Shown: piece after piece, positions 1 to 64,000 of the stretch
Numbering within the stretch: position 1 is the stretch's first letter
Layout: each line of letters opens with the position of its first letter
Source of the DNA: Clavibacter sp. A6099
GTDB taxonomy: Bacteria > Actinomycetota > Actinomycetes > Actinomycetales > Microbacteriaceae
Assembly: GCF_021919125.1 (NCBI RefSeq)
Contig: NZ_CP083439.1
Location: 1,240,001-1,304,000, forward strand
DNA length: 64,000 nt
Reading direction: 5' to 3'
The notes under the pieces: model-generated
Databases searched by the model: none
Told to the model about the DNA's origin: nothing
What the model saw: only the letters and a program-made list of their open reading frames with translations
Position numbers and translations under genes: made by a program

Positions 1-648
1 CCCGCCCGGGTCGAGCACGTCGAGGTCGACGTGGACGTAGACGTCGGTGGCGCCGGTCGCCCGCACGGCGGCGACGAGCGACGCGGGCCCCACGTCCTCG
101 GCGTCGACGCGCGCGATGCCGCGCGACTCGACGAGGTCGGACTCCGCGTCGTCGAGGGCGCGCACGCCCGCGAGCACGACGCGGTCGGCCGTGACCGCGC
201 CCGCCGGGAGCTCCAGGCCGTCGACGCCCTCCCCGATGACGGCGCGCAGCACCATGCCGTGGAAGGCGCCCGTCGGCGAGGACGCGGGCGAGTTGAGGTC
301 GGCGTGCGCGTCGAGCCAGACCACCGCGAGACCGGGATGCGCGGCGGCCGCGTGCCCGATGGCCGCGATCTCCACGCCGCAGTCGCCGCCGACCGTGACG
401 ACGGGGCCGGATCCGGACGCGGACGCCGCCTGGAGCGCCGCCTCCTGGCGGGTGCGCACCGCGAGCAGCGACGCATAGCGGAGGACGCCCGTGCCGAGCG
501 ACTCGCCGGCCTCGACCGGCACGTCCACGACGCGCGTGGCGGATGCGGGCAGGTCGCCGCGTATCGCCTCGGCCCCGTCCGCGAGCCTCATGGCGCGGGA
601 CGAGCCCGAGCCCTGCCATTGGGGGACGACGACGAAGGAGGCGGGCAC
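1..648 (-). CDS. Arginase/agmatinase-family hydrolase (C-terminus outside window)
   Basis: The gene runs off the left edge of the window, so only the first 216 codons are seen. The reverse strand shows the hallmarks of the ureohydrolase fold: GGDCG, then WLDAHADLN, then HVDLDVLDPG, which supply the Mn-binding Asp and His residues. Family members hydrolyse guanidino compounds (arginine, agmatine, formiminoglutamate); the substrate here cannot be told. I chose the GTG at 648 because a GATACT -10 hexamer ends exactly 6 nt before it. An in-frame ATG at 678 lies upstream of that hexamer. It is followed on the same strand, across about 100 bp, by no coupled partner. Confidence 0.85.
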   Translation of the reverse strand, partial: MPASFVVVPQWQGSGSSRAMRLADGAEAIRGDLPASATRVVDVPVEAGESLGTGVLRYASLLAVRTRQEAALQAASASGSGPVVTVGGDCGVEIAAIGHAAAAHPGLAVVWLDAHADLNSPASSPTGAFHGMVLRAVIGEGVDGLELPAGAVTADRVVLAGVRALDDAESDLVESRGIARVDAEDVGPASLVAAVRATGATDVYVHVDLDVLDPGG

Positions 649-654
649 GTCCTC

Positions 655-660
655 AGTATC
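655..660 (-). promoter_or_regulatory. -10 element, leaderless promoter of arginase-family gene
   Basis: On the minus strand GATACT is followed by 6 nt (GAGGAC) and then the GTG start at 648. This spacing puts the transcription start on the start codon. No clear -35 is visible. Confidence 0.5.
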
Positions 661-752
661 CCGTGCGGCGCCGGACATGGCGATGCCCGCCGCCTGCGGT
701 CGTGGCCGCGGGCGACGGGCATCGTCGTGGGGAGGAGCTGTCGCTCCGCCCG

Positions 753-1403
753 CTACTGCATGTCGCGGTAGCGCTTCGCCTCGGCGAGCGCCTGGCGGAG
801 GCCGTCGGCGTCGAGCGCCGGGCCGTAGCCGGGGGTGTCGCGCTGGATGCGCCAGCCCTCCGCGAGCGGTCCCGCGTCGACGGCGTCGTAGCCGAAGGAG
901 TCGAGGATCGAGGTGACGGTCGCCTTCGCCTCGGCGTCGTCGCCCGCGATCACCAGCGCGCGGCGGCCAGGCGTGCCGGCGGGGGTGCCGTGCTCCGTGA
1001 GGTCGGCCGCGTAGATGTGGTTGAACGCCTTCACGACCTTCGACTCGGGCAGGTGACGCTGCAGCATCTCCGCGGTCGTCGTGGTCTCGTCGTCGAGCTC
1101 GGCGATGTTGCCGTCCCGCTCCGGGTAGTAGTTGTCGGTGTCGATCACGATCTTGCCCGCGAGGGGCGCGACCGGGACGCTGTCGATGTTCTTGAGCGGG
1201 ATGGTGACGACGACGATCTCGCCGGCCTCGGCGACCTCCTGCACGGTGGCGGCGCGGGCGTGGTCGCCCAGCTCGTCGATGAGGTCGGTGAGGGTCTCCG
1301 GGCCGCGGGAGTTGGCGATCACCACGTCGTGGCCGGTGGAGGTGAACAGACGGGCGAGCTGGCTGCCGATGAGTCCGGCGCCGATGATTCCGATGTTGGT
1401 CAT
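753..1403 (-). CDS. NAD(P)-binding oxidoreductase, F420-dependent NADP reductase-like
   Basis: The protein of 216 residues opens with a Rossmann dinucleotide-binding motif, IGIIGAGLIGSQLA, at residues 4-17, and a later VIDTDNYYP segment typical of the NADP oxidoreductase coenzyme F420-dependent family (COG2085). Such proteins reduce or oxidise NADP, but in non-F420 organisms the true partner is often unknown, so the F420 link is not claimed. The ATG at 1403 begins the Rossmann strand directly. A GTG at 1424 would add seven residues with no domain content. There is no strong ribosome site or -10 in the usual position. It lies alone between the arginase-family gene and the PspA gene. Confidence 0.8.
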   Translation of the reverse strand: MTNIGIIGAGLIGSQLARLFTSTGHDVVIANSRGPETLTDLIDELGDHARAATVQEVAEAGEIVVVTIPLKNIDSVPVAPLAGKIVIDTDNYYPERDGNIAELDDETTTTAEMLQRHLPESKVVKAFNHIYAADLTEHGTPAGTPGRRALVIAGDDAEAKATVTSILDSFGYDAVDAGPLAEGWRIQRDTPGYGPALDADGLRQALAEAKRYRDMQ

Positions 1404-1497
1404 GCTGAGGGGAACCGGATCCACGGGGGCGGAATTCCCCTCCGGGACGACGACGGGCGCCGCCCCGGAGGACGGCGCCCGTGGATCCGACGGTCGG

Positions 1498-2241
1498 CTA
1501 CTCGCCGGACGTGACCTGCTTCGGGGCGGATCCGCCGGACTTGAGGGCGGCGAGGCGCGCCTCGACCTCGGTCAGCTCGCCGAGGTCCTCGAGCTCCTCG
1601 AACTGCGCGTCGAGGCTGGAGGCCTGCAGCTCCTCGGCGCCGCGGACGCGGGCCTCCTCGCGGCGGATCTTCTGCTCGAAGCGGCTGACCTCGCTGGTGG
1701 GATCCATGATGTCGATGCTCTTCATGGCGTCCTGCACCTGCGACTGCGCCTGCACCGTCTTCTGGCGGGCGTTCAGCTCGTCGCGCTTCGACGACAGCTG
1801 CTGGAGCTTGCCGCGCATCGTGTCGAGGCCCTGCTTGAGCTTCTCGACGACCTCGGTCTGCGACGCGATGGTGGGCTCGGCGCCCTTCGCCTCGCTCTCC
1901 GACTGCATCTGGCGCTGCAGCGCGACACGGGCGAGCGCGTCGAACTTGTCGGCGTTCGGGGTGTTGCCGGCGTTCCGGTACTCGTCGGCCTTGGTGCTCG
2001 CGGCGAGGGCCTTGCGACCCCAGTCCTGCGCCGCCTGGACGTCCTCGCGGTGGTCGTCCTCGATCATCCGCAGGTTGCCGATGGTCTGGGCGACGGCGCT
2101 CTCGGCCTCGCGGATGCTCTCCGTGTAGTCGCGGACCATCTGGTCCAGCATGAGCTGCGGGTCCTCGGCCTGGTCGATGAGGTTGTTGATGTTGGCCTTC
2201 GCGAGCTGGGCGATGCGGCCGAGGATGGACTGCTTGGACAT
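1498..2241 (-). CDS. pspA: PspA/IM30-family membrane-stress protein
   Basis: The 247-residue protein starts MSKQSILGRIAQLAKANIN and continues as an almost uninterrupted charged coiled coil, the pattern of PspA/IM30/Vipp1 proteins. These peripheral proteins bind damaged membranes through the N-terminal amphipathic helix and assemble into rings. The start at ATG 2241 is preceded by GAAGGAGCAGCACCC, a good ribosome site. An upstream in-frame ATG at 2289 lacks one. The gene lies 84 bp downstream of the TPM-domain membrane gene and is probably transcribed with it. A C-terminal tail of about 15 residues after the coil is not conserved to my knowledge. Confidence 0.88.
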   Translation of the reverse strand: MSKQSILGRIAQLAKANINNLIDQAEDPQLMLDQMVRDYTESIREAESAVAQTIGNLRMIEDDHREDVQAAQDWGRKALAASTKADEYRNAGNTPNADKFDALARVALQRQMQSESEAKGAEPTIASQTEVVEKLKQGLDTMRGKLQQLSSKRDELNARQKTVQAQSQVQDAMKSIDIMDPTSEVSRFEQKIRREEARVRGAEELQASSLDAQFEELEDLGELTEVEARLAALKSGGSAPKQVTSGE

Positions 2242-2325
2242 GGGTGCTGCTCCTTCTCGTCTGGTGCTTCGTCGGAATGGGTTGATCATGGGTCGCTCTC
2301 GTTCTCGTCGTCGTGCTGGTCGTCG

Positions 2326-4362
2326 CTAGAAGTCGCCGCCGCTGAAGCCGCCTCCGCCGCCTCCGCCGAAGCCGCCGCCGCTGAAGCCGCCGCCTCCGCC
2401 GAAGCCGCCGCCGCTGAAGCCGCCGCCGCCTCCTCCGCCACCCCAGCCGCCTCCGCCGCCGCTCAGGAGTCCGCCGATGATGCCGCCCATGATCGCGCCG
2501 CCGAAGGCGTCCCCGCCGCCGCGGCCGCCCATCATGCCGCCGCCGTATCCACCGCCCTGGTCGAGGTCGCGCTGCGCGGCCTCGATGGCCTGCGCGGCGT
2601 ACGACGTCGCGGCCTGCGACGCGGCGACGGCGCGCACGGGATCCCGCGGGGCGGCCTCGTGCGCGTCGTCGAGCGCGCGCTGCGCGTGGGCGAGACGTGT
2701 GCGCGCCTCCTCGCCGACCCCGCCGCGGCGCGTGGAGATGAAGTCGCGTGCCGTCGCCACCTGGCTCTCGGCGGTCGACAGCGCCCGGGGCAGGTAGCCG
2801 ATCGCGCGCTGCACCTGCTCCTGCTGCTCCCGCACGGGCGCGAGCGCCTCGTCGAGCCGGGCCTCCGCCTCCTGCAGCAGCGTGACGCTCGTGAGCGGAT
2901 CCGCGAGCCGGCCCTGCAGCGGCTTCGCGTCGGCGATGGCCTGCTCGGCCGCGTCCACCAGACGGGTCAGCTCCGGCATGCGTCCGCCGCGCTGGGCGGC
3001 CCGGGCGTCCTGGATGTCGCTGCGGACGTCGGCGATCTCCTCCTGCACGCGCGTGGACGCGTGCTCGAGGTCGGACGAGACGCGGTCGACGCCGTCGAGG
3101 AGCTTGCCGGCCTGGCCGACCGCCTGCTGCGCGGCGCGCACCTTCACGGCGATCTCGCCCGCGGAGACGCTGTCGCCCGCGCGGATCGCCTCGGCGGCCT
3201 CCTGCGCCGTGTCGGTCGCGAAGGACAGGAGCGAGCGCGCCTGGTCGACGTTGCCGGTGACGGTCGTCATCGACGGACCGGCGTAGCGGCGTCCGAGGAG
3301 GTCCACCGCCTCCTGCGTCCGCTCGATCCGGGTCTTCAGCGACTCCGCGTCGGTGACGATGGCGGCGAGGGTCTGGGGCGCGTTCTTCTCGAGCGCCCGC
3401 AGCTCCTCGAACGACTCGGCTTGCGCGTCGAGCTCGGCGCGCGCCTCCTCGCACAGGTCCACGATCCGGGCGGCCCAGGTGCGGCGCTCCTCGTCGGTGT
3501 CCTCGATCGTGTCGTCGAGCTTCTGCTTCAGCGCGAACGCCTCGCGGACCTTGCCGCCCGCCGAGACGAGCACCTCTCTATACGGGCCGACCGCGCCGGA
3601 TCCGAACTCCGCCTCCGCGAAGCCCACCTCCTGCTCGCTGGTCTCGAGCGCGTCGTCGAGCTGCACGAGCATGCTGCCCGCCCGCTGCTCGGCGGTCCTC
3701 ATCTCCGCCAGCGCTGCCTGCCGCTTCGCGGCGACGGCCTTCCGCTTCTTGCGGCGGCCGACGAGCGTCGTGGCGACGGCGGCCACGAGGATCGCGCCGA
3801 GGACGAGCAGGAGGACGAGGCCGAAGTCGATGCCGGAGGAGTTCCCTGACGACGGGGTGGCCCCGGTTCCCGACTCGGTGCCCGTGCCGGTGCGTGCCTG
3901 GGACTCGATGCCCTGCGCGGCGGCGACGGCGGCTCCTGACCAGTCGCTGTCCTGCAGCTCCGGCCGGATCCCGTTCTGCAGGAGCTGGTCGCGTGCGGAC
4001 TCCGACAGCTGCGCGGGAGCCCCGAAGGAGACCTGCCGGCCGTCGACGGCGACGGCGAGCAGCGCGTCGGAGTCCCCGAAGCCGTTGGCGGAGTTCGTCG
4101 CGCGGCCCCAGGCCGCCTGATCCGCCTCCCCGGTGAAGGTGTCCACGTACGCGACATGGAGGGTGATGCCGGTGTCCGTCCGGAGCGTGTCGATCGCCTG
4201 CTGGATCTGCTGCTCCTGCGCGGGCGTCACCGCGTCGACCTGGTCGAGGATCGTCGCCCCGCCGAAGTCGACCGGCCCCGTCGCCTGCGCGGACATCGGC
4301 ACCATGGCCCCGGCCAGGCCGAGCGCGAGCGCGGCCCCGATCAATCTCGCGGACCGCGGCAT
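2326..4362 (-). CDS. TPM-domain membrane protein with glycine-rich tail (YgcG/Psb32-like)
   Basis: The protein of 678 residues has a Sec signal peptide (about residues 1-28, ending near AQAT) and a TPM domain (about 35-155) of the YgcG/Psb32 type. A single transmembrane helix (FGLVLLLVLGAILVAAVA) follows near residue 190, then a basic stop-transfer stretch. Next comes about 370 residues of coiled-coil-like cytoplasmic sequence and a tail made almost only of Gly, Phe and Ser. TPM proteins are linked with membrane-complex maintenance; a PspA gene follows directly, which supports an envelope-stress role. The ATG at 4362 is chosen because GGAGGAG lies 5 nt upstream. The function of the long coiled region is unknown. 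Confidence 0.82.
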   Translation of the reverse strand: MPRSARLIGAALALGLAGAMVPMSAQATGPVDFGGATILDQVDAVTPAQEQQIQQAIDTLRTDTGITLHVAYVDTFTGEADQAAWGRATNSANGFGDSDALLAVAVDGRQVSFGAPAQLSESARDQLLQNGIRPELQDSDWSGAAVAAAQGIESQARTGTGTESGTGATPSSGNSSGIDFGLVLLLVLGAILVAAVATTLVGRRKKRKAVAAKRQAALAEMRTAEQRAGSMLVQLDDALETSEQEVGFAEAEFGSGAVGPYREVLVSAGGKVREAFALKQKLDDTIEDTDEERRTWAARIVDLCEEARAELDAQAESFEELRALEKNAPQTLAAIVTDAESLKTRIERTQEAVDLLGRRYAGPSMTTVTGNVDQARSLLSFATDTAQEAAEAIRAGDSVSAGEIAVKVRAAQQAVGQAGKLLDGVDRVSSDLEHASTRVQEEIADVRSDIQDARAAQRGGRMPELTRLVDAAEQAIADAKPLQGRLADPLTSVTLLQEAEARLDEALAPVREQQEQVQRAIGYLPRALSTAESQVATARDFISTRRGGVGEEARTRLAHAQRALDDAHEAAPRDPVRAVAASQAATSYAAQAIEAAQRDLDQGGGYGGGMMGGRGGGDAFGGAIMGGIIGGLLSGGGGGWGGGGGGGGFSGGGFGGGGGFSGGGFGGGGGGGFSGGDF
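2336..2465 (-). repeat. Imperfect tandem repeat encoding Gly-rich tail
   Basis: Reiterated GCC/GCC-rich units with periodic GAAG encode GGGGF and SGGGF blocks at the C-terminus of the TPM-domain protein. The repeat is coding, in frame, and is likely to vary in length between strains by slippage. Confidence 0.7.
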
Positions 4363-4450
4363 GCGACTCCTCCGTCGTCTCAAGTACGTGCTCCATCCAG
4401 GCTAGTGGCGCGGGTGCGTGCGCTGGCCGTGAGGATCCGGGCCGCGCGGG

Positions 4451-5008
4451 TCACGCGAGCCCCGTCACGGTGCGGTCGCGGGGATCCCAGCGGCGGACGC
4501 CCGCGGCCGGGGCGTCGAGCGGGTCGATGCGCCCGAGCGCCGCGACCGCCGCGCCCAGCTGCTCGGCCGTGAGCCGCAGGGCGATGGTCACGTGCGGCGT
4601 CCAGGATCCGGGGCGCGTGTGCGGGACGACCTCGACGGGCGCGGCGTCCGCGTCCCGGTCGGCGGACGCCTGGTCGACGGCCGCGTGGATCCGCGCGTGC
4701 AGGTCGAGCAGCGCCCCGTCGACCACCACCTGCCGCGCGAGCACGAGGCCCCGCGGCGGGACGCCGAAGACGACGAGGCCGCCGAGCCGGAGCGTCGGCA
4801 GGGGAGAGGAGGAGGCGAGGGCGCGGACGGCGTCGTCCGCGGATCCACCGAGCCCGGCGGCCGCCAGCAGCGTCACGTGCGGGCGGTTGGTCTCGCCCGC
4901 GTGGTTGGCGAGGCTCGGCAGGCCGGCGTCGGCGAGGGCGCGCCAGGATGCGCGGACCGCGGCGTCGGCGGCCGCGTCCAGCGTGAGCTCGAGGCTGCCG
5001 GCGCTCAG
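4451..5008 (-). CDS. 2'-5' RNA ligase / cyclic phosphodiesterase-like protein (2H fold)
   Basis: Two HxT motifs, HVTL near residue 44 and HVTI near residue 139, define the 2H phosphoesterase fold shared by 2'-5' RNA ligases and cyclic phosphodiesterases. Both catalytic histidines lie inside this frame only if translation begins upstream of the GTG at 4876. That GTG encodes the Val of the first motif and would remove its His. No ATG, GTG or TTG is found in frame between there and the plausible N-terminus (SLELTLDAAADAAVR). A CTG at 5008 overlaps the stop of the upstream gene as CTGA and is my tentative start. The product is about 185 residues. The substrate is unknown. Confidence 0.72.
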   Translation of the reverse strand: MSAGSLELTLDAAADAAVRASWRALADAGLPSLANHAGETNRPHVTLLAAAGLGGSADDAVRALASSSPLPTLRLGGLVVFGVPPRGLVLARQVVVDGALLDLHARIHAAVDQASADRDADAAPVEVVPHTRPGSWTPHVTIALRLTAEQLGAAVAALGRIDPLDAPAAGVRRWDPRDRTVTGLA

Positions 5009-5244
5009 GGGCGGGGCGGAGTCGAGGGGGGCGTGTGGCCCTGGCCGCGTCCGCCGTCCGGGCCGAGCTTCCGGAGCTGGTCGTCGGCCGCCTGGCGCGC
5101 CTTCTGGATCTTGTCGGCGTGCTTGCTGCCGGTGGCCTTGTCGGCGATGCCGGACACCTTGTCGATGGCGGTGCGGCCGACGTCCTGGCCCTTGGACGTG
5201 CGCAGGAATCCGGTGGCGGCGGCGGCGATGCGGGACAGCTTCAC
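5005..5244 (-). CDS. Small Rv0909/MT0933-like antitoxin-family protein
   Basis: A 79-residue, Lys/Ala-rich protein begins VKLSRIAAAATGF at a GTG preceded by AGAGGAGACCACCC, a good ribosome site. The segment DKVSGIADKATGSKHADKI matches the pattern of small actinobacterial proteins annotated as MT0933-like antitoxins (PF14013 from memory). No toxin of the expected kind is adjacent. Instead its stop overlaps the possible CTG start of the 2H-fold gene, suggesting coupling. The Pro-rich C-terminus (TPPSTPPRP) looks disordered. The toxin-antitoxin role is only a family label here. Confidence 0.7.
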   Translation of the reverse strand: MKLSRIAAAATGFLRTSKGQDVGRTAIDKVSGIADKATGSKHADKIQKARQAADDQLRKLGPDGGRGQGHTPPSTPPRP

Positions 5245-5420
5245 GGGTGGTCTCCTCTTGAGGGGATCGGGTGGGACGCCGTGCCCGGGCGGCGCGGCGG
5301 TCGTCCTGGGTCCATCCTGGCGTGCCGCGCCTGTGCCGGAGCGGGGAGTCTCCTCGGGAGAGGGAATGCGTCGGCGCTCCCGGCCCGTGGCAGCGGCGCG
5401 GCGGGCCTCGTCGCCGGTGC

Positions 5421-5426
5421 TACCCT
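5421..5426 (+). promoter_or_regulatory. Possible -10 of tRNA-Arg
   Basis: TACCCT lies 24 nt upstream of the tRNA 5' end, which would leave a short 5' leader for RNase P. There is no obvious -35. Confidence 0.35.
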
Positions 5427-5450
5427 GGATCCGCGCTCGCGCGCACCCTG

Positions 5451-5522
5451 GCCCCCATAGCTCAGGGGATAGAGCACTGCCCTCCGGAGGCAGGGGCGGA
5501 GGTTCGAATCCTCCTGGGGGCA
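5451..5522 (+). tRNA. tRNA-Arg (anticodon CCG)
   Basis: A complete cloverleaf can be drawn. The acceptor arm GCCCCCA pairs with TGGGGGC, and the discriminator is A5522. The D-arm is TAGCTCAGGGGATAGAGCA. The anticodon stem CTGCC/GGCAG encloses the loop CTCCGGA with anticodon CCG. The T-arm carries GGTTCGAATCC. The anticodon reads the Arg codon CGG. CCA is not encoded. Confidence 0.97.
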
Positions 5523-5551
5523 CACCTTCCCATATCCCGTGTTGGTGCGGT

Positions 5552-5585
5552 GAGAGGCCGGTCCCGTCCGCGGGGCCGGCCTCTC
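5552..5585 (+). terminator. Hairpin downstream of tRNA-Arg
   Basis: GAGAGGCCGG pairs with CCGGCCTCTC around a loop that has extra CCC/GGG pairing. There is no U tract, as is common in actinobacterial terminators. Confidence 0.6.
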
Positions 5586-5899
5586 GTGCGTCCGGGTGCT
5601 CCCCGTCTCGCTCGTCGGCGCCGTCGCGGCTCCGCGCGCACGCGGCATCGCCGGTGGTGGATGGCGAGGTGCGGCGGCCGCTGCGCGAGAGGGCGTCCAC
5701 CGGCACGACGGAGGGCATCGCATCGACTCGACGCGCACGCGTGGCTGGCGGGGCGGCAGGGGCGGAGGTCGCGGTGAACACACGCGGCGGGGCCCGAGAC
5801 GGGTCTCGGGTTCCCGCCGCGTGGTGCTGGGCCCAACTGGGGGAGCGGGCCTAGAGACGAAGGTAGTCGGCGACCGGCGGGGCGACCACGCCGTCCGGT

Positions 5900-5915
5900 A
5901 CTGGAAAAGTCCAGT
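5900..5915. repeat. Perfect 6-bp inverted repeat, AAAG loop
   Basis: ACTGGA-AAAG-TCCAGT lies about 115 bp upstream of the pdxH-like promoter, in the least GC-rich part of the intergenic region. It could be a small operator or a structured RNA stem; there is no other evidence. Confidence 0.35.
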
Positions 5916-6030
5916 GGTTCAGGGTCCAATCCGATTCCTGCATCGCGACGAAAGGCTGCGATCCGGTCCGGCAGGATGCGCGGTCGCGAGGCCGAGACCC
6001 GGTCGGCCGGGCGTCCGCCGCCAGCCGGCC

Positions 6031-6036
6031 TAGGCT
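6031..6036 (+). promoter_or_regulatory. -10 element, leaderless promoter of pdxH-like gene
   Basis: TAGGCT, then 6 nt (CGGCGC), then the ATG at 6043. This is the clearest example of the leaderless arrangement seen through the window. Confidence 0.6.
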
Positions 6037-6042
6037 CGGCGC

Positions 6043-6735
6043 ATGGCTGACGACGACGACTCCACCACGGTCCGCGACCTCCTGAAAGGCGCGAAGCCCG
6101 CACCCCACGACTTCCCGCAGCTCGACCCGGCGCACCTGCCGGATGACCCGATCGACCTCGTCATCGCGTGGATCCGCGACGCCGTCGCCCACGACGCCGC
6201 CGAGCCGAACGCGGTCGTCCTCGCGACCGCCGACGCGGATGGCCGCCCGACCGCGCGCACGCTGCTGCTCAAGGACGTGACGCGCACCGTCGACGACGAG
6301 CCCGGCGCCCTCTGGTTCTCGTCGCTCGCCGACAGCCCCAAGGGGCGCGACCTCGAGGCCAACCCGCGCGCGGCGCTCGTCGCGTACTGGCGGGAGCGCG
6401 GGCGGCAGATCCGCGCGACCGGCCCCGTCTTCCACGGCGACCGCGAGGTGAGCGAGCGCGACTTCCTCTCGCGGCACCCGTCGTCGCGCGCCGAGGTCAT
6501 CGCGGGCGACCAGAGCGAGCCGATGCCCGACGCCGCCGAGCGCGACGCGCGGATCGCCCGAGCGCGGGAGGCCGTGGAGGCGGATCCCGAGCTCGTCGCC
6601 GAGTCCTGGCGCGCGTACGTGCTCCAGCCGTCCGTCGTCGAGTTCTGGCAGGCGACCGAGGACCACGGGCAGCTGCGGATCATGTACCGGTCGGGGTCCG
6701 ACGGATCCTGGTCGCACACGCTCGTCTGGCCCTGA
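6043..6735 (+). CDS. pdxH: Pyridoxamine 5'-phosphate oxidase-family protein
   Basis: The 230-residue protein matches the length and landmarks of pyridoxamine/pyridoxine 5'-phosphate oxidase. These are an N-terminal substrate-loop region, PTARTLLLKDV and LWFSSLADSPKGRDLEANPRAALV for the FMN-binding split barrel, and a C-terminal VEFWQATEDHGQLRIMYR followed by a short end. The classic final RL-x-P ending is altered (SHTLVWP), so activity on PNP/PMP is probable rather than certain. The enzyme makes pyridoxal phosphate in the cytosol using O2 and FMN. It stands alone, driven by a leaderless promoter. Confidence 0.85.
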   Translation: MADDDDSTTVRDLLKGAKPAPHDFPQLDPAHLPDDPIDLVIAWIRDAVAHDAAEPNAVVLATADADGRPTARTLLLKDVTRTVDDEPGALWFSSLADSPKGRDLEANPRAALVAYWRERGRQIRATGPVFHGDREVSERDFLSRHPSSRAEVIAGDQSEPMPDAAERDARIARAREAVEADPELVAESWRAYVLQPSVVEFWQATEDHGQLRIMYRSGSDGSWSHTLVWP

Positions 6736-6792
6736 CGCCCGCCGCGGCCGGCCGTCGCGGGCGGGCGGCGCGTGTCGCGGCCGCCGCGTGTT

Positions 6793-6806
6793 GCGTCACA
6801 TGACGC
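6793..6806. promoter_or_regulatory. Inverted repeat upstream of the C26 hydrolase
   Basis: GCGTCA-CA-TGACGC, a perfect 6-bp palindrome, lies about 30 nt upstream of the probable -10 of the next gene, a usual place for an operator. It shares TTGCGTCA with the LacI-type operator region at 12562-12584. Confidence 0.4.
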
Positions 6807-6834
6807 GCGGCGTGCGATCCCGCGGGCGACGCCG

Positions 6835-6840
6835 CACACT
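6835..6840 (+). promoter_or_regulatory. -10 element, leaderless promoter of C26 hydrolase
   Basis: CACACT, then 6 nt (GGATCC), then ATG 6847. It keeps the A2 and T6 of the consensus. Confidence 0.4.
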
Positions 6841-6846
6841 GGATCC

Positions 6847-7617
6847 ATGCCCGCCCCCCTCCGCCGCCTCGCCGTCGTGCAGGTGACCCGCTCGCGTCCC
6901 GAGGCCGCCGCGTACAACACGCTCGTGCAGGGCCTCAACGCGCGCGTCGCCGAGGTCGCCGACGCCGCGGGCTGGCTGGTCGAGAACATCGCCGCGGAGG
7001 ACGAGGGCGTCGAGTCGCTGCTGGCCCGCACGCGCGAGGCCGACGCGGTCGTCATCATGGGCGGCGAGGACGTCGCCCCGCGCTTCTACGGCGGGCCCGC
7101 CGAGTACGAGGGCCGGTCGACGCACCGCGAGGTCGCGGACGCCGGGCAGATCGCGCTCGTCCGCCGCGCGGTCGCCGAGGGCACGCCGCTGCTCGGCATC
7201 TGCCGCGGCGCCCAGATCGTCAACGTCGCGCTCGGCGGCACCCTCCAGCAGCACATCGAGGGAGTGGGGGAGCACCGCAACGACGCGACGGAGATCACGG
7301 CCGTCATGCGGGACCACGACGTGCGCGTCGCCGCGGGCAGCCGGCTCGCGCGCGTGCTGGGATCCACCGACGTCGTCGTGCGGAGCGCCCACCACCAGGC
7401 GGTCGACCGGCCGGGCACGGGACTCCGCGTGGTCGCGGTCGCGCCCGACGGCGTGCCGGAGGCCGTCGAGCACGAGAGCGCGCCCGTCATCGGCGTCCAG
7501 TGGCACCCGGAGGACCCGGGCGCCGCGCGCGACCAGCTCCCCGCGCTGCTCGACGCGCTCGCCGACGCCTGCGCGCTGCGCGAGCCCGCCGACGCCGCGC
7601 GCACCGCGGCCGCCTGA
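6847..7617 (+). CDS. Gamma-glutamyl-gamma-aminobutyrate hydrolase-family protein (peptidase C26)
   Basis: The 256-residue class I glutamine amidotransferase-like protein carries the nucleophile elbow LLGICRGAQIVNVALGG, with Cys near residue 119, and the His-Glu pair in VQWHPED. An upstream MGGEDVAPRFYGG is typical of PuuD-like C26 peptidases. PuuD cleaves gamma-glutamyl-GABA in putrescine breakdown. Related enzymes act on other gamma-glutamyl amides, so the substrate stays open. It converges on the five-gene LacI operon at 7667-12541 and may share its regulator. ATG 6847 sits 6 nt after a -10; a more upstream start at 6772 would add a low-complexity stretch. Confidence 0.82.
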   Translation: MPAPLRRLAVVQVTRSRPEAAAYNTLVQGLNARVAEVADAAGWLVENIAAEDEGVESLLARTREADAVVIMGGEDVAPRFYGGPAEYEGRSTHREVADAGQIALVRRAVAEGTPLLGICRGAQIVNVALGGTLQQHIEGVGEHRNDATEITAVMRDHDVRVAAGSRLARVLGSTDVVVRSAHHQAVDRPGTGLRVVAVAPDGVPEAVEHESAPVIGVQWHPEDPGAARDQLPALLDALADACALREPADAARTAAA

Positions 7618-7638
7618 GCCGGCACCGGACAGGACGAC

Positions 7639-7657
7639 CGCGGCGCGCATCGCCGCG
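7639..7657. terminator. Hairpin between convergent genes
   Basis: CGCGGCG-CGCAT-CGCCGCG, a 7-bp stem with a 5-nt loop, lies between the C26 hydrolase stop and the SDR stop. It could serve both strands. Confidence 0.45.
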
Positions 7658-7666
7658 AGCCCCGGG

Positions 7667-8422
7667 TCAGGGCATCACGTCGCCGCTGTTGGGCCCGAGC
7701 GTCTGGCCCACGAAGAGGTTCCCGTCGGGATCCGCCGCCAGCAGCACCGCGGTCGGCGCGACCTCGTCGACCGTGCCGAAGCGGCCGAGCGGCAGCTCCC
7801 GGCGCTTGGCGTCCTTCCAGTCCTCCGAGATGGCGTCCACGAGCGGCGTGGAGATCGGACCCGGCGCGATCACGTTCGCGAGCACGTTCGAGCCGGACAC
7901 CTCGAGCGCGAGCGACTTGGTGAACGCGATGACCCCGGCCTTCGCGGCGGCGTAGTGCGCGAGCCCCACGCCGCCCTTCTGCCCGAGCTGCGACGCGACC
8001 GTGATGATCCGGCCGTCGCGCCGCTCGAGCATCCCCGGCAGCACGGCCCGCGTGAGGAGGAAGACGCTCGTGAGGTCGACGTCGATCGTGCGCTGCCAGG
8101 TCGCCAGCGTCATCTCCGCGACGGGCGCCTCGGTGAGGATGCCGTGGGAGTTGACGAGCACGTCGATCCGGCCGAGCACGCGGCCGGCCTCCGCGACGGC
8201 GTCGGCGACGCGCGCCTCGTCGGACACGTCGGCCACGACAGCGCCCACCGCGCCGATCCGCCGCGCCTCCTCGTGCACGGCGGGCGCGAGGTCGAGCAGC
8301 ACCACCTCGGCGCCCGCGAGCACGAAGTGGCGCGCGATGGCGGCGCCGATCCCGCTGGCCGCGCCCGTCACGAGCGCGGTGCGCCCGCGCAGCCGGTCGC
8401 TGCGGGGCACTGGCGCGCTCAC
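7667..8422 (-). CDS. SDR-family oxidoreductase (last gene of LacI-linked operon)
   Basis: A classical short-chain dehydrogenase of 251 residues. The cofactor motif TGAASGIG lies near residue 18, with NSHG as the NAG-type motif. The catalytic Ser lies in VASQLGQ and the Tyr/Lys pair in HYAAAK. The acidic residue after beta-2 (LLDLAP) suggests NAD(H) preference. The GTG at 8422 overlaps the stop of the preceding SDR as GTGA, so the two are translationally coupled. Substrate is unknown. With its neighbour it could oxidise or reduce a hydroxy/keto intermediate of the compound handled by the operon. Confidence 0.85.
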
Positions 8423-9186
8423 TCCTGCATCCGGATCGTCAGGCCGCCGTCGACGGTGAGCGTCTGGCCCGTCACGTAGCCGGCGTCCTCGGAGGCGAGG
8501 AACGCGATGACCGACGCGACCTCCTCGGGGCGGCCGACGCGTCCAGCGGGGATCCTGTCGCCCGCGCGCCGGAGGCCGTCCGCGCCGAGCGAGTTCACCG
8601 CGTCGAGCGACTGAGGGGTCTCGATGAGGCCCGGGATGACGGTGTTCGCCCGGATCCCGCGCGGCGCGAGCTCCACGGCGGCGCTCCGCACGAGGCCGAC
8701 GACCCCCGCCTTCGCCGTCGCGTAGTGCGCGTGGTCGCCCCAGCCGTAGACGCCGCCCGCGATGGACGACACCGCCACGATCGAGGCGCCGCGGCCGAGG
8801 AGCGGCTCGGCCGCGCGGATGACGCGCATCACGCCGCCGAGGTCGACGCCCAGCACCTCGTCCCACCGCTCGTCCGTCATCGCCCCGAGCGGGGCGCGGC
8901 GGAGGATCCCGGCGGCCGCGATCACGTGGTCCACCTGGCCGTACTCCTCGAGCGCGGCCCGCACGAACGCGTCGACGGACGCGGTGGAGGCGACGTCGAG
9001 GTCCACAGCGATGCCCGTGCCGCCGACCGCGCGCACGGCATCGAGGGTCGCGCCCGCGTCGTGCGGGTCCCCGGGGAAGCGGCCGACGACCACGCGGTCG
9101 CCCCGCGCGGCGAGGCGCACGGCGGTCGCCCGGCCGATGCCGGAGGCCCCGCCCGTGACGAGCGCGACGGGTGCCGCGCCCGTCAC
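8419..9186 (-). CDS. SDR-family oxidoreductase
   Basis: A 255-residue short-chain dehydrogenase with TGGASGIG near residue 11, a catalytic Ser in VSSIAGG and Tyr/Lys in HYATAK. A C-terminal [11 protein letters not shown] is typical of FabG-like SDRs. A GR pair after beta-2 (VVVGRFPG) hints at NADP(H) use, unlike the next SDR, which looks NAD-type. The GTG at 9186 overlaps the MFS gene's stop (GTGA). Two SDRs of apparently different cofactor preference side by side could catalyse an epimerisation through a keto intermediate; this is inference. Confidence 0.85.
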
Positions 9187-10565
9187 GCGGCCGCCTCGCG
9201 GGTCTCGCCCGTCGGCTTCGCGAGCAGCATCACGAGCGCCGAGGCGAGGATCCCGCCCGCGCCCACCCACAGCGCCGCCTGGCCGAACGACATGGCGCTC
9301 GCCGTGAGGCCCGTGAGCAGGAAGCCGCCGATGATGGCGCCCGGCTGGCTCATCGCGCCGATGAAGCTGGATCCGGTCGCCCGGCAGTCGCTGTCGAAGC
9401 AGCCGGCCTGGAAGAACAGGATCGCCGCGTAGGGCCCGAGCAGGAAGAACAGCCCGACCATGTAGGCGCCCATCACGAACGTCGGGTCGTCGGGCCCCAG
9501 CAGCATGACCGCGAACGCGAGGCCCGCGACGAGCCAGCCGCCGACGATGACGTTGCGGCGGCCGAGGCGATCGCCCAGCCAGCCGTGCACGAGGTAGCCG
9601 AGCACGCCCACGCAGTTCGAGGCGATGATCAGCAGCAGCGCGTTGGACGCGTCGATGTGCTTGCCCGACTCGAGCACGGTGGTGCCGAGCACCGAGAAGG
9701 TCTGGATCCCGAACCAGTTGAGCAGCCACGCCACGCTCAGCACGATCGTGCTGCGGAGGTGCTTGCCCTGGAAGATGCGCGCGATGGGGGCCGACTTCTG
9801 CACGTCGAGGCCGGTGGCGCGAGCGAAGGCTGCCGCCTCGTCGTGCAGGCCCGCGGCGCGCAGGCGGCGGATCCGCTGCTGGGCGACGAACTGCGGGCTC
9901 TCCCGGAGCGTGAGGCAGATCGCGGCGACGACGAGCGCGGGCACGGTCGCGAGCCCGAACGCGATGCGCCAGCTGCCCGGCCCGAACGCCGTCGTGATCA
10001 GGCCCACGAATGCCGCGGCGAGCAGGGCGCCGAGCGGCCAGCCCGTCTGCACCATCGCGTACACGAAGCCCTTGTTGCGGCGGATCCGCTCGTCCTCCGT
10101 CTGCTCGTAGATCTCGTTGAGGTACGTGGCGTTGATGGACTGCTCGGCGAGGCCCAGGCCGCTGATGCTGCGGATCCCGACGAGCGAGACCGCCCCGGCG
10201 CTCAGCGCGGTCGCGCCCGACGACAGCGCCGTGCCGGTGACGGACACGACCATGCCGATCCGGCGGCCGAGCCTGTCGACCATCGGGCCGACGAGCAGGA
10301 CGACGACCGCGGTGCCGACGCTGACGAGGGTCGACACGAGAAGCGACTCGCTCGTGTCCCAGCCGAAGTCGCGCGAGATGTCGGGCAGCAGCGTGCCGAA
10401 GAGGATGAAGTCGTAGACGGCGATGGTCCACGCGAGGAAGGCGATGCCCGTGACCCGGCGGGTCTGGCGGACGCTGACCTTCTCGAGGCCGGCGGGCAGC
10501 GCGCCGGAGGATGCGGCGCCGGTGTCCGCGGTTGCGGTGCCGGGACGGGAGGTGTCGGTGCTCAT
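9183..10565 (-). CDS. MFS transporter, metabolite:H+ symporter-like
   Basis: The 460-residue protein has twelve predicted membrane spans. The MFS signature [10 protein letters not shown] lies between TM2 and TM3, with a matching [12 protein letters not shown] in the second half. It belongs with the sugar/organic-acid proton symporters. The ATG at 10565 has GGAGACCACCACC upstream. It sits between the NodB-fold hydrolase (34 bp gap) and the overlapping SDR genes, so it is the likely importer (or exporter) of the compound metabolised by the operon. About 35 disordered Thr/Ala-rich residues precede TM1. Confidence 0.88.
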
Positions 10566-10599
10566 GGTGGTGGTCTCCTGCGGTCGGTCGGTTCGCGGA

Positions 10600-11490
10600 T
10601 CAGGGGACGCGCGGGGTGCGCGGGGAGCGTCGCTGGAAGTCCTGGGCGATCTCGTCGAAGGTCGCCCAGCGGACTCCCTCGTGCGAGTTGATGTGGGCGA
10701 TGAGCCGCTCGAGCATGAGGAGCACCTGCGGGCGGCCCGAGACGTCGGGGTGGATCGTGAACGTGAAGACCCCGTAGTCCTGCTCGCGGTAGACCCAGTC
10801 GAACTGGTCGCGCCACATCTCCTCGAGGTGGCGGGGGTTCACGAAGCCGTGGCTGTTGGGGCTGCCCTTGACGAACATCATCGGAGGCAGGTCGTCGAGG
10901 TACCACGACGCGGGGATCTCCACGAGGTCGGTCTCCTCGCCGCGCACGAGCGGGTGCATCCAGCTGGCGGCGTCCTTCGTGTAGTCGACGCCCTGCCACG
11001 TGTCGCCCACGCGCACGTAGTACGGCTCGAAGTCGCGGTGCATCAGGGAGTGGTCGTAGCGGATCCCGCGCTCGATGAGGAGCTCGTTCGTCACGCGCGA
11101 GAACTCCCACCACGGCGCCACGTAGCCGGTGGGGCGGCGGCCGGCGCGCGACTCGATGAGCTCGATGGAGCGGTCGAGCACGTCCGCCTCCTGCTGGCGC
11201 GACATCTCGATGGGGTTCTCGTGGCTGTAGCCGTGCGCGCCGATCTCGTGGCCGGCTGCGACGACCTGGTCGAACTCGCGCGGGAACGTCTCGATGGAGT
11301 GGCCCGGCCAGAACCAGGTGGAGGGGAGGCCGTGCTTGGCGAGCAGCGCGTTGAGGCGCGGCACGCCGACCTCGCCCGCGAACAGGCCGCGGGAGATGTC
11401 GCCGGGCGAGTCCTGCCCGCCGTACGAGCCGAGCCAGCCGCTCACGGCGTCGACGTCGATGCCGAACGCGATGATGATGTCCTTGGCCAT
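10600..11490 (-). CDS. NodB-fold polysaccharide deacetylase / cyclic-imidase-like hydrolase
   Basis: The 296-residue protein is of the PgdA (Helicobacter HP0310)/allantoinase PuuE/cyclic imide hydrolase branch of carbohydrate esterase family 4. Visible metal ligands are Asp14 (FGIDVD), His86 and His90 (GAHGYSH). I recall these as the same residue numbers used in HP0310. The third motif is YVAPWWEF rather than the R-x-P of true chitin deacetylases, which favours a small amide or imide substrate. There is no signal peptide, so it acts in the cytosol. SD GGAAGGACC precedes ATG 11490. Gene order after an asparaginase suggests imide ring opening followed by half-amide hydrolysis. That is inference. 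Confidence 0.83.
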
Positions 11491-11515
11491 GGGGGTCCTT
11501 CCGTCGGGTGATGGA

Positions 11516-12541
11516 TCAGGCCGGCAGGGAGCCGGCCGGGGTGGAAATGCGGGTCTCGGGATCGGCGGCGACGGCCAGCAGGCGGCGCGCCTCGTCGACG
11601 GGGTGGTGGTCGAGCAGGAGGGCCAGGAGGATCCGGGCCTGCGCCACCGAGAGGCGGCCGATCGGCACGGCGCCCGCCGCGACGGCGTCGACCGCGCCGC
11701 CGTCTCCGTAGATGGCGGCGACCGGGCCGTGGGCGACGCGCGTGCCGAGGCCGACGAGCACGCCTGCGTCGGCGGCCGCCCGGATCTCCGGCACCAGCGC
11801 GCGGTTCGCGTTGCCGGCGCCCGTGCCGATCACGACGACGCCCGCGGCTCCCGCGGCGATCGCCGCCCGGAAGAGCACGCCGTCGGCGCCGGGGTGGACG
11901 CTCACGCAGTCCACGCGGATCCGGTCGAAGCGCGCCGTGGGCGCGGGCAGGATCGGCAGCGCACGCGGTCGGCGGGTGATGCGCACCTCGTCGCCGGTCA
12001 CGCGGCCGAGGGGTGCGCCGTCGCGGGCGGCGAAGGCGTCGGGATCCAGCGTGCGCGCCTTCACCAGGCCGTCGGCCGCGAGGACGCGCGAGGCGAACAC
12101 GGCGAGCGCGCCGGCTCCGCGCGCCTCGGACGACGCGGCGACGACGATGGCGTCGCGCAGGTTGCCCGGCCCGTCGCCCGCGGGGTCGTCGGCAGAGCGC
12201 TGGGCGCCCGTGAGCACCACCGGCCGCGGGTCGTCGGTCACGAGCTCCAGCAGGAACGCGGTCTCCTCGAGGGTGTCCGTGCCGTGCGTGACGACCACGC
12301 CGTCCACGTCGTCGCGCGCGAGCGCCTCGGCCACCGCGCCCTGGATCGTGCGGAGGTCGGCGTGCGTGAGCGCGAACGAGTTGATCCGGAGGACGTCGCG
12401 CGTCTCGACGGTGACGCCGGCGGGCAGGGCGGGCACGGATCCGAGCAGGCGGTCGGCGGGATCCGCGGCGACCGCGGCTCCGTCGGGGCGCGTGCGCGAG
12501 GAGATGGTCCCGCCGGTGGCGAGCACGAGGACGTGGGGCAT
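11516..12541 (-). CDS. ansA: Asparaginase-family amidohydrolase
   Basis: The 341-residue protein has the two catalytic threonine motifs of bacterial L-asparaginases: LATGGTISS at residues 6-14 and [14 protein letters not shown] near residue 90. It also has [21 protein letters not shown] with the supporting Lys position changed to Arg. There is no signal peptide, so it is a cytosolic type. It is the first gene of a five-gene operon and is divergent from a LacI regulator. That is unusual for a housekeeping asparaginase and fits an amide-specific catabolic role. The ATG at 12541 follows a good -35/-10 pair by 7 nt, so the mRNA is nearly leaderless. GAGGAT also resembles a ribosome site. Confidence 0.87.
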
Positions 12542-12548
12542 GCGGTCG

Positions 12549-12577
12549 ATCCTCGGTCGCACAAACGATTGCGTCAA
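12549..12577 (-). promoter_or_regulatory. Promoter of the asparaginase operon
   Basis: On the minus strand, TTGACG (12577-12572), a 17-nt spacer, then GAGGAT (12554-12549), then 7 nt to the ATG. This is the best -35 in the window and is overlapped by the palindromic operator candidate. Confidence 0.6.
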
Positions 12578-12584
12578 TGGTTTG
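12562..12584. promoter_or_regulatory. Candidate LacI-family operator
   Basis: CAAACGATT-GCGTC-AATGGTTTG, 9-bp arms with one mismatch, covers the -35 of the asparaginase operon and lies between it and the divergent lacI-type gene. A further TTTGCGTCGAACG at 12581-12593 may be a second half-site. Confidence 0.55.
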
Positions 12585-12712
12585 CGTCGAACGATCACGT
12601 TGCCGTCCTGTTGCGGGGATGTTTCCCCGTCGGAGGCTGGGCGCCGCCGCCGGGGGCCGCCCGCTGCCCGCCTTCGACGCTGTGCCATGCTGGATCGGGT
12701 GAGGAGGCCCGA

Positions 12713-13741
12713 GTGACCCGGAAGCGCCAGCCGCCCACCACGCAGCGCATGATCGCGGAGCTCGCCGGCGTCAGCATCACCACCGTCTCCCGCGTTCTCA
12801 ACTCCCGCGAGGAGCACCCCGGCCGCTGGGCCGGGCCCGAGACCGTCGCCGCCATCCTCGACATCGCGGAGCGCAGCGGCTACCGGCCGAACCCGCACGC
12901 CGCGAGCCTGCGCACCTCCCGCTCCGACCTCGTCGGCGTCCTCGTCCCGCGCCTCCAGGACTACGTGCTCGCCACCGTGTACGAGGGCATCGACGAGGCG
13001 GCGACCGAGCGCCGCATCTCCACCTTCGTCACGAACAGCCTCGACCGGCCGGACCTCCAGCGCAGCCGCACGCGCAGCATGCTCGACCGCCGGGTCGACG
13101 GCATGATCTTCGGCGACGCGCACCTGGACGACCCGCTGCTCGACGAGCTCGCCGAGGAGGGCGTGCCCTTCGTCCTCGTCTCGCGCCGCCGCGGCGACCA
13201 CGTGGCCGTCACGTGCGACGACGTGACGGGCGGCCGCCTCGCGGCCGAGCACCTCATCGCGCAGGGGCGCACCCGGCCGGCCGTGCTCGCCGGCATGTCC
13301 TTCGCGTCGACCGCGGTCGACCGCACGCGCGGCTTCCTCGAGGCGTACGCGGATGCAGGGATGCCGGTGACGCCCGAGCGCGTGATCCAGCGGGGCTTCG
13401 ACGCCGCGGCCGGCCGGGAGGCGACCGAGGAGGTGCTCCGTGCCGGGCACGCGCCGGACGCGCTCTTCGCGACCAACGACTTCGCGGCGATCGGCGCGAT
13501 GGGCGCGCTCCGCGACGCGGGCCTGTCGGTGCCCGACGACGTCGCGCTCGTCGGCTACAACGACACCCCGCTGGCGGCGTCGGGATCCATCGGGCTCACG
13601 AGCGTGCGCTCGCCCGTCCACGAGATGGGACGGATCGCGCTGGAGACCCTGCTGGCGCTCGTCGACGGCCAGGAGGCCGCGTCGCGGATGCTCGAGCCGA
13701 CGCTCGTGGCGCGCGCGTCGACGGGACCGCACCCGGCCTGA
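12713..13741 (+). CDS. LacI-family transcriptional regulator
   Basis: The 342-residue protein has an N-terminal helix-turn-helix of LacI type (IAELAGVSITTVSRVLN, residues 14-30) and the hinge YRPNPHAASLR. A periplasmic-binding-like effector domain follows, ending in VGYNDTPLAA and SPVHEMGRIALE. GTG 12713 is preceded by GTGAGGAGGCCCGA, a strong ribosome site. It is divergent from the asparaginase-led operon, and the intervening 171 bp carries a palindrome over the operon promoter. It is therefore the probable repressor, relieved by the pathway substrate. The effector cannot be predicted. Confidence 0.92.
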   Translation: MTRKRQPPTTQRMIAELAGVSITTVSRVLNSREEHPGRWAGPETVAAILDIAERSGYRPNPHAASLRTSRSDLVGVLVPRLQDYVLATVYEGIDEAATERRISTFVTNSLDRPDLQRSRTRSMLDRRVDGMIFGDAHLDDPLLDELAEEGVPFVLVSRRRGDHVAVTCDDVTGGRLAAEHLIAQGRTRPAVLAGMSFASTAVDRTRGFLEAYADAGMPVTPERVIQRGFDAAAGREATEEVLRAGHAPDALFATNDFAAIGAMGALRDAGLSVPDDVALVGYNDTPLAASGSIGLTSVRSPVHEMGRIALETLLALVDGQEAASRMLEPTLVARASTGPHPA

Positions 13742-13801
13742 GCGGCGGCTCGTGCGGGCGGCCGCACGGGGCAGGCGCACCGGGCCGGGCGGATCCGATG
13801 C

Positions 13802-13807
13802 CACGAT
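13802..13807 (+). promoter_or_regulatory. -10 element, leaderless promoter of transglutaminase-like gene
   Basis: CACGAT, 6 nt (GGACCC), then ATG 13814. Confidence 0.4.
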
Positions 13808-13813
13808 GGACCC

Positions 13814-14608
13814 ATGCGCCGCGACGTCTCCTCCATGCTCGAGCTGCAGGTCTCCGGCGAGAGCGAGATGGCCTTCGCGATCGCCGTCGCCCGTGGGGCC
13901 GACATCGCGTCCGAGCACCTCTCCTTCGCCCTCGACGGACGGCCGATCGAGGCGACCGAGGTGGTCGACCGGCACGACACCCGGCTGCACGTCCTGACGA
14001 CCGGCGCGGGAGTCCTCACGATGGAGTACCGCGCGACGGTCACCGGCCGCCGCGACCCCGCGCCCGTCGACGACGTCGACCTCTGGATCTACCGCCGCCC
14101 GAGCCGCTACTGCGAGTCGGACACGCTGTTCCCCACGGCCCGCGGCGAGTTCCGCGGCCTGGACGGCCTCCCGCTCCTCGCCGCAGTGCGCGCGTTCGTG
14201 GCGGAGTCGCTGCGGTACGCGCCGGGATCCAGCCTCCCGACCGACGGCGCCGTCCGCACGCTGCTCGCCCGCCGCGGCGTCTGCCGCGACTACGCGCACC
14301 TCGTGATCGCGATGCTCCGCGCGCTCGACGTGCCCGCGCGGCTGGCCGCCGTCTACGCGCCGGGCCTCAGCCCCATGGACTTCCACGCGGTCGCCGAGGC
14401 GTGGGTCGACGGCGCCTGGCACGTGGTGGACGCCACCGGGCTCGCGCCCCGCCAGAGCCTGCTGCGGATCTCCACGGGTCGCGACGCCTCCGACACCGCG
14501 TTCCTCACCAACACCCGGAGCCTCGTGACCATCTCGCGCATGGAGGTCATGGCGACCGTCGACGAGCTCCCGGTCGACGACGTCGCCTCGGCCGTGCGCC
14601 TGGGCTGA
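13814..14608 (+). CDS. Transglutaminase-like (cysteine protease fold) protein
   Basis: The 264-residue protein has an N-terminal beta domain (about 1-100) of the kind found before bacterial transglutaminase domains. The catalytic triad follows: Cys in RRGVCRDYAHL near 157, His in DFHAVAEAWV near 193, Asp in HVVDATG near 206. Such cytosolic proteins may act as peptidases or amide hydrolases; none is well characterised. It shares neither strand overlap nor operon with the LacI gene upstream (72 bp) and has its own -10. Its stop lies in a hairpin shared with the convergent lipoprotein gene. Confidence 0.82.
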   Translation: MRRDVSSMLELQVSGESEMAFAIAVARGADIASEHLSFALDGRPIEATEVVDRHDTRLHVLTTGAGVLTMEYRATVTGRRDPAPVDDVDLWIYRRPSRYCESDTLFPTARGEFRGLDGLPLLAAVRAFVAESLRYAPGSSLPTDGAVRTLLARRGVCRDYAHLVIAMLRALDVPARLAAVYAPGLSPMDFHAVAEAWVDGAWHVVDATGLAPRQSLLRISTGRDASDTAFLTNTRSLVTISRMEVMATVDELPVDDVASAVRLG

Positions 14609-14639
14609 GCCGACCGCTCCGGCTGACGGGTCGGATCAG
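14605..14639. terminator. Bidirectional hairpin covering two convergent stops
   Basis: CTGA-g-CCGACC pairs with GGTCGG-a-TCAG, ten pairs with one mismatch. The stop codons of both convergent genes lie inside the arms. Confidence 0.5.
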
Positions 14640-15283
14640 CCGCCGACGGTCTTGAGGACCGCGTTGCCGAGGTCGGCGTGGTCGCCCGGCTCGTAGAACG
14701 CGGCGGACCGCATGACGATCATGTGCTTCGAGGAGTATATGGTGGAGACGCCGATCGCGTCCTCGAGCTCGAAGTAGGCCTCGACGCCGGAGGGGTACCC
14801 CGCGATGGGGTCGGCCAGGAGGATGGCCGCGTCGCGCCGGGATTGCAGCTCAGCGGCGACGGGCTGGGCCACGTCGACCTCGACCGCGGTGCCGTCCGAC
14901 GAACGGAAGGCGCAGGCGATGCCCTGCATCGTGAGGACGTCGGCGCGCAGGCCGTCCGTGGACGTGTCGGCCGGGAGCGCCTCGCTCGCGAACCCCTTCC
15001 CGAACTCGGCGAGGTCGGGCAGGAGCTGGGCGCACGTGGTGCTGACCGGGGTGCCCTTCGGCGGCGCCGGCGTGGGCGATGCGGTGGGCCCGCTTCCGGA
15101 TCCGCCGCCCTGGGCCTCGCCGCCGCCGCCCGCGCTCGCCGAGGGGTCCGGCGTCGTGGGCTGGAGGGGAGCGGGGTCGGAGCAGCCCGCGAGGAGCATG
15201 GCGACGGCGAGTCCGGCGGCCGCGGCCGTGGGGATGGTGCGCGCGATGCGGGGTCGGGCGGGCGCGGGGAGGCGGACGGGCAT
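14636..15283 (-). CDS. Putative secreted lipoprotein, function unknown
   Basis: The 215-residue protein has an arginine-containing N-region, a hydrophobic core and the lipobox LLAGC with Cys34 as the predicted lipid-bearing residue. A Pro/Ser/Gly linker (about 35-75) with low complexity leads to a compact domain of about 140 residues containing two cysteines (TTCAQLL and GIACAF) that could pair outside the cell. I do not recognise the domain. ATG 15283 has GAAGGAGCACCACC upstream. It is divergent from argS. Confidence 0.8.
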
Positions 15284-15466
15284 GGTGGTGCTCCTTCGGA
15301 TCCGGGCGCGCCGCGGGGTGCGACGCTCGGCGCGCGGCGACGTGCCACGAGCGGGAGGCGGGATCGACACCATACCGAGACCGGTCGGTGCCCCGCTGGG
15401 ACGCTCGGCCGCGCTGGGGGCGGTCCGCGCGGGCATGCGCCGGGAGGGGCGGGTCGCGCCCGCCGG

Positions 15467-15472
15467 TAGGAT
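15467..15472 (+). promoter_or_regulatory. -10 element of argS
   Basis: TAGGAT, then 8 nt, then ATG 15481. The mRNA would have no leader or one of about 2 nt. Confidence 0.5.
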
Positions 15473-15480
15473 CGATCCCC

Positions 15481-17145
15481 ATGACGACCCCTGACCTGAC
15501 CGGTGCCCTGTTCGACATCGTGGCCCGGACGGCAGGACGACGACCGGGGGGCGACGCCCTCGCGCTCAGCCCCGACATGGTCGTGCTCGAGCGCCCGCGC
15601 AACCGCGACCACGGCGACTGGGCCACCAACATCGCCATGCGCATCGCGAAGCCGCTGGGCGAGAGCCCGCGCGCCATCGCGGCCGACATCGCCGAGGCGC
15701 TCGGCGAGCTGCCGCAGGTCGCGAAGGTCGACGTGGCCGGGCCCGGCTTCATCAACATCACGCTCGAGGCGGCGGCCGCGGGCGCCCTCGCGCGCACCAT
15801 CGTCGACGCCGGTCCCGCGTACGGCCGCGGGCACACGCTCGACGGGATCCGCATCAACCTCGAGTTCGTCTCCGCGAACCCGACCGGCCCGATCCACCTC
15901 GGCGGCGTGCGCTGGGCCGCGGTCGGCGACAGCCTCGCGCGCATCCTCCAGGCCGAGGGCGCGGACGTCACGCGCGAGTACTACTTCAACGACCACGGAT
16001 CCCAGATCGACCGCTTCGCCCGCAGCCTCCTCGCGAGCCACCTCGGCGAGGACACCCCCGAGGACGGCTACGGCGGCGCCTACATCGGCGAGATCGCCGA
16101 GCGCGTCGTGGCGGGGTACGACGGCGACCTCGACGCCCTCCCGCGCGAGGAGCAGCAGGAGGTGTTCCGGAGCGCCGGCACCGAGCTCATGTTCGGCGAG
16201 ATCAAGCAGAAGCTGCACGACTTCGGCGTGGACTTCGACGTGTTCTTCCACGAGGACTCGCTGCACGAGTCCGGCGCCGTCGACCGCGCCGTCGCGCGCC
16301 TGAAGGAGCTCGGCCACGTCTTCGAGGAGGACGGCGCCGTCTGGCTCCGCACCACCACGTTCGGCGACGACCGCGACCGCGTGATCATCCGCTCCACGGG
16401 CGAGCCCGCCTACATCTCGGGCGACCTCGGCTACTACCTCGACAAGCGCGAGCGCGGCTTCGAGCAGAACATCATCATGCTGGGCGCCGACCACCACGGC
16501 TACGTCGGCCGCCTGATGGCCATGGTCGAGGCGTTCGGCGACACCCCGGGCGTCAACCTGCAGATCCTCATCGGCCAGATGGTCAACCTGCTGCGCGACG
16601 GCGAGCCCGTGAAGATGAGCAAGCGCAACGGCACCATCGTGACCCTCGACGACCTCGTGGACGCGGTCGGCGTGGATGCGGGCCGCTACGCGCTCGTGCG
16701 CTCCTCCGCCGACCAGAACCTCGACATCGACCTCGCGGTGCTCGGCAAGCGCACCAACGACAACCCCGTCTTCTACGTGCAGTACGCCCACGCGCGGACC
16801 TGCGCGGTGGATCGCAACGCGGATGCGTCGGGCGTCGACCGCTCCGCGTTCGCGCCGGAGCTGCTCACGCACCCGACCGAGTCGGCGCTGCTCGGCCTCC
16901 TGCAGGAGTTCCCGCGCATCGTCGCCCAGGCCGCCGAGCTGCGCGAGCCGCACCGGGTCGCGCGCTACATCGAGGAGCTCGCGGGCTCCTACCACCGCTG
17001 GTACGACAGCTGCCGGGTGGTCCCGCGCGGCGACGAGGAGGTCACCGACCTGCATCGCACGCGCCTGTGGCTGAACGACGCGGTCAGGCAGGTGGTCGCC
17101 AACGGACTCGACCTCGTGGGCGTCTCGGCCCCCGAGCGCATGTAG
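15481..17145 (+). CDS. argS: Arginyl-tRNA synthetase
   Basis: The 554-residue class I synthetase charges tRNA-Arg. It shows the N-terminal Add1-like domain and the HIGH-equivalent in [13 protein letters not shown] (about residues 134-146). A KMSKRNG loop lies near residue 378, a Lys-bearing form, and a C-terminal helical anticodon-binding domain ends with the family's typical [13 protein letters not shown]. Length matches actinobacterial ArgRS. It heads a co-directional series with DUF2993 and lysA, a conserved actinobacterial arrangement. Confidence 0.97.
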
Positions 17146-17156
17146 GGGAGCGGATC

Positions 17157-17987
17157 ATGTCGGGTCGGTTCCAGGGCACGGAGGTCTTCGAGGCGCCCGA
17201 GCGGCGCGACCCGAGGGAGGCCCGTCGTCGTCGTCGGGGTCCGCGCGGCGGCACCGTGCTCATCTGGCTCCTCGTGCTCGCCGTGATCGGCGTGGGGCTC
17301 GCGTTCGGGCTGCGGATCATCGACCAGACCGTGCGCGGCGTCGCCCAGGACCAGGCCGAGAAGCAGATCGCCGACCAGCTGCCCGGGCAGATCACCGGGC
17401 GCGTCGACGTCTCGATCGAGGGCGACTGGGTCATCCCGCAGCTCATCCGCGGCACGCTCGACCGCGTGGTCCTCGACGGCCCGAACCTCCAGGCCGACGG
17501 CACGCCGTTCCAGGCGCACATCGTCGCGACCGACGTGCCGACCGACCAGGAGCGCACCGTCGGGGACGTGGTCGCCACCGTGTCCATGGACCAGGATCCC
17601 GCCAGCGCCCTGCTCGCGAAGACCGCGGGCACGCCGCCCGACCTGCGCTTCGGCGACGGGACGCTCGGCTACTCCGGCTCCACGCGGATCCTCGGCCTCA
17701 CGCTCGGCTACACCGTGGCCGCGGAGCCCGTGCTGCGGGACGGATCCACGATCGTCATCACGCCGGCCGAGGTCGACCTCCAGGCCGGCTCGTTCAAGAT
17801 CGACCTCGCGCAGACCATCCAGGGGATCCGCGACATCACCTACCCCGTGTGCGTCGCGCAGTACCTGCCCGCGGGCGTCCAGGTGCAGGACGTGACCATC
17901 GCGGACGGGCGCGCGTCGATGACCGTGCAGTCGTCCTCGGTGAAGCTCACGCGCGACTCGCTCGGGGTCACCGGCAGCTGCGGCTAG
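17157..17987 (+). CDS. DUF2993-family membrane-anchored protein (LmeA-like)
   Basis: The 276-residue protein has a basic N-terminus, one transmembrane helix (about 33-53; VLIWLLVLAVIGVGLAFGL) and an extracytoplasmic DUF2993 domain rich in beta strands. Mycobacterial LmeA, of the same family, binds phospholipid and affects mannan elongation, so a lipid-binding envelope role is possible. It follows argS by 11 bp, with GGGGAGCGGATC before ATG 17157, so the two are one transcription unit. Confidence 0.8.
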   Translation: MSGRFQGTEVFEAPERRDPREARRRRRGPRGGTVLIWLLVLAVIGVGLAFGLRIIDQTVRGVAQDQAEKQIADQLPGQITGRVDVSIEGDWVIPQLIRGTLDRVVLDGPNLQADGTPFQAHIVATDVPTDQERTVGDVVATVSMDQDPASALLAKTAGTPPDLRFGDGTLGYSGSTRILGLTLGYTVAAEPVLRDGSTIVITPAEVDLQAGSFKIDLAQTIQGIRDITYPVCVAQYLPAGVQVQDVTIADGRASMTVQSSSVKLTRDSLGVTGSCG

Positions 17988-18048
17988 CCGCTCCCGGCCG
18001 GGCCCCGACGGCCGTCGTCACATGGGCGGAGGCCCCGTCCCGCCTCGG

Positions 18049-18054
18049 TAGGAT
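18049..18054 (+). promoter_or_regulatory. Possible -10 upstream of lysA
   Basis: TAGGAT lies about 90 nt before the lysA start. Unlike most promoters here it leaves a leader of some 80 nt. Confidence 0.35.
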
Positions 18055-18143
18055 GGCTCGCACCGCCCCCTTCGGCTCCAGGGACCACACCGGGTCCGCT
18101 CGCCATCCCGCACGTCCGCCCCGCGTACGAACAGGTGACCTCC

Positions 18144-19643
18144 GTGACCGCGAACCCGCTGGCCCCGTCCTGGCTGCAGCCCCCTGACGACGCGAACGCG
18201 CTGGATCCCGCGGTCTGGTCGCGCGGCACCGTCCGCGGCGACGACGGCACCATCCGCATCGCGGGAGCGCCCGCGACCGAGCTCGCCGCGCGCTTCGGCA
18301 CCCCGCTCTACGTGATGGACGAGGACGACGTCCGCTCCCGCGCCGCGGAGACCCTCGCGGCGTTCACACGCGAGGCCGCCGCGGTCGGCACGAGCGCGCG
18401 CGTCTACTACGCGTGCAAGGCGTTCCTCAGCATCGAGGTCGCGCGCTGGATGGTCGAGGAGGGCCTGCACATCGACGTCTGCTCCGGCGGGGAGCTGGCC
18501 GTCGCGCTCGCCGGGGGCGCGGATCCGGCCCGCCTCGGCTTCCACGGCAACAACAAGTCGGTCGCCGAGATCGACCGGGCCGTCGGCGCCGGGATCGGCC
18601 AGGTCGTCGTCGACAGCGCGATCGAGGTCGAGCGCGTCGCCGCCGCGGCCGCCGCGCACGGCCGCGTCCAGCCCGTGCGCCTCCGCGTGAACAGCGGCGT
18701 GCACGCCCACACGCACGAGTACCTCGCCACGGCCCGCGAGGACCAGAAGTTCGGCATCACCCTGGCCGACGCGCCCGGCCTCGTCGCGCGGATCCGATCG
18801 CACGCCTCCCTCTCCTTCACGGGCCTGCACGCCCACATCGGCAGCCAGATCTTCGAGACCGACGCCTTCGTCGAGTCCGCCCGCCGGCTCCTCGACCTGC
18901 ACGAGCGGCTGCTCGTCGACGGCCCCGTGCCCGAGCTCAACCTCGGCGGCGGCTTCGGCATCGCCTACACGTCGGTCGACCGGCCCGTGCCCGTGCCCGA
19001 GATCGCCCGGCGGCTGACGCGCATCGTCGGCGACGAGTGCGGCAGGCGGGGGATCCCGGTGCCGGTCATCGCCGTCGAGCCCGGCCGCAGCATCGTCGGC
19101 CCCTCCACCGTCACGCTCTACACGGTCGGCACCGTGAAGGACGTGCTCGTGACCGTCGGCGGCGTCGACGGCGAGGTCGCCGAGGCCTCATCGGCGACGG
19201 GCGACGTCGAGGACCCGCGCGTCGCGGAGGAGGCCGAGACCGCCGTCCGCCGCTACGTGAGCGTCGACGGCGGCATGAGCGACAACGCGCGCCCCGCCCT
19301 CTACGGCGCCGACTACTCCGTGCGCATCGCGGGCCGCGCCTCGGATGCGGATCCCGCCCTCGTGCGCATCGCCGGCAAGCACTGCGAGAGCGGCGACCTC
19401 GTCGTCCTCGCGGACTACCTGCCGGGCGACGTGCGCGCAGACGACCTCGTCGCCGTCCCCGCGACCGGTGCCTACTGCTGGGCGCTCGCGAGCAACTACA
19501 ACTGGATCGGCCGCCCGCCCGTCGTCGCCGTGCGCGACGGCGAGGCGCGCGTCATCGTCCGCGGCGAGACCGAGGCCGACCTGCTGGCGCGCGACGCGGG
19601 CACGCCCGCTGCCGCATCCCCCGACGTGAACGGAGCACGATGA
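18144..19643 (+). CDS. lysA: Diaminopimelate decarboxylase
   Basis: The PLP enzyme of 499 residues removes CO2 from meso-diaminopimelate to give lysine. Visible are the PLP-lysine motif YYACKAFLS, HAHIGSQ, the glycine loop LNLGGGFGIAY, EPGRSIVG and the second-half CESGD. It is about 50 residues longer than usual, partly from an acidic Ala/Glu/Asp insertion near residues 338-366 just before RRYVSVDGGMSDN. AGGTGA lies 5 nt before GTG 18144, which I prefer to GTG 18135. Its stop overlaps hom as ATGA. Confidence 0.96.
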   Translation: MTANPLAPSWLQPPDDANALDPAVWSRGTVRGDDGTIRIAGAPATELAARFGTPLYVMDEDDVRSRAAETLAAFTREAAAVGTSARVYYACKAFLSIEVARWMVEEGLHIDVCSGGELAVALAGGADPARLGFHGNNKSVAEIDRAVGAGIGQVVVDSAIEVERVAAAAAAHGRVQPVRLRVNSGVHAHTHEYLATAREDQKFGITLADAPGLVARIRSHASLSFTGLHAHIGSQIFETDAFVESARRLLDLHERLLVDGPVPELNLGGGFGIAYTSVDRPVPVPEIARRLTRIVGDECGRRGIPVPVIAVEPGRSIVGPSTVTLYTVGTVKDVLVTVGGVDGEVAEASSATGDVEDPRVAEEAETAVRRYVSVDGGMSDNARPALYGADYSVRIAGRASDADPALVRIAGKHCESGDLVVLADYLPGDVRADDLVAVPATGAYCWALASNYNWIGRPPVVAVRDGEARVIVRGETEADLLARDAGTPAAASPDVNGAR

Positions 19644-20971
19644 TCGAGTACCGGAACCTGCGCGTCGCCCTGCTGGGCTGCGGCTCGGTCGGCACCCAGG
19701 TGGCGCGCCTCATGCGGGAGCACGGCGAGGAGCTGGCGCAGCGCGTGGGCGCCCGGCTCGAGCTCGTGGGCATCGCGGTGCGCGACCGGGAGGCGCCGCG
19801 CGACCCGTCCGTCCCGCGGGAGCTCCTCACGACCGACGCGGAGTCGCTCATCCTCGGGGCCGACATCGTCATCGAGCTGATGGGCGGCATCGAGCCCGCG
19901 CGCACGCACATCCTCGCCGCCATCTCCTCCGGCGCCGACGTCGTCACGGCCAACAAGGCCCTGCTCGCGACGCACGGCCCCGAGCTCTTCGAGGCGGCCG
20001 AGCAGGTGGGCGCGCAGCTCTACTACGAGGCCGCCGTGGCGGGCGCGATCCCCATCATCCGGCCGCTGCGCGACAGCCTCGCGGGGGACCGGGTCGAGCG
20101 GATCCTCGGCATCGTCAACGGCACGACGAACTACATCCTCGACGAGATGGACACGCACGGGCTCGGCTTCGACGAGGCCCTCGCGACGGCCACCGAGCTC
20201 GGCTACGCGGAGGCGGATCCCACGGCCGACATCGAGGGCTACGACGCCGCGCAGAAGGCCGCCATCCTCGCGAGCCTCGCCTTCCACACGCGCGTCCCCG
20301 TCGAGGCCGTGCACCGCGAGGGGATCACGGGCCTCACCGCCGCGCAGTTCGACTCGGCCCGCAAGGCCGGCTACGTGATCAAGCTGCTCGCCATCTGCGA
20401 GCGCCTCACGGATCCCGCCACCGGCCGCGACGCCGTCTCCGCCCGCGTGTACCCGGCGCTCGTGCCGCGCGACCACCCGCTGGCCGCGGTGCACGGCGCG
20501 AACAACGCCGTCTTCGTCGAGGCCGAGGCCGCGGGCGACCTCATGTTCTACGGCGCGGGCGCCGGGGGAGTGCAGACCGCGTCCGCCGTCCTCGGCGACG
20601 TCGTCTCCGCGGCACGCCGGCACGTCGTCGGCGGACCCGGCGTCGCCGAGTCGACCCACGCCGACCTCGAGACGCTGCCCGTCGGCGCGATCACGACCCA
20701 GTACCAGATCACGCTGCAGGTCGCGGACGAGCCGGGCGTGCTCGCCCGCATCGCGCAGCTGTTCAGCGAGCACGGCGTCTCCGTGGAGACGCTCGAGCAG
20801 ACCACGCACCAGGCCCCCGTGGCGGGAGGGGCGGGCGCCCGGCCCACCGCTAGCCTGGTGATCGGCACGCACCGCGCCACCGACGCGGCCCTCCGGGCCA
20901 CCGTCGACGCGGTCTCGAACCTCGACGCGGTGACGGCAGTCGCGAGCGTCCTCCGAGTAGAAGGAGCCTGA
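19640..20971 (+). CDS. hom: Homoserine dehydrogenase
   Basis: The 443-residue protein makes homoserine from aspartate semialdehyde. The NAD(P) motif LLGCGSVGTQ is at residues 11-20, and the catalytic domain shows ANKALLA, GIVNGTTNYIL and EADPTADIEGYDAAQK. A C-terminal ACT domain (about 355-443, ITLQVADEPGVLARIAQLFSEHGVS) would give feedback control by threonine. The ACT domain has an insertion rich in Gly/Ala (APVAGGAGARP). It overlaps lysA (ATGA) and thrC (TGATG). Confidence 0.96.
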   Translation: MIEYRNLRVALLGCGSVGTQVARLMREHGEELAQRVGARLELVGIAVRDREAPRDPSVPRELLTTDAESLILGADIVIELMGGIEPARTHILAAISSGADVVTANKALLATHGPELFEAAEQVGAQLYYEAAVAGAIPIIRPLRDSLAGDRVERILGIVNGTTNYILDEMDTHGLGFDEALATATELGYAEADPTADIEGYDAAQKAAILASLAFHTRVPVEAVHREGITGLTAAQFDSARKAGYVIKLLAICERLTDPATGRDAVSARVYPALVPRDHPLAAVHGANNAVFVEAEAAGDLMFYGAGAGGVQTASAVLGDVVSAARRHVVGGPGVAESTHADLETLPVGAITTQYQITLQVADEPGVLARIAQLFSEHGVSVETLEQTTHQAPVAGGAGARPTASLVIGTHRATDAALRATVDAVSNLDAVTAVASVLRVEGA

Positions 20972-22047
20972 TGGCCCACCAATGGCGCGGACTCCTCCGC
21001 GAATACGCCGACCGCCTGGACGTCACGGACGCCACCCCGATCATCACCCTCGGCGAGGGCGGCACCCCGCTCATCCCCGCGCCGGCGCTCTCCGCCCGCA
21101 CGGGCGCGAAGGTCTGGGTCAAGTACGAGGGCATGAACCCGACCGGATCCTTCAAGGACCGGGGCATGACCATGGCGATCTCCAAGGCCGTCGAGCACGG
21201 CGCGAAGGCCGTCATCTGCGCGTCGACCGGCAACACGTCGGCCTCGGCCGCCGCGTACGCGACGCACGCGGGCATCACGGCGGCGGTCCTCGTGCCCGAG
21301 GGCAAGATCGCGATGGGCAAGCTCAGCCAGGCCGTCGCCCACGACGCGCAGCTGCTCCAGGTGCGCGGCAACTTCGACGACTGCCTCGACATCGCCCGCG
21401 AGCTCAGCGCGAACTACCCGGTGCACCTCGTCAACAGCGTCAACAACGACCGCATCGAGGGCCAGAAGACGGGCGCGTTCGAGGTCGTCGAGGTGCTGGG
21501 CGACGCCCCCGACTTCCACCTCATCCCCGTCGGCAACGCCGGCAACTACACCGCGTACACGCGCGGCTACCGCGAGGACCTCGAGGCGGGCAACGCCACG
21601 AAGCTGCCGCGCATGTTCGGCTTCCAGGCCGCGGGCAGCGCGCCCATCGTCGACGGCGCCATCGTCAAGGACCCCGACACGATCGCCAGCGCGATCCGCA
21701 TCGGCAACCCCGCGTCGTGGAAGCTCGCCCTCGAGGCGCAGCTGCTCACCGACGGCTACTTCGGCGCGATCTCGGACGCGAAGATCCTCGAGGCGCACCG
21801 CATCCTCTCCGCGGAGGTCGGCATCTTCGTCGAGCCCGCGTCGGCCATCAGCGTCGCCGGGCTCCTCGAGCGCGCCGAGGCCGGGCAGATCCCGAAGGGC
21901 GCCACGGTCGTCCTCACGGTCACGGGCCACGGCCTCAAGGACCCGCAGTGGGCGCTCCGCACCGCGGACGGCTCCGACGTCGCCCCGACGAGCGTGGGCA
22001 TCGACATCGCGGAGATCGCGGGCGTGCTCGACCTGGTCGCGTCGTGA
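20971..22047 (+). CDS. thrC: Threonine synthase
   Basis: The 358-residue PLP enzyme converts O-phosphohomoserine to threonine. The PLP-binding lysine lies in NPTGSFKDRGM, followed by STGNTSASAAAYA, the phosphate-loop GNAGNYTAYTRGY and a C-terminal VLTVTGHGLKDP. Length matches the short bacterial class that needs no SAM activation. ATG 20971 shares a base with the hom stop, and the stop overlaps thrB (GTGA), so hom-thrC-thrB form a tightly coupled unit. Confidence 0.97.
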   Translation: MAHQWRGLLREYADRLDVTDATPIITLGEGGTPLIPAPALSARTGAKVWVKYEGMNPTGSFKDRGMTMAISKAVEHGAKAVICASTGNTSASAAAYATHAGITAAVLVPEGKIAMGKLSQAVAHDAQLLQVRGNFDDCLDIARELSANYPVHLVNSVNNDRIEGQKTGAFEVVEVLGDAPDFHLIPVGNAGNYTAYTRGYREDLEAGNATKLPRMFGFQAAGSAPIVDGAIVKDPDTIASAIRIGNPASWKLALEAQLLTDGYFGAISDAKILEAHRILSAEVGIFVEPASAISVAGLLERAEAGQIPKGATVVLTVTGHGLKDPQWALRTADGSDVAPTSVGIDIAEIAGVLDLVAS

Positions 22048-23009
22048 CCGACGGTCCGAGCGACAAGGCGCTCGCGACCGGCCGCCGCGTCCAGGTGCGC
22101 GTTCCCGCGACGAGCGCCAACCTCGGCCCCGGCTTCGACACGCTCGGCCTCGCGCTCGCGCTCTACGACGACCTCACGGTCACGGTGCGCGACGCACCCG
22201 GAGCAACGGTCGACGTGCGCGGCGTGGGCGCGGGCGAGGTGCCGACCGACGAGACGAACCTCGTCGTCACGGCCATCGCCCACACGTTCGCCGCGTTCGA
22301 CCAGCCCATGCCCGGCCTCGACCTCGTGGCGGAGAACCGGATCCCGCACGGCCGCGGCCTCGGATCGTCGGGAGCCGCGATCGTGTCCGGCATCATGGCG
22401 GCGCAGGGTCTCCTCGCCGGCACGGTCGAGATCGACGCCGACGCGCTCCTCCGCCTCGCCACCGAGATGGAGGGCCACCCCGACAACGTCGCGCCCGCGC
22501 TCTTCGGCGGCCTCACCATCGCGTGGGTCGACGGCCAGGGCCCGCAGCACAAGAAGCTCGCCGTGCACCGCGGCGTCTCGCCGCTCGTGCTCGTGCCGGT
22601 CGCGACCATGTCCACGGCGCTCGCCCGCAGCCTGCAGCCGGAGTCGGTGCCGCACGAGGACGCGATCTTCAACGTGTCGCGCTCGGCCCTGCTCATCGCG
22701 GCGCTCATCCAGAGCCCCGAGCTGCTGCTCGCGGCCACCGAGGACCGCCTGCACCAGGACTACCGCGCCGCCGCGATGCCCGAGACGAACGAGCTCGTGC
22801 ACCTGCTGCGCGAGCGCGGCTACGCGGCCGTCGTCTCGGGCGCAGGTCCCTCGCTCCTCGTCCTCGGCAGCGACCCGGGCCAGCGCCTCACCGCGGCCGA
22901 GCTCGTCGCCGAGCGCAGCACGAACCCGTGGACCGCGCTCATGCTCGCCGTCGACGTCAAGGGCTCGACCGTCCAGGTCGTCGACGAGGGATCCGCTCCC
23001 GCCGCCTAG
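22044..23009 (+). CDS. thrB: Homoserine kinase
   Basis: The 321-residue GHMP kinase phosphorylates homoserine. Its ATP-binding motif PHGRGLGSSGAAIVSG is near residues 102-117. The N-terminal ATSANLGPGFDTLGLAL and C-terminal VSGAGPSLLVL are the other two GHMP motifs. It closes the threonine operon and is followed by a strong hairpin at 23031-23071. Confidence 0.96.
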   Translation: MTDGPSDKALATGRRVQVRVPATSANLGPGFDTLGLALALYDDLTVTVRDAPGATVDVRGVGAGEVPTDETNLVVTAIAHTFAAFDQPMPGLDLVAENRIPHGRGLGSSGAAIVSGIMAAQGLLAGTVEIDADALLRLATEMEGHPDNVAPALFGGLTIAWVDGQGPQHKKLAVHRGVSPLVLVPVATMSTALARSLQPESVPHEDAIFNVSRSALLIAALIQSPELLLAATEDRLHQDYRAAAMPETNELVHLLRERGYAAVVSGAGPSLLVLGSDPGQRLTAAELVAERSTNPWTALMLAVDVKGSTVQVVDEGSAPAA

Positions 23010-23030
23010 CCGGATCGCGCGGCTCCTGCG

Positions 23031-23071
23031 CACCCGGCGCGCCGTTCCCCCCGCGGGCGGAGCGCCGGGTG
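23031..23071 (+). terminator. Terminator hairpin of the hom-thrC-thrB operon
   Basis: CACCCGGCGC pairs perfectly with GCGCCGGGTG, enclosing 21 nt. The rho -10 starts 2 nt after the stem, so the end of one unit abuts the start of the next. Confidence 0.6.
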
Positions 23072-23072
23072 C

Positions 23073-23305
23073 TAGGCTCTGCTCGACCCCGGAATCAACG
23101 GATCCACGCATGCGCGTCGGAGATCCGGTCCCGGTGGTCGTTCCTCACCACTCACCCGCTGTCGTCTCTGCAAGATCCCGTGCCTCCGTGCCCGACAGCA
23201 GCTCCGGACGGAATCAGACCGTCCGCCGCTTTCGCAGAGACACACGCGATCGGCTCTCCTCCGCACGGGCTTCGTCCCGCCGGATCGGGGAAAGGACCCA
23301 CGCAC
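23073..23305 (+). promoter_or_regulatory. rho promoter (-10 TAGGCT) and about 220-nt leader
   Basis: TAGGCT at 23073-23078 would start transcription near 23085, leaving a leader of about 220 nt before ATG 23306. It carries several C-rich, less structured segments (for example near 23140-23170) and a CGGAC/GTCCG stem near 23208-23225. Rho genes in other bacteria are autoregulated by termination in their own leader. Such control is possible here but not shown. Confidence 0.45.
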
Positions 23306-25804
23306 ATGACCGATGTCGACACCCGCGCCACCATCGCGGACCTGAGCGCGCTCCGCGTCTCCCAGCTCCAGGCGATCGCCTCCGAGCTCGGGATCCCGGG
23401 CGGCTCCAAGCTCCGGAAGGGCGAGCTCGTGACCGCGATCTCCGAGATCCAGGCCGCCCGGGGCACCACCGCCCCCGCCGACGAGACGGCCCCTGAGGCC
23501 GCCGCCGCCGAGACCGGCGACGCGACGCCCGCTCCCGCGGACGACGCCGCCGCCGCGCCCGTCGTCGAGGGGGCCCCCGCCTCGGAGCCCGTCGTCGCCG
23601 ACGCCGCCCCGGCCGCGGACGCCGCCCCCGTCGCGGACGCGACCCCCGCCGAGGCGCCCGCCGCCGAGACCCCCGCCGCCGAGGCCCCGGCGGCCGACGC
23701 CCCGACCGAGCAGCCCGCGCGCTCCGGCCGCGGATCCCGCCGCGCCAGCACCGCCCGCATCGTGCCCGAGCGCATCGCCGAGACCGTCGAGGCGCCCGCC
23801 GCCGAGCCCGCGGGCACGGGACTCGAGGCCCGCATCGCCGAGGCCACCGGGGGCCGCGCGCAGGAGGAGGCCCGCACCGAGGCACCCCGCACCGAGGCGC
23901 CCGCGCGCTCCGGCCGCGGATCCCGCCGCGCCACGAGCTCCGGCGTCGTGGACCCCGCCACCGAGGCCCCGCGCCAGGCCGCCCAGCACGTGAACAGCGG
24001 CCAGACCGCCGACCAGCTCGTCCCCGCCGACGCGCAGGCCGACGCGCAGGCGCCCGTCGCCGACGCGCCCACCGAGGAGCAGGCCCCCGCGCAGCGCTCC
24101 GGCCGTGGCCGTCGCCGCGGCGGACGCGACGCCCAAGACGGCGCCGACCGCGGCGCCGCGCAGGACGCACCCGCCCAGGAGACCGCCGACGAGGCCCCCG
24201 CCGCATCCGAGCAGGCCGACCGGCAGCGCGACGACCGCGACGCCGACGACCAGGGCGGACGCCGCGACGACCAGGGCCGCGAGGGTCGCGAGGGCGGCCG
24301 CAACCGCAGCCGCAACCGGCGCAACCGCGACCGCGGCCGCGACCAGGACGACCAGCAGCAGAACGGCCGCGACCAGGGACAGCCGCAGCAGGCCCCCCGC
24401 GAGCCCGACGCCGACGACGAGGCGCAGGAGGAGGCCCGCACCGGCCGCCAGCGCCAGAACGGCCGCGGCCAGGGCGACCGCACGCAGGACGTGCGCGCCG
24501 ACCAGGCCCGTGCCGACCTCGGCCGCGACGACGACCGCGGCGGCCGCAGCCGGTACCGCGACCGCAAGCGCGGCCGCGGCCAGGGCGGCGACGACTTCGA
24601 GCCCGAGGTCACCGAGGACGACGTCCTCCTGCCCGTCGCCGGCATCCTCGACGTGCTCGACAACTACGCGTTCGTCCGCACGAGCGGCTACCTGCCCGGC
24701 ACGAACGACGTCTACGTCTCGCTCGGCCAGGTCAAGAAGCACTCGCTGCGCAAGGGAGACGCGATCGTCGGCGCCATCCGCCAGCCGCGGGAGAACGACA
24801 GCCAGAGCCGCCAGAAGTACAACGCGATCGTGAAGATCGACTCGGTCAACGGCCTGCCGCCCGAGGAGGCCGCGAACCGCGTCGAGTTCGGCAAGCTCAC
24901 GCCGCTCTACCCGCAGGACCGCCTCAGCCTCGAGACCGAGCCGAACAAGCTCACGACGCGGATCATCGACCTCGTGTCGCCGATCGGCAAGGGCCAGCGC
25001 GGCCTCATCGTCTCGCCGCCCAAGGCGGGCAAGACGCTCGTGCTCCAGGCCATCGCGAACGCCATCGCCACGAACAACCCCGAGGTCCACCTCATGGTCG
25101 TGCTGGTCGACGAGCGTCCCGAGGAGGTCACCGACATGCAGCGCACGGTGAAGGGCGAGGTCATCGCCTCCACCTTCGACCGTCCCGCCGAGGACCACAC
25201 CACGGTCGCCGAGCTCGCCATCGAGCGCGCCAAGCGCCTCGTGGAGCTCGGCCACGACGTGGTCGTGCTGCTCGACTCCATCACCCGCCTCGGCCGCGCG
25301 TACAACCTCGCGGCTCCCGCGTCGGGCCGGATCCTCTCGGGCGGCGTCGACTCGTCGGCGCTCTACCCGCCGAAGCGCTTCTTCGGCGCCGCGCGCAACA
25401 TCGAGCACGGCGGATCGCTCACGATCCTCGCCACGGCGCTCGTGGAGACCGGATCCAAGATGGACGAGGTCATCTTCGAGGAGTTCAAGGGCACCGGCAA
25501 CATGGAGCTCCGCCTCTCGCGCGCCCTCGCCGACAAGCGGATCTTCCCCGCCGTGGACGTCAACGCCTCCGGCACGCGCCGCGAGGAGATGCTCATGGGC
25601 GCCGACGAGGTCAAGGTCACCTGGAAGCTGCGCCGCGCCCTCGCCGGGCTCGAGCAGCAGCAGGCCCTCGAGATCGTCCTCAGCCGCCTCAAGGAGACGA
25701 CGTCCAACGTCGAGTTCCTCATGAAGGTCCAGGCCTCCATGCCCAACACCGGTAACGGCGTGTCCCACCAGAGCCACGGGCACGGCGCGCACGAGAAGGG
25801 CTGA
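23306..25804 (+). CDS. rho: Transcription termination factor Rho, with long disordered insertion
   Basis: The 832-residue hexameric RNA-dependent ATPase starts with a SAP-like Rho_N helix domain (about 10-50) and ends with a canonical core. The core has the RNA-binding OSB fold from about 430 ([19 protein letters not shown]) and Walker [13 protein letters not shown] near 568. [12 protein letters not shown], Walker [12 protein letters not shown] and the R-loop/Q-loop region follow. Between them lie about 375 residues of Ala/Glu then Arg/Asp/Gly/Asn/Gln-rich sequence. Three near-identical RSGRGSRR or RSGRGRRR blocks stand out. Actinobacterial Rho inserts are known and bind RNA; this one is among the longer. 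RBS GAAAGGACC precedes ATG 23306. Confidence 0.97.
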
Positions 25805-25807
25805 CGC

Positions 25808-26887
25808 GTGTTCGAGTCCGTCGTCCAGCTGCTGGAGGAGCACGAGGAGCTCCAGCAGCAGCTCGGCGACCCCGAGCTGCACGCCGACGCGTCGCGCTCG
25901 CGCAAGGTCAACCGCCGCTACGCGGAGCTGAGCCGGATCGTCGCCGCGCACGCGGAGTGGACCCAGCTCGGCGACGACCTGGCCGCCGCGCGCGAGTTGG
26001 CCGAGGAGGACCCGGCGTTCGCCGACGAGATCCCCGGCCTCGAGCAGGCGCTGGATGCGGCGCAGGAGAAGCTCCGGCGGCTCCTGATCCCGCGCGACCC
26101 CGACGATGCGCGCGACGTCATCATGGAGATCAAGATGGGGGAGGGCGGCGCCGAGAGCGCGCTGTTCGCCGCCGACCTGCTCCGCATGTACCTGCACTAC
26201 GCCGAGTCGCGCCGCTGGAAGACCGAGGTCCTCAGCCAGACCCAGAGCGACCTGGGCGGCTACAAGGACGTGCAGGTCGCCATCAAGGGCACGTCCGACG
26301 ACCCCGCGCTCGGCGTGTGGGCGCACCTCAAGTACGAGGGCGGCGTGCACCGCGTGCAGCGCGTGCCGGCGACCGAGTCGCAGGGGCGCATCCACACCTC
26401 GGCCGCGGGCGTGCTCGTGATCCCCGAGGTCGAGGAGGTCGAGGAGGTCGCGATCGACCCCAACGACCTCAAGATCGACGTCTACCGCTCGTCCGGCCCC
26501 GGCGGCCAGTCGGTCAACACGACCGACTCCGCCGTGCGCATCACCCACCTGCCCACGGGCATCGTGGTCGCGATGCAGAACGAGAAGAGCCAGCTGCAGA
26601 ACCGCGAGGCCGGGATGCGCGTGCTGCGCGCGCGCGTGCTCGCGAAGCAGCAGGAGGAGATCGACGCGGAGGCCTCGGCCGTGCGCCGCAGCCAGATCCG
26701 CACGATGGACCGGTCCGAGCGCATCCGCACGTACAACTTCCCGGAGAACCGCATCGCAGACCACCGCACGGGATACAAGGCGTACAACCTCGACGCCGTG
26801 ATGGACGGAGCCCTCGACCCGGTCGTGGAGTCGTGCATCCAGGCCGACGAGGAGGCGCGTCTCGACGCGCTCGGGACGGACGCGTGA
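25808..26887 (+). CDS. prfA: Peptide chain release factor 1
   Basis: The 359-residue factor reads UAA and UAG. The stop-codon recognition motif P-x-T appears as VPATESQG, and the peptidyl-hydrolysis GGQ as [16 protein letters not shown] near residue 230. The N-terminal coiled domain is complete. GTG 25808 lies 3 nt after the rho stop, so the gene depends on rho transcription. prmC, which methylates the GGQ glutamine, follows. Confidence 0.97.
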
Positions 26888-26911
26888 CGGCCTCGCGAAT
26901 CGCGCTCGCCC

Positions 26912-27787
26912 GTGCCTGACGCAGGGGGCGTCCCGGTCACCGTGGACGCCCTCCGCATGCGGGTGGGCCAGGCGCTCGCGGCCGCCGGGATCGAGGATCC
27001 CGCGGTCGACGCGGAGCTCCTCGTCGGGCACGTGCTCGGCCTCTCGCGCGGGCAGGTGCAGTCGCGCGCGATCACGCGCGCGGCCGTCGACGCCGGGGAC
27101 GCCGCGCGCGTCCTCGAGCTGACCGCCCGTCGCGCACGGCGCGAGCCGCTGCAGCACATCACGGGCGTCGCGCACTTCCGCTCGCTCGAGCTCCTCGTCG
27201 GACCCGGCGTCTTCGTGCCGCGACCCGAGACGGAGCACGTGGCGCAGCTCGCGATCGACGCGCTGACGGCGGCGCCCGGGGAGGCGCCCGTCGCGGTGGA
27301 CCTCGGCACGGGATCCGGCGCCCTCGCGCTCGCGCTCGCGACCGAGGTGCCGCACGCGCGCGTGCACGCGATCGAGGTGTCGCCCGAGGCGCACGGATGG
27401 ACGGCCCGCAACGTGGAGCGCATCGCACCCCGCGTGGACCTCGTGCTCGGCGACCTCGCCGACGCGTTCCCCGAGCTCGACGGCACGGTGTCCGTCGTCG
27501 TCTCGAACCCGCCCTACATCCCCGCCGACGCGATCCCGCGCGACCCCGAGGTGCGGCTGCACGACCCCGCGCTCGCGCTCTACGGCGGCGCGGACGGACT
27601 GGACGTCGTGCGGCTCGTCTCGACGACCGCGCGCCGGCTGCTCCACCCGGGCGGCGCGCTCGTGATCGAGCACGGCGAGCTGCAGGGCGACGCGATCCGC
27701 GCCCTCCTCGACGCCGACGGCTGGCGCGCGACCGCGACGCACGAGGACCTCACCCGGCGCGACCGCGCGACGACCGCGCTGCGCTGA
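26912..27787 (+). CDS. prmC: Release-factor glutamine methyltransferase
   Basis: The 291-residue SAM-dependent enzyme methylates the GGQ glutamine of release factors. It has the N-terminal helical domain (with GLSRGQVQSRAI), PRPETEHV, the SAM motif VDLGTGSGALALALA and the catalytic SNPPYIP near residue 200. Start choice is uncertain. GTG 26912 is the first in-frame option after prfA; GTG 26942 and ATG 26957 are alternatives. It directly follows its substrate gene prfA. Confidence 0.94.
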   Translation: MPDAGGVPVTVDALRMRVGQALAAAGIEDPAVDAELLVGHVLGLSRGQVQSRAITRAAVDAGDAARVLELTARRARREPLQHITGVAHFRSLELLVGPGVFVPRPETEHVAQLAIDALTAAPGEAPVAVDLGTGSGALALALATEVPHARVHAIEVSPEAHGWTARNVERIAPRVDLVLGDLADAFPELDGTVSVVVSNPPYIPADAIPRDPEVRLHDPALALYGGADGLDVVRLVSTTARRLLHPGGALVIEHGELQGDAIRALLDADGWRATATHEDLTRRDRATTALR

Positions 27788-27825
27788 CGGGGATCCGCGC
27801 GATCCAGCGCGAGCGCCGTCGCGGC

Positions 27826-28479
27826 TCAGCCCGCGTGCGCCTGCGCCCGGATGAACGCCTCGACCGCGGGCAGCAGGTCCCCGTCGCCGCGCACGTGGTG
27901 CCCGGTGATGCCGAGCCCGCGGGCCGACGCGACGTTGTCCTCGCGGTCGTCCGCGAAGAACGTCCGCGCGGCCGGCTGCCCGTAGGCGGCGAGCACCCCG
28001 CGGAACACGGCCGGATCCGGCTTCCGGGCGCCGTACCCGCTCGAGGTCCGCAGATTCTCCACGCCGAACAGCGGCACCAGCTCGGGCGCGAGCTCCGGGA
28101 GGTGCCGGGCAGCGAGCGCGTTGTTGTTCGTCAGCAGCGTGATCCGCCCGGCCTCGCGCGCCCGGGCGACCGCCTCGAGCGCCTGCGGCCGCACCGTCAT
28201 GGATGCTCGGCGCCGCCGCACCCACTCGTCCTCGTCCATCTCCACGCCCACCGCGGCGCAGAACGCGTCGAGGTAGGAGTCGGCGTCGATGCGGCCCGCC
28301 TCCGCCGCCCACTCGCCGTCGTCGTTGTACCAGCGACGGCGCAGCTCCGGCAGGTCGTGCCCGGTCGCCGCCGTGATGCGGTCGGCGGGCCCGCGCCAGT
28401 CGTGGTCGTACAGCACGTCGTCCATGTCGAACACGAACAGGAGCCCGTCGGGGCCGGGGGAGCGGTGCGCGGAGGTCAT
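27826..28479 (-). CDS. HAD-superfamily hydrolase
   Basis: The 217-residue protein has the HAD motifs in order: FDMDDVLYDHD (nucleophile Asp), LLTNNN (motif II), ARKPDP (Lys) and FFADDREDNV (acidic motif IV). A helical cap follows motif I, as in the beta-phosphoglucomutase/epoxide-hydrolase-like branch. Phosphatase activity is likely; the substrate is unknown. It is the only minus-strand gene between prmC and tsaC. ATG 28479 lies 7 nt after a CATACT -10 and is preferred to the GTG one codon upstream. Confidence 0.88.
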   Translation of the reverse strand: MTSAHRSPGPDGLLFVFDMDDVLYDHDWRGPADRITAATGHDLPELRRRWYNDDGEWAAEAGRIDADSYLDAFCAAVGVEMDEDEWVRRRRASMTVRPQALEAVARAREAGRITLLTNNNALAARHLPELAPELVPLFGVENLRTSSGYGARKPDPAVFRGVLAAYGQPAARTFFADDREDNVASARGLGITGHHVRGDGDLLPAVEAFIRAQAHAG

Positions 28480-28486
28480 CACGCCC

Positions 28487-28492
28487 AGTATG
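28487..28492 (-). promoter_or_regulatory. -10 element, leaderless promoter of HAD gene
   Basis: CATACT on the minus strand, then 7 nt to ATG 28479. Confidence 0.4.
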
Positions 28493-28546
28493 CGGGCGTC
28501 GGCGTGGCGCGGATCCCCCGCTCAGGGCCGCGGGCCCGCGCTCGGC

Positions 28547-28552
28547 TACGAT
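28547..28552 (+). promoter_or_regulatory. -10 element of tsaC
   Basis: TACGAT lies 10 nt before ATG 28563. It overlaps the alternative ATG at 28551, which argues against that start. Confidence 0.45.
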
Positions 28553-28562
28553 GAGCGACGAC

Positions 28563-29498
28563 ATGGCGCGCATCTACGACTGCTCAGTCGACACCGACCT
28601 CCTCACCGGCATGAGACTCGCCCGACAGGCGGTGGGCCGCGGCGAGGTCGTCGTCATCCCCACGGACACCGTCTACGGCATCGCCGCCGACGCGTTCAAC
28701 CCCGACGCCGTCCAGCGGCTGCTCGACGCGAAGGGTCGCGGGCGCGACGCCCCGCCGCCCGTGCTCATCCCCGGGCAGTCCACGCTCGACGCCCTCGCCG
28801 ACTTCGTCCCCGACGTGGTCCGCCGCCTGGTGGACGAGTTCTGGCCGGGTGGCCTCACGGTGATCCTCGTGGCGCAGCCCTCCCTCGTCTGGGACCTCGG
28901 CGAGACCCGCGGCACCGTCGCGCTGCGCATGCCCGCGAACTCCTACGCGCTCGAGCTCCTCGCGGAGACCGGCCCGCTCGCGGTCTCGTCCGCGAACAAG
29001 ACGGGGCAGCCCGCCGCCGCGACCGCCCAGGAGGCCGTGGACCAGCTCGGCGAGTCGGTCGACGTCTTCCTCGACGGGGGAGCAGCAGGGGGAGCCGCCT
29101 CGACCATCGTCGACGCCTCGCGCGTCACCCAGGCGGGCGGCCGCGTCCGCATCGTGCGCGAGGGCGCGATCACGCGCGCGCAGATCCAGCAGCTCATCGG
29201 CGACGAGCTCGAGCCCGTCGTCACCGCGCCCGCCGAGCCGGAGCCCGAGGCCGCGCCCGCCCCCGACGAACCCGAGACCCCGCGCGGCACGGCGAGCGGC
29301 GCCGAGCGCGCTGCCGTCGCCGCGCCCGACGCCGACGCCGCTCCCGTCGCCGACGCGTCGACCGACGCCGGCCCGACGTACCCCGAGTTCGTCGAGCCCG
29401 CCGACCCGGCGCCCGCCGACCCGACGCCGCCCGCGGCGACGCCCGACGACCCGACCGCGACCGAGCCCCCCGCGGATCCGCCCGCGCACCCCCGGTGA
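28563..29498 (+). CDS. tsaC: L-threonylcarbamoyladenylate synthase with long Pro/Ala/Glu tail
   Basis: The enzyme makes threonylcarbamoyl-AMP for the t6A37 modification of ANN-decoding tRNAs. The YrdC/Sua5 domain fills about residues 1-215, with VVIPTDTVYGIAADAF, FWPGGLTVIL, VALRMPANSYAL and SSANKTGQPAA. The last 90 or so residues are low-complexity Pro, Ala, Glu and Asp with no Sua5 C-terminal domain signature, an unusual disordered tail. The stop overlaps the next gene as GTGA. Threonine genes upstream supply the substrate, though co-regulation is not shown. Confidence 0.93.
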   Translation: MARIYDCSVDTDLLTGMRLARQAVGRGEVVVIPTDTVYGIAADAFNPDAVQRLLDAKGRGRDAPPPVLIPGQSTLDALADFVPDVVRRLVDEFWPGGLTVILVAQPSLVWDLGETRGTVALRMPANSYALELLAETGPLAVSSANKTGQPAAATAQEAVDQLGESVDVFLDGGAAGGAASTIVDASRVTQAGGRVRIVREGAITRAQIQQLIGDELEPVVTAPAEPEPEAAPAPDEPETPRGTASGAERAAVAAPDADAAPVADASTDAGPTYPEFVEPADPAPADPTPPAATPDDPTATEPPADPPAHPR

Positions 29499-30814
29499 CC
29501 TACTACGCCGCCATGGCGGTCGTCTCGGCGGTCATCACGCTCGTCCTGTCGATGGTCGTCATGAAGCTCGGCTACCGCTACAAGCTCTACCCGGCCATCC
29601 GCGCGCGCGACGTGCACACGCGCCCGACGCCCCGGCTCGGCGGCGTGGCCATGTTCGCCGGCATCCTCGTCGCGTTCGCCGTGGCCTCGCAGGTGTCCTG
29701 GTTCAGCCTCGTCTTCGACCGGCCAGGTCCGGTGTTCGCGATCCTCGGCGCCGCGCTCATGATCGTCGTCATCGGCGTCCTCGACGACATCTACGACCTC
29801 GACTGGATGATCAAGCTGGCCGGCCAGATCCTCGCCGCCGGGCTCCTCGCCTGGCAGGGCGTCGCGATCTCCTCGCTCCCCATCGGCGGCCTCACGGTCG
29901 GCTCGTCCCAGATGTCGATCATGCTGACGATCTTCGCCATCGTGCTCGTGATGAACGCCGTCAACTTCATCGACGGCCTCGACGGCCTGGTCGCCGGCGT
30001 CGCGATCATCGCGAACGGCGCCTTCTTCCTCTACAGCTTCCTGCTCTCGGACACCGCCACCGGCCAGACCGAGCGCTTCAACCTCGCGTCCCTCATCAGC
30101 GCGATCCTCATCGGCGCGTGCCTCGGCTTCCTCCCGTTCAACTGGCACCCCGCGAAGCTGTTCATGGGCGACGCGGGCGCGCTGCTCGTCGGCCTCCTGA
30201 TGGCCACGAGCGCCATCGCGGTCACGGGCGAGATCGACCCGAACCCGGAGACGTTCGGCCGCTCGCAGCTGCTGCCCGCCTTCCTGCCGATCCTGCTGCC
30301 GTTCGCGATCCTCATCGTCCCGCTGCTCGACTTCGCCCTCGCGGTGTTCCGGCGCCTCAAGGCCGGCAAGTCGCCCTTCAGCGCCGACCGCAAGCACCTG
30401 CACCACCGCCTGCTCGACATGGGCCACTCGCGCCTGCACGCGACCCTGATCTTCTACGCGTGGACGGGCGTCGTGTCGGTCGGCTGCCTGCTCATGTTCG
30501 TGGTGCAGCCGTACGCGTGGGGCGTGGCCTTCATCGCGGTCGGCATGGTCGCCTGCGCGGTCGTCACCCTCGCCCCGCTCAGCCGCCGCAAGCGCCTCGA
30601 GGCCGCAGCGCAGCTCGTCCCCGCCGACGCGGACTCCGACGACGCCGCGGCGTACGACCCGCTCGACGAGGCCGCCGCCGACCGGCCGCTCGCGCGCCTC
30701 ACGGAGTCCGAGCTCGAGGAGGTCGAGCGCGAGCACGCGGAGCTCGCCACGGGAGCCATCGCGACCCGCCCCACCGACGCCCCGAACCCGGGGACAGCCA
30801 AGGAGACGACATGA
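29495..30814 (+). CDS. wecA: WecA/MraY-type undecaprenyl-phosphate sugar-1-phosphate transferase
   Basis: The 439-residue polytopic membrane protein transfers a UDP-linked amino-sugar phosphate to undecaprenyl phosphate, starting cell-wall glycopolymer synthesis. Family motifs are RPTPRLGGVAMF, VLDDIYDLDWMIK (the DDxxD-type site), NFIDGLDGLVAGV, LFMGDAGALLVG and the His cluster HLHHRLLDMGHS. About ten membrane spans are visible. A cytosolic acidic C-terminal extension (about 365-439) is not part of the catalytic fold. GTG overlaps tsaC, and the stop overlaps the atpI-like gene (ATGA). Confidence 0.93.
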   Translation: MTYYAAMAVVSAVITLVLSMVVMKLGYRYKLYPAIRARDVHTRPTPRLGGVAMFAGILVAFAVASQVSWFSLVFDRPGPVFAILGAALMIVVIGVLDDIYDLDWMIKLAGQILAAGLLAWQGVAISSLPIGGLTVGSSQMSIMLTIFAIVLVMNAVNFIDGLDGLVAGVAIIANGAFFLYSFLLSDTATGQTERFNLASLISAILIGACLGFLPFNWHPAKLFMGDAGALLVGLLMATSAIAVTGEIDPNPETFGRSQLLPAFLPILLPFAILIVPLLDFALAVFRRLKAGKSPFSADRKHLHHRLLDMGHSRLHATLIFYAWTGVVSVGCLLMFVVQPYAWGVAFIAVGMVACAVVTLAPLSRRKRLEAAAQLVPADADSDDAAAYDPLDEAAADRPLARLTESELEEVEREHAELATGAIATRPTDAPNPGTAKETT

Positions 30815-31281
30815 CCGACAGCCCGAGCGCCCCCGCCCCGGCGGAGACCCCCGCGAAGAAGGACGTCTTCACGCGCATCCTCATCGGGGGAGCGCTGCTC
30901 GCCCTCGCCATCGCGGTGGTCGGCGGCATCGTCGGCTTCGCGGTCGACGGCGGCCGCGGCCTCCTCAGCGCCGTCATCGGCAGCGCGATGGCCCTCGTCT
31001 TCCTGGGGCTCACGGCCGGCAGCATCCTCTTCGCCAACCGGTTCCAGTCCTCGCCGATCTACCCGACCCTGTTCTTCTCGGTCGTGCTCGGCGCGTGGCT
31101 CCTCAAGTTCGTGGTGTTCCTCGCGGTCGCCATGGTGCTCAAGGAGCAGCCGTGGATCAACCTGGTCGTGCTCTTCGTGACGGTGATCGTGGGCGTCGTG
31201 GGCGCCCTCGTCATGGACATGATCGTGATCACCAAGGCCCGCGTCGGCTACGTCAGCGACGCGCAGCTCCCCGGGCGCTGA
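30811..31281 (+). CDS. AtpI-like small membrane protein of the ATP synthase locus
   Basis: The 156-residue protein has an Ala/Pro-rich soluble N-terminus (about 1-20) and four predicted membrane helices (about 23-47, 50-70, 85-110, 115-140). Its place just before atpB is that of AtpI-type proteins, which help insert or assemble the c-ring; sequence identity with AtpI is weak, so this is by position. ATG overlaps the transferase stop (ATGA). A promoter-like AT-rich patch separates it from atpB. Confidence 0.78.
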   Translation: MTDSPSAPAPAETPAKKDVFTRILIGGALLALAIAVVGGIVGFAVDGGRGLLSAVIGSAMALVFLGLTAGSILFANRFQSSPIYPTLFFSVVLGAWLLKFVVFLAVAMVLKEQPWINLVVLFVTVIVGVVGALVMDMIVITKARVGYVSDAQLPGR

Positions 31282-31342
31282 CCGCGCGCCCTCGGGCCGC
31301 GGGAAGAGGGGACGCGATTAGTCAGGGCACCCTCATTGTTGA

Positions 31343-31348
31343 TAGTCT
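31343..31348 (+). promoter_or_regulatory. Possible -10 of the atp operon
   Basis: TAGTCT lies in an AT-richer stretch (31315-31360) about 90 nt before atpB. TTAGTC at 31318 is a poor -35 candidate at 19-nt spacing. Confidence 0.4.
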
Positions 31349-31435
31349 CTGTCAAGACGATTCCCGTCGGGCCGTGCCCAGAACCACCTCACGCCGGCGT
31401 CTTCTCACCCCATCCGTTCGTCGCCGCGAGAGCTC

Positions 31436-33141
<1,706 letters not shown>

Positions 33142-33142
<1 letters not shown>

Positions 33143-33933
33143 TGGGCAGTGCATCGCGCGCATCGCTCGACTCCGCACGCCGCGTCCTCGCGGAGCTCGG
33201 GGGCGTCGACCTGTCGACGGCCGGTCAGCTCCTCGGAGCCGGCCGCGCCATCGGCGGATCCACGCACCTGCTCTCCGCGCTGGCGGACACCGGCATCGCG
33301 CCGGAGGTCAAGCACAGCATCGTGGACCGGGTATTCGGCGCCACCGTGCAGGAGCCGGCGCTGCGCGTCCTCCGCGCGGTCGTCGACGGACGCTGGTCGT
33401 CGCATGACGAGCTGCTGGCGGGCATCGAGGAGCTCGGCATCCGCGCCGTCGCGATTTCCGCACCCGAGGGCACGCCCGTCGAGTCCGAGCTGTTCACGTT
33501 CGGACGCGCGGTGTCCACCGACGACGGCCTCGAGCTGGCGTTCGGCGACAAGCTGGGCGACCCGCAGGGCAAGTCGACCCTCGTCCACCGTCTCCTCGAC
33601 GGCCGGGCATCGGAGCAGACGGTCGTCATCGTCGAGCAGCTCGTGCAGCAGCCCCGCGGCCGCCGCATCGGCGAGCTCGTCCGTCACGCAGCCACCCTCG
33701 TGGCCGACCAGGCGGGCCTCACCATCGCCACGGTCAGCGTCGCCTCGCCCCTGTCGCCCGAGCAGTCGGAGCGGCTGGCGCAGGCACTGAGCCGCCGGTA
33801 CTCCCGGCGGATCGAGCTGAACCAGGTCGTGGACCGCGACCTCGTCGGCGGCCTCCGCGTCCAGATCGGCGACGACGTCATCGACGGCAGCGTCGCCACC
33901 AGGATCAACGATTTGAGACTCCAGTTCGCCTGA
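33142..33933 (+). CDS. atpH: F1Fo ATP synthase subunit delta
   Basis: The 263-residue peripheral stalk subunit links b to the F1 head. It is longer than the roughly 180 residues of proteobacterial delta, as in other actinobacteria. The conserved C-terminal part reads [19 protein letters not shown] and then [26 protein letters not shown] 33142 overlaps the atpF stop. Confidence 0.96.
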
Positions 33934-33988
33934 CCGGCGGGCGTCACCTCGGGAGCCGTCCGCTCTCGTGAATGCAAAGGGAAAGAAG

Positions 33989-35626
33989 ATGGCAGAACTT
34001 TCGATCAGCCCCGACGAGATCCGGGACGCGCTCAAGGACTTCGTGCAGTCCTACGAGCCCGGCAAGGCCTCGACCACCGAGGTCGGCTACGTGCTCGACG
34101 CGGGCGACGGAATCGCCCACGTGCAGGGCCTGCCCGGCGTCATGGCCAACGAGCTCATCACGTTCGCCGACGGGACCCTGGGCCTCGCCCAGAACCTGGA
34201 GGAGAGCGAGATCGGCGTCATCGTGCTCGGCGAGTTCGCCGGCATCGAGGAGGGCATGGAGGTGCGCCGCACCGGCGAGGTGCTCTCCGTCCCCGTCGGC
34301 GACGGCTACCTCGGCCGCGTCGTCGACCCGCTGGGCAACCCCATCGACGGCCAGGGCGAGATCGCGACCGAGGGCCGCCGCGCCCTCGAGCTCCAGGCGC
34401 CCGGCGTCATGCAGCGCAAGAGCGTGCACGAGCCCATGCAGACCGGCATCAAGGCCATCGACGCCATGATCCCGATCGGCCGCGGCCAGCGCCAGCTCAT
34501 CATCGGCGACCGCCAGACCGGCAAGACGGCCATCGCGATCGACACGATCATCAACCAGAAGGCCAACTGGGAGTCCGGCGACACGAACAAGCAGGTCCGC
34601 TGCATCTACGTCGCCATCGGCCAGAAGGGCTCGACCATCGCCTCGGTGAAGGGCGCCCTCGAGGAGGCCGGCGCCATGGAGTACACGACCATCGTCGCGT
34701 CCCCCGCGTCCGACCCCGCCGGCTTCAAGTACCTCGCGCCCTACACCGGCTCGGCCATCGGCCAGCACTGGATGTATGGCGGCAAGCACGTCCTCATCAT
34801 CTTCGACGACCTGTCCAAGCAGGCCGAGGCCTACCGCGCCGTCTCGCTCCTCCTGCGCCGCCCGCCGGGACGCGAGGCGTACCCCGGCGACGTGTTCTAC
34901 CTGCACTCCCGCCTGCTCGAGCGCTGCGCCAAGCTCTCGGACGAGCTGGGCGCCGGATCGATGACAGGCCTGCCCATCATCGAGACGAAGGCGAACGACG
35001 TCTCGGCGTACATCCCCACCAACGTGATCTCGATCACCGACGGCCAGATCTTCCTCCAGTCGGACCTGTTCAACGCGAACCAGCGTCCCGCGGTGGACGT
35101 CGGCATCTCGGTGTCCCGCGTCGGCGGCGACGCCCAGGTGAAGAGCATCAAGAAGGTCTCCGGCACGCTCAAGCTCGAGCTCGCGCAGTACCGCTCGCTC
35201 GAGGCGTTCGCGATCTTCGCGTCCGACCTCGACGCGGCCAGCCGTCGCCAGCTCGCCCGCGGCGCGCGCCTCACCGAGCTGCTCAAGCAGCCGCAGTACT
35301 CGCCGTTCCCCATCGAGGAGCAGGTCGTCTCGATCTGGGCGGGCACGAAGGGCAAGCTCGACGAGGTGCCCGTCGAGGACATCCTCCGCTTCGAGCGCGA
35401 GCTGCTCGACCACCTCCACCGCAACACGGAGGTGCTCTCGCAGCTCAAGGAGAAGAACGTCCTCACCGACGACATCGTCGACGCGATGGACAAGGCCGTG
35501 GACGCGTTCAAGCTCGAGTTCCAGACGGGCGAGGGCAAGCCGCTCGCCTCCGTGGGATCCGAGAAGTTCGAGCCCGCCAAGGCCGAGGACGTCAACCAGG
35601 AGCAGATCGTCAAGGGCAAGCGCTGA
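33989..35626 (+). CDS. atpA: F1Fo ATP synthase subunit alpha
   Basis: The 545-residue non-catalytic nucleotide-binding subunit has the P-loop [14 protein letters not shown] near residues 172-185, then a central [27 protein letters not shown] region (S/L variants), and a C-terminal helical domain. AAAGGGAAAGAAG precedes ATG 33989, which I take over an in-frame GTG at 33968. The C-terminus after about 515 is extended and acidic, as in mycobacterial alpha, where it restrains ATP hydrolysis. Confidence 0.98.
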
Positions 35627-35675
35627 CGCGCTCGCCCCACCGATCCGCCACCGACCGAGACCGATAGGGAGACTC

Positions 35676-36575
35676 ATGGGAGCGCAACTCCGGGTCTACA
35701 CGCAGAAGATCAAGTCCGCGCAGACGACGAAGAAGATCACCCGCGCGATGGAGCTGATCTCCGCGTCGCGCATCCAGAAGGCGCAGCAGCGGATGGCGGC
35801 GTCCGCGCCGTACTCCCGCGCCGTCACGCGCGCGGTCTCGGCGGTGGCGACGTTCTCGAACGTCGACCACATCCTCACGACCGAGCCCGAGAAGGTGGAG
35901 CGGGCGGCGATCGTCATCTTCGCCTCCGACCGCGGCCTCGCGGGCGCGTTCAGCTCCAGCGTCCTGAAGGAGTCGGAGCAGCTCGCCGAGCTGCTCCGGT
36001 CGCAGGGCAAGGAGATCGTCTACTACCTGGTGGGCCGCAAGGCCGTCGGGTACTTCAAGTTCCGGAAGCGCTCCTCGGAGCGCATCTGGACCGGCAGCAC
36101 CGAGAAGCCGGAGTTCGAGACCGCGAAGTCCATCGGCGACGCGCTCGTGGAGAAGTTCGTGACGCCGGCGTCCGAGGGCGGGGTCGATGAGATCCACATC
36201 GTCTTCAACCGCTTCGTGTCGATCGCGACGCAGAAGCCCGAGGTCGTCAGGCTGCTGCCGCTCGAGGTCGTCGAGGGGGTGGAGGCGCCCGGCGAGGGTG
36301 CCGTCCTGCCGCTCTACGAGTTCGAGCCCGAGGTGGGCGACGTGCTCGACGCGCTGCTGCCCGTCTACATCGAGAGCCGCATCTTCAACGCGATGCTCCA
36401 GTCGGCCGCCTCCGAGCACGCCGCGCGCCAGAAGGCCATGAAGTCGGCGAGCGACAACGCCGACAAGCTCGTGACCACCTACACGCGGCTGCGGAACAAC
36501 GCGCGCCAGACCGAGATCACGCAGCAGATCTCCGAGATCGTCGGCGGCGCGGACGCGCTCGCCTCCAGCAAGTAA
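35676..36575 (+). CDS. atpG: F1Fo ATP synthase subunit gamma
   Basis: The 299-residue rotor shaft has the conserved N-terminal helix [28 protein letters not shown]. Its C-terminal helix [16 protein letters not shown] and [17 protein letters not shown] forms the coiled coil inside the alpha3beta3 barrel. The site GGGAGACTC lies before ATG 35676. An extra loop rich in charged residues around the middle is typical of actinobacteria. Confidence 0.98.
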
Positions 36576-36595
36576 CACTCCTGCTCCACGAATGA

Positions 36596-38071
<1,476 letters not shown>

Positions 38072-38072
38072 C

Positions 38073-38342
38073 ATGGCCCGCGCTGATCTCACGGTGACCG
38101 TGGTCTCGGCCGACCAGCAGGTCTGGTCGGGCCAGGCGTCCATGGTCGTCGCGCGCACGAGCGAGGGCGAGATCGGCATCCTCGCCGGTCACGAGCCGCT
38201 CCTGGCGATCCTCGCGACCGGCAACGTCCGCATCACGCAGGACGGCGGCGCCGTGATCACGGCCGACGCCGACGAGGGCTTCCTCTCGGTGGAGAACGAC
38301 AACGTGACCGTGGTCGCGCGCAAGGCCGCGCTGGTCGCGTAG
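38073..38342 (+). CDS. atpC: F1Fo ATP synthase subunit epsilon
   Basis: An 89-residue epsilon consisting of the N-terminal beta sandwich (VTVVSADQQVWSGQASMVVARTSEGEIGILAGHEPLLA) and almost nothing after it. The C-terminal two-helix domain that inhibits ATP hydrolysis in E. coli is missing, as in several actinobacteria. Regulation may therefore depend on the alpha extension. It begins 1 nt after the atpD stop and ends the operon before a hairpin. Confidence 0.96.
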   Translation: MARADLTVTVVSADQQVWSGQASMVVARTSEGEIGILAGHEPLLAILATGNVRITQDGGAVITADADEGFLSVENDNVTVVARKAALVA

Positions 38343-38355
38343 CGTCACCTCCGTC

Positions 38356-38393
38356 CGACGGCGGGCGGTCCCCTCGGGGGCCGTCCGCCGTCG
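38356..38393 (+). terminator. Terminator hairpin of the atp operon
   Basis: CGACGGCGG pairs with CCGCCGTCG and the inner GCGG/CCGT plus CCCC/GGGG lengthen the stem to about 17 pairs. It starts 14 nt after the atpC stop. Confidence 0.7.
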
Positions 38394-38461
38394 TGCGTCC
38401 GGGCGCGCGCGGCTCGTCCCTGCCCACCCGCCCGTCCACCCCACCCGCTCCCGGAGGTCTC

Positions 38462-39217
38462 GTGCTCGTCCTGCTGCCCCCGTCCGAGACGAAGCGCGAC
38501 GGGGGGACGGACGGATCGCGCCTCGACCTCGGCCTCCTCGCCTTCCCCGAGCTGACGGACGAGCGGCGGACGGTCGTGCGGGCCGTCGCCGACCTCGCGC
38601 AGGATCCCGAGGCCGCCGCGCGCGCCCTCAAGCTCGGACCGCGCCAAGCCGGCGAGGTCGAGCGGAACCGCCTGCTCGAGTCGTCGCCGACCATGCCCGC
38701 GCTCCGTCGCTACACCGGCGTGCTCTACGACCCGATTGGCGCCGAGTCCCTGGACGCCGCGCAGCTCGCCTTCGCCGGTCGACACGTGGCCGTGCACTCC
38801 GCGCTCCTCGGGCCCGTCCGGGCGACCGACCCGATCCCGGCCTACCGGCTCTCGCATGACAGCCGACTGCCGGGCATCCGGATGAAGGCGCACTGGGTGG
38901 ACTCCGTCAGCCGCGTGCTGGAGGGGATCCCCGGCCTCGTGCTCGACCTCCGATCCGAGGGATACGCGGCCCTCGGACCGCGCCCGGGCCACGAGGACTC
39001 CGCCGTGGTGCGCGTGGTCGCTCGAGGCTCGGACGGCACGGTGCGCGCGCTCAACCACTTCAACAAGAAGGCGAAGGGCGAGCTGGTGCGGGATCTGATC
39101 CTCGCCGGCCGCGACCTCGGATCCATCGCGGAGCTGCTGGACTGGGCGGAGGGCGCCGGCGTCGAGCTGTCGCGTCGCGACTCCGGCGAGCTCGTCCTGG
39201 TCGCCGCGCCGCATTGA
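38462..39217 (+). CDS. yaaA: YaaA-family peroxide-stress protein (DUF328)
   Basis: The 251-residue protein begins VLVLLPPSETK, the diagnostic PPSETK of YaaA. It also has RYTGVLYDPIGAESL, the substrate-proximal FNKKAKGELVRDL and a C-terminal domain. E. coli YaaA lowers intracellular iron during H2O2 stress and has a DNA-binding helix-hairpin-helix-like fold. GTG 38462 has CCCGGAGGTCTC before it, so longer upstream starts are unlikely. It converges on tag with only 12 nt between. Confidence 0.9.
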   Translation: MLVLLPPSETKRDGGTDGSRLDLGLLAFPELTDERRTVVRAVADLAQDPEAAARALKLGPRQAGEVERNRLLESSPTMPALRRYTGVLYDPIGAESLDAAQLAFAGRHVAVHSALLGPVRATDPIPAYRLSHDSRLPGIRMKAHWVDSVSRVLEGIPGLVLDLRSEGYAALGPRPGHEDSAVVRVVARGSDGTVRALNHFNKKAKGELVRDLILAGRDLGSIAELLDWAEGAGVELSRRDSGELVLVAAPH

Positions 39218-39229
39218 CGGCGCCCCGTC

Positions 39230-39823
39230 TCAGGCGGCCAGGTGGCAGCCGACGACGTGGTCGTCGACGAGGCCCGATGACTGCATGAGCGCGTAGACGG
39301 TGGTGGGGCCCACGAAGCGGAGGCCGTGCGCCTTCAGCTCGCGGCTGAGGGCCGTGGACTCCGCCGTGACGGCGGGGATCTCGTCGGCCGCGGCCGGCCG
39401 TGGGCGTGACAGGGGATCGGACGCGTGCGCCCAGATCATCCGGTCGAGGGCACCGTCGCCGTGCGCGTCGACGAGGGCCCGCACGGCGCGCGCGTTGCCG
39501 GCGGCCGCGAGGATCTTCGCGCGGTTGCGGATGATCCCCGCGTCGCCCATGAGCCGCTCGACGTCGCCATCGTCCATGGCGGCGACCGCGTCGACGTCGA
39601 AGCCGTGGAAGACCTCGCGGAAGCGCGGGCGCTTGCGGAGGATGGTGATCCACGACAGGCCCGCCTGGAAGCCCTCGAGGCACAGCTTCTCGAAGAGCGG
39701 ACGGTCGCCGTGCAGCGGGCGGCCCCACTCCTCGTCGTGGTACCTGCGGTACTCCGGGTCGGCCGCTGACCAGGCGCAGCGCGCCACGCCGTCGTCGCCG
39801 ACCGTGACCGACGCCCGGGTCAC
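39230..39823 (-). CDS. tag: DNA-3-methyladenine glycosylase I
   Basis: The 197-residue enzyme excises 3-methyladenine. CAWSAADPEYRRYHDEEWGRP holds the first zinc Cys and the conserved YHDEEWG. The substrate pocket FQAGLSWITILRKR follows, and the C-terminal GLVDDHVVGCH supplies zinc ligands. GTG 39823 overlaps the ogt stop (GTGA), so base excision and direct reversal of alkylation are made from one mRNA. Confidence 0.95.
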   Translation of the reverse strand: MTRASVTVGDDGVARCAWSAADPEYRRYHDEEWGRPLHGDRPLFEKLCLEGFQAGLSWITILRKRPRFREVFHGFDVDAVAAMDDGDVERLMGDAGIIRNRAKILAAAGNARAVRALVDAHGDGALDRMIWAHASDPLSRPRPAAADEIPAVTAESTALSRELKAHGLRFVGPTTVYALMQSSGLVDDHVVGCHLAA

Positions 39824-40440
39824 GACAGCACCGAGCCCTCGAGCGCGAGCAGCCGGACCTTGGTGGCGACCCCGTCGCCCGCGCTGAAGCCGGTCACGCG
39901 GCCGTCCGAGCCGAGGACGCGGTGGCACGGGACGAGGACGCAGAGCCGGTTGGCGCCGACGGCGCCGCCGACCGCGCGCGCCCCGCCAGGACGACCCGCC
40001 GCCTGCGCGAGCGCGCCGTACGTCGTGACGCCGCCATGGGGGACGCGGGCGAGCGCCTCCCAGACGGCGACCTGGAACGGGGTCCCCGTCAACCGCACCG
40101 GGACCTCGAACGAGGTCCGGAGGCCAACGAAGTACTCGCCGAGCTGCCGGGCCGTCTCCGCGAGCACGGGGCTCGGCCGATCGTCCAGGTGGTCGAGCGG
40201 CAGGACGCCGTCGGTCGCGATGGACAGCGCCACGACCCGGCCGCCCTCGCCCACGAGCTCCAGGCGGCCGACGGGGGAGGGCACCCGGAGGAGAGCGGCG
40301 CCCGCGGGCAGGAGGCCAGCTGCGGGCGGGAGCGGACGGCGCGGATCGGGTTCGGGTGCGGGGGATCCGGGACGGCCTCGGCCGGGCGGGGGCACGTTCG
40401 GACGCGCGGGGGCGACGGCGGGAGCGGAGGAGGGGGTCAT
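39820..40440 (-). CDS. ogt: Methylated-DNA--protein-cysteine methyltransferase
   Basis: The 206-residue suicide enzyme removes alkyl groups from O6-guanine. The active-site motif VLVPCHRVLGSDG, preceded by GANRLC, and the winged-helix GTPFQVAVWEALARVPHGGVTTYGALA are complete. About 50 N-terminal residues rich in Pro/Ala/Gly come before the usual fold and may be disordered. ATG 40440 lies 6 nt after a TACGGT -10. First gene of the ogt-tag operon. Confidence 0.94.
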   Translation of the reverse strand: MTPSSAPAVAPARPNVPPPGRGRPGSPAPEPDPRRPLPPAAGLLPAGAALLRVPSPVGRLELVGEGGRVVALSIATDGVLPLDHLDDRPSPVLAETARQLGEYFVGLRTSFEVPVRLTGTPFQVAVWEALARVPHGGVTTYGALAQAAGRPGGARAVGGAVGANRLCVLVPCHRVLGSDGRVTGFSAGDGVATKVRLLALEGSVLS

Positions 40441-40446
40441 GCGGCG

Positions 40447-40452
40447 ACCGTA
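40447..40452 (-). promoter_or_regulatory. -10 element, leaderless promoter of ogt-tag
   Basis: TACGGT on the minus strand, 6 nt (CGCCGC), then ATG 40440. Confidence 0.5.
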
Positions 40453-40546
40453 CGACGGACCTCGCGCATGGCGCCGGGGCCGCCGCGATCGGGGGAGGGG
40501 CGGCGAGAGCCGCCGCCGGGGGAGGAGGCGGAGGAGCGCGCCGCCG

Positions 40547-41026
40547 TCACCGGGAGCGCCCGTGGCCGTCCTGCGTGTGGACCTTGAGGTAGACGAAGGT
40601 CTCCGTGCTCACGACGCCATCGAGCGCGCGGATCCGGGCGTTGAGCAGCTCGACCAGCTCCTCGTCGTCCTCGCAGACGACCTCGGCGAGCAGGTCGAAG
40701 GTGCCCGCCGTCATGACCACGTAGTCGACCGCGGGGATGTCCGCGAGGGCGTCCGCGACCACGCGCACGTCGCCGCTCACGGTGACGCCGATCATGGCCT
40801 GGCGGGTGAGCCCGAGCTGCTGCGGATCGGTGAGCGCGACGATGCGGATCACGCCCGCGTCGGTGAGCTTCTGCACGCGCTGCCGGACGGCGGCCTCGCT
40901 GAGCCCGACGGCCTTGCCGATCTCGGCGTACGACCGTCGCCCGTCCTCCCGCAGCTGCTCGACGATGGAGCGGGAGATCGCGTCGAGGGGGAGCCCGCGT
41001 GCGGAGGGGCGCTGCGGCGTGCTCAT
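40547..41026 (-). CDS. Lrp/AsnC-family transcriptional regulator
   Basis: The 159-residue protein has an N-terminal winged helix-turn-helix (ISRSIVEQLREDGRRSYAEIGKAVGLSEAAVRQRVQKL). A RAM ligand-binding domain follows, with VVMTAGTFDLLAEVVCEDDEEL. Such regulators sense amino acids as octamers and often control a neighbouring gene. The next genes, ogt-tag and the FHA gene, give no clear target. It starts at ATG 41026, leaderless, 6 nt after CATGCT. Confidence 0.92.
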   Translation of the reverse strand: MSTPQRPSARGLPLDAISRSIVEQLREDGRRSYAEIGKAVGLSEAAVRQRVQKLTDAGVIRIVALTDPQQLGLTRQAMIGVTVSGDVRVVADALADIPAVDYVVMTAGTFDLLAEVVCEDDEELVELLNARIRALDGVVSTETFVYLKVHTQDGHGRSR

Positions 41027-41032
41027 CGTCCG

Positions 41033-41038
41033 AGCATG
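41033..41038 (-). promoter_or_regulatory. -10 element, leaderless promoter of Lrp-type gene
   Basis: CATGCT on the minus strand, then 6 nt (CGGACG), then ATG 41026. Confidence 0.4.
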
Positions 41039-41171
41039 GCAGTCCGGCGGTGGCCGGGCAACCGGATCCGCGGCGACCGTCCACCCCCACGGTCCGGATG
41101 CCCCTCCGACAGCGCCCGGCGGGCCGCTGTCCGACGGCGGCGCTCCAGACGGTCGGGGCGCGGCCGCCCGG

Positions 41172-41177
41172 TAGGAT
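41172..41177 (+). promoter_or_regulatory. Possible -10 of the FHA-PP2C unit
   Basis: TAGGAT lies about 80 nt before GTG 41256, so a leader with a GGAG ribosome site near 41244 is expected, in contrast to the leaderless genes around it. Confidence 0.35.
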
Positions 41178-41255
41178 CCCTGTCAGCGCGTCCGGCCGCC
41201 CGAGGCCCGACGCCCACCGCCCGACCGGGCGCCGAGCCCCGATGGAGCCGATGAC

Positions 41256-42383
41256 GTGAGCGAGGGCTCCCACCGTTCCTCTCCCGCCGCCCGGGGATCG
41301 GCCGGCCTCGCGGTCGTGTCGCCGCACGCCGTGGTGATCCTGCCCGCGGGCGCCCCGCCCCGCGTCGTGGAGGACCTCTGGCGCATCGTCGCGGATCCGG
41401 CCACCACGGCCGAGGCGGTCGTCGCGGCGCTGCCTCTGCGGGGCGCGGACGAGGTCTCCTCCTTCGCCGTGATCGTGCACGAGTCCGCGGGGGCGGCGGG
41501 TGCGCGCCTCCAGGTGGTGCTGCGCGGGGACGCGGTCATGGACGCCGAGGTCGACGGGGACGCGGATGCCCGCCGCGTCGACGCGCGCCAGGCCCAGCCC
41601 TTCTACCTCGCCACCCTCGACCGCGTGCGCGCGTACCGCGCAGGGCACGCCGCCGCCGCCGCCTCGAGCGCATCCTCGAGCGCATCCGCGAGCGCGACCG
41701 GGGGCCTCCCGGTGATCGCGGGCGTCGTGGCCGCGGACGCCGTCGACTGGCGGCTCGGCGACGCGCCATCCGGCGACGCCGTGGCAGCTCGCGCGGACCG
41801 CCGCGGCGGCTCGCCCTCCGGGCGCCACACGTCGGCGCCGCCCGTCGACCCCGGCCTCGTCGCCACCGTCCTCGACGGGCCGGCGGATCCGGTCGAGCAC
41901 GCGGGGGGACCCGATGCCCGCGAGGCCGAGGCACGCGCCGGATCCGCCGGCGTCCCCACCGTCGCGATGCCCACCGCTCCCGCGGCGGCCGAGGACGCGC
42001 ACCCTGCCCGCGTCGTCCACGCGTTCCGCGTCCTGCGCGACGGCGTGCCGCACGTCGACGCCGTCGTCCCCGACCGGATCCCCCTCGACGCGCCCGCCAT
42101 CGTCGGCCGCCGGCCCCGACCGCCGCGCGTCGTCCGTGGCGTCGCCCCGCGCCTCGTGGCCGTGCCGTCGCCGCTCGGCGAGATCTCCGGCACGCACCTC
42201 GGGCTCCGGCAGGACGCCGGCGTCATCGTCGTGACCGACCTCGACTCCACGAACGGCACGGTCGTGCTCGCGCCCGGGGCCGAGCACCTCGCGCTGCGTC
42301 CGGGGGAGTCGCTCGTGGTCGTGCCGGGCACGCGCATCGACATCGGCGACGGCGTCGTCCTCGAGATCCTGTCGGCCCGATGA
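41256..42383 (+). CDS. FHA-domain protein with Ala/Ser linker
   Basis: The 375-residue protein has an N-terminal folded region (about 10-125), a low-complexity Ala/Ser linker (about 128-150) and a long variable middle. A C-terminal forkhead-associated domain (about 285-375) follows, with IVGRRPRPPR, SGTH and TDLDSTNGTVV. FHA domains bind phosphothreonine made by Ser/Thr kinases. The start GTG overlaps nothing; the stop overlaps the PP2C gene as ATGA, so adaptor and phosphatase are co-made. No kinase gene lies in the window. The role of the N-terminal half is unknown. Confidence 0.85.
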   Translation: MSEGSHRSSPAARGSAGLAVVSPHAVVILPAGAPPRVVEDLWRIVADPATTAEAVVAALPLRGADEVSSFAVIVHESAGAAGARLQVVLRGDAVMDAEVDGDADARRVDARQAQPFYLATLDRVRAYRAGHAAAAASSASSSASASATGGLPVIAGVVAADAVDWRLGDAPSGDAVAARADRRGGSPSGRHTSAPPVDPGLVATVLDGPADPVEHAGGPDAREAEARAGSAGVPTVAMPTAPAAAEDAHPARVVHAFRVLRDGVPHVDAVVPDRIPLDAPAIVGRRPRPPRVVRGVAPRLVAVPSPLGEISGTHLGLRQDAGVIVVTDLDSTNGTVVLAPGAEHLALRPGESLVVVPGTRIDIGDGVVLEILSAR

Positions 42384-43216
42384 CCGCCATCGGAGCGGAT
42401 GTCGCGGAGGTGTCCCTGGCGCTCCCCGACGGACGCACGCTCGTGCTCGGCTGGGCGTCCATGACCGACCGCGGGCTCCGCCGCGACCACAACGAGGACA
42501 GCGTGCTCGCGGCCGTGCCGTACTTCGCGGTGGCGGACGGGATGGGCGGCCACGCGGCGGGCGACGTGGCGAGCGACGCCGTCATCCGCCGCCTCGCCGA
42601 GGAGCAGGAGCGCGCGGAGTCCGGGTTCGCTGATCCCGAGGGCGTGGAGCCCGCGCTCGACCTGGCCGTCGGCGACATCCGCGAGGAGACCGGGGAGCTG
42701 GAGCTCCACGCGGGCACGACCGTCACGGGCGCGTGCCTGACCCTGGTGTCCGACCGCCCGTACTGGGCCGTCTTCAACGTCGGCGACTCGCGCGTCTACC
42801 AGCTCCGCGGCGACGTGCTGGAGCAGGTCACCGTGGACCACTCGGTCGTGCAGGAGATGGTGGACGCCGGCCGCATCACGCGCGCGCAGGCCGACCGGCA
42901 CCCGGACGGGAACATCATCACCCGCGCCGTGGGCGTCGGCGACGCCGCCGAGGCGGACTACTGGCTCCTGCCCGTGACCGCGCGGCTGCGGCTGCTGGTC
43001 TGCTCCGACGGGCTCACCAAGGAGCTGGCCGACGCGGAGATCCGCGGGCACCTGCTGCGCGCCGACGACGCGGCGACGGCGGTGCGGGACCTCGTCGTGC
43101 ACGCGCTGGATAACGGCGGGCGCGACAACGTGACGGCGATCGTGGTCGACGTGCTGAGGATCGACCCGGCCGCCGACGCGTCCGGACCCCCGCGTCGCCG
43201 CGGCCTGCTCCGCTGA
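42380..43216 (+). CDS. PP2C-type serine/threonine phosphatase
   Basis: The 278-residue metal-dependent phosphatase keeps every PPM motif: RRDHNEDSVL, VADGMGGHAAGD, TVTGACLTLV, FNVGDSRVYQL, LVCSDGLTKEL and GRDNVTAIVVDV. No membrane segment is seen, so it is cytosolic. It is coupled to the FHA gene by ATGA overlap and presumably removes phosphate from proteins that the FHA domain reads. The C-terminal RRRGLLR and stop are duplicated in frame just downstream. Confidence 0.94.
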   Translation: MTAIGADVAEVSLALPDGRTLVLGWASMTDRGLRRDHNEDSVLAAVPYFAVADGMGGHAAGDVASDAVIRRLAEEQERAESGFADPEGVEPALDLAVGDIREETGELELHAGTTVTGACLTLVSDRPYWAVFNVGDSRVYQLRGDVLEQVTVDHSVVQEMVDAGRITRAQADRHPDGNIITRAVGVGDAAEADYWLLPVTARLRLLVCSDGLTKELADAEIRGHLLRADDAATAVRDLVVHALDNGGRDNVTAIVVDVLRIDPAADASGPPRRRGLLR

Positions 43217-43248
43217 GCCCGGCGCGGCCTGCTCCGCTGAGCCCGGCG
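43201..43248 (+). repeat. 24-bp perfect tandem duplication spanning the PP2C stop codon
   Basis: Two adjacent copies of a 24-bp unit (43201-43224 and 43225-43248). The first contains the last codons GLLR and the TGA of the PP2C gene. The second repeats them in the same frame after the stop. Confidence 0.9.
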
Positions 43249-43270
43249 CGGCCCGTCCGCGCGTCCCGCG

Positions 43271-44269
43271 CTACGCGTGCAGCGCGTCGTTGAGGATCGA
43301 GCCGCCGCCGAGCCGCGGCACCGCTTCGACGGCGCCCGTGAGCGAGTTGCGGCGGAAGAGGATCCCGGGCCGCCCGGACAGCTCGACGGCCTTCACCTGC
43401 GGCACGGTGCCATCCGGCCCGGGCGCCTCGCCCGCGAGCCGGACCTTGGTGCCGGCCGTCACGTAGAGGCCGGCCTCCACGACGCTGTCGTCGCCGATGG
43501 AGATGCCGACGCCCGAGTTCGCGCCCAGCAGCGCCCGCTCGCCGATGACGACGCGCTGCGTGCCGCCGCCCGAGAGCGTGCCCATGATGGACGCGCCGCC
43601 GCCGACGTCCGAGCCGTCGCCGACGACGACGCCCTGCGTGATGCGCCCCTCGACCATGGACGCGCCGAGCGTGCCCGCGTTGAAGTTGACGAAGCCCTCG
43701 TGCATCACCGTGGTGCCGGGCGCGAGGTGCGCGCCGAGCCGCACGCGCGAGGCGTCGGCGATGCGCACGCGGTCGGGCGTGACGTAGTCGAGCAGGCGCG
43801 GGAACTTGTCGATGCCGTGCGCGGCGATGCCCGCGCGCTGGAGCGACGGCCGGAGGCGGTCGAAGTCGTCGGGGTGCACGGGCCCGGCGTTGGTCCACAC
43901 GACGATGGGGAGGTGGCCGAAGATCCCGTCGAGGGAGATCGTGTTCGGCGCCACGAGCAGGTGGCTGAGCAGGTGCAGCCGGAGGTACGCGTCGGGCGTC
44001 GACGTGGGGGGCGTCTGCAGGTCGATCTCGACCGTGACGATGTCGATCGTGACGCCGCGGCGCGGGTCGGCCACGGCGAGCTCCTCGATCCAGGCCGGCG
44101 CGATCCAGCGGTCGCGGCCGGCGGGCAGCGACCCGAGCTCCGGCGCGGGGAACCAGGTGTCGAGCACGGTGCCGTCCGAGGCGACGGTCGCGAGGCCGTA
44201 TCCCCACGCGGATCCGGAGGCGGGAGCGGAGGCGGGCGCGACGGACGAGGGCGAATCGGGGGAGGCCAT
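43271..44269 (-). CDS. dapD: Tetrahydrodipicolinate N-succinyltransferase, actinobacterial type
   Basis: The 332-residue enzyme adds succinyl from CoA to tetrahydrodipicolinate in the lysine/DAP pathway. A central left-handed beta helix of hexapeptide repeats ([22 protein letters not shown], then [15 protein letters not shown]) is clear. Actinobacterial DapD differs from the proteobacterial type, as here. The first 20 residues (Ser/Ala/Pro) are disordered. It is divergent from dapE across 79 bp; both promoters are leaderless, so the next two steps of one pathway share a promoter region. Confidence 0.94.
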
Positions 44270-44275
44270 GCGGCC

Positions 44276-44281
44276 AGCGTA
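44276..44281 (-). promoter_or_regulatory. -10 element, leaderless promoter of dapD
   Basis: TACGCT on the minus strand, 6 nt (GGCCGC), then ATG 44269. Confidence 0.55.
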
Positions 44282-44336
44282 CCGATCGACGTGGCCCGTC
44301 CCGGGTCCTCCCCAGGAGCGCGTGCCGCCCCCGACC

Positions 44337-44342
44337 TAGGAT
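44337..44342 (+). promoter_or_regulatory. -10 element, leaderless promoter of dapE
   Basis: TAGGAT, 6 nt (GTCCGC), then ATG 44349. Confidence 0.55.
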
Positions 44343-44348
44343 GTCCGC

Positions 44349-45446
44349 ATGCCGACCGAGACGCCCCCCGTGCCCGTGCTCGATCTCACGGCGGGGAGCG
44401 TGGAGGTCACCCGCGCCATCTGCGACATCGAGTCCGTCTCCGGCGACGAGGCCACGCTCGCCGACGCCATCGAGCGCGCGCTGGCCGGCTGCGCGCACCT
44501 CGAGCTGGAGCGCGACGGCGACGCGGTCGTCGCCCGCACGCGCCTCGGCCGCGACCGCCGCGTCGTCATCGCCGGCCACATCGACACCGTCCCGCTCAAC
44601 CGCAACCTGCCCACGCGCACCGAGCACGATGACGGCGTCGAGTACCTCTGGGGACGCGGCACGGTCGACATGAAGGCGGGCGTCGCGGTGCAGCTCGTGC
44701 TCGCGGCCGAGCTCGCGGATCCCGCCTACGACATCACCTGGATCTGGTACGACCACGAGGAGGTGTCCGACAGCCTCAACGGGCTCGGCCGCCTCGCCCG
44801 CACGCGCCCCGAGCTCCTCGAGGGCGACTTCGCGATCCTCGGGGAGCCGACGCGCGCCGAGATCGAGGGCGGCTGCAACGGCAACCTCCGCGTCGAGGTG
44901 CGCGCCTTCGGGAAGCGCTCGCACTCGGCCCGCTCCTGGGTCGGCGAGAACGCCATCCACCGCATCGCGCCCGTGCTCGACGTGCTCGCCGCCTACGAGG
45001 CGCGCGAGGTCGAGGTCGACGGCCTCGTCTACCGCGAGGGCCTCAACGCCGTCGGCGTCTCGGGAGGCATCGCGGGCAACGTGATCCCCGACGAGGCCAT
45101 GGTGCACGTCAACTACCGCTTCGCCCCCAGCCGGTCCGGCGCCGAGGCCGTGGAGCACGTCACGAGCCTCTTCCCCGGCTTCGAGGTCACGGTCGTCGAC
45201 CTCGCGGAGGGCGCGCGGCCCGGCCTCGACGCCGAGATCGCGCAGCCGTTCCTCGCCGCGGTCGGCGGCGAGGCGCGCCCCAAGTACGGCTGGACCGACG
45301 TCGCCCGCTTCAGCGCGCTGGGCATCCCCGCCGTGAACTACGGCCCCGGGGATCCGCTCCTCGCCCACCACGACGACGAGCGCGTCGACGTCGCCCAGAT
45401 CACGTCGTGCGAGCGCGGGCTGCGGGCGTGGCTGACGGCGCGCTGA
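44349..45446 (+). CDS. dapE: Succinyl-diaminopimelate desuccinylase
   Basis: The 365-residue M20 metallopeptidase releases succinate from N-succinyl-L,L-DAP. The zinc site is visible: GHIDTVPLN, GRGTVDMKAG with Asp, YDHEEVSDSLNG with the catalytic Glu, ILGEPT, and a C-terminal LLAHHDDE. A dimerisation domain lies between about 175 and 280. It is divergent from dapD and followed, with a small overlap, by the PIG-V-like gene. Confidence 0.96.
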   Translation: MPTETPPVPVLDLTAGSVEVTRAICDIESVSGDEATLADAIERALAGCAHLELERDGDAVVARTRLGRDRRVVIAGHIDTVPLNRNLPTRTEHDDGVEYLWGRGTVDMKAGVAVQLVLAAELADPAYDITWIWYDHEEVSDSLNGLGRLARTRPELLEGDFAILGEPTRAEIEGGCNGNLRVEVRAFGKRSHSARSWVGENAIHRIAPVLDVLAAYEAREVEVDGLVYREGLNAVGVSGGIAGNVIPDEAMVHVNYRFAPSRSGAEAVEHVTSLFPGFEVTVVDLAEGARPGLDAEIAQPFLAAVGGEARPKYGWTDVARFSALGIPAVNYGPGDPLLAHHDDERVDVAQITSCERGLRAWLTAR

Positions 45447-46660
45447 CCCGGCCGGTCGGGCGCCCCGCGTCGCTCGACCTGCCGGACGCACGACCCGCCG
45501 GACGCCTGCCCTGGTGGGCGGCGGTCCTCGGCGTCTACGCCGCGAGCCGCGTCCTCACCACCGTGCTGATGCTCGTCTCGGCCCGCAGCCAGATCCGCAC
45601 CCCGTGGGCCCCCGCCTCCCCGTCCTACCTGCAGTACGCCACCTTCTGGGACGCCGGCTGGTACCGCGACATCGCGACCTTCGGCTACCCGACCATCCTC
45701 CCCGTCGACGCCGCGGGCCACGTGCAGTCGAACCCGTGGGCGTTCCTGCCGGTCTACCCGGGCATCGTGCGCGCCATCCAGGACGCCACGGGCGCGCCCT
45801 TCGACGTGTCCGCCGTCGCGGTCTCGGTGGTCGCCGGCGCCGGCGCCGTGCTCGTGCTGCACCGCCTGCTGTCGCGCTTCCTCTCGCCATCGTCGACCCT
45901 CACCGCGGTCGTCATCGTCTGCGTCGCCCCGGTCTCCCCGCTCTTCCAGATCGCGTACGCCGAGAGCCTGCAGACGCTCCTGCTCCTCACCGCGCTCCTG
46001 CTCCTGGTGGAGCGGCGCTACGTGCTCCTCGCGCCCGTCGTGGTGATCATGGCGTTCACCCGCCCCCTCGGCCTCGCCTTCGCCCTCGCGCTGGTGCTGC
46101 ACGGCGCCCATCGGATCGCCACGGCCCGCCGCGATCCGTTCCCGCCCGCGGAACGCGCACGGCTCGTCCTCGCGACGACGTCCGCCGTCGCCGCAGGTGC
46201 CGCGTGGCCGGTGATCGCGTGGGTCCGCACGGGCTCGTTCACGGCCTACACCGACACGGAGCTCTCCTGGCGCGCGGCCTACGTCGGCTACCGCCACCTC
46301 GTGCCCTTCGAGGCGTGGTTCGACGCCGGCGACTTCTGGATCGGCGGGATCGCCGGCGCGGTCGCCGTCCTCGTCGCCGTGGCGGCCTTCGTCCTGATCC
46401 TGCTGCGCCCCTCCGTGCGCGCCCTCGGCCCCGACCTCCGCATCTGGATCGCCTCCTACGGCCTGTACCTCTTCGCGGTCTTCTTCCCGCAGTCGAGCGT
46501 CTTCCGACTGCTCCTGCCCATGATCCCGCTGGCCGGCGCGCTCGCCGTGCCCCGGTCGCGCGCGTATCGCGTCGCGGTGGTCGTCGCCATGGTCATCGGC
46601 CAGTGGATCTGGATCGACGTCTTCTGGCGCGCCACCGCGGGCGACTGGACGCCGCCGTGA
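45428..46660 (+). CDS. PIG-V-like GT-C mannosyltransferase
   Basis: The polytopic membrane protein of 410 residues has about nine spans and an extracytoplasmic loop after TM1 with FWDAGWYRDIATFGYP. That is the WDxxWY motif of GPI mannosyltransferase 2 (PIG-V) homologues. Such bacterial proteins use polyprenyl-phosphomannose to mannosylate envelope lipids or proteins. VYPGIVRAI and the C-terminal FPQSSVFRLLLPMIPLAG agree. GTG 45428 overlaps the dapE stop by 19 bp; the exact start is uncertain. Confidence 0.82.
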   Translation: MADGALTRPVGRPASLDLPDARPAGRLPWWAAVLGVYAASRVLTTVLMLVSARSQIRTPWAPASPSYLQYATFWDAGWYRDIATFGYPTILPVDAAGHVQSNPWAFLPVYPGIVRAIQDATGAPFDVSAVAVSVVAGAGAVLVLHRLLSRFLSPSSTLTAVVIVCVAPVSPLFQIAYAESLQTLLLLTALLLLVERRYVLLAPVVVIMAFTRPLGLAFALALVLHGAHRIATARRDPFPPAERARLVLATTSAVAAGAAWPVIAWVRTGSFTAYTDTELSWRAAYVGYRHLVPFEAWFDAGDFWIGGIAGAVAVLVAVAAFVLILLRPSVRALGPDLRIWIASYGLYLFAVFFPQSSVFRLLLPMIPLAGALAVPRSRAYRVAVVVAMVIGQWIWIDVFWRATAGDWTPP

Positions 46661-46773
46661 CCCGGCGCCCGCGACTCCTCCCGGCCGCCCCGCCGCGCCC
46701 CCTCCACCGCCGGATGGGGGCGCCTCGGCCGTAGCACGGAGCCGCGCGTTCATCGGGGGGCGTGTCCATGCGG

Positions 46774-46779
46774 GATAAT
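46774..46779 (+). promoter_or_regulatory. -10 of the DUF3117 gene
   Basis: GATAAT, close to TATAAT, lies 28 nt before ATG 46808. This mRNA should have a leader with the ribosome site GGGGAG. Confidence 0.5.
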
Positions 46780-46807
46780 GGACGCACATCCACGAAAGGG
46801 GAGCCGA

Positions 46808-46981
46808 ATGGCAGCCATGAAGCCCAGGACCGGCGACGGACCGATGGAGGCCGTGAAGGAGGGCAGGCTCATCATCGTGCGCGTGCCCTTGGAGGGAGGC
46901 GGACGACTCGTCGTCTCCGTCAACGACGCCGAAGCGAAGGAGCTTCACGACGCTCTCGCCGCGGTGACCAGCGCGAGCTAG
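46808..46981 (+). CDS. DUF3117 small protein
   Basis: The 57-residue protein reads MAAMKPRTGDGPMEAVKEGR followed by RVPLEGGGRLVVSV. It is an extremely conserved actinobacterial small protein of unknown function (Rv1211 type, as I recall). GAAAGGGGAGCCGA precedes the ATG. It keeps its usual neighbourhood between dapE and the O-methyltransferase. A very strong hairpin follows. Confidence 0.93.
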   Translation: MAAMKPRTGDGPMEAVKEGRLIIVRVPLEGGGRLVVSVNDAEAKELHDALAAVTSAS

Positions 46982-47000
46982 TCGAGACCGCATCACGCGA

Positions 47001-47035
47001 CACCGCCCGCCCCGTCGACGACGGGGCGGGCGGTG
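47001..47035. terminator. Strong bidirectional terminator hairpin
   Basis: A perfect 15-bp stem, CACCGCCCGCCCCGT with its complement, and a 5-nt loop. It lies between the convergent DUF3117 and O-methyltransferase genes. Confidence 0.8.
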
Positions 47036-47087
47036 CTGTCTGCGGGGTGCGTCCGGAGCCGGGGTTCGCGACCGGCGACCCGAGGGG

Positions 47088-47720
47088 TCAGCGCCCGGTC
47101 TTGGCGATCTGCAGCAGGCCGTCGCCCGCGGGCGACAGCGACGCCACCACGGCGCCCGATCCCGCCGTCTCCTGCACGAGCGTGCGGAAGGCCGCGGTCT
47201 GCGCATCGCGCGCGGCGGGGTTCTGCACGCGTCCGCGCCAGAGGGCGTGCGGCACGAGGACGAGCCCACCGGTGCGCGCGAGGCGCAGACCGTGCTCGAC
47301 GTACTCGATGACCTGGGCGGGATCCGCGTCCACGAGCACGAGGTCGTAGCTCGCGTCGCTCATCCGCGGCAGCACGTCGAGGGCGCGGCCCGTGATGAGG
47401 CGCACGCGGTTGGCGGGCACCTCGGCGTCCGCGAGGATCTCGCGCGCGGCCTGCTGGTGGTCGAACTCCACGTCGATGCTCGTGAGCACCGCCCGTGGCG
47501 CGCCGCGGAAGATGCAGAGGCCCGAGACGCCGGCGCCCGTGCCGATCTCGATGACGCTGGTCGCGCGCGTCGCCGCCGCGAGGAGCGAGAGCTGCGCGCC
47601 GACGGCGGGGGAGACGGCCTCGATGCCCAGCTCGCGGGAGTGCTGGCGCGCCAGGGCGATGTGCTCGTCCTCCACGACGACGTCCTCGGCGAACTTCCAC
47701 CCGGTCTCCTGGTCGGACAC
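47088..47720 (-). CDS. SAM-dependent O-methyltransferase
   Basis: The 210-residue class I methyltransferase of the catechol/caffeoyl-CoA type has VIEIGTGAGVSGL for SAM, TSIDVEFDHQ after beta-2 and LVLVDADPAQVIEY near the metal-binding acids. The homologue at this locus in mycobacteria (Rv1220c, from memory) is likewise of unknown substrate. GTG 47720 has GGGAGGTGCCGC upstream. There is no sigma-factor gene between it and tatB, unlike in mycobacteria. Confidence 0.9.
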   Translation of the reverse strand: MSDQETGWKFAEDVVVEDEHIALARQHSRELGIEAVSPAVGAQLSLLAAATRATSVIEIGTGAGVSGLCIFRGAPRAVLTSIDVEFDHQQAAREILADAEVPANRVRLITGRALDVLPRMSDASYDLVLVDADPAQVIEYVEHGLRLARTGGLVLVPHALWRGRVQNPAARDAQTAAFRTLVQETAGSGAVVASLSPAGDGLLQIAKTGR

Positions 47721-47858
47721 GCGGCACCTCCCTCTTCCGGGTCCCCAGGGTATCGGCCCGGCGGCACCCGCCCGACCGGCGGGTGTCCGGTGCGGATCGG
47801 ATGGGCGCCATCCGCTGACCGGACCCTGCGGACGGGCGGAGATGCGGCGTCGACCGGC

Positions 47859-47864
47859 TAGCCT
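47859..47864 (+). promoter_or_regulatory. -10 element, leaderless promoter of tatB
   Basis: TAGCCT, 6 nt (GTGATC), then ATG 47871. It decides for this ATG over the GTG at 47865. Confidence 0.5.
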
Positions 47865-47870
47865 GTGATC

Positions 47871-48245
47871 ATGTTCGGCCTGACGTTCGAGAAGCTGATG
47901 CTCATCGGCATCATCGCCGTGTTCCTGCTCGGCCCCGAGCGGCTGCCGGTCTACACCCAGAAGCTCGCGGATCTGGTGAAGGCCGCGCGGCGCATGGCCA
48001 CCGGCGCCCGGGAGCGCATGCGCGACGAGCTGGGACCGGAGTTCGACGAGGTCGACTGGAAGAAGCTCGACCCGCGCCAGTACGACCCGCGTCGCATCAT
48101 CAAGGAGGCGCTGTTCGAGGACGAGCCCGTCGTCACGAAGCCGCGCGTCCCCGTCGAGACGACCATCGCCCGCCGGCAGCGCCTGGAGCGCGAGGCGGCC
48201 GCCGCGTCGGCCAAGCCCGCGCCATTCGACGCCGAGGCCACCTGA
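47871..48245 (+). CDS. tatB: Sec-independent translocase protein TatB
   Basis: The 124-residue protein starts MFGLTFEKLMLIGIIAVFLLGPERLP. It has one membrane helix, the TatA/B Glu and the hinge GPERLP, then an amphipathic helix (YTQKLADLVKAARRMA). The charged C-terminus is that of TatB rather than TatA. It works with TatC, not present in the window, to export folded twin-arginine proteins. Confidence 0.92.
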   Translation: MFGLTFEKLMLIGIIAVFLLGPERLPVYTQKLADLVKAARRMATGARERMRDELGPEFDEVDWKKLDPRQYDPRRIIKEALFEDEPVVTKPRVPVETTIARRQRLEREAAAASAKPAPFDAEAT

Positions 48246-48301
48246 CGCGCGTCGCATGACCGCGATCCGTCCGCCTGCGTCACCCGGGCATCCATCGCGC
48301 C

Positions 48302-49219
48302 TCAGCCGTTCCCGCTGAAGCGCGCGTCCACCGCCTTCGCCTCCTCGCGGAGGGCGTCCACGACGGCGCGCACCGACGGCCGCTCGGCGCGGTCCGGGCG
48401 CAGCAGCACGTGCAGGTGCCGCTTCGACGTGACCCCCGACAGCCGCTTGACCACCACGCCCTCGTACGAGCCGGCGGTGTACCGCGGCAGCAGCGCGATC
48501 CCGTGCCCGGACGCCACGAGCGACTCCGTGATGCGCGTGTCGCTGAACCGCTGGACCACGCGGGCGGGCGCGCCCACGGCCTGCTCGATGTCGAGGAGGA
48601 TCCGGTCGAAGGGGAGGCCCTGCGGCACGCCGATCCACGGCTCGCCGCTCAGGTCGGCCGGGCTCACCGACGCCCGTCCGGCGAGGCGGTGGTCCGCGGG
48701 CATGGCGACGTCGAGCGGCTCCACCATGAGCGGGACGATCACGAGGCCGAGTCCGCGCCAGGTTCCCGCGCCCGCGAGCGAGTGGGCGATGACCACGTCG
48801 AAGTCGGCGGTGAGGTCGGCGAACGCGCGGGACGCGGGATCCCGGTCGCTCGCCCGCAGCGTGAGGTCGGGGATCCCGGCGACGCGGTCGAGGAGCCCGG
48901 GCAGCAGCATCTGCGCGGCCGTGGGGAACGTGGCGAGCGTGACCTCGCCGGACGGCTGGTGGCGGAAGTCCTCCCAGAGCGCCTCGGCACGCGCCACCGC
49001 GACGGCGATGTCGGTCGCGGTGCGGGCGAGAGCGCGGCCCGCGTCGGTCAGCACGATCCCGCGCCCCGAGCGCTCGGTGAGCGGCACGCCGGCCTCGCGC
49101 TCGAGCACCTTCAGCTGCTGCGAGACGGCGGACGGGGTGCGGCCGGCGGCGTGCGCGACGGCGCCGACGCTGCCGCGGTCGGCGAGCTCGCGGAGGAGCT
49201 CGAGCCGTCGTATGTCCAT
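48302..49219 (-). CDS. LysR-family transcriptional regulator
   Basis: The 305-residue regulator has the N-terminal winged HTH LELLRELADRGSVGAVAHAAGRTPSAVSQQLKVLE. An effector domain (about 90-295) follows, with TFPTAAQMLLPGLL and GHGIALLPRY. It faces away from the small 40-residue membrane protein gene (49335), its most likely adjacent target. It is leaderless, 6 nt after TAGCCT. Confidence 0.93.
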   Translation of the reverse strand: MDIRRLELLRELADRGSVGAVAHAAGRTPSAVSQQLKVLEREAGVPLTERSGRGIVLTDAGRALARTATDIAVAVARAEALWEDFRHQPSGEVTLATFPTAAQMLLPGLLDRVAGIPDLTLRASDRDPASRAFADLTADFDVVIAHSLAGAGTWRGLGLVIVPLMVEPLDVAMPADHRLAGRASVSPADLSGEPWIGVPQGLPFDRILLDIEQAVGAPARVVQRFSDTRITESLVASGHGIALLPRYTAGSYEGVVVKRLSGVTSKRHLHVLLRPDRAERPSVRAVVDALREEAKAVDARFSGNG

Positions 49220-49225
49220 GAAGGC

Positions 49226-49231
49226 AGGCTA
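49226..49231 (-). promoter_or_regulatory. -10 element, leaderless promoter of LysR gene
   Basis: TAGCCT on the minus strand, 6 nt (GCCTTC), then ATG 49219. Confidence 0.5.
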
Positions 49232-49334
49232 CACAACCAAGCAAGGACTATGAGCTTGTCCTGAACGGTGCGCGATGGTCCCATGGAGGTGCGGCGGAAT
49301 GCGCCGCCATCCGCCTTCTCGCAGGAGCACCACC

Positions 49335-49457
49335 ATGACCGTCTTCCTCATCGCCATCGCCGCCCTCTCCGTCTCCGCCATCGCCGGCACCGTCGTCGTC
49401 ACGGCGCGCGACGGCTACCGCGCGCTGCCCACGCGCACGCACCGCAGCCACGTCTAG
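49335..49457 (+). CDS. Small (40-residue) membrane protein
   Basis: MTVFLIAIAALSVSAIAGTV followed by VVTARDGYRALPTRTHRSHV: one membrane helix and a short basic tail. GCAGGAGCACCACC gives a good ribosome site. Its own promoter region is shared with the divergent LysR gene, and a perfect 48-nt palindrome follows. I do not know a function; similar small proteins seem to occur in relatives, but I could not check this. Confidence 0.72.
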   Translation: MTVFLIAIAALSVSAIAGTVVVTARDGYRALPTRTHRSHV

Positions 49458-49471
49458 GCAGCGCCCGCAGC

Positions 49472-49519
49472 ACGCACGAGGAGGACGGCAGCCCGCGGGC
49501 TGCCGTCCTCCTCGTGCGT
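49472..49519. terminator. Perfect 48-nt palindrome, bidirectional terminator
   Basis: A 24-bp inverted repeat with no spacer separates the 40-residue gene and the convergent mrp gene. The arms begin ACGCACGAG and GAGGACGGCAGCCCG. Confidence 0.8.
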
Positions 49520-49556
49520 CACGGGGGCGTCGACAGGAGCCGGGGCGTCGGCGCTC

Positions 49557-50732
49557 CTAGGAGACGGACAGGCCCAGCCGCCGGCCCGCGAGGCCGCGGC
49601 CGCGCGAGGCGAGGTGGTCCGCGACCCGCAGGATCTCGACCGCGGCGGGATCCGTCGGCGCGGCCAGCACGAGCGGCGCCCCGGCGTCGCCGCCCTCGCG
49701 GAGCGCCATGCTGAGCGGCACGCTCGCGAGGAGCGGCACGGGCGCGTCCTGCCCCGCCGAGAGCCGACGCGCGACCTCCTCGCCACCGCCTGCGCCGAAG
49801 AGCTCCAGCACGGATCCGTCGGGCTGCGCGAAGCCGGCCATGTTCTCCACGACGCCCGCCACGCGCTGGCCCGTCTGCCGCGCGACCAGGCCGCTGCGCT
49901 CGGCCACGTCGGCGGCCGCGGGCTGCGGCGTCGTGACGACGAGCACCTCGGCGTGCGGCAGCAGCTGCCCCACGGTGATCGCCACGTCGCCCGTGCCGGG
50001 CGGCAGGTCGAGCAGCAGCACGTCGAGGTCGCCGAAGAAGACGTCGGTCAGGAACTGCTGGATCGTGCGGTGCAGCATCGGTCCGCGCCAGGACACGGCG
50101 GTGCCGCCGGTGGCGTCGGGGTCGAGGAACATGCCGATGGAGATGACCTTCACGCCGTGGGCGACGGGCGGCAGGATCATGTCGCCGACGCGCGTGGGCT
50201 GCGCGGTGCGCCCGTCGGCGTCGACCAGGCCGAGGATCCCCGGGATCGAGAAGCCGTGCACATCCGCGTCGACGAGGCCCACCGCGAGGCCCTTCGCCGC
50301 GAGCGCGACCGCGAGGTTGGCGGTGAGCGTGGACTTGCCGACGCCGCCCTTGCCGCTCGTGACCGCGTAGACGCGCGTGAGGCTGTCCGGCCCGAAAGGG
50401 ATGCCGCGCTGGGCGGCGGGACCGCGCAGCCGTTCGGTGAGCGCGCGACGCCGCTCCGGGCTCATCACGCCGACCGTGAGCTCGAGCCGCGCCACCCCGG
50501 GCACGGCCTCGACGGTCTCGCGCACGTCGCGCTCGATCGACGTCGCGGCCGGGCAGCCGACGATCGTCAGCGCGATGTCCACCAGCGCGACGCCGCCGTC
50601 CTCGATCCGGACGTCGGAGACCATGTCGAGCTCGGTGATGGGACGGCGGATCTCGGGATCCACCACGCGGGCGAGCGCCCGCCGCACGGCGTCCGCCGTC
50701 AGCGTCCCGGTCCCGGCGGCCTCAGCGGGCAT
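49557..50732 (-). CDS. apbC: Mrp/ApbC-type Fe-S cluster carrier ATPase
   Basis: The 391-residue P-loop protein has an N-terminal MIP18/DUF59 domain (about 10-85, VVDPEIRRPITELDMV) and a deviant Walker A motif AVTSGKGGVGKSTLTANLA near 121. VDADVHGFSIPGIL and LLLDLPPGTGDVAITV follow. The CxxC pair typical of many Mrp proteins is not visible, as in other actinobacterial members, so iron-sulfur binding by that site is doubtful. It overlaps the DUF1003 gene by 11 bp, forming the end of a three-gene operon. Confidence 0.92.
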   Translation of the reverse strand: MPAEAAGTGTLTADAVRRALARVVDPEIRRPITELDMVSDVRIEDGGVALVDIALTIVGCPAATSIERDVRETVEAVPGVARLELTVGVMSPERRRALTERLRGPAAQRGIPFGPDSLTRVYAVTSGKGGVGKSTLTANLAVALAAKGLAVGLVDADVHGFSIPGILGLVDADGRTAQPTRVGDMILPPVAHGVKVISIGMFLDPDATGGTAVSWRGPMLHRTIQQFLTDVFFGDLDVLLLDLPPGTGDVAITVGQLLPHAEVLVVTTPQPAAADVAERSGLVARQTGQRVAGVVENMAGFAQPDGSVLELFGAGGGEEVARRLSAGQDAPVPLLASVPLSMALREGGDAGAPLVLAAPTDPAAVEILRVADHLASRGRGLAGRRLGLSVS

Positions 50733-51270
50733 GCGTCCTGCGGGTCGTGCCCTCGGCGTCGTCCGCCTCGGGGTCGTCGCGACGGTCGAGCTCCTCGAGG
50801 AGCTGGCGCAGCTCGGCGCGGATGAAGTCCTTCGATGCGACGTCCTTCATCTGGAGGCGCAGCGACACGACCTCGCGGGCGAGGTACTCGACGTCGGCCA
50901 CGTTGCGCTCGGCGCGCTGGCGATCCTGCTCGATCTGCACGCGGTCGCGGTCGTCCTGCCGGTTCTGCGCGAGCAGGATGAGCGGCGCCGCGTACGAGGC
51001 CTGCAGCGACAGGATCAGCGTGAGCGCCGTGAAGCCGAGGGCCGCCGAGTCGAAGCGCGCCGACTCCGGTCCGTAGGTGTTGTAGCCGATCCACGCGACG
51101 CAGAAGAGCGTGAGGCCCACCAGGAACCACGGCGTGCCCATGCCGCGGGCGATGGACTCCGTGAAGCGGCCGAACCGGTCGCGGCTCGCGCGGTTGCGCA
51201 TGGGGAGGACGGTCGTGCGGAGGCCCTTGGGCGCGTCCAGGCGGACGTCGCGGTTACTCTGCCGTGCCAC
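50722..51270 (-). CDS. DUF1003 membrane protein
   Basis: The 182-residue protein has two membrane helices (about 46-65, TPWFLVGLTLFCVAWIGYN, and 75-100, AALGFTALTLILSLQASYAAPLIL). A cytosolic coiled tail with many Arg/Asp/Gln residues follows. DUF1003 proteins are suggested to have roles in ion or stress homeostasis but are uncharacterised. It overlaps the CBS/MgtE_N gene by 17 bp and mrp by 11 bp, so all three should be made in fixed order. Confidence 0.88.
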   Translation of the reverse strand: MARQSNRDVRLDAPKGLRTTVLPMRNRASRDRFGRFTESIARGMGTPWFLVGLTLFCVAWIGYNTYGPESARFDSAALGFTALTLILSLQASYAAPLILLAQNRQDDRDRVQIEQDRQRAERNVADVEYLAREVVSLRLQMKDVASKDFIRAELRQLLEELDRRDDPEADDAEGTTRRTHAR

Positions 51271-52600
51271 GGGGGATCCTCCGTCCTCGTACGGGTCCTG
51301 CGGTGGGGATGGCGGCCGTGGCCGTGCCGTGGAAGCGGGCCGTGGCGCGCTTGCGCGTCTCGCGTTCCGCGTCCGCGCTCCGCCAGTCGTCGGGCAGGAG
51401 GTGGTCGAGCACGTCGTCGATGGTGACGACGCCGACCAGCCGGTGGTTCTCGTCCACCACGGGCACGGACACGAGGTTGTAGCTCGCCATGATGCGCGAC
51501 ACCTCGGCCGCGCTCGTGTCCGCGCGCACGGGCTCCAGGCCCTGGTCGAGCAGCGTGCCGAGGCGTTCGTGGGGCGGGTAGCGCAGCATCCGCTGGAAGT
51601 GCACCATGCCGAGGAAGCGTCCCGTGGGCGGCTCGTACGGCGGCAGCGTGACGCAGACCGCGGCGCCGAGCGTGGGCGCGAGCTCGTGGCGGCGGATGAG
51701 CGCGAGGCCCTCCGCGACGGTGGCGTCTCCCGACACGATGACGGGATCCGTCGTCATGAGGCCGCCCGCGGTGTCGGGCGCGTAGCTGAGCAGCATGCGG
51801 ACGTCGTCCGCCTCCTCCGGCTGCATGAGCTCGAGCAGGGTCTCGCCGCGCTCGTCCGACAGCTGCGCGATGAGGTCGGCCGCGTCGTCCGGCTGCATCT
51901 GGTCGAGCACGTCGGCCGCGCGGTCGTCGTCGAGCGTCGCCATGATCTCGACCTGCTCGGCCTCGGGCATCTCCTCGAGCACGTCCGCGAGCCGGGCATC
52001 CGGCAGCTCCTCCGCGACCTCGAGGCGGCGCGCCTGCGGCAGGTCGAGGAGGGTGTTGGCGAGGTCGGCGGGCAGCAGGTCGGAGTAGGCGGCGAGGAAC
52101 TGGGATGCGGACTGGGCGACCCCGTCGTCCTGGAGCTCGGCGACCTCCTCCCACGTGGCGAACATGGTCGCGCCCTTGGCGAAGGGGGACGGGCTCGTGC
52201 GCGGGCGGCGGCAGAAGAGCTGCGAGACCTCCCACTCGGCCTGGCCGGACTCCTCGATGGCGACGTCCTCGATGACGGCGTTCCCGGATCCGTCGCGCAT
52301 GCTCACGCGACGCCCGAGGATCTCGGCGATGACGCGCACCTCGCCCCCGCGCTGCTCGAAGCGGCGCAGGTTGATGAGGCCGGTGGTGATGATCTGCCCG
52401 GAGCCGATGCTCGTGACGCGGCCGATGGAGAGGAACACGCGGCGCTTGCCGGGGATCTCGACGATGAGGCCCACGACGCGCGGCGGATCGTCCTTGCGAT
52501 AGACGACGAGGACGTCGCGGACGCGCCCGACGCGGTCTCCCGCGGGGTCGAACACGCTGCACCCGGCGAGCCGGGCGACGAAGACTCGGGAGGCGCTCAC
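51254..52600 (-). CDS. Soluble MgtE_N/CBS-domain protein with PRC-barrel
   Basis: The 448-residue protein has an N-terminal PRC-barrel-like region (about 5-85), then an MgtE N-domain (about 165-265) with its repeated helical units (LANTLLDLPQARR, LADVLEEMPEAEQ). A CBS pair (about 285-400) follows, with LMTTDPVIVSGDATVAEGL and LVSVPVVDENHRLVGVVTIDDVL. The MgtE transmembrane pore is absent. It looks like the Mg2+-sensing half of MgtE set free, or a partner of the DUF1003 membrane protein. GTG 52600 is leaderless (TAGATT, 6 nt). First gene of the operon. Confidence 0.88.
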   Translation of the reverse strand: MSASRVFVARLAGCSVFDPAGDRVGRVRDVLVVYRKDDPPRVVGLIVEIPGKRRVFLSIGRVTSIGSGQIITTGLINLRRFEQRGGEVRVIAEILGRRVSMRDGSGNAVIEDVAIEESGQAEWEVSQLFCRRPRTSPSPFAKGATMFATWEEVAELQDDGVAQSASQFLAAYSDLLPADLANTLLDLPQARRLEVAEELPDARLADVLEEMPEAEQVEIMATLDDDRAADVLDQMQPDDAADLIAQLSDERGETLLELMQPEEADDVRMLLSYAPDTAGGLMTTDPVIVSGDATVAEGLALIRRHELAPTLGAAVCVTLPPYEPPTGRFLGMVHFQRMLRYPPHERLGTLLDQGLEPVRADTSAAEVSRIMASYNLVSVPVVDENHRLVGVVTIDDVLDHLLPDDWRSADAERETRKRATARFHGTATAAIPTAGPVRGRRIPRGTAE

Positions 52601-52606
52601 AGAGTC

Positions 52607-52612
52607 AATCTA
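52607..52612 (-). promoter_or_regulatory. -10 element, leaderless promoter of the CBS-DUF1003-mrp operon
   Basis: TAGATT on the minus strand, 6 nt (GACTCT), then GTG 52600. Confidence 0.5.
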
Positions 52613-52646
52613 GTCGCTCGCCCAGCACCCGCCCGGCACCCCGTGG

Positions 52647-52652
52647 AAGACT
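52647..52652 (+). promoter_or_regulatory. -10 element, leaderless promoter of the stress-protein gene
   Basis: AAGACT, 6 nt (GGCCAG), then GTG 52659. Confidence 0.35.
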
Positions 52653-52658
52653 GGCCAG

Positions 52659-53327
52659 GTGACCAACCCGCTCCTCGGACGCCCGTCCCGTGCCCGCATG
52701 CCGAAGCTGCCGAAGGGGGAGCCCGTCGCCACCTACGAGACGTACGACGAGGCGCAGCAGGCCGTCGTCACGCTCGCCGAGGCGGACTTCCCGGTCACGC
52801 AGGTCAGCATCGTGGGCAACGAGCTGACGAGCGTCGAGCGGGTCACGGGGAAGCTCACGTCCGCCCGGGCCGCGGTCGCGGGAGCCGCGAGCGGCGCGTG
52901 GCTCGGCCTCTTCCTCGGCCTCGTCACGTTCCTGTTCTCGCCCGTGCCGAACATCTCCTTCGTCGTCGGCGCGGTCATCATCGGCGTCGGCTTCGGCGCC
53001 ATCTACGGGATCGTCAGCTACAGCATCACGCGCCGCCGTCGCGACTTCACCTCGGTGATGCAGGTCACGGCCACGAGCTACTCGGTGGTCGTCGAGCCCG
53101 ACTCGATGCACCGCGCGCGCGACGTGCTCGGCATCGGAGGAGCGGGCACCTCCGTCTACGGGGAGCCCGTGGTCACCGCGCCGCCGGCCGCGCCGCCCGT
53201 CTCGCGTCCCGTCGGCCCGTACGGCGAGCGCGTGCCCGAGCCCGGCGCGTCCGACGCCCCCGAGCCGACCGCGCCGCCCACGTCGACCGACCGACCCGTG
53301 GGCGAGCAGGGCACGGCAGGGGCCTGA
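52659..53327 (+). CDS. General stress protein 17M-like membrane protein
   Basis: The 222-residue protein has an N-terminal ferredoxin-like YflT/GSP17M region (about 20-65, VATYETYDEAQQAVVTLAEA, VSIVGNELTSVERVTGKL). Two membrane helices (about 73-90 and 96-125) and a second short domain follow. About 60 residues of Pro/Ala/Glu tail close the protein. The family is induced by general stress in Bacillus; here the role is not known. GTG 52659 is divergent from the CBS/MgtE_N operon over 58 bp. Confidence 0.83.
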   Translation: MTNPLLGRPSRARMPKLPKGEPVATYETYDEAQQAVVTLAEADFPVTQVSIVGNELTSVERVTGKLTSARAAVAGAASGAWLGLFLGLVTFLFSPVPNISFVVGAVIIGVGFGAIYGIVSYSITRRRRDFTSVMQVTATSYSVVVEPDSMHRARDVLGIGGAGTSVYGEPVVTAPPAAPPVSRPVGPYGERVPEPGASDAPEPTAPPTSTDRPVGEQGTAGA

Positions 53328-53357
53328 GCCCCGCGCGCCCCCCGCACGCCGCAGCGG

Positions 53358-54995
53358 CTAGGCGCGTCCGGCCATCCACGCCTCGACCTCGTCGGCCGTG
53401 CGCGGGATACCGGCGGACAGGTTCTCCGCCCCGTCGCGCGTCACGAGGATGTCGTCCTCGATGCGCACGCCGATGCCGCGGAAGCGCTCCGGCACCGTGA
53501 GGTCGTCGGGCTGGAAGTAGAGGCCCGGCTCGATCGTGAAGACCATGCCGGCCTCGACGATCCCGTCGATGTACATGTCGCGACGGGCCTGCGCGCAGTC
53601 GTGCACGTCGAGCCCGAGGTGGTGGCTCGTGCCGTGCACCATGTAGCGGCGGTGGTGCTGGTTGTCGGCCTCGAGCGCCTCCTCCGCGGTGACGGGGAGC
53701 ATGCCCCAGTCGGCGACCTTCCGCGCGATGACCTGCATCGCGGCGGCGTGCACCTCGCGGAAGCGGATGCCGGGCCGCACGATCGCGAGCGCCGCGTCGG
53801 CCGCCTCCCGCACGGCCTCGTAGACCTCGCGCTGCACGTCGGTGAAGGTGCCCGAGACGGGGAGCGTGCGCGTGATGTCGGCGGTGTAGTAGCTGTCGAG
53901 CTCGACGCCGGCGTCGATGAGGATCAGGTCGCCCTCGACCACGCGGCCGTCGTTGCGGGTCCAGTGCAGGATGCAGGCGTGCGGGCCGGACGCCGCGATG
54001 GTGTCGTAGCCGACCGCGTTCCCGTCGGCCCGGGCGCGCGCGTTGAAGACGCCCTCGACGACGCGCTCGCCGCGGGCGTGCGCGACGACGGCGGGCATGT
54101 CCGCGATCACGTCGGAGAAGCCGCGGCCGGTGGTGTCGACCGCCTCGCGCATCTGGCGGATCTCGTACGCGTCCTTGACGAGGCGGAGCTCGGAGGCGTC
54201 GCGGGCGAGGAGGGCGTCGCCGTCGGCGGGATCGGTCTGCTCGGCGTCGGAGGCCACGCCCGCGGCCGCGCGTGCCTCGTCCACGCGCGCGGCGAGGGCC
54301 GGGTCGGCCTCGCGGATCACGCGCACGCGACCCGCGGCCGCGATGGCGGCGTCGACGGCGGCGAGGGGCGCGGTGGCGATCCCGAGGTCGGCCGCGACCT
54401 GGAGGAGGGAGGGGCGCGGGCCGATCCAGAACTCGCCGATCTCGGCGTTGGCGTAGAACTCGTCGCTGTCGCGGCCGGCGCGCTCGCGGAAGTAGAGGGT
54501 CGCGTCGTGCGCTGATCCGTCGGCCGCGGATCCCTCGGCCACGGGCTCGAGGACCAGGACGGCGCCGGGCTCGCTGTCGGCGCCCCAACCGGTGAGGTGG
54601 GCGAAGGCCGAGTGCGCGCGGAACGGGTGGTCGGTGTCGTTGCTGCGCTGCTTGAGTCGGCCGGCGGGGATCACGAGGCGCGTGCCGACGTGGAGGGCGG
54701 AGAGGCGGCGGCGGCGGTCGGCGGCGTAGGGCGCCTGCTCGCGGGCCGGAGGGTCGACCTCCTCGCGGTCGGCCCAGTTCGTGGACACGAAGTCGCTGAA
54801 GGCGGTGCTGGCGGGCGTGGTGCTGCGGTTGCTGGTGGCGCGGGGGACGGGGGCGTCGCCGGATCCGGGCACGGGCGTCCCGGCGGTCGCGGACACCGCG
54901 GGGGCCGCGGTCTCGGTCGTAGCCAGGGGCGCGGCCGGATCGGCGGCGATCTCGGCGGGGACGGTCTCGGACGCGGTGTCGGTGTTCTCGGCCAT
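53358..54995 (-). CDS. pepP: Xaa-Pro aminopeptidase (aminopeptidase P)
   Basis: The 545-residue M24 peptidase removes N-terminal residues before proline. About 65 Ala/Thr/Pro residues form a disordered start. The N-domain follows, then the pita-bread metal site: ILIDAGVELDSYYTADITRT (two Asp), VHGTSHHLGLDVHD (His), FTIEPGLYF (Glu) and GVRIEDDILV (Glu). ATG 54995 has GATGAT 6 nt upstream. There is no signal peptide, so it acts in the cytosol. Confidence 0.94.
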   Translation of the reverse strand: MAENTDTASETVPAEIAADPAAPLATTETAAPAVSATAGTPVPGSGDAPVPRATSNRSTTPASTAFSDFVSTNWADREEVDPPAREQAPYAADRRRRLSALHVGTRLVIPAGRLKQRSNDTDHPFRAHSAFAHLTGWGADSEPGAVLVLEPVAEGSAADGSAHDATLYFRERAGRDSDEFYANAEIGEFWIGPRPSLLQVAADLGIATAPLAAVDAAIAAAGRVRVIREADPALAARVDEARAAAGVASDAEQTDPADGDALLARDASELRLVKDAYEIRQMREAVDTTGRGFSDVIADMPAVVAHARGERVVEGVFNARARADGNAVGYDTIAASGPHACILHWTRNDGRVVEGDLILIDAGVELDSYYTADITRTLPVSGTFTDVQREVYEAVREAADAALAIVRPGIRFREVHAAAMQVIARKVADWGMLPVTAEEALEADNQHHRRYMVHGTSHHLGLDVHDCAQARRDMYIDGIVEAGMVFTIEPGLYFQPDDLTVPERFRGIGVRIEDDILVTRDGAENLSAGIPRTADEVEAWMAGRA

Positions 54996-55001
54996 CCGTC
55001 G

Positions 55002-55007
55002 ATCATC
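55002..55007 (-). promoter_or_regulatory. -10 element, leaderless promoter of pepP
   Basis: GATGAT on the minus strand, 6 nt (CGACGG), then ATG 54995. Confidence 0.35.
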
Positions 55008-55050
55008 CCACTTGCGCGCGGCGCCGAGGCGGGGCGGCGGCGGGCGGCGC

Positions 55051-55125
55051 TCAGCGCAGCGGCGTGAGCTGCGCGATCCCCTCGTGCTCCGTGCGGTGTC
55101 AGCGCAGCGGCGTGAGCTGCGCGAT
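55051..55125 (-). repeat. 27-bp direct repeat of the 3' end of the endonuclease/phosphatase gene
   Basis: The copies lie at 55051-55077 and 55099-55125, 48 bp apart. The gene's last codons (IAQLTPLR) and TGA are in the 55099 copy and are repeated in the same frame after the stop. Confidence 0.9.
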
Positions 55126-56124
55126 GACCGGGCGGTGGTCGCTGCCGGCGCCGTCGCGGTCCTCGACGACGCGGAAGCCCGTGACCGCCCACCCGGGCGT
55201 GGCCATGATGTGGTCGATGGGCGTCCCGAGGAGCGCGGGGAGCCCCGTGGGCCAGGTGCCGACCGCGCCGTTGCCGGAGGCGCGTCCGGCGTCCACGCAC
55301 TTCCCGAGGTCGGTGACCTGGTCGCGTTCGGTGGGCGCGCCGCCGTACCGGCTCATGTGGTCGAGCGTCGCGTTGAAGTCGCCCGCGATGATCACGTTGC
55401 CCTCGTCGCAGCGCTGGCCGAGCCAGGCGAGGTCGGCGCGCCAGTTGTCCATCTGCTCGGGGATGGGGGAGACGGGGTGGACGGCCATGATGACGGGGCC
55501 GTTCCCGTCGACCGGCTCCATGATGACCGTGGGCAGCACGCTCGTGGTGCCGCGCGACTCGTCCATGCGGTAGTCGCCGTAGGCCGCGCTGATGAGGATG
55601 GTGGTGGAGCGGGCCGCCGCCACGTCGTCGAACGCCGCGGTGCGCACCCACATGGGCCGTCCCGCGTCGCGCATGAGCACCGCGATCTCCGCGCCGGTCT
55701 CCTCGCGCGTCTCCGGCAGCGTGATGACGTCGGCGCCGGACTCGATGGCCAGGTCGGCGACCGCGCGCGCGCCCGTCGCGCCGCCGAGCGTGTTCCACGT
55801 CAGCACGGTGACGTCGTCGTCCTGCGCCTCCTGGAACGCCGTGTCGCCGAGCCCGCGGGTGGCGAGCACGGCCGAGTTGGCGCCGATGAACAGCACGAGC
55901 AGCATGGCGATGCTGCCGAGGAGACGGCGGCCGGGGCGGATCGCGAGGCAGAGGACGAGGGTCAGGACCAGCACCGCGGCTGCCGCGGCGACCAGGCCTC
56001 CGCGGATGGCGACGGCGTGGGCGACGAGGTACGTCTGCTCCAGCCCGAGCAGCTGCGGCCAGGTGACGACCAGGAGCCCTGCCGCCGTGATGAGGATGAC
56101 TGCTGCTCCGACGACCCGACCCAT
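55099..56124 (-). CDS. Membrane-anchored endonuclease/exonuclease/phosphatase-family protein
   Basis: The 341-residue protein has three N-terminal membrane helices (about 3-22, 33-57, 62-85) and an exported EEP domain. It carries LTWNTLGG, the catalytic Glu in LPETREE, the His region VHPVSPIP, GDFNATLDH, and terminal TPIDHIMATPG and SDHRPVIAQL. The fold covers DNases, sphingomyelinases and lipid phosphatases; with the anchor facing outward an envelope phosphodiesterase is plausible. ATG 56124 is taken; upstream GTGs at 56136 and 56133 lie right after a CATAGT -10-like element. Confidence 0.86.
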   Translation of the reverse strand: MGRVVGAAVILITAAGLLVVTWPQLLGLEQTYLVAHAVAIRGGLVAAAAAVLVLTLVLCLAIRPGRRLLGSIAMLLVLFIGANSAVLATRGLGDTAFQEAQDDDVTVLTWNTLGGATGARAVADLAIESGADVITLPETREETGAEIAVLMRDAGRPMWVRTAAFDDVAAARSTTILISAAYGDYRMDESRGTTSVLPTVIMEPVDGNGPVIMAVHPVSPIPEQMDNWRADLAWLGQRCDEGNVIIAGDFNATLDHMSRYGGAPTERDQVTDLGKCVDAGRASGNGAVGTWPTGLPALLGTPIDHIMATPGWAVTGFRVVEDRDGAGSDHRPVIAQLTPLR

Positions 56125-56204
56125 GACGTCCACCACACTATGGCGGCTCTCTGGGAGAGCGCCGCCGCGGCCTCCGGGCGGCCGGGCGGCATCGGGGCGC
56201 CACG

Positions 56205-56210
56205 TAGGAT
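56205..56210 (+). promoter_or_regulatory. -10 element, leaderless promoter of the PHP gene
   Basis: TAGGAT, 6 nt (GGCGGG), then ATG 56217. Confidence 0.55.
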
Positions 56211-56216
56211 GGCGGG

Positions 56217-57092
56217 ATGCCGGAGGAGCAGCCAGGTCCCATCGACCTGCACACGCACAGCTCCGTGTCGGACGGCACAGAGACGCCCGTCGAGCTCGTC
56301 GCGCAGGCCGCCGCGCAGGGCCTGTCGGCCGTGGCGCTCACCGACCACGACTCCACCGCCGGCTGGGACGACGCCTCCGCGGCCGCTCTCGCGCACGGCA
56401 TCACGCTCGTCCCCGGCATGGAGATGAGCACGCAGCTCGAGTACGCGAGCGTGCACGTGCTCGCCTACCTCTTCGATCCCGAGGACGCGGACCTCGCGGC
56501 CATGACCGCACGCGTGCGCTCCGAGCGCATGACCCGCGCCGAGGCGATGGTCGGTCGGATCTCGCGCGACTACGCGTTGACCTGGGCCGACGTGCTGGCG
56601 CAGACCACGCCCGGCAGCACCATCGGGCGGCCGCACATCGCCGACGCGCTCGTCGCCCGCGGGCACGTGCCGACCCGCACGGCCGCGTTCGAGAGCATCC
56701 TGCACTGGCAGGGCGGCTACTACCGGCCGCACTACGCGCCGGATCCGATCCTCGGCGTCGAGCTCATCACGGCCGCGGGCGGCCTGGCCGTGCTGGCTCA
56801 CCCGGGTGCCCGCGGGCCGGAGCGCGTGCTGTCGGACTCCCGCATGACCGCGCTCGTGGCGGCCGGGCTCTTCGGGCTCGAGGTGCGCCACCGCGACAAC
56901 CCGCCCGCGGCGCGCGTGCGGCTCACGGAGCTCGCGGAGCGGTTCGGGCTCGAGGTCACCGGGTCCAGCGACTACCACGGCACGGGCAAGCCGAACCGGC
57001 TCGCGGAGAACACCACGGAGCCCGCCGTGCTCGCGCGCATCGTCGAGCGCGCGACGGGCTGGGCGCCCGTCGTGCCCGTGCCCGCACCCTGA
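56217..57092 (+). CDS. PHP-domain phosphoesterase
   Basis: The 291-residue protein has the four PHP metal motifs: DLHTHSSVSDG, TDHDST, VLAHPGARG and SSDYHGTG. Relatives include the 3',5'-nucleotide-bisphosphate phosphatase RnaA/TrpH type, which degrades pAp and short RNA. The compact length and GMEMST after motif II fit that group. It acts in the cytosol. The downstream hairpin at 57127 is shared with the convergent helicase. Confidence 0.88.
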   Translation: MPEEQPGPIDLHTHSSVSDGTETPVELVAQAAAQGLSAVALTDHDSTAGWDDASAAALAHGITLVPGMEMSTQLEYASVHVLAYLFDPEDADLAAMTARVRSERMTRAEAMVGRISRDYALTWADVLAQTTPGSTIGRPHIADALVARGHVPTRTAAFESILHWQGGYYRPHYAPDPILGVELITAAGGLAVLAHPGARGPERVLSDSRMTALVAAGLFGLEVRHRDNPPAARVRLTELAERFGLEVTGSSDYHGTGKPNRLAENTTEPAVLARIVERATGWAPVVPVPAP

Positions 57093-57126
57093 CGCGCGAC
57101 CGGCGACGCACGGGCCGTGCACGACG

Positions 57127-57157
57127 GAGGGGCCGCATCCGGTGGATGCGGCCCCTC
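57127..57157. terminator. Bidirectional terminator hairpin
   Basis: A perfect 14-bp stem, GAGGGGCCGCATCC with its complement, and a GGT loop between the convergent PHP and helicase genes. Confidence 0.8.
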
Positions 57158-57182
57158 ATCGCGCGATCCGTGCGGCGCGGCG

Positions 57183-58736
57183 CTAGGACGTGGCGGTCGG
57201 GCGGTCGCCGCCCGAGCGGCGACGGCGGTTGCGCGAGCGCGGGCGGGTCTGGCCGTCGGCGTGGGGCGCGTCGTGGCCGCCCGCCGTGTTCGGCTGCTCG
57301 CTGCCGATCGTCGCGGTGGCGTCCGCGGGCGCGGTGGCCGAGGCGGTCGACGTGCTGCGGCTGCGCGAGCGGTCGCGGTCCCCGCCGCCGGTGGAGGAGA
57401 AGGCCGAGGAGGATCGGCCGCCCGAGCGGTCGCCGCCCCGGTCGCCGCCGCGTCCGCCGTCCCGGCTCCCGCCGCGTCCGCCGTCGCGGCCCGAGTCGGC
57501 GCCGCGGCTGCCCGGGCGCTCGCGCGGGGTGCCGTCGGGGTTGACCGTCGGGGTCGCGCGGAGTCGGCCCTTGGATCCGGCCGGGATGTCGAGGTCGGTG
57601 TAGAGGTGCGGCGAGGACGAGTACGTCTCGGTGGGCTCGGGCTGGCCGAACTCGAGGGCGCGGTTGATGAGCGCCCACTTGTGCAGGTCGTCCCAGTCGA
57701 CGAAGGTGACCGCGATGCCGGTCTTGCCGGCCCGGCCCGTGCGGCCGACGCGGTGCAGGTACGCCTTGTCGTCCTCGGGGATGGTGTGGTTGATCACGTG
57801 GGTGACGTCGAGGACGTCGATGCCGCGTGCCGCGACGTCTGTGGCGATGAGGATGTCCTTCTTGCCGGCCTTGAACGCGGCCATCGCGCGCTCGCGCTGC
57901 TCCTGGTTGAGGTCGCCGTGCACGGCGGCGGCGTTGAAGCCGCGGTCGTTGAGCTCCTCGACGAGGCGGGCGGCGGCGCGCTTGGTGCGCGTGAAGATCA
58001 CGGTCTTGCCGCGGCCCTCGGCCTGGAGGATGCGGCCGATGACCTCGTCCTTGTCCATGTTGTGGGCGCGGTAGACGAGGTGGCGGATGTTCGCCTGCAT
58101 GAGGCCCTCGTCGGGGTCCGTCGCGCGGATGTGGATCGGCTTCGTCATGAAGCGGCGGGCGAGCGCGACGATCGGCCCCGGCATGGTGGCCGAGAACAGC
58201 ATCGTGTGGCGCACGGCGGGGGTCTGCGCGAAGAGCCTCTCGATGTCGGAGAGGAAGCCGAGGTCGAGCATCTTGTCGGCCTCGTCGAGCACCATCTCGC
58301 GCACGTTCTGGAGCGAGAGCAGGCGCTGGCCCACGAGGTCGAGGAGACGGCCCGGCGTGCCGACGACGATCTGCGCGCCGGCCTTGAGCTGCTCGATCTG
58401 ACCCTCGTACGCCTTGCCGCCGTAGATGGAGACGACCGTGGTGGCGCGGTGCTTGGTGGCGATCTGGAGGTCCTCGGTGACCTGGACGGCGAGCTCGCGC
58501 GTCGGCACGACGACGAGCGCCTGCACGCCGGGCTCGGGGGTGAGGCCGAGCCGCTGGATGAGCGGGAGGCCGAAGCCGAAGGTCTTGCCGGTGCCCGTCT
58601 TGGCCTGGCCGATGATGTCCTGGCCGGAGAGCGCCAGGGGGATGGTCTGCTCCTGGATGGGGAAGGGTTCGAGGATGCCGTGGTCGGCGAGCGCCTGCAC
58701 CATGTCCTCGTCGATGTTCAGTTCGGTGAAAGTCAC
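57183..58736 (-). CDS. rhlE: DEAD-box RNA helicase with Arg/Gly-rich tail
   Basis: The 517-residue helicase has Q-motif PFPIQEQTIP, Walker A AKTGTGKT, PTRELA, TPGRLLD, VLDEADKML, SATMP and HRVGRTGRAGKTG. The last 120 or so residues are an Arg/Gly/Asp/Ser tail with repeated RDGGRGG and RSRSRS blocks and a final basic RSRNRRRRSGG, expected to bind RNA. These helicases remodel ribosomal or mRNA structures, often at low temperature. GTG 58736 has only a weak site; the leader may matter. Confidence 0.94.
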   Translation of the reverse strand: MTFTELNIDEDMVQALADHGILEPFPIQEQTIPLALSGQDIIGQAKTGTGKTFGFGLPLIQRLGLTPEPGVQALVVVPTRELAVQVTEDLQIATKHRATTVVSIYGGKAYEGQIEQLKAGAQIVVGTPGRLLDLVGQRLLSLQNVREMVLDEADKMLDLGFLSDIERLFAQTPAVRHTMLFSATMPGPIVALARRFMTKPIHIRATDPDEGLMQANIRHLVYRAHNMDKDEVIGRILQAEGRGKTVIFTRTKRAAARLVEELNDRGFNAAAVHGDLNQEQRERAMAAFKAGKKDILIATDVAARGIDVLDVTHVINHTIPEDDKAYLHRVGRTGRAGKTGIAVTFVDWDDLHKWALINRALEFGQPEPTETYSSSPHLYTDLDIPAGSKGRLRATPTVNPDGTPRERPGSRGADSGRDGGRGGSRDGGRGGDRGGDRSGGRSSSAFSSTGGGDRDRSRSRSTSTASATAPADATATIGSEQPNTAGGHDAPHADGQTRPRSRNRRRRSGGDRPTATS

Positions 58737-58864
58737 GTTGTGCCCTGTCTAGCGGTGCGGTCCACGCCCGGACTGCTTCTCTGCGGGCGCGATGGGGCCC
58801 TTCCGTTGAGGGACCACGGGCGAGTTTAGCGGGCGGGCGCCCGATGGCCGCCTCCGCCGCCCTA

Positions 58865-58870
58865 TACGCT
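58865..58870 (+). promoter_or_regulatory. -10 element, leaderless promoter of ferritin-like gene
   Basis: TACGCT, 6 nt (GGCCCC), then GTG 58877, which fixes this start over upstream ATG 58844. Confidence 0.5.
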
Positions 58871-58876
58871 GGCCCC

Positions 58877-59605
58877 GTGCTCAAGATGTTCGGACGCCGG
58901 TCGACGACGATCGAGGCGCCCCGGGTCAGGTCCCGCGGCGAGTCGAAGCGTCGATCCCCGGCGACGACCGTGAGCGTGGACGACTTCTCGCCCGACACCC
59001 TCCGCTTCCTCGGGGCCGTCGCCTACCTGCAGCTCACGGTCTTCGAGACCCTCTCTCGCGCGGTCGCCGAGGCGCCGGACCTCGCCGGCAAGGAGGCCGT
59101 CTCGACCGCCGCCGGCATCGCGCTCGGCAAGCACCAGGCGCTCGCCGCGGAGATCAAGCGGCAGGACGGCGACCCGAGCGTCGTCATGGAGCCGCACCGC
59201 GCCGCGTTCGACCGGTTCACCGCCACCGTCGCGGGCGCCGACTGGTACGAGTGCCTCCTCTCCGCCTACATCACCACGGGTCTGCTCGACGACTTCTTCG
59301 TGCGCCTCGCCTCCGGGCTGCCGTCGGACCAGCGCCAGCGCGTCGTCGTGCTGCTGTCGTCGGGCGTGGGACAGCAGGGCATCGTCCACGCGGTGCGCGC
59401 CGGGATCCGCCGCGATCCGCGACTCGCGTCGCGCCTCGCCATGTGGGGCCGCCGTCTCGTCGGCGACACGCTGCTCGTCGCGGGCACGGCGATGCGCGCA
59501 TCCCTCGCCGACCCGGACGACGCGCGCGTGCACCTCGAGCCCGTCTTCGCGGGGATCATCACGGCCCACACCCGTCGGATGGACGCGCTCGGGCTCACGG
59601 CCTGA
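58877..59605 (+). CDS. Ferritin-like fold protein
   Basis: The 242-residue protein has a basic N-terminus (about 1-30) followed by a four-helix ferritin-like region. E/H positions such as FETLSRAV, KHQALAAEIKRQ, EPHRAAFDRF and ADWYECLLSAYITT are those used for a di-iron or related site in the MiaE-like/Rv3210c-like family. The role is not known. It lies, as in mycobacteria, next to the rhlE-type helicase and the DUF3107 gene. Confidence 0.82.
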   Translation: MLKMFGRRSTTIEAPRVRSRGESKRRSPATTVSVDDFSPDTLRFLGAVAYLQLTVFETLSRAVAEAPDLAGKEAVSTAAGIALGKHQALAAEIKRQDGDPSVVMEPHRAAFDRFTATVAGADWYECLLSAYITTGLLDDFFVRLASGLPSDQRQRVVVLLSSGVGQQGIVHAVRAGIRRDPRLASRLAMWGRRLVGDTLLVAGTAMRASLADPDDARVHLEPVFAGIITAHTRRMDALGLTA

Positions 59606-59636
59606 CGCGTCCCGCACGCTCCGGCCCCGCACGCGA

Positions 59637-59670
59637 CGACGCCCGGCCCCTGGAGGGGGACCGGGCGTCG
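59637..59670. terminator. Bidirectional terminator hairpin
   Basis: CGACGCCCGG pairs with CCGGGCGTCG, enclosing CCCC-TGGA-GGGG, between convergent genes. Confidence 0.75.
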
Positions 59671-59687
59671 TGTCGTGCGGGTGGGCG

Positions 59688-59975
59688 TCAGCCGCCGATG
59701 GCGGCCAGGTCGCGGGCATCCGCGGAGGAGCGTCGACGGCCGACGAGCAGGTCGGTGCCGGCGGCGACGAGCGCCGAGAGCGCGAGCGTCGCGATCCAGA
59801 TCGCCCCCTGGTCCCAGCGGAGGCCGGCCCATGTGAGGGCGACCCACGCGACCATGGCCGTGACGGTGCCCACGGCGGGGACCAGCAGCGCACCGTGCGT
59901 GGCGCGGTGGGGGAGCGCGTAGCGCGCGACGAGGCCGATGAGGGCGCCGAAGATCGCGACGAAGAGGAGCTCCAC
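59688..59975 (-). CDS. Small membrane protein, unknown
   Basis: The 95-residue protein has three predicted membrane helices (about 2-18, 27-50, 58-78), then a basic end. It has no domain that I recognise. GTG 59975 starts 10 nt after the DUF3107 stop, so it is probably co-transcribed with DUF3107. It lies before the hairpin shared with the ferritin-like gene. Confidence 0.72.
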   Translation of the reverse strand: MELLFVAIFGALIGLVARYALPHRATHGALLVPAVGTVTAMVAWVALTWAGLRWDQGAIWIATLALSALVAAGTDLLVGRRRSSADARDLAAIGG

Positions 59976-59985
59976 GGCCGTCGCG

Positions 59986-60210
59986 CTAGCGGACGAAGCC
60001 GATGCGCGGGGCGTCGGCGCTGCCGAGCTCCACGTAGGCGAGGTGGGCGGTGACGGCGAGGTGCGTGGCGCCCTTGTCGTCCGTGAAGGAGATGAAGGGG
60101 GAGGAGTCGCGGACGGCGTCCGTGACGGTCCGCTGGACCTCCTCGGGCGTCTGCTTGGTGCTGAAGGAGAGCTCGCGGGCGGTGTTGACGAGGCCGATTC
60201 GGATTTCCAC
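59986..60210 (-). CDS. DUF3107 small protein
   Basis: The 74-residue protein starts (V)EIRIGLVNTARELSFST and has the conserved FISFTDDKG and AYVELGS stretches. It matches the actinobacterial ATP-binding-site-free family once called TB9.4 (Rv3208A, from memory). Function is unknown. GTG 60210 is preceded by GAAAGGCACCTCCC. It is divergent from the AdnA-like gene. Confidence 0.9.
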   Translation of the reverse strand: MEIRIGLVNTARELSFSTKQTPEEVQRTVTDAVRDSSPFISFTDDKGATHLAVTAHLAYVELGSADAPRIGFVR

Positions 60211-60358
60211 GGGAGGTGCCTTTCGATGCGTCGGATGCGACGGTGCCCCCTCAGGCTAGGGCACCCGCCCGCGCGGCCCCGCGGCGTTCACTGAGGGCGG
60301 ACGGGCGGCCGGGAGGCGCGGGCCGACGCGCGGATCGGCCGTCGTCGGGGGCCGCCGG

Positions 60359-60364
60359 TAGCGT
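60359..60364 (+). promoter_or_regulatory. -10 element, leaderless promoter of the adnA-like gene
   Basis: TAGCGT, 6 nt (GGGCGC), then GTG 60371. Confidence 0.45.
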
Positions 60365-60370
60365 GGGCGC

Positions 60371-63300
60371 GTGACCATCAGGGGATTCCGCCAGCCGCCA
60401 GCCTCCGCCGCCGGCGGCGAGGTCCCCGCGGTGGAGCTGGACCCGTCGCAGCGCGCCGTCGTGGAGCTGCCCGTGGGGGTCAGCGCCGCCGTCATCGGGG
60501 CGCCGGGCTCGGGCCGCACCACGACGCTGCGGGAGCTCGTCGCGGAGCGGATCCTCGTGCAGGGCCTCGACCCCGCCGAGGTGCTGGTGCTCGCGCCGTC
60601 GCGCGCGGCCGCCACGCGCCTGCGCGACGAGCTCGCGCTCCGTGTGGGCGTGCCCACGCTCGGGCCGCTCGCGCGCACCGCCACGTCCGTCGCCTTCGAG
60701 GTGCTCGCGCGCCGCGCCGCCGAGACGGGCACCGAGCCGCCCCGGCTCCTCACGGGCGCCGAGCAGGACCAGATCATCGCCGACCTCCTCGCCGGGCACG
60801 AGGAGCTGGGCACCGGGCCCGCGTGGCCGGATCCGCTCGGCGTCGAGGTGCGGCGGCTGCGGGCCTTCCGCACCGAGCTGCGCGAGCTGCTCATGCGCGC
60901 CACCGAGGAGGGCGTGCGGCCGGACGCCCTCGCCGAGCTCGGTCGCGCGCACGACGTGCCCGAGTGGATCGCCGCGGCCGAGTTCGCCCGCGAGTACGAG
61001 GACGTCGTCGACTCCTTCCGCGGCGACCACCTCGACAGCGCCGAGCTGCTCGCCGAGGCCGTGCTGCTCGTGTCGCGGGGCGAGGCGCTCACGGGGATCC
61101 GGCTCGTGGTCGCCGACGACCTGCACGAGGCCACCGTCGCGACGCTCTCCCTCCTCCGGGCGCTCGCGGCGCGCGGCGCGGACGTCATCGCGTTCGGCGA
61201 CCCGGACGTCGCGGCGGCCACCTTCCGCGGGGCGGAGGCGTCGGCTCTCGGCCGCCTCTCCACCGTGCTCGGGCTGCCCGGCCTCCGCACGCTCGTGCTC
61301 GACCGGGTGCACCGGCAGCCGCCCGCGCTCCGGGCGCTCACCTCGGCCGTCACGGCGCGCATCGGCGCGGCGGGCGCGGGGCGGCAGCGGCAGGCGGGAT
61401 CCGCGCCGGGCCTCCTCGACGACGCCGACCCCATCCAGGTCATCGAGGCGCCGACGCGCGCCCTGGAGCTCGCCCGCCTCGCGCGCCGGCTCCGCGAGGA
61501 GCACCTGCTGGGCGGAGTGCCGTGGGCGCGCATGGTCGTGCTCGTGCGCTCCGGATCCCTCGTGCCCCAGGTCGCCCGCAGCCTCGCGACAGCCGAGGTG
61601 CCCACGCGCACGGCCGTCGCCGGGCGCGCCCTCCGCGACGATCTCGCCGCGCTCGCCCTCATCCGCGCCGTCGACGTCGTGCTCGGCCGGGTGCCGCTCA
61701 CGCCGGACATCGCGGCGGAGCTCGCCACGGGTCCGCTCGGCGGGCTCGACGGGGTCCAGCTCCGGCGGCTCCGGCTCGCGATGCGCCAGGAGGAGCTCGC
61801 GGGCGACGGGCACCGCTCGAGCGACGAGCTGCTCGTCGAGGCGCTCGCCGCGCCCGGCCGGCTCGAGACGCTCGACCTCGCGCCCGCGCGCCGGCTCGGC
61901 CGGCTCGCCCGCACGCTGCAGGGGGCTCGCGAGCTGGCATCCGCCGACGGCACCATCGAGGAGCTGCTCTGGCACCTGTGGGAGGGCTCGAAGCTGGCGA
62001 AGCCGTGGTTCGAGCAGGCGCTGCAGACGGGCATCGTCGCCGACCAGGCGAACCGCGACCTCGACGGCGTGGTCGCGCTCTTCACGGCCGCGCGGCGGTT
62101 CGTCGAGCGGAACCCGGGCCGGCCCGCGTCGGACTTCGTGGAGGAGCTGCTCGGCGCCGAGGTGCCCGAGGACACGCTCTCGCCGCAGCCGCTCGCCGAC
62201 ACCGTGCTGGTCGCCACGCCGTCCGCGGTGGTGGGCGCCGGCTACGAGGTCGTCGCGGTCGCGGCGCTCCAGGAGGGCGTGTGGCCGAACCTGCGGCTGC
62301 GCGGATCCCTGCTGCACCCCCAGCGCCTCTCGGCCGTCGCGCGCGGACTCGATCGGGCGGACGTCGACGAGCGCGCCGAGGTCCTCGGCGACGAGCTGCG
62401 GATGCTCGCGCTCGCCGTCTCCCGCGCGTCCCGCGTAGTGGTGCTCAGCGCCACCGCCAACGACGAGGAGGCGCCGTCGCCGTTCCTCCGCCTCGTGCCG
62501 CCCGCGCCCGGCCTCGCCGAGGCGGAGGCCGGCGCCGAGGCGGGTCGGGTGGCGAAGGACGCGCCCGCCGCGCTGAGGATCCGCCCGGACCACCCGCTGT
62601 CGCTCCGCGGGCTCGTCGGCGCGCTCCGTCGCGAGCTCGCGGTCGTGCACCGCGACGCCGTGCTCCTCGACGACGGCCGCGTCGTCTCGGGCGACCGCAC
62701 GGCCCGGCGCACGGCCGACGCCACCCGCGAGCGCGGCCTCGCCGCGGCGTCCGCCCTCGCGCGCCTCGCGGCGGAGGGCGTGACGGGCGCGGATCCGGCC
62801 GAGTGGTACGGGCTGCGCGAGCCCTCCACCACCGAGCCCGTCGTCGACCTGACCGACCCCGAGGCCCGCGTGCCCGTGTCGCCCTCGCGCCTGGAGGCCT
62901 TCGAGCGCTCGCCGCTCAACTGGTTCATCGACCAGGCGTCCGGCGGATCCACCAGCACGGCCATGGGCATCGGCACGATCGTGCACGCCGTCATGGAGGA
63001 GGCCAGCCTCGACCCCGAGGCGGACCTCCGCCCGCCCGCCCTCGAGGAGCGCCTCGACGAGCGGTGGGGCGAGCTGCCCTTCGAATCGCCCTGGGTGGGC
63101 GAGCGCGAACGACGGCAGGCCGGCGAGCTCATCGCGGGCGTCAGCGGCTACCTGCGCGACTTCGAGGCCCGCGGCGGGCGGATGCTCGCGGCCGAGGGCG
63201 GCTTCGAGCTCGAGGTGGGCGTCGCGCGCCTCCGCGGGAAGATCGACCGCATCGAGCTGACGGAGGAGGGCCGCGTGGTCATCGTGGACCTCAAGACCGG

Positions 63301-63640
63301 CCGGCACTTCCCGACCCGCGCCGAGATCCCCGCGCACGCGCAGCTCGGCTCCTACCAGCTGGCGTACGTGGAGGGCTCGCTCGAGCAGGTGCCCGCGGGC
63401 ACGCCGTCCGGCGGCGCGAAGCTGCTCTACGTGTCGGGTGGCACGCGCGGCCTGCCCTACCGCGAGCTGCCGCAGGAGCCGCTCACACGCGAGGAGCTCG
63501 ACGGGTTCCGCGCGCGCATCGCCGAGGCGGCCGAGGGCATGGCCGGCGCGACCTTCGACGGCACTCCGGACCTGGGGGAGCGGGATCCGGGATCGGCCAG
63601 GCGGTACCGCATCCACCTCGTGCGGGCGGTGTCGGCGTGA
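60371..63640 (+). CDS. adnA: AdnA-type UvrD/RecB-like helicase-nuclease subunit
   Basis: The 1089-residue protein joins an N-terminal UvrD-like motor (about 15-700) and a C-terminal PD-(D/E)XK nuclease (about 840-1070) with GKIDRIELTEEGRVVIVDLKTG. It is the first of two adjacent subunits, as in the actinobacterial AdnAB double-strand-break resection enzyme. The P-loop is GAPGSGRTTTL, with Arg in place of the Walker Lys. The Walker B equivalent is VVADDLHEA, so this motor is probably weak or inactive. The RecB-like four-Cys iron-sulfur positions are not seen; LEAFERSPLNWF has Ser at the usual Cys. GTG 60371 is leaderless; the stop overlaps the next gene (GTGA). Confidence 0.9.
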   Translation: MTIRGFRQPPASAAGGEVPAVELDPSQRAVVELPVGVSAAVIGAPGSGRTTTLRELVAERILVQGLDPAEVLVLAPSRAAATRLRDELALRVGVPTLGPLARTATSVAFEVLARRAAETGTEPPRLLTGAEQDQIIADLLAGHEELGTGPAWPDPLGVEVRRLRAFRTELRELLMRATEEGVRPDALAELGRAHDVPEWIAAAEFAREYEDVVDSFRGDHLDSAELLAEAVLLVSRGEALTGIRLVVADDLHEATVATLSLLRALAARGADVIAFGDPDVAAATFRGAEASALGRLSTVLGLPGLRTLVLDRVHRQPPALRALTSAVTARIGAAGAGRQRQAGSAPGLLDDADPIQVIEAPTRALELARLARRLREEHLLGGVPWARMVVLVRSGSLVPQVARSLATAEVPTRTAVAGRALRDDLAALALIRAVDVVLGRVPLTPDIAAELATGPLGGLDGVQLRRLRLAMRQEELAGDGHRSSDELLVEALAAPGRLETLDLAPARRLGRLARTLQGARELASADGTIEELLWHLWEGSKLAKPWFEQALQTGIVADQANRDLDGVVALFTAARRFVERNPGRPASDFVEELLGAEVPEDTLSPQPLADTVLVATPSAVVGAGYEVVAVAALQEGVWPNLRLRGSLLHPQRLSAVARGLDRADVDERAEVLGDELRMLALAVSRASRVVVLSATANDEEAPSPFLRLVPPAPGLAEAEAGAEAGRVAKDAPAALRIRPDHPLSLRGLVGALRRELAVVHRDAVLLDDGRVVSGDRTARRTADATRERGLAAASALARLAAEGVTGADPAEWYGLREPSTTEPVVDLTDPEARVPVSPSRLEAFERSPLNWFIDQASGGSTSTAMGIGTIVHAVMEEASLDPEADLRPPALEERLDERWGELPFESPWVGERERRQAGELIAGVSGYLRDFEARGGRMLAAEGGFELEVGVARLRGKIDRIELTEEGRVVIVDLKTGRHFPTRAEIPAHAQLGSYQLAYVEGSLEQVPAGTPSGGAKLLYVSGGTRGLPYRELPQEPLTREELDGFRARIAEAAEGMAGATFDGTPDLGERDPGSARRYRIHLVRAVSA

Positions 63641-64000
63641 GCGGCGCGGAGGCGACCGGCGTCGGGACCACCGGGGCGGGCGACGGCGGCATGATCAGCG
63701 CCCGCCGCATCGCGGAGGCGCTCGACCTGCCGAGCCCCACCGAGCAGCAGCGGCGCGTCATCGAGTCGCCGCTCGAACCCGGCCTCGTGGTCGCGGGCGC
63801 CGGCAGCGGCAAGACGGAGACCATGGCGAGCCGGGTGGTCTGGCTACTCGCCAACGGGCACGTGGGGGTCGAGGAGATCCTCGGGCTCACCTTCACGCGC
63901 AAGGCGGCGGGGGAGCTCGGGGTGCGGATCCGCGCCCGCATCGAGCAGCTGCAGCAGGCCGGGCTCGCGGCCGTGCCCGCGGACGCGTTCGCCACGCCGA
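63637..64000 (+). CDS. adnB: AdnB-type UvrD-family helicase (N-terminal part only)
   Basis: The gene runs off the right edge; 121 codons are seen. LPSPTEQQRRVIESPLEPGLVVAGAGSGKTETMASRVV is the Q-motif and a canonical Walker A (GAGSGKT). ILGLTFTRKAAGELGVRI is motif Ia. Thus, in contrast with the upstream subunit, the motor of this one is intact. GTG 63637 overlaps the upstream stop. The first 25 residues are Gly/Thr-rich. Confidence 0.9.
   Translation, partial: MSGAEATGVGTTGAGDGGMISARRIAEALDLPSPTEQQRRVIESPLEPGLVVAGAGSGKTETMASRVVWLLANGHVGVEEILGLTFTRKAAGELGVRIRARIEQLQQAGLAAVPADAFATP

What the first reader, a model, noticed from the sequence alone, without database searches (positions are those of the whole stretch)
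649..60370. A -10 hexamer sits exactly 6 nt before the start codon of at least 16 genes: widespread leaderless transcription
Seen directly: a hexamer with A at position 2 and T at position 6, then exactly 6 nt, then ATG or GTG. It occurs at starts 648(-), 6043, 6847, 13814, 40440(-), 41026(-), 44269(-), 44349, 47871, 49219(-), 52600(-), 52659, 54995(-), 56217, 58877 and 60371. Ten of these are T-A-N3-T (TAGGAT, TAGGCT, TAGCCT, TACGCT and similar). Near misses with 7-8 nt precede the asparaginase, HAD and argS genes. In such GC-rich DNA an A2/T6 pair at a fixed place should be rare (roughly 2% per start). Leaderless mRNAs are established in mycobacteria and corynebacteria. The regularity here allows start codons to be called from DNA alone and suggests a distinct set of genes (metabolism, repair, regulators) translated this way. 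ATP synthase and most operon-internal genes keep ribosome sites.
Basis: partly seen in the sequence, partly recalled or inferred. Interest (0 to 1): 0.7.

Follow-up and report, generated by a model that had tools for sequence, protein, structure and literature searches.

The report
Leaderless genes: promoter abuts start codon
In this GC-rich actinobacterium about one gene in seven seems to have its promoter box exactly six letters before its start codon, so its messenger RNA should begin at the start codon itself; the pattern is real and conserved, but it is the leaderless layout already known from other actinobacteria.

Summary
In detail: 16 of 16 listed starts have NANNNT, 6 nt, then ATG/GTG; 10 are TANNNT. 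A gene caller blind to the motif, run on 864 kb of the same genome, finds TANNNT exactly 6 nt before 74 of 762 starts (about 2 per offset at 10-39 nt) and NANNNT before 118 (about 12 per offset). Genome-wide, TANNNT-N6-ATG occurs 335 times against 56 for the reversed pattern. These genes mostly lack Shine-Dalgarno matches, are depleted inside operons and prefer ATG. Orthologues of 11 listed genes keep hexamer and distance in 184 of 190 places, nine control genes in 7 of 155. dapD keeps it at 6-8 nt in 111 of 113 loci. Purines at -1 are rarer with 7-8 nt spacers than with 6, as expected if transcription starts on the start codon's first base. Best explanation: a sigma-A-type -10 element whose start site is the start codon, giving leaderless mRNA. 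The class is known in Actinobacteria (PMC3160421, PMC3898074, PMC3890552, PMC4633059). A distinct functional gene set is not shown. No RNA data were available.

The parts
646..660 (-). GATACT + 6 nt + GTG, arginase-family gene (start 648)
   Evidence: weakest: 6 nt kept in 3 of 8 relatives, 5 nt in the other 5
6031..6045 (+). TAGGCT + 6 nt + ATG, pyridoxamine-phosphate-oxidase-like gene (start 6043)
   Evidence: 8 of 8 orthologues found
6835..6849 (+). CACACT + 6 nt + ATG, peptidase C26 gene (start 6847)
   Evidence: 8 of 8
13802..13816 (+). CACGAT + 6 nt + ATG, transglutaminase-like gene (start 13814)
   Evidence: 8 of 8
15467..15483 (+). TAGGAT + 8 nt + ATG, argS (start 15481), near-miss spacing
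   Evidence: 8 of 8 relatives keep 8 nt
40438..40452 (-). TACGGT + 6 nt + ATG, methylguanine methyltransferase gene (start 40440)
   Evidence: 16 of 16 genus orthologues
41024..41038 (-). CATGCT + 6 nt + ATG, Lrp/AsnC regulator (start 41026)
   Evidence: 16 of 16
44267..44281 (-). TACGCT + 6 nt + ATG, dapD (start 44269)
   Evidence: 20 of 20 block orthologues; 111 of 113 loci at 6-8 nt
44337..44351 (+). TAGGAT + 6 nt + ATG, dapE (start 44349), divergent from dapD
   Evidence: 20 of 20 at 6 or 7 nt, 14 of 16 genus relatives having 7 nt
47859..47873 (+). TAGCCT + 6 nt + ATG, TatB-like gene (start 47871)
   Evidence: NCBIfam matches are below their cut-offs; 18 of 20
49217..49231 (-). TAGCCT + 6 nt + ATG, LysR regulator (start 49219)
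   Evidence: 15 of 16
52598..52612 (-). TAGATT + 6 nt + GTG, MgtE_N/CBS protein (start 52600)
   Evidence: 19 of 19 block orthologues; 27 of 32 wider loci at 6-8 nt
52647..52661 (+). AAGACT + 6 nt + GTG, YflT-domain gene (start 52659), divergent from 52600
   Evidence: 18 of 18
54993..55007 (-). GATGAT + 6 nt + ATG, M24/aminopeptidase P gene (start 54995)
   Evidence: 15 of 18, one of the 15 (L120, 87 nt off) probably chance
56205..56219 (+). TAGGAT + 6 nt + ATG, PHP-domain gene (start 56217)
   Evidence: 17 of 17
58865..58879 (+). TACGCT + 6 nt + GTG, MiaE-like gene (start 58877)
   Evidence: 10 of 10
60359..60373 (+). TAGCGT + 6 nt + GTG, UvrD-helicase/PDDEXK nuclease gene (start 60371)
   Evidence: 6 of 7 orthologues at 6 nt; in the seventh the hit begins at residue 303 and the script found none, though its printed flank shows TAGCGT GGGCG

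Best explanation
The hexamers are -10 elements (TANNNT and relaxed NANNNT) of housekeeping-type sigma-A promoters. RNA polymerase starts on a purine 7 to 9 nt after the end of the hexamer, and in these genes that purine is the first base of the ATG or GTG start codon. The mRNA therefore has no 5' leader and is translated by start-codon recognition at its 5' end, without a Shine-Dalgarno site. About 14% of genes (118 minus about 12 expected, of 762), somewhat more with 7-8 nt spacers, are organised this way, mostly first genes of transcription units. Shown here: position, enrichment, conservation, scarcity of Shine-Dalgarno matches, operon context, -1 base rule. Inferred: the transcription start itself, the sigma factor and the mode of ribosome binding.
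For: (1) Enrichment at 6 nt in 864 kb with starts called without the motif: TANNNT 74 of 762, NANNNT 118 of 762; internal in-frame start codons as control 1 and 20 of 10852. (2) Genome-wide TANNNT-N6-ATG 335 against 56 reversed; the TTG version is not enriched, 18 against 60. (3) Shine-Dalgarno match of 5 or more in 3 of 74 against 210 of 630 starts without the motif (Fisher p 6e-9); operon-internal 11 of 73 against 235 of 621 (p 8e-5); ATG 63 of 74 against 343 of 630 (p 2e-7). (4) Hexamer at 6 or 7 nt in 184 of 190 orthologue places of 11 listed genes; nine control genes 7 of 155, never TANNNT. (5) dapD 111 of 113 and the MgtE-like gene 27 of 32 loci with TANNNT at 6-8 nt. (6) Purine at -1 in 52 of 173 sites at 6 nt but 7 of 91 at 7-8 nt; own genome alone 29 of 91 against 4 of 35, p 0.02. 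(7) The geometry equals that of mapped M. tuberculosis start sites: TANNNT 7-12 bp upstream, purine start in 85%, C commonest at -1 and T at +2 (PMC3898074, passages read).
Against: No 5'-end RNA data: no transcription start is shown. The GTG version is not above its reversed control genome-wide (131 against 135); that control is poorly matched, and GTG counts at called starts do peak at 6 nt (11, against 0-1 at 3-5 and 10-12 nt). The 648(-) site is not kept at 6 nt in 5 of 8 relatives. The 16 genus relatives are close, so part of the conservation is shared descent; within the genus the spacer itself varies little (89 of 906) against 25-27% further upstream. The pooled -1 test uses related sequences and has one genome twice, so its p-value (2e-5) overstates. 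3 of 74 TANNNT genes still have a Shine-Dalgarno-like match of 5 or more, and 7 of 44 NANNNT-only genes. C at -1 is as common before other starts. No -35 consensus shows in the column counts.
Confidence: 0.92

Rival explanations
1. Chance matches: in a long list of starts some will have A2/T6 at a given distance.
Confidence: 0.01
2. The element is a promoter, but the mRNA keeps a very short leader of 1-5 nt or is mixed, so translation is near-leaderless rather than strictly leaderless.
For: Spacers of 7, 8 and 9 nt exist (14, 5 and 6 of 762 starts with TANNNT) and would give 1-3 nt leaders if polymerase always started 7 nt after the box; in M. tuberculosis starts within 5 bp of the start codon were counted as leaderless (PMC3898074, passages read).
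Against: At 7-8 nt the -1 base is mostly a pyrimidine (84 of 91) while at 6 nt purines are tolerated (52 of 173), as expected if the start codon's purine is the start site in each class.
Confidence: 0.05
3. The hexamer is a translation signal acting in RNA (a non-Shine-Dalgarno ribosome site), not a promoter.
For: Fixed distance to the start codon and scarcity of Shine-Dalgarno matches in the same genes.
Against: The genes are depleted inside operons (11 of 73) and often divergent from their neighbour (43 of 73); the motif equals the actinobacterial -10 box (PMC3160421, PMC3898074); a conservation dip lies where a -35 box would be; the -1 purine rule is a start-site rule.
Confidence: 0.02

Closest known systems
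TA-led (leaderless) genes of Actinobacteria, Zheng et al. 2011 (PMC3160421; abstract, one section and passages read)
   Same: [quoted passage not shown] found in 86 of 89 actinobacterial genomes at around 20% of genes; little information in the three middle positions.
   Different: No difference in kind was found. The main text does not name Clavibacter or Leifsonia (0 occurrences each); its supplements were not seen.
Leaderless transcriptomes of Mycobacterium tuberculosis and M. smegmatis (PMC3898074, PMC4633059; passages read)
   Same: TANNNT 7-12 bp upstream of the start site, no conserved -35, C at -1; ATG or GTG but not TTG initiates at the 5' end.
   Different: Here ATG dominates (63 of 74). 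Intergenic TANNNT-N6-RTG sites outside called genes are few (17 in 864 kb, several with long open frames), so this pattern gives no sign of hundreds of leaderless small ORFs.
Leaderless mRNAs of Corynebacterium glutamicum (PMC3890552; passages read)
   Same: 33% of mRNAs with a mapped start are leaderless, AUG about 79% and GUG about 21%; here 85% ATG and 15% GTG among TANNNT-6 genes.
   Different: There shown by RNA 5' ends; here only from DNA.

Membership tests
Actinobacterial leaderless genes (sigma-A TANNNT) | TANNNT at a fixed distance about 12 bp before the start codon | tested here: met
   74 of 762 starts at exactly 6 nt after the box, about 2 per offset at 10-39 nt
Actinobacterial leaderless genes (sigma-A TANNNT) | no Shine-Dalgarno site before the start | tested here: met
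   3 of 74 against 210 of 630 with a match of 5 or more
Actinobacterial leaderless genes (sigma-A TANNNT) | start codon ATG or GTG, not TTG | tested here: met
   63 ATG and 11 GTG/other, no TTG among the 73 with known context; TTG pattern not enriched genome-wide, 18 against 60
Actinobacterial leaderless genes (sigma-A TANNNT) | genes at promoters rather than inside operons | tested here: met
   11 of 73 against 235 of 621 operon-internal
Actinobacterial leaderless genes (sigma-A TANNNT) | weak or absent -35 consensus (as in M. tuberculosis) | tested here: met
   no consensus in column counts, though a conservation dip at that place
[quoted passage not shown]
   no RNA data; the -1 purine rule is indirect support
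Actinobacterial leaderless genes (sigma-A TANNNT) | translation initiates at the 5' end (70S or start-codon driven) | not testable with these tools
   no ribosome data
   73 against 73 proteins in Pfam, only the top 25 of 125 and of 107 families shown

The most novel reading that the evidence does not exclude
Being leaderless is an inherited, gene-specific trait under selection in its own right: for dapD, and nearly so for the MgtE-like gene, the -10 box has stayed 6 to 8 nt from the start codon in the sampled Actinomycetes while the spacer, the start codon's place relative to the protein and ATG/GTG all changed, as if start codon and promoter move together. That would make leaderless translation of a lysine/peptidoglycan precursor enzyme a regulatory feature rather than drift.
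Probability: 0.35. Interest if true: 0.5.

Novelty: new member of a known kind. Interest (0 to 1): 0.3.

Why it matters
It gives a DNA-only aid for calling starts in this genome: of 86 TANNNT-N6-ATG sites in 864 kb, 76 are at or in frame with a called gene, and at four listed genes it points to a start other than the one chosen by coding score, a start whose hexamer is kept in the genus orthologues. It also names genes whose leaderless layout appears very old (dapD, the MgtE-like gene), good test cases for why leaderless translation persists. The general phenomenon is established.

Tried and rejected
Chance was tested and rejected. A ribosome signal in RNA was considered and judged unlikely (see rivals). 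Leaderless small ORFs: 17 intergenic TANNNT-N6-RTG sites in 864 kb, several with long open frames that look like missed genes, so not pursued. A functional class was tested with two sets of 73 proteins and left inconclusive: 73 of the 74 TANNNT-6 genes were used (one lacks its stop inside the stretch), and 73 of a random 74 leadered unit heads (one short fragment, cut by a stretch end, was left out when the list was typed; a few others are also cut at stretch ends). A -35 consensus was not found in column counts. The reversed pattern is a poor control for GTG. In 60 genomes of the family (own included), 39 have a pattern-to-control ratio of 2 or more and 8 are below 1.2, 5 of these 8 being 1.5 Mb or smaller; the window's genome ranks 5th, so it is not exceptional. 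In one search, 166 of 168 orthologue promoters were compared; the two pepP rows without a hit were dropped, and one lysR row was placed at a doubtful 7-nt site that one search counts as missing. A gapped palindrome seen by eye before 56136(-) was not reported by the ungapped repeat finder. Paper searches: leaderless, actinobacteria, start codon, transcription start sites: 23 papers; Clavibacter with leaderless: 9, none by title on this subject; leaderless, spacer, Micrococcales: 0; leaderless, conserved, mycobacteria, start codon, GTG: 41, 15 listed; leaderless with gene prediction and others: 4; Microbacteriaceae with transcription start site: 0; 289 with two of three terms, 15 listed; leaderless with dapD: 1, unrelated by title; 132 with three of four terms, 10 listed. 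No start-site map for this genus or family was seen in the rows listed.
Full report
WHAT WAS CHECKED. The 16 places were read from the window: in all 16 a hexamer with A at 2 and T at 6 is followed by 6 nt and ATG (11) or GTG (5); 10 of 16 are TANNNT. Pfam finds a family for 15 of the 16 proteins; the other, 47871, resembles TatB in NCBIfam below the models' cut-offs.

IS IT MORE THAN CHANCE. A gene caller using only codon-pair scores was written and run on the window and 40 evenly spaced 20-kb stretches of the same genome: 796 genes, 762 with a usable start. TANNNT lies exactly 6 nt before 74 of them, 14 at 7 nt, 5 at 8 and 6 at 9, and about 2 per offset from 10 to 39 nt. NANNNT gives 118 at 6 nt and about 12 per offset at 10-39 nt. 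Internal in-frame start codons as control give 1 and 20 of 10852. In the window alone 12 of 63 called starts have NANNNT at 6 nt, the same number as the listed starts that the caller found by itself (12 of 16). In the first 20 stretches outside the window the counts are 40 (TANNNT) and 60 (NANNNT) of 350. Whole-genome patterns agree for ATG (335 against 56 for the reversed pattern) and show no enrichment for TTG (18 against 60). For GTG this crude test is negative (131 against 135), whereas GTG at called starts peaks at 6 nt (11, against 6 at 7, 2 at 8, 1 at 9, and 0 to 1 at 3-5 and 10-12 nt).

WHAT KIND OF GENES. TANNNT-6 genes rarely have a Shine-Dalgarno match of 5 or more (3 of 74 against 210 of 630), are seldom inside operons (11 of 73 against 235 of 621), are often divergent from their neighbour (43 of 73 against 180 of 621), and start with ATG more often (63 of 74 against 343 of 630). 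The NANNNT-only genes are less clean (Shine-Dalgarno match in 7 of 44), as expected if about 10 of them are chance. Column counts show no -35 consensus; G is common at the third hexamer position and at -5 and -2, and C at -1, but C at -1 is equally common before other starts. Of 86 TANNNT-N6-ATG sites in 864 kb, 63 are called starts, 13 are other in-frame starts of called genes and 10 are intergenic, several with long open frames. So the pattern is a specific start marker here, and it gives no sign of a large hidden set of leaderless small ORFs.

CONSERVATION. The block 39-59 kb was taken from 16 genus members and 4 more distant relatives. For the 11 listed genes in it, the hexamer with 6 or 7 nt is present in 184 of 190 orthologue places (one pepP hit, 87 nt off, is probably chance); for 9 other genes of the block in 7 of 155, never as TANNNT. 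Within the genus, bases differ from the window in 463 of 1826 comparisons at 30-40 nt upstream of the hexamer and 628 of 2324 at 7-20 nt upstream, with a dip to 112 of 830 at 21-25 nt, where a -35 element would be; then 104 of 996 in the six bases before the hexamer, 2 of 166 at its first base, 33 of 498 at its middle bases, 89 of 906 in the spacer, and none at the start codon (151 compared). A2 and T6 show none but were required by the search (sums by hand). The genus members are close relatives, so shared descent explains part of this. As a natural experiment, dapE has a 7-nt spacer in 14 of 16 genus members and 6 nt in the window and two others. Elsewhere in the window, 6043, 6847 and 13814 keep the hexamer at 6 nt in 8 of 8 orthologues found (9 stretches fetched), argS keeps its 8 nt in 8 of 8, 60371 in 6 of 7, and 648(-) in 3 of 8, the rest having 5 nt; ten neighbouring control genes show none in 59 orthologue places under the same rule. 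Beyond the genus, dapD has TANNNT at 6, 7 or 8 nt in 66, 33 and 12 of 113 loci (2 without), and the MgtE-like gene in 16, 6 and 5 of 32 (5 without), although the start codon's place relative to the protein, by ungapped extrapolation, shifts by up to about 50 nt.

MECHANISM. If the start codon's first base is the transcription start, a spacer of 7 or 8 nt places the -1 base inside the start-site window and a purine there should be avoided; with a 6-nt spacer it should matter less. Observed purines at -1: 52 of 173 at 6 nt, 7 of 91 at 7-8 nt (Fisher p 2e-5, sequences related); in the window's genome alone 29 of 91 against 4 of 35 (p 0.02). With the geometry of mapped start sites in M. tuberculosis (TANNNT 7-12 bp upstream, purine start in 85%, C commonest at -1, T at +2; PMC3898074, passages read), this supports start codon = transcription start = leaderless mRNA. 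The transcription start, the sigma factor and 70S initiation remain inferred.

COMPARISON. Zheng et al. 2011 (PMC3160421; abstract, one section and passages read) describe the same signal in 86 of 89 actinobacterial genomes with around 20% of genes. C. glutamicum has 33% leaderless mRNAs with about 79% AUG (PMC3890552, passages read). In mycobacteria ATG or GTG at the 5' end suffices and TTG is a poor initiator there (PMC4633059, passages read). Gene finders already model this class (PMC9581028, passages read). In a sample of 60 genomes of the same family, 39 have a pattern-to-control ratio of 2 or more, 8 are below 1.2, and this genome ranks 5th; in a phylum sample of 149 many genomes show an excess and others none. 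The finding is a well-supported new instance of a known kind. What the evidence adds is the depth of conservation at single genes and the -1 base rule.

FUNCTIONAL SET. Of 73 TANNNT-6 proteins, Pfam's most frequent families include HTH_24 (3), GNAT (3), GntR, TetR, response regulator and histidine kinase (2 each). For 73 leadered unit heads the top 25 families include none of these but hold ribosomal protein L14, an EF-Tu-type GTPase domain and trigger factor (1 each) (25 of 125 and of 107 families shown). This leans the way reported for M. tuberculosis but is too small to establish a distinct class. The five ATP synthase genes identified in the window do not carry the motif at their called starts.

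Noticed in passing
44270-44348: dapD and dapE are divergent, and both putative leaderless promoters fit back to back in 79 bp, so their -35 regions would lie within about ten bases of each other; the layout is kept in 16 of 16 genus members.
   Followed up: partly
44343-44348: A one-base difference between -10 box and start codon of dapE: 6 nt here, 7 nt in 14 of 16 genus relatives.
   Followed up: partly
646-660: Arginase-family start 648(-): five of eight relatives have GATACT only 5 nt before GTG, so either the true start or the promoter differs.
   Followed up: no
49335-49457: A 40-residue open frame with a Shine-Dalgarno-like AGGAG, found in 16 of 16 genus relatives at 87-100% identity, no Pfam family.
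   Followed up: no
56137-56166: Before the Exo_endo_phos gene 55099-56136(-) lies a nearly palindromic stretch (GGCGGCGCTCTCCCAGAGAGCCGCC); of the 25 nt printed for relatives, CCCAGAGAGCCGCCATAGT is in 15 of 15 genus members. The ungapped repeat finder gave nothing.
   Followed up: partly
G000:C1:2186226-2191692 and 2801127-2806593: Three pattern hits recur at one constant distance of 614901 bases, which suggests a repeated segment of about 5.4 kb or more, perhaps an rRNA operon.
   Followed up: no
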